Made by a program: the position numbers and the translations under genes
Shown: in pieces, positions 1 through 64,000 of the stretch
How the letters are laid out: every line of letters starts with the position of its first letter
Numbering within the stretch: the first letter of the stretch is position 1
Origin: Nautilus pompilius
Lineage: Eukaryota; Mollusca; Cephalopoda; Nautilida; Nautilidae
DNA length: 64,000 nt
Assembly: GCA_018389105.1 (NCBI GenBank)
Contig: JACATO010000921.1
Coordinates: 596,001-660,000, forward strand
Direction of reading: 5' to 3'
Notes under the pieces: model-generated
Told to the model about the DNA's origin: nothing
What the model saw: only the letters and a program-made list of their open reading frames with translations
Database searches by the model: none

Positions 1-408
1 AGCCCCCCCCAACTAATTCAATGTTAGTTTATTACAAGGATGAGTTGCCGTCATGTCTTCATTAAGCTCTCATGATAAGAAAGTCCTAAAAAATCTCAAA
101 ATTCATATTTCAAAGAAAAATACAAAATCTGCTTTTTTAAAAAAATAAACTGGGCATTAATGAATAGAAACCATTCTCAATTGCTTCTACAATGTTATAA
201 AGTACACTGAAATTAGATCTCATTGATACACAGGAATCACTCATTGCAAGCACACGTTTCATTTTCTTTACGCAATTCAGATATCGTAAATCAAAAATGT
301 GCCTGTCCACCATGATGCAGTCAGGTTACTACTTTCTCTCACTTCATAGAATACTGGTGCATTGTGGTACAAAGAAGAAACTCCGCTGATGTTTTAGGTT
401 TACATTCA
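1..408 (-). other. TRAPPC2L: TRAPPC2L 3' UTR
   Basis: This AT-rich sequence follows the TRAPPC2L stop codon on the minus strand and shows no open frame. A minus-strand AATAAA at 28-33 could end the transcript near the window edge. Its assignment as 3' UTR is inferred from position. Confidence 0.6.
28..33 (-). promoter_or_regulatory. Candidate poly(A) signal for TRAPPC2L
   Basis: The plus strand reads tttatt, which is AATAAA on the minus strand, about 375 bases past the TRAPPC2L stop. Other A-rich variants lie closer to the stop, so this is one candidate among several. Confidence 0.4.
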
Positions 409-451
409 TCAGTCCTGTTGCATCATCAATGACACAACATCTTCAAATGCC
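409..451 (-). CDS. TRAPPC2L: TRAPPC2L exon 5 (terminal coding exon)
   Basis: The acceptor is tttttacag and the exon enters in phase 2. It completes a Gln codon, then reads [13 protein letters not shown] and a TGA stop at 411-409. This aligns with the last helix of the family. Confidence 0.9.
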
Positions 452-3400
452 CTGTAAAAAAACAAGGTAAACTAAATAGATTCAGATTATTCAAATTTGT
501 AAAAAAACATCCATATATTATTACACTGGAACGTGTCTTGAGTCTGACTTGCAAACACACATTTTCAAAGTACCTCACCTAGGATTTTCTCCCAGGACAC
601 GTTTCACCTGCACAGAGATTCCAAACTAGGGACAGTGTTGATAAACAGATAAACATGACTCAATTTGAGCCAGACACCAAACTATCAAATTTCACTCTTT
701 TAAGTGAAAGATTAAAGATGCTTTACAATGTAGCCCTATAGTTAGCTCCTCTGCTTAGCCCAGTGTGCAGAACAGCAAAATATGGCTACCCTTAATTCAG
801 AAATAAAACTTCATTATTAAAAAAAAGGAACAGATATCTGCAAAATGTAAAGACATTGTGAACCAAAACTGAACTGATGTTAGTGTACCATAATCTTGCT
901 CAAGAGTTTGAAAGATTCTGTTTAAATTTCTGATCATCTTATTTTGTCCAAAATTTGCTAATTTTTCATCAGAGCCGAGGCAAGAGTTTAGTTTAAAAAA
1001 TTATAGCCATTAGAAAGGAAGGGAAACAAAGAGAACCTCTCATACTCACTGTGATGTAATGTTTTCCCCAGGTGTGTAGAAGGGATTACATATCATGTCC
1101 ACATAGGCATTATGCAATTTCTTAAACATCTGAAAAACAAACAAAGGCTTAATAGCATCATCCGTCTACAAAACGGCTGCTATAAATGAATATTCCCTAC
1201 AGGACTGAACCTCAACTATAGTGACAACGGGAAAAGGTCACAACCTTAGATCCATTGTTGGGTCAATTACTCCAGATTAAGGCAATGGGGGGGGGGGGTT
1301 ATGACTCTTCCTTTTTTTTGTTTTTCCTTCAATATAAAATGAAACTAAAAACAACTGTACATGTACACAAAATCAAGGCTGGATTCCAGAACTTAAAACT
1401 TATAAATAGTTTTCACTATTTCAGACTCGCATTCATCTGTTATTTGTTGTCATTTATAGCATCCAGTAGCCTGACCTTTTTATACTGATAAAACTCAACC
1501 TGCTGCTGCTGTTTTTTTTTATAGATTCTAAATTGTTTTCTTTCCAAGTCTTTTTCTCTCTCTCTCCCAAGCTCAGAAAAAATGTAAGAGTTAAACACAA
1601 TCTTCAATGTAAAATATTAATTCCATCCATTGTTTGAAATGATGTGATGTGATAAACAGATCCACTCCAAAATTTACTTGCTACAGAGAATTATAGAGCA
1701 GAGGATCATGGGAACTGGAACATGTGTACTGAAAAAAGAACAAATCATATGGGGCCAATCAGACGTTTTTTTTGATGTTGTTACACTGACCAAAATTCAG
1801 AGAAGAGCGGTGAAGGTGAAAAATACCTCCAAAGACTACTAAAGAGGAAAGAATAGCAAACTGCTTGTTGAAAGATCTCATTAGTAAACTAAAGACTTAA
1901 AACCAAAAAAATTACATCTTCAGCAACATGTCATTAGAAAGAGCTGCCCAAGAATGTGTTACTTACACTTCTGATCTCATTGTCTCGAAGAGATGTATTG
2001 GATGACTCCACTACTATAACAAACTTCACTTTAGTATTCGTTACATAGCCATAGCTGAAAAGTAAAGGAGTCAAGGAAAAAGTGTACGGAAAAACAGATT
2101 TATAGACAGTTGTCTTTTACTCTCCAACAGCAAGATGGATTTTACCACATAATTTCCCACCATAGATAACATGATAGCTACTGGACTAATACATAAGTTT
2201 TTAAAATAACTTATTAACAAGGGAAATAATCAAGCATCATTCATAATTACAGTAGAAACTCACTCACCCACAAGCCTATATCAGAAAAGTCAATTTGGAT
2301 GGTGGCCAAATACAAGTGTACTCTCCCAACAAAACAACCCCTCATTATGAGCAGTCTTTGTCTGGAAACATGCTGTCTATGCAGTAAAGTTTATAAAATA
2401 CAGTTAAAATAAAGTAAGATTATCCATTCTCTCCAGGTTTCCCCCAGTTTGTCTCTGAAGGATACAGCCGCCCTTTTCCTTTTATGGCTGTTCATGGATG
2501 CCATGCTGGAAAAGCTTTGTAAGAAGTTTAAATGCATTCTGAATGCAACCCCTCTCTATAGCTGAAATGGAAATGGAGTGGTATCTTGTGGGTTAAATAC
2601 ACAATGCAGTGATCTCATGTGAGACATAGACAGACACACACACTGATGGAGCCCAGTTGGATAACACAGTGTGTCAAGTGAGTGAGTTTCTACTGTTCTT
2701 CCAGTTTGGAAACAAGGTTACGTGACATTAAATACATCAGATACACTTTTTGTCTATCACCAAAATGTTTGAAGATATCAGATAAGACAAACTTACAATC
2801 TTATGTAACCTGGTGCTTATTTTAGTGAGAAAACATTAGGATAGATCTTTTATTTTCTTATTTTTTTAAGATTTAATTAAAGCAAAAGTACAAATAACAA
2901 GCCAATACTTTATAGTTAATTTATGTACCTAATTCCCAAATTAAAACTCATTTTTTATAATAAAAATAATATTAGATACAGATTTTTAAAATCTTACTGC
3001 AAGTTGTTTGCAAGGTTCTACTTAAACAGGAAATTTCATCTAAACTAGAAAATATAAAAGGCATTTAGTCTACCAATGAGACAAAGGTTCAAACTGTGAA
3101 AAAGAAATCAACTTCTGAATTTTTCTTTTTTTTTCAGTAATGGTAAATAAAAAGATAAAAGATGTCTACATGTGGCTTCCTATCTGTGTAAAAAGTGTTA
3201 ACATGGACTGTCGACTGTGTTAAAGTACACAGAAATTTATGAATGTTTGGTGAATGTACTGGATGCACTTACTGTGTCCTTTTAGGTACCCTAGGTAAAA
3301 TCTTGTAACATTAATTGACATCTGCTTCTTAATGATGTGTTCTGCTGAATATAAGGGGATGTTAGCTTGCATATAAATATCTTTGAACAATAGATTTGTA

Positions 3401-6187
3401 GAGCAGATTTACAAGTGTTAACTTCAGGGATGTAAATCTTTTGTTTTTTTCTTCCAGTCCCAAGATCTTAAATTAACTAAAATTTCTGCTAAGAGTAATG
3501 TTGTGAAATTCTTTCCTTTCCAGTACAGAGTTATAATTCTGAGTTAATGATGCAGATGCAGATGAAGAACTTCCATCTTTAAGAGAAGACACAATTTCAC
3601 TAACTTTTTTGGCACTGAGTCTAATTTTTCCTTTTTAACATCAGGTTCACCTGAGATGCTTGGCAGAAATTTCTTTTTCAAAAGTGAATTAGTGATGCCA
3701 TACCTCTACTTGATCTCACATTCCTTGAAATCCTGACCTGAATGGAAAACCACATAATGGTCTTTCTCGTGTTTTGCCATCTGAAAGAACTGAGACACTG
3801 CTAGCATTTTACTTGCTAATGTGAAGGAAACAATCTTAGTAGACCCCGATGCTATTGCTGGCATCTGAAACAAGGCTGAATGGCTAGTAATTGTCAGGGT
3901 GTCATGGACTAGCTAGCAAGTAAGTACAAAATGTTAAAGATCTTTAGCTTTTGCTATTTTCTTCCTTCTTCTCCTCCTTTCCATTTTTTTTTCCTCTTCC
4001 TCCCTCTTTCCTCCAGTGGGCAGTCCTAACTTCTAGTCAGAACTGAGGCAAGGAACAAACTTTTTTGCAGCCCTGGTCAATCTGATTACCTATGAAAATG
4101 TGTGTGTTTGCATTGCTTATGTTCCCTATTAATAAGCTTTCCCAGCATTTTTGTTTGTTAGAGAATATATATATGAATAGAAGAGCAGGAAGTTTTTGAA
4201 ACTTATTTTCTTCAAAAAAAAAACATCTTTAGAAAATTATTTCCATAGCACATGGTCTCAAGCAATTTCTAATGTCTTACTACAAATGTTTCTTACTTAC
4301 GACCACTAGTGATGCATGATAGGCTACTACTATTAAAAACTATTTAAATATAGGCATCCTTCCCTGAAAATATACTAATAAAATCAGGTCAGGTCTCTGT
4401 AATCTTTATAACTGAGTTTGTGTAAATTACTAGTCATCCTGGCAAATCTTTCAACCTTTCGCATAATGCGAGCTGCAGACTCCACATGATTTACACATGG
4501 GAAGTTCTCTGTTTATAGCATAATTTAGCAAACCTAAGACCATATTGTGCCTTTGAGGTATGCTCTCTCTCATACTGCTTTTGACTTTCAAAAAATCCTT
4601 TTCTTTCTTACCTGTGGTACTGTAGCAGAAATATGGTCATGAAAATTGCCAAAGTAACTGAATTGTGTGTGTAAGCTAGCCTTGCTTATTGGGAAAAAAA
4701 AGAATTTGCTTACAAACTCATGGGGGAAGGAAATAATCATTATACCCATTTTATGTGTGGTTCAGGCAATGAATAACAAAAATTAGTGCCTGCTTTGATG
4801 TGGTTTAGGCTTTGAGGATTACTAGAATTACCTGGATCCCTTGATGTAATATAGACATAGAACAATATTAGAATTATCAGGACTCCCTTTTGATGTTGTT
4901 TAGGCATTGAGCAATAATATAAATAATTACCTGGACGCAGTTTTAAAGTATGTGGCTCAGGCATGGAGGAGTACCGGAAATCCTTAGACCTCCTTTGGAT
5001 TATACAATTCATGCTTTGAACCCCATTATTAGAAAATCTTGATAACTCTAATTCAAAAATTCAAAGGTGACATAAATAATGGTGCCAAGAAACGATTCAT
5101 GAAATCTGGATTTACTGGGGTCTTTCAGCTGAAAGCTAGCTGTGCCATTCTCCTCAACCGTTTTTCCAACTCATTGAAACTCAGAGAAGCAAATGAGAGT
5201 AATAAATCTCTATAAATTGGAACTGCCTAACTGCATTCATTCCAAACAAATCAGACTGCTTTCCTAGTGGTTACTTTTTATATAAAATGCATACCTCTGT
5301 CATCAGAAACTGATAACACCACTAGATTCAGAGTCTATGCTGTTCATGATGGGAAAAATAAGTTGTATAAAGGATACACCTTGTAATCTTCTGTGGGATA
5401 GAGAAGTCCCAGATAAAGTTCACGAAGATCATTAGTGTTTTTTCCAACTGAGGATATCTTTTCCTCAACAACATCCAATGACGTGTGTACTGTGTAATAA
5501 AACTTCAGTTCATTTTCAGTGGGGATGGTCTTAATGAACAGCGGGTAGTTCTGAAAAAAAAAAAGATAAATATCATTTCACTCTCTTTTGACCTTCAAGA
5601 ACTAACTGCAGAAATTATCTTACCTACACAGACTTTAAAACTACAGAAAAAATGGAACTAAGACATGGCATTGTCAGTACTCCTTAGACCGGTGGTTCCC
5701 AACTAAGTCAGGATCATGAGGTCCTCAATATGATCATGAAGAGTCATCAGAAGAAATGGATTTTTGCTTTTTTAAGGCAGGAAAGTGGCTTGAAAGGCTG
5801 AGGTGGCCCCAACCAACCAACAATTTGTTTTTTCTCTCCTTACTCCAGTATACAAGTAAAAAATAAAAATTGATACATTTTCCATGAACTTGGTTTTTAT
5901 CAAGGATTTCCAAAGGATGATTTTTGCACTCTTTATTCATGGATACAAAAGACCATACTAGCAAGTAGCATTGTCCAAGAAAATGGACCTGGCCACTAAA
6001 TTTCAGTCTTCTTTTTTCTAACATCCTTGTTTCAATTAATTTTGTGTTCAAATGAATACTTTGTTTGTATGTGATTAAATGAGCATCATCAGTGGTTCAA
6101 GTTTATCTGCATGTTTCAAGACAATGAATGAAAATCTTTCAAACCTGAATTTACATTAGATTTCTTTTAATTTTAATAATTAAAAAC

Positions 6188-6225
<38 letters not shown>

Positions 6226-6235
6226 GTGTGTATGC

Positions 6236-6268
<33 letters not shown>

Positions 6269-7434
6269 GATAAGCCTGAGGGTCAGGAGGTCCTGTTGAT
6301 TGCCAATTTAGGGTTGCAGTAAAAAAGGGTTGGGAATTACTGCCTTAGTCTTAAACTTATTGCCTGAAATGGTTCATGCCTTATTCCTTTTTATTTTTTA
6401 TACAAATGCAAAGTGTCTCCTTATCTTTCAGGATGTTGGTAACTGAGGTTTGTTCTGATGGTCCAGGATGCATTTGATAATCAGCTACCAGTGGTGAATC
6501 CAGGATTTCAGTAAGAGGGATTTTTTTTTAAGTGTCATATTCAGAATTATCCAAACATACTTAATGTTTTTATCTAGTGTAAATCTAGTTTTGAGAAAGC
6601 TTCAAATTTGAGTTTAACTGGCTGGTGTGGTTCGAACAACCCTATCCTACTTGGATCCACCACTGAGTTCTCACAGGGTTCATTTTATACCTACTCTGAA
6701 TGAGTGTCCTCTCAATGCTAATCAGAGAAGTTTGCGGGTTATTTCTTTGCTGAAGGAAAAGAAATCCAGCCTGCTTGTATGCACACCTCAAAGTGGGCCT
6801 CTTTCGAGTACTCCTGACCATTTGTCTTTGATTTTCACCCCTCTCTACTTAGTTTGACTTTCATTAGTACTTCTGACATGTCACAAGTTTCCGTGAAAAC
6901 CTGCAATTTAAGCATTTTTTTTCCAAACGGGTCCCAATGTTCTCCTATCTAACAAAACCCATAATTATTAATTACACGGAATATCAGAACAGCTTCATAT
7001 ATAATAACAGTTACCAGCCGTGACTGGTGATAGCGACAGTATGGAACAGTTCTTAAATCAACTCAACAAGGGAGAGGTTTGTCTTGTAATTATAGCAACA
7101 AAACTGCGCGGTTTTAGTCTGAATCGTCATCCTGAGTAAGGTTCCATACAGCACATTCAATTCAGATGTAAGTACACGGTCTGTGCTATGCCATCAGCTC
7201 TAATACACGGCATCTTATCCTGGACACCGACTCGGTTCGTGGACACCAAACTGGTTGGTTTCGTCGACGATAAAGACAACTAGAGTAATATGAACAGATG
7301 GCGATGGACTCGGATGTTTGTATTCCTAAACCGACCCATCGGCCAAACTCGGGGGGAAGGGGATCCAAGAGAAAAAGCCTTAAACCTCTCGATATGCTCA
7401 CCTCCTTAGCAATTACCGAAACACAAACCGCCAT
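409..7434 (-). CDS. TRAPPC2L: Trafficking protein particle complex subunit 2-like (five exons)
   Basis: This is a complete gene read on the minus strand from five exons: 7434-7402, 5550-5378, 2054-1967, 1129-1050 and 451-409. Together they give 417 nt and 138 aa, against about 140 aa in vertebrates. The protein is a small longin-fold adaptor of the TRAPP complexes, which act as Rab exchange factors and tethers in ER-Golgi traffic in the cytosol and on Golgi membranes. Family landmarks visible are [11 protein letters not shown] at the N terminus, [46 protein letters not shown] and CNPFYTPGE. The exon 2 donor must be GT|GTATCC, because only that junction restores KVYGYV across the splice. The C terminus (LMMQQD) is slightly shorter than in vertebrates. 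Introns hold a hAT MITE and a decayed tandem repeat. Identity rests on recalled family motifs that agree along the full length. Confidence 0.95.
452..1966 (-). other. TRAPPC2L introns 4 and 3 (flanking exon 4)
   Basis: These are AT-rich introns on both sides of exon 4 (1129-1050). A short C/G homopolymer lies at 1288-1298. I see no gene, RNA or identifiable transposon here. Confidence 0.6.
1050..1129 (-). CDS. TRAPPC2L: TRAPPC2L exon 4
   Basis: The acceptor tttttcag is followed directly by ATG TTT AAG. The peptide reads [20 protein letters not shown] and then GENITS, matching the CNPFY segment of the family. The donor is gtgagt and the exon leaves in phase 2. Confidence 0.93.
1967..2054 (-). 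CDS. TRAPPC2L: TRAPPC2L exon 3
   Basis: The exon enters in phase 2 and reads [20 protein letters not shown] then SLRDNEIRS, ending at a consensus gtaagt donor in phase 0. This is the central beta-strand region of the longin fold. Confidence 0.94.
2055..4739 (-). other. TRAPPC2L intron 2, distal part
   Basis: This is long AT-rich intronic sequence with short poly-T and poly-pyrimidine runs (for example 3958-4010). No open frame of interest and no recognised transposon end is visible. Confidence 0.55.
4740..5035. repeat. Degenerate tandem repeat, about 50-bp period
   Basis: Five to six diverged units follow one another. Recurring landmarks are a ttttgatgtggttt-like start, aggcattgag-like middle and attacctgga-like end, at about 4795, 4842, 4890 and 4942. 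The minus-strand open frame across it comes from the repeat and does not look like a gene. It lies inside TRAPPC2L intron 2. Confidence 0.6.
5378..5550 (-). CDS. TRAPPC2L: TRAPPC2L exon 2
   Basis: The acceptor is a T-rich tract ending in cag. The exon starts NYPLFIKT, runs through the conserved HTSLDVV and [13 protein letters not shown] segments, and leaves in phase 2. An alternative donor two bases earlier (gtgtat) would break the frame with exon 3, so GT|GTATCC was chosen. Confidence 0.95.
5690..6342. mobile_element. Non-autonomous hAT-type MITE
   Basis: The left end reads cggtggttcccaac and the right end is the complement of cagtaattcccaac, close to the common hAT terminus CAGTGGTTCCCAAC. 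Flanking 8-bp duplications are ccttagac (5682-5689) and ccttagtc (6343-6350), with 7 of 8 bases matching. The 653-bp interior is AT-rich and has no transposase. It lies in TRAPPC2L intron 1. Confidence 0.85.
6351..7401 (-). other. TRAPPC2L intron 1, promoter-proximal part
   Basis: The sequence becomes richer in CpG towards 7100-7400, next to exon 1. Open frames here are shadows. No transposon end was recognised. Confidence 0.5.
7402..7434 (-). CDS. TRAPPC2L: TRAPPC2L exon 1 (start)
   Basis: This codes the 11-residue conserved start [11 protein letters not shown] and ends at a gtgagc donor. A longer open frame runs through on both sides, but only these 33 nt match the family. A homopolymer (A on the coding strand) lies just before the ATG. 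Confidence 0.93.
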
Positions 7435-8539
7435 ACTTTTTTTTTTTTTTTTTTTAAGAAATAGACGTCGGCTCCAGTGTACGACACCGACGACCATTAT
7501 CCGACCCGTTCTTCAGGAGAACATCTCTTCCCAACCCTTTTTAAAATTATTATTATTATTATTATTTTAAAAAAAATGCATCTGTTTGTGTTCTAAAAGT
7601 CAGTTCCCTTTTCTCAACGGTGTTTTTAATGTTTGCTGTAATTTATCCGCAAAAAGATGTTTTAACGAGTTTGGTGCCAGAAAGTGTATTTATTCAATAA
7701 CGATGGAGTAGTAGTTGTGTCTGTCTTTCCTGAGAGCCTTTGCATTCGGTCTCGGTCTCCGTATAATCGAGCGAAATTACGAGTCTAAATCTGTTGGGAA
7801 ATGTTTCCATGGAAACCCATCTTCGGGGTCCGCATACATACATACATACGATCGCCTGGCACAGACATGGAAAAATCCTATCATGGTGTAAAAAAACACA
7901 ATTATATTTCGGTTTTGTGTTTGTTTTTTTTTTTTTTTTGCAGTTTGTTTCATCGATTACGGTGAATTTAGAATTCTAAATTTCCTTTTATATGATAGAT
8001 ATTTTGTGCGTCGTCATTTACTTATCTTCATTAGTGGTTCAGGAAAAATGTTTAGTCACGTGTGGTCAAATTTTCGCAATATGTCGGCGCCAGCAGCGAT
8101 CACGTGATCACAACTTCACAGACCACACGGTTTTGCACGACAAAATGTATTCCATCCCACTCACTAACCCCTGTTTTTTTTTTTTGAGGGGGGGGGGGTT
8201 ACTAAAATATGAAATATTATTTAAAAGTAGGGTGCAGTAAACCATAGAAACGAAAGAAACAAATGTCCCTTTATTAATTTATTTTTCGGTCAGCGGTAAA
8301 ACTTTCCTGTATCAAGAAACGGAACGAGACGACAGTTGTAGTTTATCTGCCAGAGGCTAAATTCTAACCATTTGGTACCACTGAGGGAGTGGTAATTTTT
8401 TTTTTGAAAGTCCGATACTTCTAGTTTCAGAAGAAGTATAACCCTGAATTCGGCTGCTTTCTGTTAAAACCAGCACCGGTTTCGCCCCCAACTCCGGCGG
8501 GCAATTTTGCATGACAAGGACCTGTTGTCGTACAAGCAA
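7435..8539. promoter_or_regulatory. TRAPPC2L upstream region with paired E-boxes
   Basis: This is the intergenic sequence upstream of TRAPPC2L. It has CACGTG at 8057-8062 and a second inside the perfect 12-bp palindrome gatcacgtgatc at 8098-8109. Long T/G homopolymers occur at 7921-7940 and 8167-8200. Promoter function is inferred from position and motifs. Confidence 0.45.
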
Positions 8540-8653
8540 GATGGCCGTTCTGCCCGGGCCTCAATACTATCACCTGTTTATCTTATGTTTCGTGTTTATG
8601 CTGAACTTATTAAACAACTTTATTTTGTTTTTATTTATTTGCAAAGTACATTA
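8540..8653 (+). CDS. Possible microprotein or first coding exon, hydrophobic
   Basis: An ATG in the good context caagATGG opens a 37-codon frame starting MAVLPGPQYYHLFILCF. It continues as almost unbroken Leu/Phe/Ile/Val, then a short KVH tail and TAA. The protein would be a single membrane segment. The start matches the AAGATGGC YY1-type element often seen at housekeeping-gene starts, and the 80 bases before it are GC-rich. A weak aaa|gtacat donor near the end could make it a first exon. I do not recognise it. It could be chance. Confidence 0.25.
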
Positions 8654-8859
8654 AAGTCGTACCAACCTTTACATATTTTAAATATATAGAAAAACACTAG
8701 TGTAGACTGACAAGATTAACGGTAAGCCCCATCAATGGTATCACCAAAGGACATTTCCTCTTGGAAGAATCTGCTTCGGTCAGCACAGGTCAGAGGACAC
8801 GAATGTCTGTCGTCAAAATACGCCAGAAGAGTAAGCGCCCGTGATACTTTACCACAGGC

Positions 8860-10570
8860 AACGTGGAAGTAGATTAACCACGAAGGAGGAATCCGGATCC
8901 GGTTCGAAACATGTCAGGTTGGGGATGGGCACAGTAGATGGTCATTCTCAAGATGACATAATGGTGTGTTAAAGGTACACGCGTCGAGTCACGGGCCGTC
9001 CATCGAAGAGAATTCCAGGGAGCCTCTAACTGGCTGTACAGGTTTGCGTTCAGATGCAAAGGCTTCGGGACACAGCTATACAGAAACAGGACGGCAGGAT
9101 AATAGCCACTGTGTCTCACGGGACTGTGATGGCCGAGGCGCGTTGTCACAGATTCTGTTACGAAGACTACATCTGGAAAAGGTCGAGGAGAATGCGACAG
9201 CCTCTGAATTGGTCAAAGATGCCCGAAATACCGCTCATCGTTTAAATTTAAAGAACCGACTTACTTTAAATCCCATAGATCATCAAAACGACTGGCACCA
9301 AGTTTAAATTAGTTTCATATATGACTTCTACAAAGGATGCCACCTACCGGAAACTCTGCTAGATTACGCGAAAGATGATGTTTGGAAGACGGAGACTTCT
9401 CGTTACACCACAAAACAAAAAAAACTCGCTGAAGAAGTTAAGTGTCCGAGGACTAGTTTATCTGGGTACTATGGTACCATCAGTGCTACTGTTTTGTGTA
9501 AAGTCTGTTAAAACAGCCGCAATTATGGGCCAATTTACCTGATACTCTCTTCATGGCATCCCATGTTAATGAAAAAACTTCTTAACTGTCTTTTGGATGA
9601 AGGAACAGCAGATAAAACCTAGTAGTTTATTGAATCATTTGGACAAGACCTAATCTATGCCGGTAGCTACAGAAACCATCACAGCGTATACTGTTATCAA
9701 CAGCAAGCTCTGAACCCATTGGGTCATGCAGTCTTATATTCCCAAACAGAACAAAGCAAAACAGGATTATATGAGAAAATTAGCCAATTCTTCTGAGGTT
9801 GTTGCCCTTCCCGAAAATACGTTCTTTTATCTGTTCACATCTGGCTTGGGATGACATAGATATTCCAGAAATTCTTACTGGTAAAACCAGTGACCGAGTA
9901 AACGGAATCATTGCACAACCAAAAGTGTGTGGCACTCATCAAAATATTTGTTTGTCAGCCATTGAATATAAACAGAAACAAGAAAGTATTATTGTACAAG
10001 AAACTAGCCTGCCGATCTTCAAACCTGGCGAGAAAACTGGTCATATTGTCACCCATTCCTTAACTGCCGAGATATGAAACGACGGGGATTCATGAGAAAT
10101 CTTCTTTCGGCTTCCGACATGGAAAGAGAGTTCGCTCAATCAATCGGTATATGCAACCGGCTTTAACGTAACGGTGCACATTGGAATAGATGTCAGTCGT
10201 GGCCGTGCTGGTTAACTTGTCAGCCATAGATGTTCCAGCAACAGAAACGGCCATTGCATCAGAAACCCTCAACCAGGCCAAGCAAAGAATGGACGAGCTG
10301 AAGATGACAAAAAGTACTGTTAGTACAGGCGATGTTTGCAATTACCGAAGTTTTATGGAACCAATCTAATCTTGTACTTAGGCACTGTTACCAGACTCGA
10401 GATCTTTGATACTGTTTGCAACCTTTTGAGTACATTAGAGAAATCGTTCGAAGTTGCTGGTTTCAGAGACTTATGTCTAGAATCAGGCATCACAAACGAG
10501 GCTCTATTACAGCCGTTATGGACAGACATCACTACAATAGGGCAGCTCTACGTAAATAGAAAGTAGAAAC
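8860..10570 (+). pseudogene. Relic of an unnamed repeated protein family (probable mobile element)
   Basis: A decayed coding region is read in several plus-strand frames. In order it shows SHGTVMAEARCHRFCYEDY at about 9110-9170, with a Cys/His pattern like a small zinc-binding segment. Next come FGQDLIYAGSYRNH (about 9640-9685), LGHAVLYSQTEQ (about 9720), WDDIDIPEILTGKTSDRVNG (about 9847-9906) and SFEVAGFRDLCLESGIT (about 10446-10496). At least five frame changes or stops separate the pieces. I recall similar motif series in large repeated protein families of aquatic animals, but cannot name the family or show transposition. No terminal repeats were found. Confidence 0.55.
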
Positions 10571-11012
10571 GACAAACTTTCAGAAAACCCACAATGGCGC
10601 GGCTAGCGATGAAAGTATGCTGACATCAAAAAATAAAAAAAGACACTAATTTATCTTTTTTATCCTATAGAAAGTATTTGATTTTGATATATAATTATTT
10701 TTTTTTTACTTAAAAAATATTTCTTTGGATTCGTTTATAATTTTTTAAAAAATTTTATTTCGTTTTTCGATGTTAGTCTGCTTCCTTTGTTATTGTGTAG
10801 CCCAATCAGAGTTCACAGTAATGAAAAAAAAAAAAAAAAAAACAACAACAACAAAAGTACATTTTATATTTATGCAAATTGTAAACGTCTCTGGTCTTGT
10901 CCGAATTTATCAATTACTTTTTCGATGAGTTCGTACTTTATTAGCTGTAACTTTTGTTTATGAACACTTGTCATATAAAGTCCGGACAACCGATTTTCTG
11001 TCATTGATAACC
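10571..11012. other. AT-rich spacer with homopolymers
   Basis: The sequence is T- and A-rich, with an A run followed by (CAA)n at about 10824-10852. No gene is visible. It separates two transposon relics. Confidence 0.5.
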
Positions 11013-12003
11013 TCAGCCATGTTTTGCCCTTCTCATTGTGCTAAGCGACCTTTCTGCCGAGCTGGTTGTTACTTGTGATGTTAGACCAGCATGAACTGCT
11101 TGATGAATGGAAGGGAATAGATCGGTGAACTCTGGTGAGTCCATTTTAAAATTTGCTAACACACTGTCCCCACCTCCTCTATTGGACCACATCTCAAACC
11201 TCAGCTTCCAAGTTTTCAATTTCGTACACTTCATTTATTTTTACAATTTGGTTTTTGAGTTATTCGCGTCCGAAGTGCGCCATCCGTAACAGGATGAAAG
11301 ACACCTGCAGCAGAGCGGATAGAAATTACACTCAGACACAAAATAAGCGTCATTGTGCTTGAAGCAAATTCTAATTGGTCTGCATCGTGCGGTGTTTTAC
11401 CCGGAGCCGTAGTGGCCAGGATGCTTGACTGACCAAAAATGCGCTGGAAGTTGTTGGGAAAAAATCCTAGTACTTTTGAGTTTTGCAGTTCAGCGTGTTT
11501 CAGGTAGTGGTGGCACATCTTGGAAAAGGTCTATTCCCTTCGGACTCCCATAAAAAAAGGATTTTTGATCGTTTTGATTGCACCAATTGTATCGTGCATC
11601 TCGGGTACATCTGTGCTTCACGATGAAAACCGGCTGCGGGGAAAATTGTACAATATTCACAAATTGGTCCTTTTAGGTGCGGGCAGTAACCAAGTTATGG
11701 TGAATATTGATTTAGCCGCACATGACGGAAACTCCGTGCTCCTTTCGCATCCCTTTTTTGAAATCATAATTCTCAACAGACGAACTCGCTCTTTACATTA
11801 TGTTCAAGAGTGTCCGTTAGCTCTATAGATGGGTTAACATGCAATTCAATATCATCAGGATGATTGAGGTGATCTCATTTAACTGCTGTTGCTGAATTTG
11901 GACCAGAGATAGCGCAGCTTTGTCCGCAAGTTCTTGCCTTCTCCTTTGCTTCCTTCTCTGATGTTTCTGAGTTCCGCTTTGCTAAATACGTTCTGATATC
12001 CAT
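11013..12003 (-). pseudogene. Degenerate hAT transposase relic (ZMYM1-like)
   Basis: The minus strand begins MDIRTYLAKRNSETSEKE at 12003. Pieces in changing frames follow, such as EMHDTIGAIKTIKNPF, and the end at about 11130-11013 reads LFPSIHQAVHAGLTSQVTTS then SAERSLSTMRRAKHG. That C terminus is the hAT dimerisation signature seen in zinc finger MYM-type 1-like transposases. At about 990 bp it is far too short for the family, so the middle is deleted or scrambled. Stops and frameshifts show that it is dead. Confidence 0.7.
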
Positions 12004-12335
12004 TTTCTAAAGTTGGGGATTCACAGACATCTGAAAAAAATAAATACAAATGTAAATCGTACTTGATTTGCCTGGGTCACTCGGCTATTAGATTGGGATT
12101 CCTTTGCCAATTTTTATAACCCAGTGGGATCTGAAAGTGGCCCCTAGCGCTTAGTTCGATTAAACAATTAGAAGCGCTGATCGAGTCACTAACTAATCAA
12201 AACACGGTTATACTAACTGATTGGCGACCCCTTCATCCCTTAATTAACCTAACAGCTTGTTTCTCAAAAGCAGACAGAGATACAAATGGTTGAGTTATTT
12301 ACTCTGACACGCGCCCGCTCAGACAGTGCCCTATA

Positions 12336-12741
12336 CAGGCAGTCCCCGACTTACGTAAGGGTTCGGGTCCTCATTCCTATACGTAAGTCGGGGATGATGT
12401 AGAATCGTGTAAATAGGCATTGGTGGTGTAGGTATGATGGCCGATTAATCACTGCGTTGCTTCTCGGCCATGATTACAAGGGTAAAGCCTGCGAGAATAC
12501 GACACACGAAATGCACCACAAAAGATGGGGCAGACGTAAACAAGAGTAGGAAAACACTGGTTCATGAGAAAAGAAGCGACCGACCGCAATATCCACCGCA
12601 CAACAGCCACAACCCTAACGCGCCGGCAAGTAGTTCTCTTATTTAAAAAAAAAATTGCATTTTTCCGCATGGAATTTAAAAAAAATAATTAATTTTAGAT
12701 CTTACGTAAAGTCGGGAAATATGTAAGTCGGGGACTACTTG
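12336..12741. mobile_element. TA-flanked MITE, pogo/Tc1-mariner-type ends
   Basis: The left end caggcagtccccgactta and the right end (complement caagtagtccccgactta) form inverted repeats of about 21 bp, flanked by TA at 12334-12335 and 12742-12743. The 406-bp interior carries no recognisable transposase. A second partial copy of the terminal motif lies just inside each end (12380-12396 and 12706-12717). Confidence 0.8.
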
Positions 12742-12743
12742 TA

Positions 12744-13089
12744 TTATATTTTTCTATTATGCTACTCTGTTCTTGGTCCTTAACCCCTTTGGCCTTTGGC
12801 CGGGTGCGGTCTGACTCGTTATTACACTATTACCATCAGGTTTCCGGAGGGGAAGAGTACGAGTACGAAAGCAGTTTGCCCTTACGGACGCCCATGCTAA
12901 GGAGTGTGTTTGGCTGATACACCAGTAAACAGTTTTCGTTCTGATATCATAGTTGGTACAGGATGGTATAGGAATGGCGAGGGGTTCGCTTAACTATCGA
13001 CCGCAAAAAGATGCTTTTGCTGTTGGCGATGAGATGATTATCACTATCTTTGTTGCTTGTATTTTTTTGGTGACCTCCGATTTCGTTTT
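12744..13089. other. Unannotated spacer upstream of the minisatellite
   Basis: This is ordinary-composition sequence with a short inverted pair, ggcctttggcc, at about 12790. No gene was identified. Confidence 0.4.
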
Positions 13090-13945
13090 GCTCTCTTCCT
13101 CTCTCTCTGTACTGACGTCAATCTCACTGTATTAATATAATCTCTCTCTCTCCCCCTGTACTGACTCCATCTCTTTTACTCTCTGTACTGACGTTAATCT
13201 CTGTATTGACAATCACTCTCTCTCTCCCTGTACTGACTCCATCTTTTTTTCTCTCTGTACTGACGTTATCTCTCTCTCTCCCCCTGTACTGACTCCATCT
13301 CTTTTACTTTCTGTACTGACGTCATCTCTCTCTCTCCCTATACTGACTCCATCTTTTTTTCTCTCTGTACTGACGTTAATCTCTATTGACAATCACTCTC
13401 TCTCTTTCTCTCTCCCTGTACCGACTCCATCTCTTTTACTTTCTGTACTGACGTCATCTCTCTCTCTCTCCCTGTACTGACTCCATTTTTTTTTCTTTCT
13501 GTACTGACGTCATCTCTCTCTGCATTGACGTTAATCTCTGTATTGACAATCACTCTCTCTCTCCCTGTACCGACTCCATCTCTTTTACTTTCTGTACTGA
13601 CGTCATCTCTCTCTGCATTGACGTTAATCTCTGTATTGACAATCACTCTCTCTTCTCTCTCCATCTCTCTCTCCCTGTACTGGACTACTCTCTTACTTTC
13701 TGTACTGACGTCATCTCTCTCTGCATTGAACGTTAATCTCTGTATTGACAATCACTCTCTCTCTCTCCTGTACCGACTCCATCTCTTTTACTTTCTGTAC
13801 TGACGTCATCTCTCTCTGCATTGGACGTTAATCTCTGTATTGACAATCAACTCTCTCTCTCTCTCTCCATCTCTCTCTCCCTGTACTGACTCCATCTCTT
13901 TTACTTTCTGTACTGACGTCATCTCTCTCTCTCTCTCTTGTGCAT
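13090..13945. repeat. Minisatellite with repeated CRE palindromes
   Basis: This is a tandem array of irregular units. Each combines ctgtactgactccatct, cttttactttctgtactgac, TGACGTCA followed by (ct)n, and tgacgttaatctctgtattg. Perfect TGACGTCA octamers occur near 13113, 13318, 13449, 13506, 13599, 13706, 13802 and 13915, with tgacgtta variants between them. The array ends about 250-350 bp before the CpG-rich promoter of the AT-hook gene. Open frames in it are repeat artefacts. Confidence 0.9.
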
Positions 13946-14099
13946 TCAACATTTTGAAATTTTGGCTAATCTTTTCCACAATAGTTCGGTGTGGAATGAC
14001 CTGAATTTACCAAACGCAGGAACTACAAGAAAAAATTTCCAAAAATCAATTTCTTCCCAGGAATTACGCTGGATCTATTTAACCCATTCCTGGTAGAAA

Positions 14100-15130
14100 C
14101 GTCCGTCGTCCCGCCCGAATCGATAGAACACCCCACACGATGACAACGAGCAACGCCCGCTTTTCCTCTTCCTCCTTCTCCCCCCTTAGTCGTTAACGAT
14201 TCCGCCAGCCAACGCCACGTGTACCGTCCGCGCGCTCGCGCTCGCAGCGCCCCCTCTCGACGCGACCTTTCACCCGCAGTTGTGTTTTTTCAGTTGGCCT
14301 GGTAAGTATTCCATCTTTGTTCTTCCCTGTTCGCGACCAGCGCGTCCCCGCCTCACAGGAAACCCCGTCCTCCTCCGGGTTACCTGGTCCCCACCGTCGG
14401 CTGATCGTCTCTCCCCCTCTCTTTTTTGTTGTTGTTTTCTAAAAAATGAATATTCCTTCTCCCTCTTATTGCTGTCGTCGTCTGTTTCGCGCGTAGCCCG
14501 GCAGCAGCAGCAGCAGCAGCAGCCGCCTCCTCCTCCTCCTCCCAGACGCGGAGGACGACACACACACACCTTTATTTCTCCATGTGTGTGTGTGTGTGTG
14601 TAAATATACGCACACTTCCTTCGATTAACGCGCGAGCCAGCACTACCTACACCGACAGCAGCGATCCCGGTCGGCGTCTCCATTTGCGCGGTAGAAATTC
14701 AAAACTGGCGTACACGAGCTTCGGGTACGAGGGGCTGTCGCTGGGCCCCTTCCCCTACCTAAAATAAAGGGCTGGTTTGGAGGAGGGGAGGGGTGGGGAG
14801 ATGTAGAAAAGAAGAAATGATCCATTGGCGTTTCTTTTCTTTTAAATATCTGGGTGGGTGCAGCCAGCAGCAGCAGCAGCCGACCGAAGACGATCGCTTC
14901 CCCCTGTTGGGGATGATTAAAAATATAAATATGGGAAGAGCGGGGCCTTTGTTCCGTCCGTGGCCCCGTAATTATTATTGTTGTTGTTGCTGTTGTTGTT
15001 TTTTTTTTAAAAAAAAAGGTGTTTTGAAACGAAGTTGACGTTGGTAATATTTGTGCTGCCGAATCGGTTTCAGAGGTTGGGAGGGGGGAGAGAAGAAGGA
15101 AAGAGGGACGTTCTGCCCTCATATTCGGCG
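14100..15130 (+). promoter_or_regulatory. CpG-rich promoter and 5' UTR region of the AT-hook gene
   Basis: This is the most CpG-dense region of the window (for example 14205-14275). A consensus donor, ctg|gtaagt, at 14301/14302 would end a 5' non-coding exon. Joined to the exon starting at 16998, it places an in-frame TGA two codons before the ATG, which supports that start. Simple repeats are packed here: (CAG)7 at 14502-14522, (CCT)n, (CA)n and (TG)n at about 14583-14601, and more CAG/TTG runs at 14865 and 14980. The exact transcription start is unknown. Confidence 0.6.
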
Positions 15131-16997
15131 CCGATATTAATGATGACGGTGGGGATGATGATTCACCTCGAAGTTTGGGGCCAGAGAACTTCCAAAGGAC
15201 ATGATTGATGTCTCTCTAAAATAAAACCGTCAAAAAAAAAAAAAAAATGGTTGTCTTAATAGTAATTTTGGCATTGATTAACACTTGGTCATTCTTTGTT
15301 CGTTAATATTTAAGCTAAGTGGTTGGGGGGGGAAGGGGAGGTGGTGGACCTTAAGAATAGTAGTACTAATAGTGTTAGGGACGCGTTCATAGCTGCTCTA
15401 CTTCAAGACCATGCTGAAATGTGGTACCCATTTGCCATATATGTAAGGCTTGGTTCTCAGGACTTGGGTAGTTCTATGCTGAAATGCATTCCTGTGAGAT
15501 GTTTGATGCTACAGGTGACCAAAGGGAGATGTGTAACTGCTGAGGGGTTTAATAATCTTTGTCTCACTGGGCTGCCAGTTCAAGCTGTTTGAGTGTAGGG
15601 GGGGGTAGTAGGGTAATTGTACGAAATGGACTTCAATAAATATGGTTAAGAATGCTTCTACAGCTATTTTTGGTTTTATAATCCATAGATTTCCCTTTTG
15701 GATACTATATCTGTATTGTTGTAAATAGAATTGTGAGTGTGAAAGCTTACAAAGCCACATTGCTGTTATCCAGAACATTGATCTTGCACCATACTGAAAT
15801 AATGGTTAAATAATGAAAAAGAAACAGACAAGTATTTTTAATTTGGTACTTTCAAAAATTGCGTTGCTCGGCCAAAGAAACAATGACAATTTCGTAATAA
15901 TTTTGCACACGTACAGGAAAATATGGAAATGATTCATGGGTGTTGAGAAATAAATTATCTCCCTTTATGTGTCTTGTGGTTACATGTACTTGGGAAGACA
16001 GGTGTGTTGTTTGTTATAACATCAGTAATTCATAGTTAATCTTATAGGCCATAACATATGTTGTTGGTTATAGTTCAGCTGTATGTTTAGCTAGGAATTA
16101 CTGGTACTGTATCATCAACTAACCCCACCTCCCATATCATTTAGTATAGTTGCTACATGGAGGCACAAAGCCATCACAGCTTGTACAAGACTTCCAGGTT
16201 TGAGGAGTGGCCATAAATGTATAATATAGTGGTTACAAGGAGACAGGCACAGCTTACACAAGGCCTCCAATGAAATGGCATGTTGCTAATAAAGGCAAAT
16301 GTGTAAGCAGCTTTGGAAATGTCCATATGATAAATCAGGATTTAAAGAAGACTCCTTTTACTTAAAAAAAAACAAAAAAAAAATAGTTTCTGAAGTATGT
16401 AATTAGATTTTTAAACCTTCAGTTTTAATATGCTAATTAACAAACACAGGATATTTCTCTCAGTCAGTTTCCTATCATGAATGAATGAAGACTGAATATT
16501 GATTTTATTGTAAAGGTGGCGAGTTACATCTTTTATAAAGCCAGAATGCTGAGCTAAATTAGTTCTTCCTCCATCAAATTACTGTCAGCTTGTAGAAACT
16601 AAAGCAATGTTTTTTCTGTCAACATTCCTCTATTGCTACTCATTAACTCAACTAAACATTGCCACAAATGTGTGTCTCTTATTTTTAATTAATTCATTAG
16701 CTATGTCCAGGATCTGCATCATCAACTCCAGTGCTGTAACATTTTTTTGCAGTCAGTATTTAGCCACGTTATGTCGGAGTCGGAGCCCTATAGTATGTTG
16801 GCTCCACAGCATTGGATGGGAAATTTTTCTTATTAATGGTGGTGGAAAGTTACCTGAAATAACAGTTCAAAATGCTTTTTTTTTTTTTTTTAAATTTTAA
16901 ATGTTTCAATTATATCTCAGTGATATTGTGTGTTAAGAATATTTTCACTGCTAATCTGTTAATGCGAATTTTTTTTTTTTTTTTTTTTGCCTTACAG
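14302..16997 (+). other. AT-hook gene intron 1
   Basis: The first part shares the CpG-rich region and the rest is AT-rich. An imperfect two-copy duplication lies at about 16150-16270 (both copies contain cacagctt followed by acaag). Poly-T runs precede the exon 2 acceptor. No independent gene was recognised. Confidence 0.5.
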
Positions 16998-17001
16998 AGA
17001 C

Positions 17002-17055
17002 ATGCCTTCAAAAGGTACAAAGAGATCAAACAAGACAGTGACAGAAGAGATGCCG
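17002..17055 (+). CDS. AT-hook gene coding exon 1
   Basis: The acceptor gccttacag at 16997 leads to AGAC then ATG. The exon codes MPSKGTKRSNKTVTEEMP and ends at gtgagt in phase 0. The basic start resembles HMGA N termini. Confidence 0.82.
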
Positions 17056-20000
17056 GTGAGTACAGGGCGACAAAAGATGAGAAAGGGTCTGGGGACATGG
17101 ATAACAAAAATGAACCAGACGGTGGATGCTGGAGATAAATTATAGTGGAATGATAACTGACATATCGGAGTTTAAGGGAAAGCACCCATTGTTTTTGTGC
17201 ATTTAGTAATCATAAGCATTTAATTTCCATGCCATGCAAACCACCATTTTCAGCACCAAAATGTGCTCAGCAACAATGTCTGTACTTGTTTGCTGTAGCT
17301 GTCAAGTAAATTCTCTTTCCATTAGATTTGTACTGCCTTAAGATAAACCAAGAGAGTTCTGGCAGTTAACTTGTTTAAAAAATGTATATTTTTTTTTCTT
17401 TGTTTAATTCATGGATTTATTTCATAATGTTTGCAGTAGCAAATAAGTGATTATGATTCCAAGAACTGATAGGAGACTGTAGGTATATACTGGTTGAGGG
17501 TGCAGTGAGTTTGGTGCCACTTTGGGGATAATTTAAAAAACCTCATGGGATGGTTTCTTCTCTCTCATTTTTGTACTATTTGGTGGTGTGGGTTTTCTGA
17601 GTGTGCTCCCTTGTCTCTCCACAGCTGAACAATTCTAGTGGGGATTTTTCATTTCCTGTTAAGGTCTGAAGTGCCACAAGAATGGAAGCAATTGTTGGCA
17701 GTAGTTGGCACTATGCATTTGTAGATGATAATGATCGCAGATGATCATTGCCTATTTTGATTGCTTGAAACTTTCCATTTATATTTGCTTAAGTCCAGAG
17801 CATTTTTAAATAGCAAAAATAAATGAAAGATTACTGTTATTAGTTCCACTTTTTAGTGATGTAAACTTTTGTTTTGCAAGAAAACTTAGTGAAAATTCAG
17901 GGTTAGTTCACTGAGAAACTTTAAAAATATTGATCTGATTCAAAGTTGGAAAGGGGGGCACGAAGCTGGTAAATCCCATTTAATCATTACTTCCCCTGTA
18001 CACATGGCCTACATACATTTTAATGCAAATTGGAAGGTTTGCCCTTTCAGACCCACTGCAAATACATTAGTATTTGGCAAATAATAAACCCTGTATTTTT
18101 GCATGCTTAAATCCTTCCTTGTAAGTGAAGTTCCAAACTAAAGACATGAATATAGATAGAATAAGACTTTGGTTGATAGAAGAAATTGAAAAAAATGGAA
18201 GACAAAGATATTAGGCTAAGCCTCAGGTGACAAACTTTGAGACTTTATGAAGAAATATAAACGGGAAAAAAAACAAAAACAAGGTGCCACTTTTTCTACA
18301 GGAAAGTAAACTGTAGAGCAGGGTGGTCGAACTCAAATAAGCAAAGGGCCATTATTGATCAGGTTTATGCAACTGAGGGCCACTCTCCAAAAAAGTTTGA
18401 TTAAAAAAGATATTTATTAATACTTATACTAATAGAAAAATTTATTTACTACAGTAGCTAGTGCGAAATTTGAGGTTTTTTGTTTTTAATTAATTCTACA
18501 AAATCAATTTCTAAGTCAGTTAGTGCAACTCTGACACATGAAGCTAGTGTTTCATCATCTAGCTGATTCCTCTCTTTTGACTTTAGTTGGTTCATAAGAG
18601 AGAAGCTGCTTTCACAAACATAAGTTGAAGAAAACATTGAAAGCATGTGAAGTGCAAAGTTATTTAGTTCAGGATATGATTCTGCATTTACCAGTTTCCA
18701 AAATTCTAATGGATTGTCAAGGTTTTGAGAAAGAAGAAAATGATCTTTCAGCTCACATAATTCCAACTGCAGTTGAGCAGGTGCCTTATCCACTTCTATA
18801 GTAAAGGGATTCCTCAGTATCTTAAGGTCATCCTGAATTATTTGGAAGTCCTGAAATCTCTTTTCAAATTCAGTAGAAATATCACTAAGTATGGAAACGT
18901 AATATGAAAAGTCAGTTTCTTTATCAGCAAATACTTCCTTGCAGCTTGGAAAGTGTGTCAAATTGTTTTCCTTTAATTGTGGAATGAATAGTTTGTTCAA
19001 CTTCAATTTGAATGCATCAATTTTACCCACAAGATAACAGATATCATGATTTCTTCCTTGAATTTGTTTGTTCAGAACATTCAGGTGTGAGGTAATGTCA
19101 GTCAAAACAGCTAATGCAGATATGAAATCTGGATTTTTCAGGTCATTCTCAAATTGAGTAGTGTTAGCAGATATTTCACTTTCAAAGAAAACAAGAATTT
19201 CATTTCTCAATGCAAAGAACCTCTTCAAACAATCTCCAGCACTTAGCCATCTTACATCACAGAAAAGTGACAAATCTGGATAAGCAGCATTTACCTCTTC
19301 TAAGAAATTTCTGAATTTTCTGTGAGTTAAAGCTTGAGCACCACCACGAATAAAATTAACCATTTTAGTGATAGACTTCATTACAGGATGCAGTCTGGCA
19401 GACTTGGCACAAAGAGCTTCTTGATGAATTATACAGTGGTGTACTGGAACTAAGATATTGTTTTTTCTCAGCTCACCCACAAATCCAGTTTTCTGGCCAC
19501 ACATAGCAGGTGCTCCATCAGTACAGACAGAAGAAAGTTTTCCATATTTAAAATCTTCATTTATAAAATTTCCAACTACCATGTCAAATGATTCAAATAT
19601 ATCTTTTCCTGTAGTTCTTCCAGACATTGATTTCAGATCCAAGAGTTCAGTTGTCACATTAAAATTGTATTCAATAATTTTAATAAAAATAGATAGTTGA
19701 CATATGTCACAGTTGTCTGTACTTCCATCAAGAGCAGCTGACCAATATACACAATTAGCTATTTTGTCTTTCAGTGTTTTTTCCAGTTGTAAGTCAATAT
19801 CTTGAACTCTGGTAGAAACAGTAGAGAAACGTTTTTAAATTTATCAGCAACTTCCATTTCTCCAAGTGATTTTGCCATTTCTATAGCACATTCTTTAACA
19901 ATCTCTGCTGTACGAAAGGATTTACCCTTTTTAGCCAATAATAAAGATACACGATAGGAGGCATCCAAATACTGAGCACTAGCAGTAGGAGTTATGATTT

Positions 20001-23000
20001 TCAAATTCTTAAAAATATTCTTCTGTGCTGTAAGTTTATCAGTTAATTGTTGCACAAGCACCAGTCTAGCAGCTTTTCCTATCACATTGTCATATTTTTT
20101 AGCATGCGTTTTATAATGACGACTCACATTATATTCTTTCGAGCAGCTGATAGTTTGATGATAATCAAGGCATTTAATAATACCATTTTCCTCGATGCAT
20201 AAATATTTATATGTCCAGTCTGCATTAAACTTACAATGTTCAGAGTCAATTTTTTGCTTTTTTGATACATTAGACGCCATGACATGAAAACTGATACTAA
20301 TTCAAATTAAAATGAGATTTATGAATACGAAAAATGTTTGCGAAAACCCTTCAAAATTAACGGAAATTAATTACTATATATGCGAAAATAATTCATATAA
20401 ATATAATTTTGTTATAATGTGTAAAAATTTATTTAAAGAAGGAAAAATTTTTTAAAATTTAGTATGACCTCCCGGGCCACATTTTAAGGTACTGAGGGCC
20501 GTATGTTCGACCACCCTGCTGTAGAGCAAGAACTAAAACAAGAAACATTGCTGTTATAGAGAAAGATATACAGGAATATCTTAACTTGGCCATAGTACCC
20601 AGGCATGAAATTCTTTTGTTATGATGAGAAAATATTCTCCACCTCAAAAGTTGGCAAAGGTGCATCTTCCATGGATAGTGAATAGCTTTTTTAGCACCAG
20701 TGGACATACGTATAGATTTTAAGCCATCAAGAATCTTTTTCAGTCTAGTGTTAAAAGATTTTTCTGTTTTATAATTTAAAAACTTTTGACAAACTTTCAT
20801 CATTGTTTTCAGTTTTGAATCAAACCTGTATTACTTTCAGTATTTTGACCTTCACTTGGGTGCAGAGGTGTCAATACTAGGTGGGGGGGGGTGGGCAAAT
20901 CCCTCCCGATCAGCAGAACTCTGTTATGAGGTTGGTTATGTGTATGTGGGGTACCATGTCTATAAATAGTGTGTATCCTCGATTATTTGGTTTTAGTTTC
21001 TAACTTCTTTTTTGACCATTGAATCTTGATTATTGTTTGACCATGTGTACACAACAGTAGAGATTTCCCTACTGGATTTTGAAGTATTTGGTGTGGACAT
21101 ATTGTTGTATGCGTTCACAGATCAGTCTGGGATTCTGTTTGTATTTTGGGTTCTTGAGTCTGGGAGTGGCATTGTGGAGGTGGAGTCTCTAATGCAACAG
21201 GCTGTGGAGGATCAGGTGTTGGATGAAGTGATTGTTCCGGCATGGACTAAGGCTGCATTAAAGATCACGGCATTGCTGAATACAAATGTGAAACTGGCTG
21301 TGTAGGTCAGCATGGAAAAGTGGTATTCAAAGTTCTTTGAGTTCTTGGGCAATGGCGAGCAAAAATATTTGAGCTACAAGGAGATTGTTCCTAATTGCAA
21401 TAGGGCATTGTCAAACCTTCAGCAGCATTTCAAGGATGGAGCTAAGAAGAATGCTTTGGTGGCTTGAAAGCACAACATGAGATCCCTTTCACAAGGTGAA
21501 GGACACGAGGGAAGAGCTGCATGGTGTTTCCACATTTTTAATGAGGTTGGAGGTTGCATTAGATTGTCAGAAGAACTTGGATATGGCAGTTGTGACTTTT
21601 TTGGTCAGATGAGTAGTCATTTGGCTTTGTTGAGAAGTGTGGCTTTCAGAAATTGAAATTTGTTTCATGATACAAATGTTGCAACATTAGGAAGCAGACT
21701 TAAGAAGCTGATGGAAAGTACCGCAGCTGTTAACCTGGTTCTTGTCAGATGGCCAAACAGACAGATGCAGAACTTCAACGGCCTATTGGCTGCATGGTCA
21801 TACATTGTGGGAAGGTGCTGATTGAGGTGCTTTCCTGACAGTGCTTTGCCAATCTCTCACTGTGGCCAACCTTGTGCAGTGGTTCTGAAAGACATTCAAG
21901 AGTTTTGGGATTACCAACAAGATCATGTGGATGGGCACCAGTAGTGTAGTGAACATGTTTAAGGCATTCTGAGACAGAGACAACATAAAAGATAGTGCTG
22001 ATGACAAGAATGTTGATGTGGATAGCAGTGAGGGCAAAGCTGAATCATGGAATTGTTTGAAAAGGTTTCCCAAAACATGGTCAAGATCATGCTTGAGGAG
22101 ATTGCTCTGGTGGACAGAGGATTGCTTCTTTATGAATTATGATACAAGGGTCTGGTTGACTACCACTTCTGTTGCATCTGCCATCTAATCCAAATCTCAA
22201 TTAAGGACTTCATCAAGACATTTGTGCCCCATGACTATTAGAAGGTGATTGCCTAGACGGAGAAATTTGTGAAGTTTGTATGAAAATGCAGTCACAATAG
22301 TGAGTTCTTTATCAAGGAGAAGCTGATATAGCCAAGGAATGGCACTTGCTGGAACAGTATGAACCATATGCTCAGCTTAGTGTTGAAGGCATCCTTTAAG
22401 GATGATTTGCTGCATTATCTGAATACCTTGAAGGACCACAATTTCAAGTGTGCTTTTGTTCACATGATGGAGCTGAACGCTTTCTTCAATGATGAGATGC
22501 AGTGGACTTTGCAGACTGCTAAGCTTCTAGTGCATGGCTTTTGGAAAGAAGTATTAGAGAAATTGCATTTCAGGTTGTTTGAAGCATTTTCAACAATATC
22601 ACCAGCAAGTATGATGTATAGATCATGTTTGGTGTGTATCAGATCTTGAGAAATGAGATTTCGAAGAGCATTTGAGATTTTTGCCAAGATAAACCCCCAA
22701 CTTGGTGGGTGCTGATGCTATGGAGGAGGACTGTCTCAGCAGCAAAGGGGTTTTCCAGCTTTCCTTGGGTGGTGCCCATGATGTCAAGAATAGTCGCGAC
22801 CAAAAGTGGCTCTATACTATGCTGATATAGAGGTGACCTTATTACAGATGGATCTCTGGCCACTCCGGTAATGGTAGCAAACCAACAGAAGAGTATCCAG
22901 TCATGTTCTACCTGGTATTGGTCTACCTCAGCAGCCTGGTATCTACAGTGAGCATGGAGTGCCTGTTCTCACTTGCTGGCCAAGTCTGCCATACTCAGCA

Positions 23001-26000
23001 CACTTGGCTGACCCTGGAGAACCCAGAGTTGATCATGCTTCTCAAGTCATGGAACCCTTAGGTCAGTGTTTCTCATTCCTGCTGTCTGCTTCTTTAATTT
23101 TTTTTTTTGTTGTTGATATTTCTGTCTGTTATTTTATGTATTTAATCAATTTATCAGCAAATATATAATTTTTACATTCATACTCTTTGTTATTCTTATT
23201 GCATGTTGCTTGAAAGAGGAAAAATGATGTCACACAAGAAATTAAGAATGGGGGTGATTGTGCTCGCCTTCTATGCTATGGGGCTGGAGCCAAAATTCTT
23301 TGGGAAACACCGCCTTGGTTCTCAGAGCAGCAGAAGTCCAGCAATAAGTCTGGTGGATGGGTTTGCCCGCACATGTGGGTGCATAAAATCATGATAGAAT
23401 TTCAAGTGATATCGTTATCTTTTCATTTGCTAAAAGGATAAAAAATTCCTGAGTCATGCAGATTTCAAAAATCCCAAGTGGTGCAAAAAAACAATGTGTA
23501 AAAAAATTAATCATTTCTGAAGCAGACAACTCAGGAATTTCCGTACTTAAAAGGGCCAGCAATTGGCCAGGTGGTTGCACAAAATGCACTCATCTGACTG
23601 AAATTATTTAAAAGCATGCTAGAAGGCATTGAATGGCTCAAATAGCATAAACGACTTTGCACACAGTTCAGTAATCAAATGAAAATGAAATATGTTCAGA
23701 AAATGAAAGGGAAAATCCAATTTATAGTTCCGAAAGTCAAAAACAGATTGAAACACTCACTTCCAGGAAGTGGTCAGTCACTGTTACAGTTGGTGTCCAT
23801 TCACATGGTCTATAAAACATCTCACCCCTTCATGGGAGAATGGTACAAAGTGGGCAGTAGAAGTGGGTTTCCACTCTGTGACCAGAAGAGGTTTGTGGTT
23901 ACTTTTGGAGCATGCATAACACACAGGTGGTCTTTCTTTTCTCTATTTTTGCCAGGATGTGATGGCCTTGGTTGTTGTGGTACATGTGACTACCACTTTT
24001 TCTTGTAGTAGGCTTCATTTTCTTAGAGTGTAACCATCCGTCAGACCTTTGTCAGTGTCTAGCCTGATGTCTTTGTGGGTTTAGCCACTTGACGACAAGT
24101 TTTAATTTTCGAACAGCAGCTGTTAGGATCATGGTGCCTGACTTGTCAGAGGTGCCAATAGTAATTTATTTCCTTGAGTTTCACGACCTGCCACATTTAG
24201 TTTGTTGTCTGTACTCCAAAATTGTTGATGAAATGGAATGAAAGTCCACGGTGATGTTTACCATTATGAACGTCTTCATCTCCTTGGTTATGGTGCCTGT
24301 TTAGCTGTTATCTGATTTGCCTGCCTTCTGTATTTGTGCATTGTACCAGTTGATCAACATTGCCATGTGATGGAAAAAAAATCTGTGATGAGTTATTAAA
24401 ATAAGTTGACTGTCTTGACATCATCATCGACAGTCATCATCAGAATGATGCTGGGAAAACAGCACATTGATTGGCTGCAGATGACCTGGATTCCAGGTGA
24501 CTCCCCCCATTTATTTGACTTTTTTGTGGCTCCTGTTGACATCATGCAGTTCATGACTTGTCTAAATCACTGTCAGATCAGCTGAATGATGAGAGATTTG
24601 AGGCATGCATGATCAAAACCTCTACATCACCAGAAGGAAATGAGTCAGTATCAGACTATGTCGTAAATGAAATATCATTACAACAGAGTTTTCACAGATA
24701 GGTTCACTTTTGCAGCAAAATGAAATTATAAAAATAGACAAAGTTATTATGTGGACCAACAACATCTTGTGTGTGCTATCTATCTAATAGTATAAGGTGG
24801 AAGTGATTGGCCAGAAACAGCCAACTTGCACCCTACCCTCCTGGAAATTATTTAAAATATTTCAAATAAAATTATCATGATGACTATTTTTCTTTTCTTT
24901 TCTTCTTTACATTCCTGGGCAAAGTGCAGTGATTCAGCAGTTGGTCTACAGGACTGCCATGGTTGAGGGTCCTAAGTTTGAATCTCATTTAGGATCAGCT
25001 CGGTTTGGCATATGTCCTTGGCATGGTTTCTTCTCTCCTTCAACAGAGAGTCACATAGATTTCCTTCTATGTCTAAAAATGAAGAGTTCTAGTAGGGTTT
25101 TCCCAGAACGAATGTTGGAGATTCTGTTGGTAACTTGCGACTGCTTTGCGTGACCATTGCTCAGAGTTCCTTATTGTACCTAGGTAACTTGCTTGGTAAC
25201 TGAAGTTAATATCCTACACCTACCTCTCCCCTAGTTCTAGCTTACTGCTGTGAGATGTTCTTAGATTTCGAAAGTTTGGACAAGGTTTTCTAAGAAGTGT
25301 CATATTGCAAATATTATTTAGTTTGCAGCTGAGAATCAGACAATTGATCTATTAAAATTGCTTAAATTCTTTCTTGCTTCATTAAAAATTGCAGTATGTT
25401 TACAGATCTTTAATTTTTCTGATAATTTAGATAATTTGGAGGCTTGCTATTTGCTTTCCTACCAGCTATCTTAACATTTTTCATGTCAGAAGAAATTTTA
25501 AATACTATTATTTGGCTCTTCTTGGTACTTGATCTTTGAAAGACTAATGTTTTGCTTAAGCAATTGTGCTGTAATTTGCAGAGTGTTTTATATTGAATTT
25601 TCACATTGCCCTTGTGATCTAATGTGTAAACCCCATAGAGCTGTTGTGTAGTATATTTTATTTAATGTTCATGTAAATATTTGAATCCATGGATTCTGTT
25701 TAAGGTCTCTCACAGAAATACAAATTAGAATTGCTTAAGTGTTGATGGAATGTTGTTGGGCTGCACACCAACCTCAACAACAGAAATAACTTCTCTATGT
25801 TGAAGATGATCCTGGTGAGGAAGGAGTGTAGTGACATGGTTATCCACCAGAGAGAGTTGCCTGTACTGCTTGACAAAGAGCTCAGCATTTCCAACGTAGG
25901 CAGGAAAATCCCTACTAGAACTCTCCAAACAAGCCAATGCTGACTGGGACTCTGCCTGGGCTTTCAGCTTTGGCGGTCCAGCCTCCTAACTGCTGGGCTG

Positions 26001-29000
26001 CGCTCTGATAGAATCAGTAACTGTAATTTCTTTTACATGCAAACTTTGACTTTTGCTTACCTGTGTTGCTTTATTCAAGTTTTGATTTGTTTGGATCTTG
26101 CTTTAGGAGGAAGTTGGTACAGTCAAGGATTCAAAAGGCGATGGAAGTGAAGTAAGTATTGAATTGATTTTATAATGCCAGAGCTGGTATTTTGCATCGG
26201 AAAATCATTATTAACAGAAAGATATTCTCATCGTGATTTTATTGCTACAGTTTTTTGATAAGTGATATGGTGGCTAAGACCATCCATTAATGAAAGTAAC
26301 TGGTTCCTGAAAGTCTCACTGCATGACACACATGGATGCATTGGATGAAATTATTTTCTAAGATTAAACTTTATTCTCTGCATGCAACAGCAACAATCTT
26401 GTTGAAGTCTAGTTCATGAAAATTGGATTACTGAAAATACTGGGTTTCTCTAATTTTCATATTAGGACCTTGGAAGCTTTTTTGGTATTTTAGGAAAATT
26501 AGATCTTTTATTAATGCTTAAAAATAGACTGACTGAAAGTTTGGGAAAGAGTTTAATTATTGTAAAATCCATAAATTTTTATTTGCTAAGGAAAATATAG
26601 TGTCTTTTTTTTCCTGATGACTTCAGAAGGATCCAGGTTCACCAAAAAAAGTGAGAGGCAGACCACCGAATCCTGGAAAAGAAAAGGTATATTTGTTAAA
26701 AAAAAAATTGCCAAGAAAAGGAGATACTTGAATATAATCTACCCTTTCTCTGTAAAACCTAAATTCTAAAATAAAACATCACCCCATTTCAGATTTTTTT
26801 CAGGGACAGTTTACATGTTGCATGATGTAGAAAGTTTGTAATGCTTCTTTGCTAAAGCAATCTTGCGTTATCGTTAATGTTACTTTCTGATAGTAACTTT
26901 CCTCTTGGAATTAACTGTTTTCATTTTGCAAGAGTTTTTTTTTTTGTTGATTGATGTTTTGGTTGTGAAGAGATGACTGTGACAGGTGACCTGTAATCAT
27001 TGCCTTTGGAAATGATAATTTTTTATTTTATTTTTTTTGGCATTCCCTAATTATTACAATAGGGATGGTGATATTTATGATCATTTGCCTCCACCCAAGA
27101 GAGTTACATTATATACAGTTGATTTAGCAAAACTATAGTTGCCTCTGCCCATCAGTTAAGTGGGAGCATGTTAAAATCTCTCAACTGATAAATAAGAAAA
27201 CATTTACCGCAATGCAAAGCTTGTGTAAAATTGAGTTGACTTTGCTTTGTTTTTATTTCAAGTTTCTTATCCTTTTCTCTCTCTTTCTCTCTCTCTCTCT
27301 CTCCAGGAAGAAGTCTCTAAGGAAAAGGATGGTGATGAAGAAGTAAGTAGAGCATTCACTCATCTTGTTACTTTGCCTCAAATTAACTCTTGGTAGTTCT
27401 AGTCAAATGCAAATTGGGGTTTGTGCTTGCTTGCAGCTCATAAAAATGGAAATTTTCTTTCAACTGCGGCACATCTGGTTTTGATCTTGTTTTTGTGTCT
27501 GAATTGAGGTGCTTGCATTTGTAACAGAATTTTGAAAGAAACCGCTACTCCTGCAGCTTTTGGTTGTTGCCATCATTGTAACATCACAGCCTTTGTCGCA
27601 TTCAAATGTTGCATGCTTTTCACGGTGGTGAGATTAGCTGTTTGGGTTGTACTCCACAATAGTAGATGACAGTTTTGTAGAACAGGAGCCAAAGCAAAAG
27701 TTTATGAAAAAAAAATGTGAAAATTATCTTAGACTAATTACATTGAACATTTTTATTCTATACTAAATTCTATTAATAATTTTGGAGCAGACAATTCTGG
27801 ATGCTTAAAAGTGCAGAAAATTTGCAAGGTGGCTGCACAAAATGCACTCACCTGATTGAAATTACTTAAAAAAACATACTATGGAGTCATGTAGTGACTG
27901 AAATAGCATGTGAGTTAGCACACACTTCATTAATCTGAATGTAAATGAAAGGAAAGATTTAATTTATAGTGTGGAAACTCAAAACATAGAGTAAAAACAC
28001 TCATTTCCAGGAATTGGTCAGTCACTATTGCAGTCAGCGTTCATTTGTGGTGAGTAAAACATTTTGCCCAGCACATGGCAATGGTACAGAGCTGGCATTA
28101 GATGATGGTCTCCACTCCATGACCAGAGGGGTTTTTGTGGTCCCACCTGGAATAGAGTACACTGTTTTTTCTCTCTCTCTCTGTCAGGACGTGTTTGTTT
28201 TGGTTGTCAGGGTGCACCTGACAGTATCACTTTTCCTTTGGTTGACTTTAGTTTCCTGCAGCAGAAGCCACTGCTCAGATCCTAATGTCCAGCTTGAAGT
28301 CTTTCTGGATCTGCTTACCTTGAGGAGATTCACAGTATGGAAACATTGACAATCGTTGCATTGAACACAAACCATGCCACATACTTCCAATACTTAATAC
28401 CCTTTTTCTCCAGGGCATAGTATGCTCCATGTTAATCAGCAAGGTTCACCCCCTCCACCAATTTACTTGTTATACAGCTGCACAGTGTGCTGAAAAGAGA
28501 CTTGGGCTTAGGCTGCAGTTGGTGCTCAGCAACATCACATCATGCTATGACCTTGTATGTGAGGTCAGCAGGCACACAACTTCTTTAATAAATTTTCCAA
28601 CAGGTCTGGAGAACTTGAAAAGTTGTCAAGTAAAGCTGGTGATGTTTTGCCAGCAGTTTTTCCGACAGTCTTTTCACCATGTGTGCTCTTAGGTCTTGGT
28701 GACTTTCACATTGGTTTCTGTTGTAAACATCAAAGTGTTGATGATATAGCCATTGTGGATGTCAGCTGCTGTCCAGACCTTCAGGCCCCACTTGGTTGGT
28801 TGCATGGGGGGATACTGCTATATGGCACCTGCCCTTGAAGACTATCATGGCTTCGTTAATAACTGATCTTCTGTGGCTGGTACTTTTCCTGGGATGGAAT
28901 GAAGGCCCATGGTAATGTTACTGCTAGGAAAACTTTTAATTCTTTGGTGGTGGTGATGTTTGTTCAGGTGCTGTCTGGTGTGGTTACCCCCCTCTGCATT

Positions 29001-32000
29001 TGTGCAGTGTGCAGTATACCAGCTTACTCCTCCATGTGGTGGAAAACGTTTTCTGTGATGAGTTACCAAAAAGAAATTGCTGGCTTGGCATCATCAGCAA
29101 CATTTATCTTTGGATTGATAGGCTGGGAATATGCAGGCATATTTGATTGGCTGCAGATGACCTGAGTTTCACTTAGTTCCTCTTTCCTCGCCATCTTTGC
29201 GGTTGCTATTGACATTAGACGTTTCCTCGACTCTGCTGAATCGATATCAGACTAACTTAAGTATGAGAAATCCGAGCTATGCATGCTTGAAACCTCTACG
29301 TCAGAAGGAAATGATTTGTCATCAGATTAAATATCGTAAATGAAATATGATCACTCCAGCAGAGCTTGTAGAGGTAGGTTCACTTATGTGGCAAAATGAA
29401 CTGATAAAAATAGAAAGGAAGTGATAATGTGGACCAGCATCTTACTGTGTATGCTACCTATAGTATAAGGTGGAAGTGGTATTCAGATGATTCATTACAG
29501 TTGAAAGCAGCCAAAATGCTCCAGAAAGGAATAATGGATGTTTTCTTCAATCAACTCAAAGAAAACAAAATGACTGCAGACCTGTAATAGTAATATTAAT
29601 AACAATAACTTTAGAAGTGGGCAAAAAATGATTTACATTCAAATGTTTTCATTATGCATAAGCTACAGAATGGAAATGTATACATGGAGGATTTGAAATA
29701 TTTATTTTAAATTGATTTCCAGTTTACATGATACATATTCACAATCAATTAACATTAGTGCATTGGTATACTTTTAGTCCATAGTTACTTTCTATGAGAA
29801 ATGTATGAGTTTTATTCAGTGCCATCTAACAAAATGTGTGCCATTTCGAATAAAAATTTTTTTAAAGCTTTTCCTAGTCAAGCTAGACATGTGCATTTTA
29901 AAATAAGAAAACAAGTTCTACCTGTCTGTTTCACTCTTAAAACTGCTTACCCATGATAAAAAAGTTATGGTGGAACTGGCTGAACATGTTAAAGCCTTTA
30001 GACATCTGAGGTATTTAAAGGCCAACTTCTGCCTAAGTGTGAACAGTTGATGTTTTTTTACCAAATGACATTTTTAACAGAGTACAGCAAATTGCATGTA
30101 GCAAGCTGCAACATTTATAACTGGTCCCACTTTTTATAATTTCTGAGCAGGTTTGAGAGAAATATTTGGGTAGTAGAGAGTTTAGTTCAGGTATTTTCCA
30201 TCACACTGGTAATCAAACTAAGTGATTAACTACTAATAAGATGATGGGAAACGGCTCCCAAACCAGTCCTCTGTAAATATCATATTGCCAGTGATTTTCA
30301 ATTCTTAAAATAATGTGATGATTTTTTTTTTGTCTAGTCATAAATCATCTTTGAATATTCTTGATTTGGACAGGCTCCAATAAAGAGAAGTAGAGGGCGA
30401 CCAAGGAAACCAGACTCAGAAAAGAAGAAGGTGAGTGTATGTTTGTGTCTTTTACAAGAAGAATTCTATACCAGATGCTGGGTTACAAATACATGACAAA
30501 ATGTGTGGCAGCTGGGAGGGAGGTTATATTGGTTCCTGTTTTTGAAGTTTTGAAATGTTTACTAGATACACAAAATAAAGTAAAAATCCTTGGTAGTAAT
30601 ATAGGAAAAGTTGGTGGGTTTAATTTCACTTACGTGATTAAAATTAAAAAAAAACATTAAAGTCATGGAATTACTAAAATAATACAAATGACTTAGCACA
30701 CAGCTCAGTAATCCAATTGAAAAGGTACTGTGTTCAGAAAATGAAATGAAAATTTTAGTTTGTAGTGCAGAAAGTAAAAAAAAAAAAATATTGATTAAAG
30801 TCATCCAACTGTTGTCACAAGGGTGCCAATATTGATTAAATATTTTGAATCTCTTCACTCCAGTAATCCTCACTGGACAACAAAGAATTACACTTATGTT
30901 TACCACTACAGATGCTGTCATCATCATCATCCAGGTGTTGTCAGCTTTGTCCGCCATTCTTTGGCATAGCAGTTCATCTCTTCATCAGCTCATGTGAGAA
31001 GTCCACCAGCTTTGCATTTTCAGGACATCAATCTTTGGGACAATGGACTAAAAAATATGGGCATGTTGGTCTGTTGTAGATGAGTCAAACCCTACTTGAC
31101 AACCTCGCTCTTACTCCCCATACAACATCTGTCTGGCCAGCTAAATGATGTGGGTCTGAGATATCAACACTCAAGACCTTCACACCACCAGAAGGAAAGG
31201 ATTCACTGTTGGATTTCATCATATATCAAGTAAATGAACAAATTAGGTTATGCACATGGTTCACGCTAGTAGCTTTGCTCGTATAATCACTGGTGGGAAA
31301 ATGAAGCGATATAAACAGTCAGAGAAAGTAATGATGTGGACTGCCTCCTTATCTATGGTATAAGTGAAAGTGGTTAGTAAATGACTCATCATTTCTTAGT
31401 CTGTTTTGGCTGATTTGAATGGGAAAGGATTAAGCATGTTCCATGGTTTATATTAATTCCACCTTTCTTTTTTGTACACACTATAAGAAAGTCTGACAAC
31501 CTGGTAGTAGATTTGTATTCATCATGCAGTTGGAATATCCTAACCTTTCTTCATCTCAGGAGGTAGTAAAATGAAACAGGCTAGATAGATTTGAAAACAA
31601 ATTTTGTTTTCAATAAAGCAATAGCTCAGAAGAATTCTGCACATACAACCTGAAATATCTATCAGATGACTGACCTACTGGATACCCATCTCCTAAGAGT
31701 GAATCAGACAACGATGGCAGTTTGATGACATTTAGATTTTCAGTTTTCTGACGGATAATTTGTTTATGGAAATTCGGTGTGAGCTAGGATATCAGAAATG
31801 CTAAAATTGGTTTCCCATGGTGAGAATAACAGTAAGCTGTTGAGTTCTTTTGTAGTGTTACCTGGTAGAACTTTCAAGCTGATTATATTTGGAAAAAAAT
31901 AGTGATAGATTTACTGCAATAATCTGAGTTATCTACCTTTAGTCAAAATTAATTAGCCATCGCTACAAGCAGCTAGCACAACAAAAATCATTCATTTTCT

Positions 32001-35000
32001 TAGTCATATGCTTATATACATGTAGCTATAGGTGCTAATAATTTGGTTTATGTATGGAATAATTCATTGCTGATTCTGCAGTTATATCCAGCAAGTTTGT
32101 GTGTGTGGTTTTTTTTTTTCCTCTCTTCTGGCATTTTTTTGTATTTACAGCTTATTGCCATTTTTATTACTCCATTAGAATATACATGGGTTTCACCATT
32201 ATACTATAGTGGAGTTACAATCCTTTATTTAAAGATTACTATAGTGTTACCTGGAACAATAATTTATTTAAAAAAAATAACAACTTTTTTTTTAATTTAA
32301 ATTTTCCGTATCAATCTTAAATTCTGCATTATCTAGAACGACTATTGCATATTTGAATATATTCAAATGATTTTGATATTACCAAATAACTATGTCTGAA
32401 CTAAAGATGACAAATCTCAACATGAAAATGGTGATATGTTTGGCAAAAAATGATTGAGATGAGAAGATAGCAGACTGTGTTCTGAACTAACAGCTATTTG
32501 CTTCCACTTTGAAAATAAATTCTTGGTAGTTTTTGTTTTGGATTGGAGGGTAGGAGGCGCAAGTACAGAAAATAGGTATAACTGCTACAAGTGAATGAAA
32601 TTGATTTTCGTAAGTACATTCTGAAAATTAACAATTAGAAGTGGAGCCTATTTTCTTTCAGATGCAATGGAAATTTCTGGTATGCCAGTAACCTATGTCA
32701 AATGCATTTTCTATTCTTGCATTAAAGGTTCAATTTAAAAAAAAAAAATTTTTTTTTTTTTTAGAGAAAACCTACCGGACGCCCAAGAGGTCGGCCAAAA
32801 CTGCATTCAATCGTAAGTGCTGCAGCGAATTGCTCCATTGTTTCCTTCTGGTGAATATCATTGCTCAATATCAAACTATAAGGTTCTGACTGCAGTAATG
32901 AGCAGAGTCAGAAGAAATGGTGTTCAAAGCTGAATATGAAGTAAGCGAAAGCTCAGTTATTTCCATAACGTTTGCTGCTTTATATTTCCATTTAAATGAT
33001 ATAAATGATCTTAGTAATGTTATCCAACACAAAGAATCAAGAACTTATATCAAATATTGTTAATAATTTAACAGATTGCATATTCTACATTATTTTTTAG
33101 TTGATTTTGGTAGGGTTTGTTGTTTTTCAAAGATAAAGGATTTAGTTCTATAAATTCTTTGGGATAACATGATAATTTAGTTACTGTATTAGAGAAAATT
33201 GAAAAAAAAAAACTTTCAAAAAAAACCCCCCACCAAACAAACTTTATTAAGCCTTTCCTGATTAGAAAATGCAATATTAATATGCACAAACATTATTTAG
33301 GGAATTTCCAGTATGGCTGCAAAAATTGCACCAATCTGTTTAAAATTTTTAAAAACAATGGACTGACTCAAATAGTACAAATGACTTAGAAAATGGTGTA
33401 ATAATCCAAATGAAAAGAAAAAAAATTCAATTTATAGTGCAGAAAGTAAAAAAAAAAAATTGTGGAGTGAAATCATGTTGTGTATTGATTCAGTTTCTTG
33501 AAACTTTACTGTTAATACTATTGATGCTATGTCTGTTGTCCTCACTGCAAGAATCTTTGATGGATGGTGCAGTGGAAATCCATGTTGATATTTAATGCCT
33601 GGAAAGCTTTTATCCTTCTGGTGGTAGTGTTCTTTCAGGTGTTGTAAGCTGTGGATCTGTGGTGTAGTGGTTTGTCTCAATCACGTGGTGGAAAAAATTC
33701 TTCGGTATCAACTCAGAAAAATCAGTGGCACTAGTAGCTTGACTAGTGAAGTGATAATGTGGACCAGTGTATTTACTATCTATAGTATGGACTGAAAGGA
33801 TAATTGTGTGCCTTGTCAATTCTCAACTATTTTCAGCTGGTTTCAGTTCTGAAGTGGAAAGGATTTTTTAAAAAGGCCTATAAAAATGTTTGCAAGTAAA
33901 GACAAAAGCATCAATGAGATATTACTTAGAGTTTTGTGTGTATTGTATTTAATTCATATGTTTAGCCTGTTATTAATCACTTATTATTCCTTTTAAACTG
34001 GTTGGGTTAGTTTTCAGGAAAAAAATGTAGAAAGTTTGGAATTTTTTTAAAACTGTAACACTTACATTAAAAATACCTCAACAACTGTAAACTTTGCCAG
34101 TCGGTGTTAGTGACACGTGCTGTATCTATGTTTAGTCAGTAGTAATGTGAGATGGGCAATGATGAGGAACATTCTAAATTAATAGGTGATCAGAGCAAAA
34201 TGCGACAAATTTGAATTTGTAAATTTGCAGACAATTGACTGATGGGGCAGCAGGTGCAGTGTACAAGTGGTAGCCGCTTGGTTGAGGGCTTGAGTCTGAA
34301 TCTTGGTTGGGACTGGCTTGGTTTGAAATACTTTCCTATAATAGCTTCTTGCTACTCTTCAGCAGCTGGTCACAAGGGCCTCCTCCCCTCTGTCAAAGTT
34401 GGAAGTGCTGCCTGGTCCCTTGTGGCATGGGATTGGCAACTTTTCCCGGTTGAAAACCATGGCTCTGCGCTCTCTCACCAGTTTGTCTTGGAGACATTGG
34501 TGTACCACATGGCAACAACCAATTTTTTTGTATGCAGTGGTTATTTAATGCATTTATTCTGCTTCAGGGTTCCTCCAAAATGTGAGACTTCTGTTTAGTC
34601 GTAAATGTTTCACACTTGAAAGCGATTCCTCATTTTGTGTTTACTGGTTTTCTTCATTAAATCTACACCATTTCTTCCATTCTCATTGTGTGAATTTTTC
34701 CTTCCATTTATAAGATATTCCTGATGGTTATTAGTGTTGGCTTGGGGGAAATCCATGAGACTGGAAATTATTTCAGAAATATCTGTGAACATCTATCTCA
34801 AAACCCTAACAGACTTCACATTGTGACAACATTAGGCATAGTTTGGCTACTTGTAACAATTAAAAAAAAAAAATGCATGTATAAAAATGGTTGTGGCTGT
34901 ATACAGGTAAACACATTGTTTCATTATTATTTTTATGCCACAGCAACTTAACAGGGGAAGCATCTGTGATGTAATAATGTTTTAGCCCTTTGTCGTTATT

Positions 35001-38000
35001 AGTTTTGTGGAAAAGAGCAAAAACATGACATGATGACTTTGCGCTAGTACTTGGTCAAGCCACATTTTGCAACAAAAGTAGCTGCTATCCTGTTTGATAT
35101 TAAATCTTTGTGATTTTGTATCATGGCCTGGTCCAGGCTCCCCATTATCCATCTGAGAACTGCTTTAATGTGCTTCCACAAGTGCTGAATTTGATTTATG
35201 CAGAGCTTTCAGGTATTTAGGGAAGAAGTTGAATGTCTTGTTTCCTTTTTCCAGACCATGATCATACAAGAGATATGGCATGTTGTACCTTCCTCCTAAA
35301 GAATATGGGCATCAAATATCAGTCGGCCTTGTTGGTACAATGTCTTTAAATTGAGATGTTCTTAAAAAAAACCCACCAATTCTAGCTTTCCGTCAAGCCA
35401 TAATGAAGCCCATACCAGGATAAATGTAAATTTCAGTTAGGTGCATTGATTTAGTCAGGGAGGCAGCAAGTACTCTTTCAGACTTGGGCCTGACCTTAGC
35501 TGCAGAGACACATTAGGTTGGTCACATGATGTGGCTGGTGATCACTGTATATGACTTGAACATGCATATTTGCAGTCATTAGATATGGGGAAAGCGTTCA
35601 ACAGGTCCATGATAATGGGTGCACTTCTAGCTTGTGCCACTTGCCAAATAAGCTTTGTTGGTAGGCTGCTCTAAGACATTAGTCATTTGAGTTTATTAGC
35701 AGTGGCAAAGGTTCTGTTGTTTAGGTAACCAAAAGAAAGAAAAGGTGGTTAGACAGGATAGTAAAGTCCAACTTTCAGCAAACAGATCAACTGAAAAAGA
35801 GATTCATTGCAGGACAATCCACACCCAGCTCCAGCTGTACCTTGCAAAAAACGTCTCAATGAATGGTCTGTGGCAGTAGAAAATCATTGTGTAAACCACT
35901 GATCACAGTTAGTGGCATGAAAGGAAACCATGTGGCCTAGGACTGCAGATGTTGGACTAAGGAAGACTGACAAAATTGATGTGGTCTGACAAGTTATGCT
36001 TCATCCTTTTTTTGCATAGACAGGAAAAGACTGATTTGAAGAACACCCTGTGAATCACTTGCCTCTTGTGTGGAGCCAACTGTCTGGGCCTCTGGTGGCA
36101 AGTCATGGTTTGGAGCATGTTTTGCTGGCATACCAACACGCCTTTTGGTTTCTTTAGAAAGCCAGAATTAGTGCATTGACGCTTCACGTGTACCCTGCCC
36201 GGAATAGCTACTTACAAAACAACAATAGTTCCATTCATCATGGTCAGCATAATCTCTGGATCTCAATCCAATTGAGCATCTGTGGGATGAACTTGAAATA
36301 CACATCAGCCATCACGCTCTTCTGCCTATTTCAACACATTACATACAATATTAATGACTGAATGTGGAAATATCTTTCAGGACACAGCATCTTGTTTCTA
36401 TGTCGTTTTATTATGATTGTTATTCAGGCTAAGTGCCCTGCTAGTGTATGTCTAAAATTTTATCACTGCTAAACATAGTAACTATTTTTCAATTAGTAGA
36501 ATCCTAAAAGATGAAAAAAAAAAACGCCTCCAGATATTAGATTTATTTAAGGGTTTGTTTGTTTGTTCAGCTAGGTAATTTTCTTCAGGTAAATGTTTAC
36601 ATTGATACATGAGTCTTCTGTAGCATGGAGGAGAAGATGGATGACTACATATCTTTCAGTCTGAGAAGCCAGTAAAGAGAACCACCAACGAAAGACAAAT
36701 TTGAAAAGCATTTTTTCTCATTTCATTGAAAGAACATTGTTCAGAATTGGCTACAGCGTCAAACTGTAGATGTCAAACAAATGTCTGCGAACCCTGACCA
36801 AATACTGGTTTCCGTTCATAATACAACAGACACAAGTACGCACTTAACTTTTATTATAAACAGAGAGAGGATGCACATGTAGGGAAAATTCATTTGCATG
36901 AATGTTTGTCTGGTACGAAGAAACAAAGGTGAAAATAGTGTCACTTTTTTTCAGTGCCGCATTATTGCCAAAATGCAGAAATTTGTTTTTCATTTTGAAA
37001 ATCCTTTACTTCATCACGTAGAATACTATCTAATTACTTGCAGATTTTTCCCTTCTAGTCTCAGCTGAGACTTGTGATAAATTTTATTGAAATTGCAATC
37101 TCCAGAAAATTCTTATTATACATACCTGAAACTACACCTGCCAACCTGGTTTCAAATCCCACTTTGCTTGGTAATTTGATGCAATGCGTTTAGCTGGTTG
37201 ATCCATTTCTCTGCTTGGAATCCAGGGGAAATTTTCGGCTAGCAACTCCTGAAAATTTGTTGTTATTATTATTACAACTTAAAAATGAGATGTAAAATGT
37301 TGAATTCCTTTCTTTCTTAAAAAAAATAAATAAATAAAGGTTTCCTGAATGTTTATGTTGCTTGTTACTGTTGACGGAGCCATGTAAGTTGGTGTGTATG
37401 TCCTGTTTCATTTCCAGGATTCCAACATGCCAAAAGGAACTCGGGGTAGACCACGGATTCACCCAGTAAGTTCATCTGGAAACTCTGATAGTCGCTTTTT
37501 CTCAAGCCACTGCCCTTAGTCTTCTTTGGTCGCTAAACCCATTAGCGGTGGGAAAGACAGTCAGATAACAAGCCGATTAAGTAGTACAGTAAAACTACGT
37601 ATTCACCATCCAATTATCCATACCTTTTCTTTTCTTTTCTTTTTTTTTTTTTGGATAATGCAACACACTGGTAAAAAAAAAATTGTTGAAATTATGATCA
37701 CCAGAAAAAATACCTTTCCTGCAAAAAATTCATGGCAAAAAATACTTATTGTACATACCTGAAACTTTTTTCTAGTAACCCAAGTACAGTAGACTGTATC
37801 GTCAACTTTAATTCATTGCTCACTTTGTTTTAGTTCATAGTTAATGCTTTTTATGGTTTTTACTGTGTCTGCTTTCCTTTTACACCAGATTGCCATGATT
37901 CTATCAGAAAAGAGCTGAGGCTGTGGTCAGTTGCATTAACTACATTTGATATCTAGATGACATCATCTTGGTAGTTATGCAAATAAAGCTTTTAACGGCA

Positions 38001-41000
38001 CATTGATTAACCTAAGGATAGACAGAATGTCTTGTGTACTGTACAAATCTAGAAAACACCGAGTTAAAAGGACAAAACAATTTGATGTATTAAAAATATA
38101 TGTGAATGTAAGTTTTGTGTTCTCAGTAAAGATGCTTCTAGCTTGTCTAAATCTTACATTGACAATTATATGTGAAATTTCTACCAAAACACATGCTTAT
38201 GCCAAAAAAATAGCTACCTGCCTGATGATGTAGGGTATGGAAAATATTAGCAAGTTAGTTTTTTTTTTTTTTTGGTACCTATGTGGTTTGTTTATTAATG
38301 TATTAGGAACAAAAGATTTTAAAGTGCCGGTTTATTGACTCGAATTCTCACAAACTAATAAAGAAGGTAAATGAAGATATCTCCTTTCCATCATGAATGT
38401 ATCTACCTAAGTAAACTATTCAACAAGCTGGACTGTCACAGTAATATTCTAGCTTAGCGAAGCAACATTTATTGCCTACATTAGGTGTGGATTAATTTAC
38501 TTTAGTTTGAAAATAATGGAGGGAATGATGTCAGCTTACAAAACACTGGTAGGTAAGGCTTGATTTGACACGACTGAATTAAACTCTTACAACTTGGAAT
38601 GCTCAGGTGTTTTGTAGAGTCAGTTTTCACTTTGCTATTCCCATATACGCCAGCTTATTTATTAATGTACAGTCTTTTGCTTTCTGTAGTTAAGTTAATG
38701 GTAAAAAAAAGTTGTTTTTTTTTTTCCTGTTCTATTTTCTTTTGTAGGAGGAACCAAAAAAGGGTAGGGGAAGACCATCACTTGCAAAAGAAAAGGTAAC
38801 TTATTTTAGTTTATAAAAAAATTACTTAGTTAACCATTCTTGCTGAAATCATTACAGATTCAATCTCCTGTCCAGGTATGCAGGATTGAAGAGAGTGGGT
38901 ATCATCATGTTGAGCTGTGTTTTCCCTGAGGTTCTCCTAATTCTATAGATCACCATACATAAATGGTAGAGTTGTGCACCACAACTTCAGCAGCGAAATA
39001 CCTACTAGAACTTGATTTTTAGATGTGAAAGGAAACCACACAGCTGGTTGATGGAGAAGGGCAAGAAGGAACCAAGACAGATATGCTAAACTAACCTGAT
39101 CAGAGGAAAAACCCAGGCCTTTAACCTTGGCAGTCCAGTAGCCTAGCCATTGGGCCATTGACCACTCTTCAAAGAGTGATTCTAAAGTCTCTAGAAAAGT
39201 TAGCATCTCTCTTAAAATAAGAACAGAAAGTAGTGTTACCAGGTCACAGTAAACTTACTGCAGTCAGTTGCTTATAGCTCCCGGACTGTAACATTAAATG
39301 AAGTGGGTGTGCATGGGGTTGTTACTCTTATACTATGTGACATCATGCCAAACCAACAATGTCTACTTTAAAAATAAGTTTTTGAAATCAGTGCTCAACG
39401 TTTGCTGCTATTCTCAATGATAGCTTCCAGGCGTAACAATATATAACTGCTTACTAGTGCAGATGGCAAGAATGTTTTGTTGAATGTTGATAAACACTTC
39501 TCTTAAGGAAATCAATCTGTAGAAGTTGCAGATTTTGTAACAGTTGTGGCAAAAGATTAGTCATTCATGTGTGCATCATCTTTATACAGAGTTGTTAGGT
39601 AAACTGCAAGTATTTTTGTAGGCAGTAGTGGTGGCAAGCATAAGTGGGATGTACATTTCTGTTAACTTCTGTTGTGGTTTAGGAGATTATAAGCAACTGA
39701 TTGCAGTAAGTGACTCAATCCTTTTTCATTTGTCAACCAACATTGCATCAGACTTTTAAGACAGCCAAGCATTGATGAGACACTTAATAAACACTTATCT
39801 GTACTATAGATAATACGTGCAGGAGAATGCTGGTCTACATTATTATTTCTTCCAGCTATTTCTGTTGCTTTGTTTTTTTTTGTAAAACTGACTTTACTAG
39901 TCAGGCTACTTTCATGACCAACTTGGATTATCTACTTGATGGAATTAAATGCTGAATTCTTTCCTTCTGGTGATGTGGTAGCTTTGATTATACTTTGGAT
40001 CTCTCATTCAGTTGGATATGGAGAGCAAAGTTGTCAGGTTGAGTTTGACTCATTTCCAGCTGGTTAATGTGCCAGCATTTTGCAGTCTGCCATCCCAAAG
40101 TTTGATGATGATGCCACCTCAACTGAATTTGTTTGAAAGCCAATACTGGAGAATTTCTTCCACTAAGTGGCTACACCACACTGATCCAGAGGGAGGCAGC
40201 AGGCAGAGTTGCTTGGATAGACACCACCAGAGAGAAAAATGAAAGAGTTTGTAACAGTGAACACAGCTATAATTCTGTTCCTTTCATTATTGGAATGAAG
40301 AGTCGGTATTGGCACTTCTGTGACAACAATTGGGTGATTCTACTGTACATGTTTTTACTTTCTGCACTATATAATACATTTTGTATACATACATCCTTTT
40401 TTATTTCGATTACTGAACTGTATGTTAAGTCATTTGTACTATTTGAGCAATTCCACGACTTTAATGTTTTTTAATAATTTTAATCAGGTAGGTGCATTTT
40501 GTGCAGTCATCTTTGAGGTTGTCTGAACATTTGTGCATGTAAAATATTGCATTTCCTGAATGATAAAAGGTTAATGGCCATTGGTAGTTTAGGCTTACCC
40601 CATCACCTTATTGTAAATAAATAACTAATTGGACCTATCTCAGTGTCTTCATCATCAGGCTTTGGTGTTAAGGAGGACTGCCCTGGAGGACAATTACATT
40701 ATCATTAATTTGCAGTAGTAGAGTGGGCTAAAGTGTTGGAATTAAGTTGCAGCAACTGACGGTCATTTCAGTTCAGGCCACGTGAACAATCCAAAGTAGA
40801 AAAACACCCTAGAACAAAAAAACAACATATATTTAAAGTCTCCTTGAAGACTGAACTGTGCTTATGGTTTCAAAGGTGGCCAAAACCGAAAAAAATTAAA
40901 TTTTATCAAAATCTCTCATCTTAGAGACATGGATTCATTAGCTACTTGTGTCACCATTAGCAAGAAGCCACTTAATGTCTGTCTTTAAACTTTTTTAATT

Positions 41001-43683
41001 AAGAAAACAAAGCAAAGACAGGCTTTTAGTGAAATTCTACATTAAGAATAAACTTGTTTCTATTAATATAACTAATGAAAAATAGTATTTAATGTGGTTT
41101 TAAAAAAGAAGGAAGCCTGTACGATTAATATTCTTGTTTAAATTTGATATACAATTTGTGAATCAAAACACATGCTTTATGGAGCTATAGTTCATGTTTC
41201 ATTCATCTCTTTCAGGCTTCCAGTAATAAAGGTAGAGGTCGTCTGAGGAAGAGTGCAGCGTTAGACTCTGTAAGTGCTTTGTTGTTTCAATTAAAGGGAT
41301 GTTATTTGCTAACTTTATTGGCATAAAGCTGCTGTTCAGATTTCAGAAACAAACATTGCCATTCTTTTCTTGTGAGGTTACAGTGGCATTTCTTAGGTGT
41401 CTACAAACAGCAATCCAGTGTTAATGTCGAGATGTTGGCATTGTTTTAACTATTCATTTCATTTTTTGTGGGGTAGATGATGGCTGTGACCAAGTTATTG
41501 GCTACTGAAGCAGTTGAAGATGAAGATAGAAAACAATTGTTTTGGGTAATTTTAGAATCAAAGACATGTTACAGTGGATTCTCCTGATCTATTAGAGGGT
41601 GGACTTAAAATCTTGATTTTTCCAATCAGACTTCCCAGTAAGAATCATCTCCTCTCTTAACTCATTTGTGGTTACAGATCCCTTTTTTGGTTACAAGATT
41701 AGGGATCATGTGCTTAGGTACTGAGTGGATTGCATGACCACTTCACAGCGTGGGAGGGAACAAGTGAAAGTCCTTACAAAAACATCTTTTTCAGATTTGA
41801 AGGGAAATCAGTGTTGCCAGTCTAAGTCAAGATTTTACTTGGGTGTCAGGAACCAATCAAAACTAGAAATTTTGTTTAAAGATAAACTCTTTACATTGTT
41901 GGGTGACTTTTAATGTTGGCAAAATGTCTGGAAATGTTCAGAAGCAGATCCAACGCTAATTCTTTTGCTCCTTGTTTATTATTTTGCAAAGTTTTTATTG
42001 CCACTTTGATTTGACAACTAAACATTTGGAAGCATCCAGCAATGATCAGAATCTAGTTGTTAGTGCACAGCTGCTTTAATTATTAAAAGAGAATTTACAT
42101 TGTAAAGAATACTTGCCTATTCCTTGTACTTTCATTTGATGTCTTTAACACTTTCTTAGCAGCAATTTGAAACAGAAAATGGTGTGGATAGATTGTGAAT
42201 AATTGTTTATTGTCTTGTTAAAACTCTGTTAGACACATGAGCTGACTGCCTTGGCCAATCATTTTGACCCACCCTGTAATTTTCAATGTTTGCTTTTATT
42301 AGACATGAAGCTGTCAATCTAAACGCACAACAACTGTCCAACAATTAAACTCTTTCTTTTAAAAATTTGTGAACCTAACACCAAAGACATGAGAAATGTC
42401 AGTTTGAATGAATAGGTTTATTGCATCAATCAGAATATTCTAGAATTTTTTATTATATTTTTTATGATTTTTTATCCTTTTTCTGTCAGAACTTTCCTTT
42501 CATTCAAGAACAGTCTGGAGATTTTTCAGCAAAAAATATTAATTCCCAATTATGAGGATATACGTGGAAAGTGTGCAAGTGATTGTGATAGAGAAGATTA
42601 CTACAAAAATTCAAAAAGGGGCCAACACGTTCAGAAATTGTTGAAAACCCTGGTCTTCCAGTAAGAACTGCTGGCGGGGTTATTGGAATGATTAAGAAGA
42701 CTGTCACAAAGGAAAGAATGAGGCTTCAAGAGAAGGATAGGTTTGCCTTAGATGGTACACTAACTGGACCGTTGGAAGAAAGTCTTGCCGAGAAGATATT
42801 GGATAAATCTGTTAGAAGATGTTCGGTAAGAACGGGCTTCAAATCACATCCCAGCTACGGAAAAAAAAAGAAACCTTTGGCCTTACAGAGACAAAAGAGA
42901 TGACTTCATTTTTGTAAGAAATACTAAAATTGGCAGATAAATAGAAGATTGGAGCAAGGTGATATTTTCAGATGAAAGTCAACTAAATCTTTTTGGTAAC
43001 CATAATGCTATGATAGTCAGAGAAAATCAGATGGAAGATTTAATGCAAACTAGTTTACCAACTCTGAAGCATCCAGAAAGTGTTCATATCTGTGCTGTTT
43101 TTCTGCTAATGGTTAAGGCAAGTTGGCAATCCTACCAAAAGTAACTTCAGTGAATATAAATTGATATTTGAATTTTCTAGAATCTGTAAGGAAACTCCAT
43201 CCTGGTGGCAACTTTTGGTTTCTACAAGATAAAGTACATAGCAAAGTCTTCTCTTAGTTCAAGAACAAAAAAATGAATTGTTTTAAAAGATTGGCCTGGT
43301 AGTTCTGACTTAAATCCCATTGAGAACATATGGGCAGCAATGGGGCAATTTTCCAAGGAATAGAGGAGAGTTGGCAAAGGTCATTAAGGAGGCTTTGGAA
43401 AATATTCATCTCACAACATTATTTGAAACAATGTCATGTAGAATGAAAGTGGTCATTGGTCAAAATGTTAACAAAAATTAACTTTGTAGTTCTAATTCAT
43501 TTCTGTTGTTACAATTTCATTGTTTGTTTGTTTGTTAATAAATAGTTGATAAAATCCACCCACTTGGTGATTTTAAAAAAAAGCATGAAGAATGAAAATT
43601 ACTGAGTGGGCTAAATCAACTGGCCAGGGCTCTTTAAATAACACGGCTTAGTTTTGTGTTGTGTCTGTTTCTCTTAGGATTAA
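17002..43683 (+). CDS. HMGA-like multi-AT-hook chromatin protein (ten coding exons)
   Basis: Coding exons are 17002-17055, 26107-26151, 26627-26686, 27307-27342, 30374-30430, 32765-32812, 37418-37465, 38748-38795, 41216-41269 and 43678-43683. They sum to 456 nt and 151 aa. All coding junctions are phase 0 with consensus AG/GT. GRP-core AT-hooks occur in the exons at 26627 (RGRPP), 30374 (RGRPRKP), 32765 (GRPRGRPK), 37418 (RGRPRIH) and 38748 (RGRPS), with a degenerate one at 41216 (RGRLRK). Two exons (26107, 27307) are acidic linkers. AT-hooks bind the minor groove of AT-rich DNA, so a nuclear architectural role like HMGA is likely. Vertebrate HMGA has three hooks in about 107 aa, so this protein is longer. 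It lacks a clear acidic tail. Orthology to HMGA is not proven. The introns carry most transposons of the window. Confidence 0.85.
17056..18310 (+). other. AT-hook gene intron, part before the hAT insertion
   Basis: This is AT-rich intron sequence with no recognised gene or repeat ends. Confidence 0.5.
18319..20518 (-). mobile_element. Nearly intact hAT DNA transposon
   Basis: The element is 2200 bp. Its first 14 bases, cagggtggtcgaac, are perfectly inverted at the other end, and perfect 8-bp duplications ctgtagag flank it (18311-18318 and 20519-20526). It holds one transposase on the minus strand. Perfect target duplications and a single frameshift indicate a recent insertion, in antisense to the host intron. 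Confidence 0.95.
18458..20280 (-). pseudogene. hAT transposase (ZBED5/SCAND3/GTF2IRD2-like), one frameshift
   Basis: The N-terminal frame runs 20280-19771 and the C-terminal frame is open down to 18458; one frame change near 19815-19835 joins them. The N terminus has a BED-type finger: KEYNVSRHYKTHAKKY supplies the two His, but the first half reads CLDY where the family usually has Cys-x2-Cys, so one zinc ligand seems lost. The middle has CTDGAPAMCGQKTGF, HCIIHQEALCAK and DVRWLSAGDCLKRFF, typical of the RNase H-like hAT core. The C terminus (MLSMFSSTYVCESSFSLMNQ) is the dimerisation region. It cuts and pastes DNA in the nucleus when active. This copy is probably inactive. Related domesticated proteins exist in vertebrates. 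Confidence 0.92.
20527..21299 (+). other. Intron sequence between two hAT elements
   Basis: A G-run is present at 20881-20890. An open frame at 21033-21305 could be the start of the next hAT relic, but I see no supporting motif in it. Confidence 0.4.
21300..23061 (+). pseudogene. Second degenerate hAT transposase relic
   Basis: Plus-strand pieces in shifting frames are visible. Early ones include EKWYSKFFEFLGNGEQKYLS and NRALSNLQQHFKDGAKKNAL. The end at about 22905-23061 reads YLSSLVSTVSMECLFSLAGQ and then LTLENPELIMLLKSWNP and a stop, the hAT C-terminal dimerisation motif (S-x-E-x-x-F-S...AG). Many stops separate these blocks. It belongs to a different hAT lineage from 18319-20518. The start is uncertain, and terminal repeats were not found. 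Confidence 0.65.
23515..24830 (-). mobile_element. piggyBac-related repeat, copy 1
   Basis: This aligns by eye with copy 2 (27785-29500) from the shared gcacaaaatgcactca segment at about 23577 to the shared agtataaggtggaagtg end at about 24790. The transposase frame would be on the minus strand and is heavily broken. Boundaries are approximate. Confidence 0.65.
24922..25155 (+). repeat. tRNA-derived SINE, copy A
   Basis: The head cagttggtctacaggactgc followed by gtttgaatctc resembles pol III A and B boxes. The body contains ggtttggcatatgtccttgg and the tail agttctagtagggttttccc. The same order recurs in other copies along the window. Confidence 0.7.
25745..26013 (-). repeat. tRNA-derived SINE, copy B
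   Basis: Read on the minus strand it has cccagcagttaggaggctgg near its start and agttctagtagggattttcc in the body. It then continues into a longer 3' part ending near caacaacattcc. It lies just before the 26107 exon. Confidence 0.65.
26107..26151 (+). CDS. AT-hook gene coding exon 2 (acidic linker)
   Basis: The acceptor is ctttag and the donor gtaagt, with phase 0 on both sides. It codes 15 residues starting EEVGTVKDSKGD, acidic and without a hook. Confidence 0.8.
26627..26686 (+). CDS. AT-hook gene coding exon 3 (SPKK plus hook)
   Basis: The acceptor is cttcag and the donor gtatat. The exon contains GSPKKVRGRPPNP, an SPKK minor-groove motif directly joined to an AT-hook core, and is phase 0/0. 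Confidence 0.87.
26687..27306 (+). other. AT-hook gene intron ending in a (TC)n tract
   Basis: This is AT-rich. Its last 40 bases are almost pure C/T with an uninterrupted (CT)n core, so a microsatellite forms the polypyrimidine tract. Confidence 0.7.
27307..27342 (+). CDS. AT-hook gene coding exon 4 (acidic microexon)
   Basis: This 36-nt exon codes EEVSKEKDGDEE between ctccag and gtaagt, phase 0/0. It resembles the 26107 exon (EEVx..KD..), which suggests an exon duplication. Confidence 0.78.
27785..29500 (-). mobile_element. piggyBac-related transposon relic, copy 2 (longest)
   Basis: Minus-strand pieces in changing frames include ITMGLHSIPGK, INEAMIVFKGRCHIAVSP (in two frames), HPQWLYHQHFDVYNRNQCES and KRLSEKLLAKHHQL. 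These match the order of piggyBac DDE transposases: MGLH..P near the first catalytic region, then the DEAM-x-x-FKGR motif, then an xxGY..NF-x-VYT-like block. Stops and frameshifts make it inactive. Ends are approximate because TTAA-flanked inverted repeats were not located. Confidence 0.7.
29501..30373 (+). other. AT-hook gene intron, no feature seen
   Basis: This is AT-rich intronic sequence up to the acceptor before 30374. No gene or repeat end was recognised. Confidence 0.45.
30374..30430 (+). CDS. AT-hook gene coding exon 5 (hook)
   Basis: The acceptor is ggacag and the donor gtgagt, phase 0/0. It codes APIKRSRGRPRKPDSEKKK, the closest match in the gene to the canonical extended hook KRxRGRPRKP. 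Confidence 0.9.
30655..31385 (-). mobile_element. piggyBac-related repeat, copy 3 (internally deleted)
   Basis: The left part (acttagcacacagctcagta) and the right part (agtaatgatgtggactgcct, then a ctatggtataagtg end) match the corresponding ends of copies 1 and 2, while most of the middle is missing. No transposase motif is left. Confidence 0.6.
31386..32764 (+). other. AT-hook gene intron with a poly(A)/poly(T) acceptor
   Basis: This is AT-rich. It ends with an A run directly followed by a T run and the acceptor AG (about 32736-32764). No gene was recognised. Confidence 0.5.
32765..32812 (+). CDS. AT-hook gene coding exon 6 (double GRP hook)
   Basis: This 48-nt exon codes RKPTGRPRGRPKLHSI, phase 0/0, with donor gtaagt. 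Two overlapping GRP cores (GRPRGRPK) lie in one exon. Confidence 0.88.
33305..33800 (-). mobile_element. piggyBac-related repeat, copy 4 (internally deleted)
   Basis: It shares gactcaaatagtacaaatga, then aatttatagtgcagaaagta, and the gaagtgataatgtggaccag end with the other copies. At about 500 bp it is the shortest copy. Confidence 0.6.
34235..34460 (+). repeat. tRNA-derived SINE-like repeat, copy C
   Basis: The head gtggtagccgcttggttgag is followed by gagtctgaatcttgg, resembling A and B boxes, then ggactggcttggtttgaaat, which corresponds to the cggtttggcat segment of copy A. The 3' half diverges from the other copies. Confidence 0.55.
34980..35560 (-). other. Possible second transposon fragment, family unclear
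   Basis: The minus strand keeps partly open frames containing KSQRFNIKQDSSYFCCKMW and LDQVLAQSHHVMF. This looks like decayed coding sequence adjoining the Tc1 relic. I could not assign it to a family. Confidence 0.3.
35700..36360 (+). pseudogene. Tc1-like transposase relic
   Basis: Plus-strand pieces include SFFCIDRKRLI, SGGKSWFGACFAGIPT and SLDLNPIEHLWDELEIH at about 36250-36300. The last is the Tc1 C-terminal catalytic block (D-L-N-P-I-E). Stops and frame shifts are frequent. Element ends were not found. Confidence 0.7.
36361..37417 (+). other. AT-hook gene intron segment with a possible decayed exon
   Basis: This is AT-rich intron. At 36660-36704 a good acceptor (atctttcag) is followed by a basic in-phase peptide and a stop; see the findings. 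Confidence 0.4.
37418..37465 (+). CDS. AT-hook gene coding exon 7 (hook)
   Basis: This 48-nt exon codes DSNMPKGTRGRPRIHP between tttccag and gtaagt, phase 0/0. Confidence 0.88.
37466..38747 (+). other. AT-hook gene intron, no feature seen
   Basis: AT-rich with T homopolymers at about 37635 and 38259. No gene or transposon end was recognised. Confidence 0.45.
38748..38795 (+). CDS. AT-hook gene coding exon 8 (hook)
   Basis: This 48-nt exon codes EEPKKGRGRPSLAKEK between tttgtag and gtaact, phase 0/0. It is the third exon of exactly 48 nt in this gene. Confidence 0.86.
38945..39180 (-). repeat. tRNA-derived SINE, copy D
   Basis: On the minus strand it reads ggcccaatggctaggctact and ggactgccaaggttaaaggc, then ggtttcctttcacatctaaa and aagttctagtaggtatttcg. 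This is the fullest match to the family order seen in copies A and B. Confidence 0.7.
39790..40530 (+). mobile_element. piggyBac-related repeat, copy 5 (inverted)
   Basis: It lies in the opposite orientation to copies 1-4. It begins with a ctgtactatagataatacg segment, the complement of the shared right end, and finishes with atcaggtaggtgcattttgt, the complement of the shared left end. The interior is deleted and scrambled. Confidence 0.6.
40531..41215 (+). other. AT-hook gene intron, no feature seen
   Basis: AT-rich intronic sequence between the inverted piggyBac copy and the 41216 exon. Nothing further was recognised. Confidence 0.45.
41216..41269 (+). CDS. AT-hook gene coding exon 9 (degenerate hook)
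   Basis: It codes ASSNKGRGRLRKSAALDS between ttcag and gtaagt, phase 0/0. The hook core is GRL in place of GRP, which should weaken minor-groove binding. Confidence 0.83.
41270..42459 (+). other. AT-hook gene last intron, first part
   Basis: It contains an AG-preceded, in-phase open stretch at 41477-41545 ending at GT, which might be an optional exon. Otherwise it is AT-rich with no recognised feature. Confidence 0.4.
42460..43560 (+). pseudogene. Tc1/mariner-like transposase relic
   Basis: Plus-strand pieces include RRYWINLLEDVR, EDWSKVIFSDESQLNLFGNH (about 42945-43005) and DWPGSSDLNPIENIWAAMG (about 43290-43347). These are the two catalytic blocks (FSDES; SDLNPIEN) of Tc1-like transposases in the right order and spacing. 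Stops and frameshifts interrupt it. It lies just before the last exon of the AT-hook gene. Confidence 0.8.
43678..43683 (+). CDS. AT-hook gene terminal coding exon
   Basis: A strong acceptor (gtctgtttctcttag) is followed at once by GAT TAA, giving a final Asp and stop in phase 0. A longer open frame here exists only in the other phases, which the upstream phase-0 donor would not use. Confidence 0.6.
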   Translation, partial: D

Positions 43684-46600
43684 ACATGCTGAAGACGTTT
43701 CCAGGACCAGGTATGAATCTGTTAAAGAGGAACCTGCCAACCTCGTCATCGACAGAACAGGAAGCAGCCAGTTGTACCTGGCCATGTTTTCATACTGGTT
43801 CATACATACATACATATGTGCATTCATTATGCTTGCTAGCGTAGTACCATTTTTACAGTTCAGTGTTTTTCATATACCCAGGTGTTTTTCTAGATATGTT
43901 TTGTTGTTCATTTTTGGGGGTATTATTTCTATCTCTTTTAGCATTAGATTTTTTCCATAAGATGTAGAGAACCATTCACTTAAAATTTTGTCAAAGCATT
44001 TTCTACTTCTCAAATCATGCACTTCTGTAATAACGGCATTCGCAGTCACTCATCTCGTCTCCTCCCCCTCAAGCGTTTTTCACCATGACACCGCAGTTTA
44101 GCGGAGAACAAGAGATTCGCTTGAGCAGTACAAACCTTGGGGTGAGAGTCGACAAAAGTCACTGCTGCAGCTAGTAGAACAAAACCCCAACAACTTAAGA
44201 TATGACTGGTGACCTTTTGGTTGCCATGTCTACAATACCAGCGATGACAGAGTTTTCAGGATCATTCTGTTTTGTTCTCATTTTTCGATCTGCCGAGTAT
44301 TTTCAAACACATCTCCCTGACTGCCTTTAAAGAATATGAAAGTGTTAGCATCGTTTTCTCTTTTCTTTTCCTAACTTTTATGATTTATACACATTAATTT
44401 TTCCACTTTCCAATGAGTCTCAAATTATTTTTTAAAATACTGTTTATTTCAAGATTTCTGCTTTTTTTGTTTTCATTCCATTTAAGAGCATAATGACAAT
44501 TAATAAATTGTAAAACAACGAATAGATTCCCTGTTCTCCTCCATCCTGTCTGTAGTGACATCACAAACCTCCCTCTGCTCCAACAACAAGAAACATGCGA
44601 GCTGCTGCTTGTTTTCATTTACTCTAACTGGGGCCTGGCTCCAGGTTATGCATTTAATTAATTAATTTTTAAAATATGCAAAGGTGTTGTTTTTTTTCTT
44701 TCTGGCTTCTTCACTTTTAAGGGCAGCTATTTTTGGAATGCGAGCAGAGTTTTCCACAATTTGGTAATGCAACAAACATACTGTATGTTGGATACAACAC
44801 ACCTGCCTACGGAGTTTTTTTCTTTTTCTCATACCTCAGTCATTTGTGACAATCTCTTACCTCATGTTGCATGTGTACATACCAGATTCTCAAAGACCTC
44901 GAGATAGATGGTTTTAAGCACTGATTAAAAAAAAATTCTCTCTCTCTCTCTCCAAGGTTCATCACTGAGCTTGTCTTTGCTCATTACTGGTCTTAAAACA
45001 GAATGATAGATATAAAGGGAGGGGGTGGATGGTTGTCTCTAGCAGGTAAAAGTGCAGATTTGCTGTTCTATTACCTATTTAAAAAAAAAAAACCTTTTTT
45101 AAGAGAATAAAAATCTCGTTTAACAAAATTAACTAGATGCACCTATTTAGATCTTTCTGCTAGACTATAATAAATAGTAATAATTGACATTTTTACCAGA
45201 AATTTTAATACTCCTAATGAATATAAATAGGTAATTAATTTTTTTAAGGTAAAAGATTTTTATTTTCTCATTGTTAAAAGAAAATTATTTGTTAACCACT
45301 TATTCTTTTTCTAATATTCATTAGTACCTAAAGTAGTAGACTTACTCCAGGTTGGTCATCCTTTAACCGACACATGGTTTTCTTTTTCCTTGTAACCAGT
45401 ACAATGATTCTTGCCAGCCAATTGTAGAAAGTTAAAATGGGGGAGAGAAAGCAGCTTTGTCGCCTTTTCTGTCATTTTTCATTCACCAGTCTCTGCGTTA
45501 CTCTTCTATGCAACAAATATTACAGTTTGTGCTGTGATGAGCAAAAGCAATTTTATAATTTAAAATAGTTTTCTTTCTTTCTTTTTTAAAATTCATTTTC
45601 TGATGTTGATACTGCAGCCTGCTTGTAGTGTATTGTGTTGTTAGCATCATAATTAAAAATGTTTCTTTACATGTGAAACAACTTTGTTTCACATATATAA
45701 TATCTCATAATGGAGTTTTTATTTAATACAGTATTAACAATACAAATGAATTGGTGAATGCTTTAAACTTAACTGACTCAAAATATTACTTACCATTGAT
45801 GTATTCAAAAGTTAGCAAAAAAATATGCATTTTTACTTTTATTATATTCAGGTTCTGGTTTTGCTATGAGTATTTGTGCATTTATTTTATAACAATCAGG
45901 GCATTTAGTCTTGCTCTTTAGTTGACCTTCCAGGCAGGTAACTTAGGGTGGTGAGTTTAGCAACAGATAATAGGTTATTTAAGGAGAGGTCAGAATCAAC
46001 ACCTCATAGTAAAAAAAAATATTCTCATTTCAGTGGTTTGCAACTCATCAACACTACTTACATAACTTTTACCCACATGTTCATTTCATAACTCTCTATA
46101 TTCTCTCTCGTTTGTTTTTTTTTTTAAAAATGTGTATTTTTTAATGCTTTATAGTTGAATCTAAATATGCAATGCCACTTATACACCATTTATGTGAACT
46201 AGTGTAAAATTGCTTTCTTTCCCTGCACACCAGCATAAGGAATGTTCTGGAAATTTGGTCCACCTTTTTTTTTTTTTTTGAAGTTAAAAAAAAAAAAGTC
46301 ACCGTTTTGCTGCGTGACTTGCGAGTGGAGTTATTTCCCTTGCAACTTTTCCTTACCAGTTTTAAGCCACAATGATATTTGTTAGCCATTTTGGGCAAAC
46401 TCTCAGATGAGATATACAGCAATTACATCCCTTCCATCAAAGTAAACACACTAAACTGGTAGAATAGTTTAGTTTTCGTATTCATGCAGTGAAGCACTTA
46501 TTTTGGTAATTTAAAAAAAAAAATTAACATCATAGGAGTAAATATTCAAAGTAGAATTCCAAAGAGCATTTGGTTGATAACTGATAACTGTATTGGAGGG

Positions 46601-47905
46601 TTAGGGGGTTAAAAGGGCAAAAGTTTGACTAAAAAAGAAATTGGTTGTAGGGTAAACTAACCCTGTATGACAATTTAGAAATATTGAAAATAAACTTTTT
46701 TTTTTGTAAAATTTGTAACAGGTAAACAAATTGCTTTCCTTTTTTTTTTTCCCAATGATTATAGGCTATTAATTTTTTAAAAATCTATACCATTTTGTAA
46801 AATGTGAAAGTATCCATATTTTTCAAGAGATAAAATATACAGCTATAATTTTAGTGGGTGAATAAACTATTTTTTATGTAATCTGTTGTTTTGTTTTTGT
46901 TTAGCTGCTTTGCAGAGAGAGAAAAGGTTGCAAGAGTATGTTGAGGGAATGTGTTGGGGTCAGGGAAGGGGATGCTTTACATGTCTAATTCTGAACACTT
47001 TAGTAAGTTGCTGGTCTGACGAAAATGCAACCAAAAGGATGAGGAGAGAATACACCATTTTATTTCCCTTAATGACTACTGTTTGTTTAAACAACTATAT
47101 TTTTGTTATTCATTTGTCTTCAAATGCTGCTATTAGAAAAGAACAGTTGTAAGCAAGTAGTTTTTTTTTTCAAATTACACATTTTAAAGAATATTTACAA
47201 TCTTGAACCTATTCTGAAAGGAGATAATTTGCTAAGTCTTGACAAATTTCAAGAATTTATAAATGTCACTATTTTATTACAATATCAATGTGAACCTAAT
47301 GGATAAGTTAAAACATTTGTAAGCATCTGAAGCAAATTTAATTGTACGCATTTTCAGATTCTTAAGGGACACCTTTGGTTGTTTGGAAATGGAATTTCAT
47401 CATTTGAAGAAAATGGTTAAAAGTAAATGTGTGACTAGATGCTCAGATTGGGTGGGAAGTAGATTGGCAGTACGTGGTAATGAACACTACATATTGTTAG
47501 GCATTTCATGAGTGCTTGAGAACTCGTTCTTCATTAGTCCAGTATTTTCTTTCTTTTGCTCCACAATCACTCAACATTTGATCTGGGTTTTGACATTTAA
47601 AAACAAAAATGAAGTTCTTTTTAACTGCTAAGTAGAGATTAACATCTGTTTTGGAAACCATAAAACATTAGGATCTAGTTGTAAATAAAACATTTAGGAG
47701 TATAGTATTAATGTCTTTTTTTGAAAGATGGTTCTAAATTTTGAGTGAAGCACCCTTTTTAATATTAAAATGTAGCATCATACTTTAGAAAACAATTTTT
47801 TCTTTATATAGAACTCGATATTTGTTTTTGCAAGAAATTTTTGTTTTGTGGCATCTCTATGACTGTCATAATCACAGATTCTTAATAAAGTATTCAAAAC
47901 ACAAT
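43684..47905 (+). other. Probable 3' UTR and downstream region of the AT-hook gene
   Basis: No coding gene is visible. AATAAA candidates occur at 45106, 46689, 46861 and 47884. A local GC-richer patch is present at about 44030-44230. How much of this is 3' UTR is unknown. Confidence 0.45.
47884..47889 (+). promoter_or_regulatory. Candidate distal poly(A) signal
   Basis: A canonical AATAAA follows an AT-rich tract and is itself followed by a T/G-rich stretch (tgctgttggttttaatttgt), as expected for a cleavage site. Assignment to the AT-hook gene is inference. Confidence 0.4.
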
Positions 47906-49870
47906 TGCTGTTGGTTTTAATTTGTTGTTTAGCTGTTATCTTGACCTAAGAATAAAAGATTCTTTAAATTATAACAGAAATCATGGGTAGTAATTGTTAA
48001 GCAAAATTTCAAATGGAAGGTTAGGTGTAATTAACCAGAGTATTAAACAGAGAGGCGGTGGAGTTCCATTGTCCACATCTTGAATATGTTATAGGCAGGT
48101 AGTCCTTATTTGAGAGAGGATATTGACTTCTTAGAGAATATGGCATAGACTTTCTAGAATGTTTTCAGTTCTTAAGCATTTGGAATATGCTAAAAAAACT
48201 AGTATTAAATCTACCAAGCCCTTGTTTTAGGTATTTATAACTGGTGCCATTCATAACTAAAGATGTTCATTACACCTGGGTGTGTGAATTTATAGTGTAG
48301 GGGAGGAAACATAATTGAGCTTTTGGAAATATGAGGATTTTGAAATGTGGATAGGGACAAAGTTTTTATTGTTGCCTATAGTTAAAATACTAAGGATCAT
48401 AATTATAAATTAGCTAAGATTCCAGTCCCTTAGATATTACAAAATATTGGTGACAGTACTGTTCCCACAGGAGTATTTAATAGTGACTTGTTTATTTTAA
48501 GAATTATAATTAAAAATTTGTAGCTATATGGTAATTATAAGATAATAGCAAAAAAATAAATATGAGTACTACAAAATAACCTGATGTTTATACTTGCTAA
48601 TGGCCATTAGGTCCTATTGTGGGTGGGTGTGCCATGTTTTTGATTTCAGAAAGCCTACCTTGAACGATGATATAATGGTACTCTATGTAGCTGAAGATGG
48701 TTGTTCACAAATGAAGTAGCAGATTGTGTAACCTGGTGTCAAGGAATATTTGAGAAGGCCAGACTACCTTTCTACCACAACTCTATTTTTAAATGGGGGA
48801 GGAAACCCACATGGCTGTCTGGTGAAAAAGAATGTGGAACCATGAGCCAGACAGGTATGCCAAACCAAGCCCATCAACCATCCCCTTTTTAAATGTGTTA
48901 CAATTAATGACATTATCTGTTACATCCTGGATTACAATTTAAATAAGCAAACACAGCTTTATCAAGCCTTTTAAATGGTGGGTCATTGCTACGCTATTTC
49001 TGTTTACAAATTTACATGCATTATTTATTACAACATCTCTAAAAATTAAAGTCTGGTATTCTGATTTAAAATTCATAAGCATGCATTTGCAAGAATTGAA
49101 TGTACTTATTACAGTCTCAAGTTCCAGTACAAAAGAAGAAATAACAAAAAGTTGTGTAAAGAAGTGAGTTTCTCAGAAAAATTAATAGTTTACAAAGTTG
49201 TTGCCTTTTTTCTGCAGGAAAAAAATTTTATTAATATTTTTTTATATAATTTAAATTATTCTGCTGCAGGTGACCAAAACCCAATGATCATATCTGCTAC
49301 TGCTTTAATTTCTGGAATTTTACAATGAAGCAACTTTCTTTTCACTCTGATAATTCTAGAAATGTTCTCGCAGGGTGCCATCATCTTTGTTTTAGTTTTT
49401 TTTTGCTAATTTTCCATAATCTCATTCAAGCAGGCTTCCCATTAAAGCTGAGTGCTATGTCAGTTTCTGTGGCATTACATTGTGGGAAGAGACTCGAGAG
49501 TTCTGGCATGCCAATGCTTTGAAATGAAAGTTAAGTTTCTAAAGCCTGAGCCATGATAATCAAACCCAAATATAACGAGTCTTCCTCCAACATCAACTTT
49601 ACGCTAGCAAGCAGCTAAAAAAAAAAAAAAAAAACTTTTTTGTGATGTCATGTGTCACATGACTTTTATTGTTGGTGGATGACATCAACAATGAAATAGA
49701 CTATAGAGACTGCCGCAGCATACACTACAATCAGTTCCAATAATTCTTTAAAAAATTTTAATGAAGAAGAAGAAGAAGAAGAAAAACAGCAATGTCTAGC
49801 AATCATGTTTTCTTTCTATGGCAGGTAAGATATTCACTTATATATTTGTTTAATTTACTTTATTACAATT
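47906..49870. other. Intergenic, AT-rich
   Basis: It contains one SINE fragment (48700-48885) and otherwise no gene or element. A long A run lies at about 49617-49634 and (gaa)n at about 49763-49782. Confidence 0.5.
48700..48885 (-). repeat. SINE fragment, copy E
   Basis: On the minus strand it reads gcttggtttggcatacctgt, then ccagacagccatgtgggttt and cccatttaaaaatagagttg. This is the body and tail of the family; the tRNA-like head is missing. Confidence 0.6.
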
Positions 49871-49880
49871 CTGTCTATAT

Positions 49881-49966
49881 ACTATGAAAGTGTTCAAATG
49901 AAGACTGGTCGGATACCATTAGGACTGATATTTTCAACCAGTCTTCGTTTGAAAGTTCCTAGTGTG
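49881..49966. repeat. Imperfect inverted repeat (hairpin)
   Basis: The left arm ends with tcaaatgaagactggt and the right arm starts accagtcttcgtttga, so 15 of 16 bases pair next to the loop. Pairing continues weakly outwards to about 28 bp. The loop is about 25 bases. Confidence 0.75.
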
Positions 49967-50849
49967 CATACTTAAATATACTAGAATTAGTAATTAACAA
50001 ACATTTGTAACATTGAGTAGCTAATTTCTGATTAATGGTTAAGAATGGAGACTAAATTGTAATTAATATTTCATCCTTTCACCCTGATTTTAAGTTGTTG
50101 TTAACATCTCTCTCTCTCTCTATATATATATATATGTCATGTAGCAATACATTTATTTGAAAACTATAACAAGTTAAATCAACACTCATCATGCTTTAAT
50201 AATAACGACATTTCACGGATTATATATAATGAAACGAATTTTTGTTTTTCCTAACGATATATATCTCCATTAGCCAGACAACTGTACACTTATAAGAGTT
50301 GAAAACAAATATCTTTGATTCGGTCAAAAAAAAAGCCGTTGAAATTTCGTAACTATGGAAACCTTTGACATCGGCTTTGTTACCATCACAATCGGATTTA
50401 CGACGGGATTAGGAACAAAAATAGAAAAGAAAAAAAAAAAACAACTGAAAATATTCAGAACGAGGCCGTTGGGGAGAGAATCGAGAACTCCACGCTGCCG
50501 GGATATAGGGTTAATAACGACATCTGCCCCTTAACGGGCCGAAGACCCTTCTTTAGATGATGATAGCTGATGCTTGCTTATCAAGAAAGGATGCGTTCGG
50601 GGCGGCTACGACAGAACTCTCTCTCAAAAATATATTTCTCCTCGGGGATAAGACTGATGGTGAATAGGGTCGGGGAACTAATTTTGTTTGATGTGATCGA
50701 TAATTATCTTCGATCGACCGTGATTATACTGTCCACTTCCCGAGATGGATAATTACAGTTAAAATTGCCTTCCCTGGGGATTTAAAAAATTGGCAGGAAC
50801 GCTATTTATTTATTTATATTTATATTACTGTTATTGTTATCCAAATAGC
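49967..50849. other. Intergenic sequence before the dispanin promoter
   Basis: A (tc)n(ta)n microsatellite lies at about 50108-50135. CpG content rises from about 50460. No gene was recognised. Confidence 0.45.
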
Positions 50850-51320
50850 CGAGTTCTGTCCCCTGTTAAAGACCCGACGTCGCGCACACGTGACCGGCCA
50901 GGTGAGCTCGTCTCCGAACGCCAGTGGGGCGCGCGCGCCCTTCCCGTCCTACGGAGTTAGCGATGTTGACAAAATGTCCTCGGGGTTATCTGCATGGCCA
51001 CGCCTCGCCCCTCCAACTGTGAGTTCGTTTCTGCTTTCTTTCCGGCCGCCCATATATATATATAATATAAAGGTGAGAGTCGTGTCGTCCAATTAGCCAA
51101 GGTAAAAATTCGTCGCATTGTTTCCGAACGAACCCCCCCTCCCTCCCGTCCGCCAAACTACTCATCGTCTAAGATAGATAGATAGAAAATGGCAGTGGCA
51201 ATGGACGCTGCTGCTGCTGCTGCGGGGGTCTGGATTGATCGAACTTTCCTTAAAACCTAACTTCACCTCCTCCACCCTAATAACAGTTCCGCCATTTTGT
51301 TTTTAGTTCGGGTATCGGCG
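50850..51320 (+). promoter_or_regulatory. CpG-rich promoter-like region of the dispanin gene
   Basis: This is a dense CpG region with CACGTG at about 50886-50891, gcgcgcgcgc at about 50928, a TATA-like run at 51050-51070 and a (GCT)n tract at about 51208-51222. Candidate donors (aag|gtgaga near 51072, gcag|gtaagt near 51861) could end 5' non-coding exons. The link to the coding exon at 52227 is inferred. Confidence 0.5.
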
Positions 51321-52226
51321 CTTTAATTGTGGCTAATATACAATATAATGTAATTACGTACAACACGTTTCAGTGATTCTCGGGAAGAATTTCTCTTTAT
51401 CTGATTAATTAAACTATATATATATATATATATATATATAACAATAAAAATTGTACAGGTGGAAGAAACGCCGTCAGGAATAGGGGAGATAACTCGAACA
51501 AACTTACTCATTGGATGTAGATGACGCCTCGGGATTAGAGGCGAAACTGCAGAATCCGGGAGGACAGTTTCAACAAGAATAAGCGAACTCTCGTGGTTTA
51601 CATTGATGGCAGGATTATTTCGAGTAATGGGATGGAAACGCAGTAGCCTATGGCTAGAGATGTCGCAAGCCTGTTGACTTGTGACTACAGTTTAATGGAC
51701 GGACGGACGGACGTGGGCAAGGTACACCTCAAGATTCTCAGTCATTCCTCGAGGGGGTGACCACGAAAGTCCAGATTTCTGTAAATGTTCCCTTCCTCCC
51801 ATTTGGTTGTATTGAATGCAGCGGAAGTATTCGGACAATTTTTGGCATGTGACTAGTGCAGGTAAGTAGGAGGTATCATGATGATGATGATGATTGGAGT
51901 TAATGCATTACTGTGACTGGCGGAACATGGGAGTTATTTCTAAGGTAAAACACCTCCCCCCCCCAAAAGCTATTAATTTCTGTAGTTGGAATTGCTGCAT
52001 AAAGGTGCTATTTCTAAAGACAAAAAAAGCCAGCTAGCTCTACTTTACCCCTAAAATGGTTAATAATTTGTTTTAGAAACACCAAACCTCTCCTTATTTT
52101 AAACTGAAGAATCTCATTATGGATACATGCTTTGGTGTCCAGTTTACTTTAAAATACAGAATTTTGTTGAAAGTGGTGTTGAGGGATGGATGAAATTACC
52201 ACTCAGATGGTTTTGCTTTTCTTCAG
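51321..52226 (+). other. Putative 5' intron or UTR of the dispanin gene
   Basis: It contains a (TA)n microsatellite at about 51415-51440, a ggac tetranucleotide run at about 51697-51712 and (atg)n at about 51879-51893. It ends with a good acceptor (gcttttcttcag) at 52226. Confidence 0.45.
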
Positions 52227-52236
52227 ACACTAAAAC

Positions 52237-52537
52237 ATGGACGACAAATATAAACTTTCCATTCATGACGAGGCAGCGACCAACGATGAAGCACATGCTA
52301 ACGCTGGCTTTGAGCAGGAAACCGTTACCCAATCCAGTAAACCAGCAGAGATTCGCAGCTCAGAGATCCACTTCCAGAGGGGCACTCAGCAGATCCAGAT
52401 AGGCCACACTCAAGCCCCTGTGGTCTGTCAGGCAGGCCCACCTAAAGCAGACAAGCCGAAAGACTTTGTCATCTTCTCCTGTTTTGTGATTCTTTGCTGT
52501 AATTTTATATTTGGTTTCCTCGGCTACAATTTTGCAG
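52237..52537 (+). CDS. Dispanin coding exon 1
   Basis: It codes 100 residues plus one base, ending ...GYNFA at the donor gcag|gtaggt. A longer frame runs past the donor but loses similarity. Confidence 0.87.
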
Positions 52538-53546
52538 GTAGGTTTTCTCCCTTCTGTTGTGATCATTTGAGGACAACTCCAGTCAGTCAAATGCTAACCC
52601 CTGCCTTTGCTCCTTCTTGGACGGAGGTTTGTTTCATTGGGACTTTTAATTTCTAGCAAGGGAAGTAATTAGTACGTACATATACGTGGTCAGGGTTACT
52701 GTTACTGCTTGGTTGGTTTTTCTGTATGGACCATGTATTATGTTATAGGTATGAGCAGCTCAGTTGTGCCGATCGGTTTGGTGCACCCACCTGGCTCAGC
52801 TGCTGCTTGCTCTTCAACTAGCCAGCAAAAATAAATAAATCTAGGAATTTCTCTTTGTGGTGGATGGTAACTCTTCTTACAACACTACACTCCTTTGTGG
52901 AGACTGGTGAATGAAAGCGAGCTACTCGGCCCCAACCGAGAGAGAATTCTAAGTACCAACTGGTCTCTATGATTTTGTGAATTTGCCTGGTTTTTCATGT
53001 TTAGTCTTGCCCATTAAACTTCCTGTTAACACATTAAAGGACTTCACATTATTAAGGGAAAGCTCTAATTAAGCAAAAGCTGCTACCTCCTTAACAACCC
53101 TTGTTCTGACTTTGGCCGTCTAAAGGATGTCTGACATCAGGGAGCTAGAAGACGGGGAAGGTGTAAGGTATTATCATTGGTGCCCAAGTGAGTTACCTAG
53201 GTACAGTAGGGGACAAGGTGTGCAAGTCGGTGGAGAGGTAACTGCAGGACCTCCATCGTGTGTACCAGAAAACCCTACTAGAGAGCTTCGAGTACCTTAA
53301 ATATTGTTTCCATGCACCGCCCTGTAAGTCAAGCTCTTCTAACCACCATCCATTTGTGTTGCAGTCAAGTCACACTTTGCCTGGCAGCTTGGTGACACTG
53401 ACCAGGCGAAGAGAAGGGCCAGGACGGCACTGATATTCAACGTGGCGGGCGTTCTGTGTGGAGTTGCGACATACGTGCTGGTGTTCACCCTCTACTTCAC
53501 GGTATACAAGGGCGGGGTACCCCTCCTGAAGCAGCACTACGGCTGA
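52237..53546 (+). CDS. CD225/dispanin family membrane protein (two coding exons)
   Basis: Exons 52237-52537 and 53365-53546 join in phase 1 to give 160 aa. Residues 1-75 are polar and disordered-looking, with many Gln, Glu and Ala. Residues 76-100 (DFVIFSCFVILCC...YNFA) and 121-148 (ALIFNVAGVLCGVATYVLV...) are two hydrophobic segments. Between them is a short basic loop, VKSHFAWQLGDTDQAKRRAR. This layout and the loop match the CD225 domain of dispanins, which include IFITM, PRRT and SYNDIG proteins of plasma and endosomal membranes. Cys82, Cys87 and Cys88 in the first segment are candidate S-acylation sites. The intron falls just after the first segment. The start is chosen because an acceptor at 52226 leads directly to acactaaaacATGG. 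The exact subfamily and function are unknown. Confidence 0.88.
52538..53364 (+). other. Dispanin intron
   Basis: Mixed-composition intron. A short SINE tail (copy F) is recognisable near 53265-53300 by the complement of ctctagtagggttttctgg. No other feature was seen. Confidence 0.55.
53365..53546 (+). CDS. Dispanin coding exon 2
   Basis: The acceptor gtgttgcag is followed by completion of a Val codon, then KSHFAWQLGDTDQAKRRAR and the second membrane segment. The tail GGVPLLKQHYG ends at TGA (53544-53546). Confidence 0.88.
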
Positions 53547-53897
53547 ATCCAGATCCGGTGTGTACTGAGACAAAATTTCGCAATGGCTTCATGGTAGGAG
53601 AAATTTGCTCCAGGTGAATTCTAACTTTTGGCTGAACTAATTAAAAAAAACAAACAAAAAAAAACAACCAACCAACATCATCAAGAGGAAACTGAACTGT
53701 CAGCGTGTAACAAGGTAGCAGATGACTACCAAGTGATGGGAAATAGAATGTTGCTGCTTTTTAATTTATTTCTTTAAATCCGATAACCACAGTTGAGAGA
53801 GGATTGTTAACGTACACACACACAAAAAAAGAGAGACAAGGGAAAGGCTATTCATTTACAGGATAGGGGAGGGGGGTATGTTTCCTACTATTTTGTT

Positions 53898-53928
<31 letters not shown>

Positions 53929-56105
53929 TTCTTTTTAAAGCAGAAACTGAATCAATTTCCTTCAAAATTGGATTTTTTTCTCCTCTCCCACTTTTTTTTT
54001 TCCATGGCTCATTTAGTGAAGAGATGAATCTCAGGAATAACTTTAAATTGCTGCTGTCTCTAGAGATGGAAGCTGGAATAATCTGTATTTCCTGCTCTGA
54101 GAGGCGGCAGTGACAACGCACAGAAAACAAAAAACACACTTAAGAGGAGGAGAGAAAAGAAGAAAAGTTTTGGGGGGGGGATTGGATATTCACACACCCT
54201 GACTGGGTTTTGATAATGATGCACCATCATGGTCCTAAGCATTTACTTATTAAAGCTCCAGATGGCTAAGATGGGGGCATGGCCAGCCTCTCGTGCGCTT
54301 ACTATGCCAACCTTCCTTGAACTATAGAAGAATTATATCGAAAAAAGAAAAGACAACGACGAAGAATGTTGTAGATGTTTTGATTTACTGTTATAGGTAA
54401 CTGGCCGAGCCAAGTTACATTTACACAGAAATGTATTTTTTTTTTCTTCCCCTCCCATTTTATTTATTTATTTTATTTAATTTACTTTTTTAATTTCACT
54501 TTAACCAAAGGAAATGCTGGGCAATACAGGTTTTCTTTTTTGAAATTACTATAATGTTATGGAAGGATTTGGGTTTAATCCGCCAGTCTGAATCTGTTGT
54601 TTCTGTCAATGCGTCTGCATGTAGACGCTATGAGGCCCCCCTACACAAGAGGACTGGACTGACTTGTACAGACTTCCTCCTAAGGAACGCTATTACTATT
54701 TCGTAAATATGAAACTGACTCCCAAGTTTCATCTAGTTTTTATTTTTTTTTTTCCTTTAAAGTTTAGTTAAACACGTTTTTACTAATACTGCATATTAAG
54801 TGATTAGATATTTAAAATTTTTTGTTTTTTTTTAACCCCCTTCCCTCCAAAATGAAAACAAACACACGCACACACACAGTAATTCAGCTAGAAATCTGAT
54901 GGAGTATATGAAAGGAGTTGGGGACAGGCTTAGAAAACATATCAGTAAATTTCTTAAACTTTAGTTGCTGAATTTAGTTAGAGGAGGAAGTGTGTACGAG
55001 AGAACACCAAAAATGTGTGAATGTGTACATACGTATGTGTGTGTGTGTGTAAACATACACGTCTAATTGTTGTTGTTTTTTTTCGTATAGCAATTCAGAT
55101 TTCTTCTCTCTCTCCCCTTTTTCTTCCTCCTCCCTCGAAAAAAGGAGGAGAAAAATTCCCTAGGCTGAAGAATTTATCCAAAATTATTTTAAAAAAGGGG
55201 GGTCTAAGGAAAGAGGAAAGCCGCTTCTATTGCCAGCCACCTGCCCCCCCTTTTTCCTCCTCTAGCCGTGAACTAGACAGCCTGTGCTTCGAACAAAGGA
55301 AAGAGGGGGGAAAAAATTATCCATTATCTTTATTCTAATTTTTTTTTTTGTTGCAATTTTAAAAAGAAAAATCAATAATTACCAAGATGTATAATTTTCA
55401 AAATTATTAACCCTTTGTCCTCCTCAGTGTTTACTTGAAGGATGTTTGAAAAAAAAAGGAAAAAAAAGCAGCTTGATGTACAAACTAAGATTTGTACGTC
55501 CCTATTGATTTACTTCTCTCTCTCTCTTTTTTTTTAAAATTACTTAAATTATTGATCTTCTCCAAGAAAATGGTTGCAAATCTGCTTTATCACAGGTGGA
55601 ACGTATTTACTGTTCCAGAGATTAATGAAAATTGCATTTTTTAAATTTATTTCGCTTTATTAAATGTATGTCCTATTTACAGCGTAGACTTGTAGGGTAT
55701 TTAATATTACATAAACATTTGCTTATGGTATAATTTAGTTAGGTCTTGGAGAACTGTAGTTGTTATTTTTTTTTAAAAATATAAATGGCATTAATGTTTC
55801 AGGGATGACAGGATAACTATTTTTTTTTGGGAGGGAGGGAAAGATACGACAGTGACAGGGTAACGATGATGTACCATCTTCCTTTTGTTGAAATATATAA
55901 AAAATCTATGCAAACCCAAGAGATGTATAGTAAAAAAAAGTTTTTTTAATTTCATGCTGTGGTTAGAATTAAGTTTCTGGTTGTAAATGTGAATTTTTCC
56001 CCACCATGAATGCATCAGTTTCTCACGTGAACAATAACAGAAGATGCATCTCTCTCAAATAAAAAGGAACTGTTTGTAGTGTATATATTCTTATATTAAA
56101 ATTTA
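53547..56105 (+). other. Dispanin 3' UTR (inferred)
   Basis: This stretch of about 2.5 kb is T-, A- and purine-rich without genes. It includes a (TA)n array at 53900-53928 and a (GT)n array at about 55034-55050. It ends shortly after AATAAA at 56060. Confidence 0.5.
56060..56065 (+). promoter_or_regulatory. Candidate poly(A) signal for the dispanin gene
   Basis: AATAAA is followed by a gtttgtagtgtat stretch typical of a downstream GU-rich element. It is the best candidate, but earlier sites are possible. Confidence 0.45.
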
Positions 56106-56705
56106 TTTTGAAGAAGTTTTTTTGCCTTGTTTCACCTACAGCCTAAACACGAGTATTTATTGCATAAGGGTCCCACTCCCTCTAATGGACGGACTTTATA
56201 ACTGCGTTTTCGTATTTGTACTGACTTGAATTTTATCATTAATTATGGGGGGGGGGGATTTTCAGAAAATTCTAACTTTTTAATACTCTGGAGAAAACGA
56301 AGAAGTGTCCAGGTGATTACAGCTGCGTGAAAGAGAGAAATTTGATAGTGTTGGCAGAACCTGTCCTGACGTTTGAGTTCTAACCACCAAGCTACCCACG
56401 GAACTTCTACCACTCTTCATTTTTGGATGTGGGAGGAAGTACACATTTCCCTCAAAACCAGCAATACAGATGTGATTACAAAACTACTCTTTCCATATGC
56501 CACTTGGTCAGGGAGCACCTCAGCCTAGAAGCCCTGGTAAGTCCGTCTGTCCACACGGAGCAATGTATGATGGATTTGTCATATTAACGAGGAAGATGCT
56601 GCGAGTCAATCCCTATGGCTCGACCTGCATTCAGAAATATAGTGGTAGCACCTAAGGTGGTATGCAGATGGTTAAATTTGTTTAGCATTTGTAAAATGAG
56701 AAATA
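56106..56705. other. Intergenic, with a SINE-like fragment
   Basis: At 56335-56470 the minus strand resembles the SINE family: ttcctcccacatccaaaaat, then agcttggtggttagaactca. The rest, up to the mariner element, holds nothing recognisable. Confidence 0.45.
56335..56470 (-). repeat. SINE-like fragment, copy G
   Basis: The body block ttcctcccacatccaaaaat and a tRNA-like block gtggttagaactcaaac are present, but in a different order from copies A-D. It may be two joined SINE pieces or a related family. Confidence 0.45.
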
Positions 56706-57937
56706 CGAGGTCTGTTGAAAAAGTATCCGACTTTATTTTTTCCCATGGGAATTAATGACGTTAGGGAGGCAAAAGTGTACATAGTGGAGCCACATGCCTT
56801 CATGCGGGCTTGCTGGATGTCAGTCGCTGTCAGGCAGCCAGCGTGTTAGGTGCTGTACTACTTACTCATCGCATTTTCATTTCACCCGTGATGATGGAAT
56901 GTGTGGAGCAACGATTTTGCATCAAGTTTTGCCAAACGTTTGGAGATGCCCAAGTGGAAACAATTCGCAAAATTCAACAGGCTTTTGGTGACAATGCCAT
57001 TGGTGTTACCCAAATAAAAGAATGGTACAACAGGTTCAAAGATGGCCGCACATTGGTGGAGAGTGACCAGCATTCTGGGAGGCCGTCAACAAGCTGCGTT
57101 ATCGAGAAAGTGCTGACCTTGATAATGGAGGATTATCGTTTGATGGTGCGGGAAATTGGTGACGAGGTTAGAATCAGTAAAGATTCTGCACATGCAATTT
57201 TAGAGGAGGATTTGGGCTTGCACATAGTGGCAGCAAAATTTGTGCCCAAGCTGCTTTCTCAGGAACAACAACTTCATCTTGAGGTTGCATAGGATTTACT
57301 GGATACTGCCATAAGGGATTCTGAGTTCCAGAATACCGTGATAACTGGAGATGAGACGTGGGTGTACGGGTATGAACTGGAAACCAAAGCTCAGTCATCA
57401 CAGTAGAAGCACCCAACGTCACCAAGGCCCAAAAAAGCACATCAGGTCCAGAGCAAAATCAAGTGTTTTCTTCGACTACTGAGGCGTTGAGCATCACGAA
57501 TATGCACCAGAAGGACAAACAGTTACAAAGGAGTACTACCAGGAAGTTCTCAGATGTCTTGGTGATGCAGTTTGCCGCAAGAGACCAGATCTGTGGGCCT
57601 TGCAAAACTGGTAGCTGCATCATGACAACACCCTGGCTCATTCGTTGTAGCTGATCCAAGGTTTCTTGGCAAAGAAAGGCATTTTGCTCATTCGCCAGCC
57701 TCCCTACTCTCCAGACATGGCTCCTTCTGACTTCTGGTTGTTCCCAAAAATGAAGATGATGCTGAGAGGACATCATGCAGAATGCGACGGCAGAGCTGAG
57801 AGCCATTCCAGATGTGCTTCGAACAGTGTGTGGAGGCACAAGGGGCCTACTTCGAAGGGGGATTAGCAATTGAACCCCACCAAGTATGTAAATTTTTTTT
57901 CCCAGCCTAAGGTTGGATATTTTTTCGACAGACCTTG
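56706..57937 (+). mobile_element. mariner transposon (inactive)
   Basis: The element is 1232 bp and flanked by TA on both sides. Its ends are 26-bp inverted repeats (cgaggtctgttgaaaaagta and the complement of caaggtctgtcgaaaaaata) matching at about 22 of 26 positions. It carries one decayed transposase. It lies between the convergent dispanin and NAMPT genes. Confidence 0.93.
56891..57890 (+). pseudogene. mariner transposase with stops and frameshifts
   Basis: It starts MMECVEQRFCIKFCQ. The helix-turn-helix region (TQIKEWYNRFKDGR, SGRPSTS) is intact to 57289, where an in-frame TAG interrupts the protein. The same frame continues with TVITGDETWVYGYELETKAQ, holding the first catalytic Asp. Shifted frames later show HHDNTLAHS (second Asp) and QPPYSPDMAPSDFWLFPKMK, the D34D-type third block of mariner. 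The intact family is about 345 aa. It is related to the SETMAR/GVQW3-type mariners of animals. It is clearly dead. Confidence 0.92.
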
Positions 57938-58002
57938 TACATGGAATAATTTCAGTCATTAAAGCTGTGTCAGTGACTATAGGTCAGTGACATTAAGTGC
58001 TT

Positions 58003-58008
58003 TTTATT
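58003..58008 (-). promoter_or_regulatory. Candidate poly(A) signal for NAMPT
   Basis: The plus strand reads tttatt, which is AATAAA on the minus strand, 231 bases past the NAMPT stop and just outside the mariner end. It implies a short 3' UTR. Confidence 0.45.
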
Positions 58009-58238
58009 TGATGTAATAAATTGATACAGAATGATTTAAGTTTGCAGTCTCTTCAAGAGATGCATATCATACTTTAATTACAAATGGTAAGACCCATTTT
58101 GAAGTTTTCATTTCTCATAAGATAAGCTAGTTTGTGTGTGGAGATATTATTTTCTTTTAAAATAATAATTGGTTTCACTCAATTGTGAGTAGAGACTGGC
58201 ATTTTGGAGGTCTTACAGACATGATATCACCACCAGGT

Positions 58239-64000
<5,762 letters not shown>

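Follow-up and report, generated by a model that had tools for sequence, protein, structure and literature searches.

The forward strand of the window, the 64,000-nucleotide stretch of DNA analysed here (positions 596001-660000 of the contig), carries a chain of ten coding exons, E1 to E10, whose predicted product is a small basic protein with multiple AT-hooks. The + strand was read between 12000 and 47000, a script searched the window on both strands over its full length, and we rebuilt the chain, recomputing exon coordinates, lengths and phase. The borders are canonical AG/GT throughout, and the introns separating the coding exons are in phase 0 in nine of nine cases, with lengths of 475-9051 nt. 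Splice sites were scored with a simple weight table, so that the scores rank sites and do not prove them.

All exons of the chain lie on the + strand. The coding part of E1 (17002-17055, 54 nt, MPSKGTKRSNKTVTEEMP) has no hook and scores 14.5 at its acceptor and 10.3 at its donor. It is followed by an acidic linker exon, E2 (26107-26151, 45 nt, EEVGTVKDSKGDGSE; acceptor 6.4, donor 8.3), by the hook exon E3 (26627-26686, 60 nt, KDPGSPKKVRGRPPNPGKEK; donor 5.7), by a further acidic linker, E4 (27307-27342, 36 nt, EEVSKEKDGDEE), and by the hook exon E5 (30374-30430, 57 nt, APIKRSRGRPRKPDSEKKK). E6 (32765-32812, 48 nt, RKPTGRPRGRPKLHSI; donor 6.2) carries a double core, GRPRGRP, and is succeeded by two more hook exons, E7 (37418-37465, 48 nt, DSNMPKGTRGRPRIHP) and E8 (38748-38795, 48 nt, EEPKKGRGRPSLAKEK), and by E9 (41216-41269, 54 nt, ASSNKGRGRLRKSAALDS), which has a degenerate RGRL hook and the weakest donor, 5.4. 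E10 begins at 43678-43683 (acceptor 9.8) with an aspartate and the stop codon and continues into the 3' tail. AT-hook cores are thus found in six exons, five with RGRP and one with RGRL, and the second GRP core in E6 brings the total to seven GRP/GRL cores. The spliced frame encodes 151 amino acids with a pI of 10.5, rich in Lys (26), Arg (19), Pro (18) and Gly (17), and devoid of Phe, Trp, Tyr, Cys and Gln. The exon series described in the earlier note is confirmed by the recomputed coordinates: ten coding exons, nine of them of 36-60 nt, coding introns all in phase 0, three hook exons of exactly 48 nt (E6, E7 and E8), one exon with two GRP cores (E6) and one with GRL (E9), together forming a modular gene with one hook per phase-0 mini-exon in an HMGA-like layout with extra hooks. 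The alternation of acidic and hook exons described there is seen in the first half of the gene, with E2 and E4, but not in E5-E9, which are five consecutive hook exons.

Upstream of E1, a CpG-rich and G+C-rich region (13751-15000, + strand) is a putative promoter or 5' exon region. In 500-base segments starting at 13751-14501, the CpG observed/expected ratio is 0.85-1.41 and the G+C fraction 0.47-0.56, compared with a CpG ratio of 0.42 for the whole window; segments starting at 12001-12501 are likewise CpG-rich (0.89-1.16), but with a G+C fraction of 0.43. A non-coding first exon likely ends just before the donor gtaagtatt at 14302 (score 10.6), its putative end lying at 14291-14301 on the + strand. 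Directly upstream of the putative promoter is a minisatellite (13102-13930, without assigned strand) made of units with TGACGTCA or TGACGTTA. TGACGTCA, which corresponds to the CRE consensus, occurs eight times in the window, every time inside this minisatellite. On the other side of the gene, a frame at 52234-52656 resembles the CD225 family (interferon-induced transmembrane type) at 16.5 bits, below the cut-off of 27.1 (E 0.0093), a Mos1-type mariner transposase fragment lies at 56765-57292 (HTH_48, E 3.1e-07), and two - strand frames (60948-61283 and 61616-62092; E 1.4e-19 and 1.9e-11) mark a NAPRTase-family gene, which over 60948-62092 we take to be probably NAMPT.

The introns hold several mobile elements. 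Intron 1 contains an apparently full-length hAT transposon (18319-20518) with terminal inverted repeats of ∼16 bases and an 8-base flanking duplication, CTGTAGAG; its - strand frame 18458-19834 matches the hAT dimerization domain (E 4.6e-11), and a second - strand frame (19771-20301) has no relevant match. Between E9 and E10, the segment 42550-43490 resembles, by eye, a Tc1-type transposase remnant. Diverged copies of one further element are found in five introns, at 23506-24805, 27772-29478, 30622-31407, 33246-33452 and 40352-40575. A locus elsewhere in the genome (L008, on contig C2067) directly matches three of these five stretches. The introns thus share repeats because the element is dispersed, and these repeats are no remnant of exon duplication.

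Integrity and origin of the hook exons

An AT-hook core is only four residues long, and such words could in principle arise by chance in low-complexity DNA. As a control we counted mini-exon-like segments, defined as splice-flanked stretches of 30-90 nt open in phase 0, taking the lowest-scoring sites among E2-E9 as thresholds. The + strand of the window has 12 such segments, six with a hook core, two that are E2 and E4 and four that are seemingly unrelated, whereas the - strand has four, none with a hook core. Twenty sequences simulated with a second-order Markov model, searched on one strand only, gave 1-10 segments apiece and not a single core. A six-frame scan of the window with a motif pattern (a basic residue or proline, at most two residues, then K/R-G-R-P/L/K) placed all + strand matches within the six hook exons and gave four matches on the - strand, every one of GRL type. 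With six hook mini-exons in one phase on the + strand set against none on the - strand and none in 20 simulations, a chance origin is very unlikely, and we reject it. Another conceivable reading is that transposons have partly broken an old gene, leaving exons that are in decay or wrongly joined and a product that does not function. Copies of the dispersed element occupy five of the nine coding introns, intron 1 has taken in the hAT element too, the core in E9 is degenerate and the C terminus is odd, all of which would fit such decay. However, the nine mini-exons are all open, share one phase and have consensus splice sites, and a CpG promoter-like region is present, so that we consider this reading very unlikely.

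The gene appears to be single-copy. A search of the genome (727,640,739 bases) with the protein returned eight matches at E <= 10, seven of which are E1, E3 and E5-E9 of this same gene; the eighth, a weak one on contig C2067, is a copy of the intron transposon without a hook exon. We rejected that locus, L008, as a paralog: its strand has no hook word, and the other strand has one GRP without basic context in a frame with stops. No second copy was found among the best candidates, which were the ones that the search scored, and other AT-hook genes may exist. A genome search with the Pfam AT_hook model gave no matches here and likewise none in the control genomes (0 of 14), so that its negative result is uninformative.

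We rejected the idea that exons were recently duplicated together with their introns, as exon-masked 400-base flanks share nothing at E <= 0.01 apart from overlapping neighbor flanks (E2/E3 and E3/E4) and one 31-base match (E2/E8). At the peptide level, similarity exceeds that of shuffled sequences in 9 of the 28 exon pairs (uncorrected p<0.02), all of them hook-hook pairs, a count that is inflated by the defining motif. At the DNA level, six of the 28 pairs reach p<0.02 (E3-E5, E3-E7, E3-E8, E5-E9, E2-E7 and E4-E9), and because the last two join an acidic with a hook exon this test is no clean proof of kinship among hook exons. The pair E3-E5 is alike in both tests. Duplication of a combined acidic and hook unit, seen as E2-E3 and E4-E5, drew no support from the pair E2-E4, which has a DNA p of ∼0.23 and a place outside the protein pairs at p<0.02. 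Among the five RGRP exons, 23 of 40 codon comparisons within the motif show a silent difference and none an amino-acid change, a comparison biased by the fact that the exons were found by this motif; the silent differences suggest an old date for any duplications. An origin of the hook exons by old duplications within an HMGA-like gene would be the most likely one.

Relation to HMGA and other multi-hook proteins

The published layout of human HMGA1 and HMGA2, in which every AT-hook is on a separate exon and HMGA2 adds a linker exon of 11 amino acids (PMC7038092), bears out the earlier note's statement that vertebrate hooks are encoded separately. The vertebrate proteins and the present one are alike in being small and basic, with one AT-hook per exon, and HMGA2 also shares with it the use of a linker exon (PMC7038092). 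Multiple RGRP-core hooks with basic flanks are present here, and each lies on its own exon, E6 with its double core included. In contrast to the three hook exons and ∼100 amino acids of HMGA1 and HMGA2, there are six hook exons, seven cores and 151 residues, and in place of the C-terminal acidic tail the model ends in ...AALDSD, its acidic segments being internal. The tryptophan that follows the third hook in HMGA2 and in the HMGA proteins of amphioxus and Saccoglossus (PMC7013770) is absent from this protein, which contains no tryptophan at all. The Pfam AT_hook model (PF02178) scores the whole protein at 9.6 bits over four stretches, under the gathering cut-off of 17.4; human HMGA2, as a control, scores 24.9 bits against the same model. 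Searches of PDB sequences and of NCBIfam with the protein found no match, and Rfam, run over the window at gathering scores, gave nothing useful. Given the departures in hook number and size, acidic tail and tryptophan, together with the Pfam score, we call the gene HMGA-like and not HMGA.

The possibility that the gene is nevertheless a true HMGA ortholog, the single HMGA gene of an invertebrate in which hook exons were added and the acidic tail disappeared, is a serious one, to which we give a little less than an even chance. The protein is basic, has its hook segments one per exon and lacks aromatic residues, the genome search found one such locus only, and HMGA-like genes are known from cnidarians to chordates (PMC7013770) and in protostomes (PMC3723657). 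Against orthology stand the six hook exons where three would be expected and the joint absence of the acidic C-terminal tail and the tryptophan. The weak CD225-like frame and the NAPRTase-family gene, the recognized neighbors inside the window, are also not known as neighbors of human HMGA1 or HMGA2, next to which LLPH, MSRB3, RPS10 and NUDT3 are found.

Genes with more than three hooks have been described before. The nearest precedent is XHMG-AT-hook of Xenopus, described as a distant relative of HMGA1 and HMGA2, whose products XHMG-AT-hook1-3 have six to eight hooks, three transcript forms, a duplicated hook exon and no acidic tail (PMC3723657). The hook number found here falls within the same range and the tail is equally absent, a likeness drawn from the published description; the Xenopus proteins differ in being 276-327 amino acids long, in having internal repeat boxes, the first almost identical, and in that their eight-hook forms depend on a genomically duplicated exon (PMC3723657). 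The authors of that study report that they did not find a similar sequence in other species (PMC3723657). D1 of Drosophila also bears many AT-hooks, ten, on a single chain and is proposed to bundle satellite DNA through multivalent binding, but its acidic domain is at the C terminus (PMC5957525). With the six- to eight-hook gene of Xenopus (PMC3723657) and the ten-hook D1 (PMC5957525) preceding it, the novelty that the earlier note saw in a larger, modular gene was overstated. An invertebrate gene with more than three hooks arranged one per exon was not among the matches listed in our literature search, which covered titles and the beginnings of abstracts, mostly of freely available papers.

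In AT-hooks it is the RGRP core that enters the minor groove of AT-rich DNA. A chain with several hooks can bridge DNA, a mode of action proposed for D1 and HMGA1 (PMC5957525). By analogy with known AT-hook proteins, each RGRP core of the present protein would grip a short AT-rich tract, making the whole a multivalent minor-groove binder; several hooks on a flexible, probably disordered chain may bridge or bend AT-rich chromatin, while E2 and E4, the acidic linkers, would keep the hooks apart and moderate their charge. The eight-hook protein of Xenopus reportedly failed to bind AT-rich probes in electrophoretic mobility shift assays (PMC3723657), and therefore the number of hooks need not mean AT binding. 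Overall, the gene probably encodes a multi-AT-hook chromatin protein, the product of an apparently single-copy animal gene whose symmetric phase-0 mini-exons would each supply one hook segment, acting as a multivalent minor-groove binder.

C terminus, 3' tail and let-7 matches

The C terminus of the model is the part of the chain that is least firm. The last coding exon, E10, supplies one residue, which counts against the preferred explanation, and an alternative acceptor at 42490 scores 12.1 compared with 9.8 at E10, which makes the C terminus uncertain. The segment 41477-41545 (+ strand, MMAVTKLLATEAVEDEDRKQLFW; acceptor 5.5, donor 4.8) is the sole candidate exon between E9 and E10 at relaxed thresholds; it has an acidic stretch and might, speculatively, be an extra phase-0 exon, possibly of cassette type. 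Polyadenylation-type AATAAA signals lie 3' of the stop at 44502, 45106, 45169, 46689 and 46861, with further ones beyond.

Because let-7 acts on the 3' UTR of vertebrate HMGA2 and so lowers the gene (PMC4742387), we looked for let-7 matches on purpose. Two TACCTCA words, let-7 seed matches of the 7mer-A1 type 26 nt apart, lie on the + strand in the 3' tail: one at 44832-44838 and a second at 44858-44864 with extended 3' pairing (-18.9 kcal/mol), both of which are candidate sites. The window as a whole has five such words on the + strand and three on the - strand. With the tail taken as far as 45190, 0.4% of 2000 dinucleotide shuffles had at least two words and none had a pair within 50 nt; with the tail taken as far as 46880, the figures were 1.5% and 0.05%. 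Of two kinds of control, 5.3% and 8.0% equaled or bettered the pairing energy of the second site, that of the first is unremarkable (50% and 77%), and another site without a seed match pairs with let-7 at -20.4. An mRNA ending at the AATAAA of 44502 would carry neither match. We regard the pair of predicted sites in the tail as an unexpected lead, which would parallel the let-7 link of HMGA2 (PMC4742387).

Splicing, hook number and implications

Since the internal exons are all symmetric, skipping of any of them would alter valency without a frameshift. This agrees with the in-frame skipping that the earlier note had foreseen: all 256 of the 256 subsets of E2-E9 give distinct in-frame proteins with 0-7 GRP/GRL cores, from no cores and a net charge of -7 to seven cores and +29. 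By default we would expect one main full-length mRNA, with some skipping plausible. A stronger version, the idea of the earlier note, in which hook and acidic exons would be skipped according to tissue or stage so as to set the number of hooks, their spacing and the charge, is in keeping with the uniform phase 0 and the 36-60-nt size of E2-E9, which open those 256 combinations, and with the lower-scoring sites at the E9 donor (5.4), the E3 donor (5.7), the E6 donor (6.2) and the E2 acceptor (6.4). Plain exon duplication, however, also leaves symmetric exons behind. The precedents cut both ways: the Xenopus forms do vary between six and eight hooks, but the eight-hook forms require genomic duplication of an exon and not splicing alone (PMC3723657), and human HMGA2 has six further splice variants, but those listed alter the C-terminal tail and 3' UTR and not the number of hooks (PMC7038092). 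According to the same source, the last four exons of human HMGA1 vary only as HMGA1a/b and a rare HMGA1c, and the reported variants of the two human genes affect the tail or a short segment while leaving hook number as it is (PMC7038092). We therefore hold splice-programmed valency to be a doubtful, if real, possibility. The fuller proposal, an invertebrate HMGA-type gene in which mini-exon splicing serves as a developmental valency dial and the 3' tail is under let-7 control, is decidedly unlikely in our judgment.

The gene illustrates a way of multiplying a short DNA-binding motif, exon by exon, with the reading frame kept. If only one isoform is made, it would be an ordinary HMGA-like gene with extra hooks; if the number of hooks varies in RNA, it would offer a natural system for the valency of an architectural chromatin protein on AT-rich chromatin. 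Conservation of the let-7 matches would put a date on a familiar circuit of developmental timing, and should the combined reading of a splicing dial and let-7 control prove true, the link between let-7 and HMGA would predate the vertebrates.
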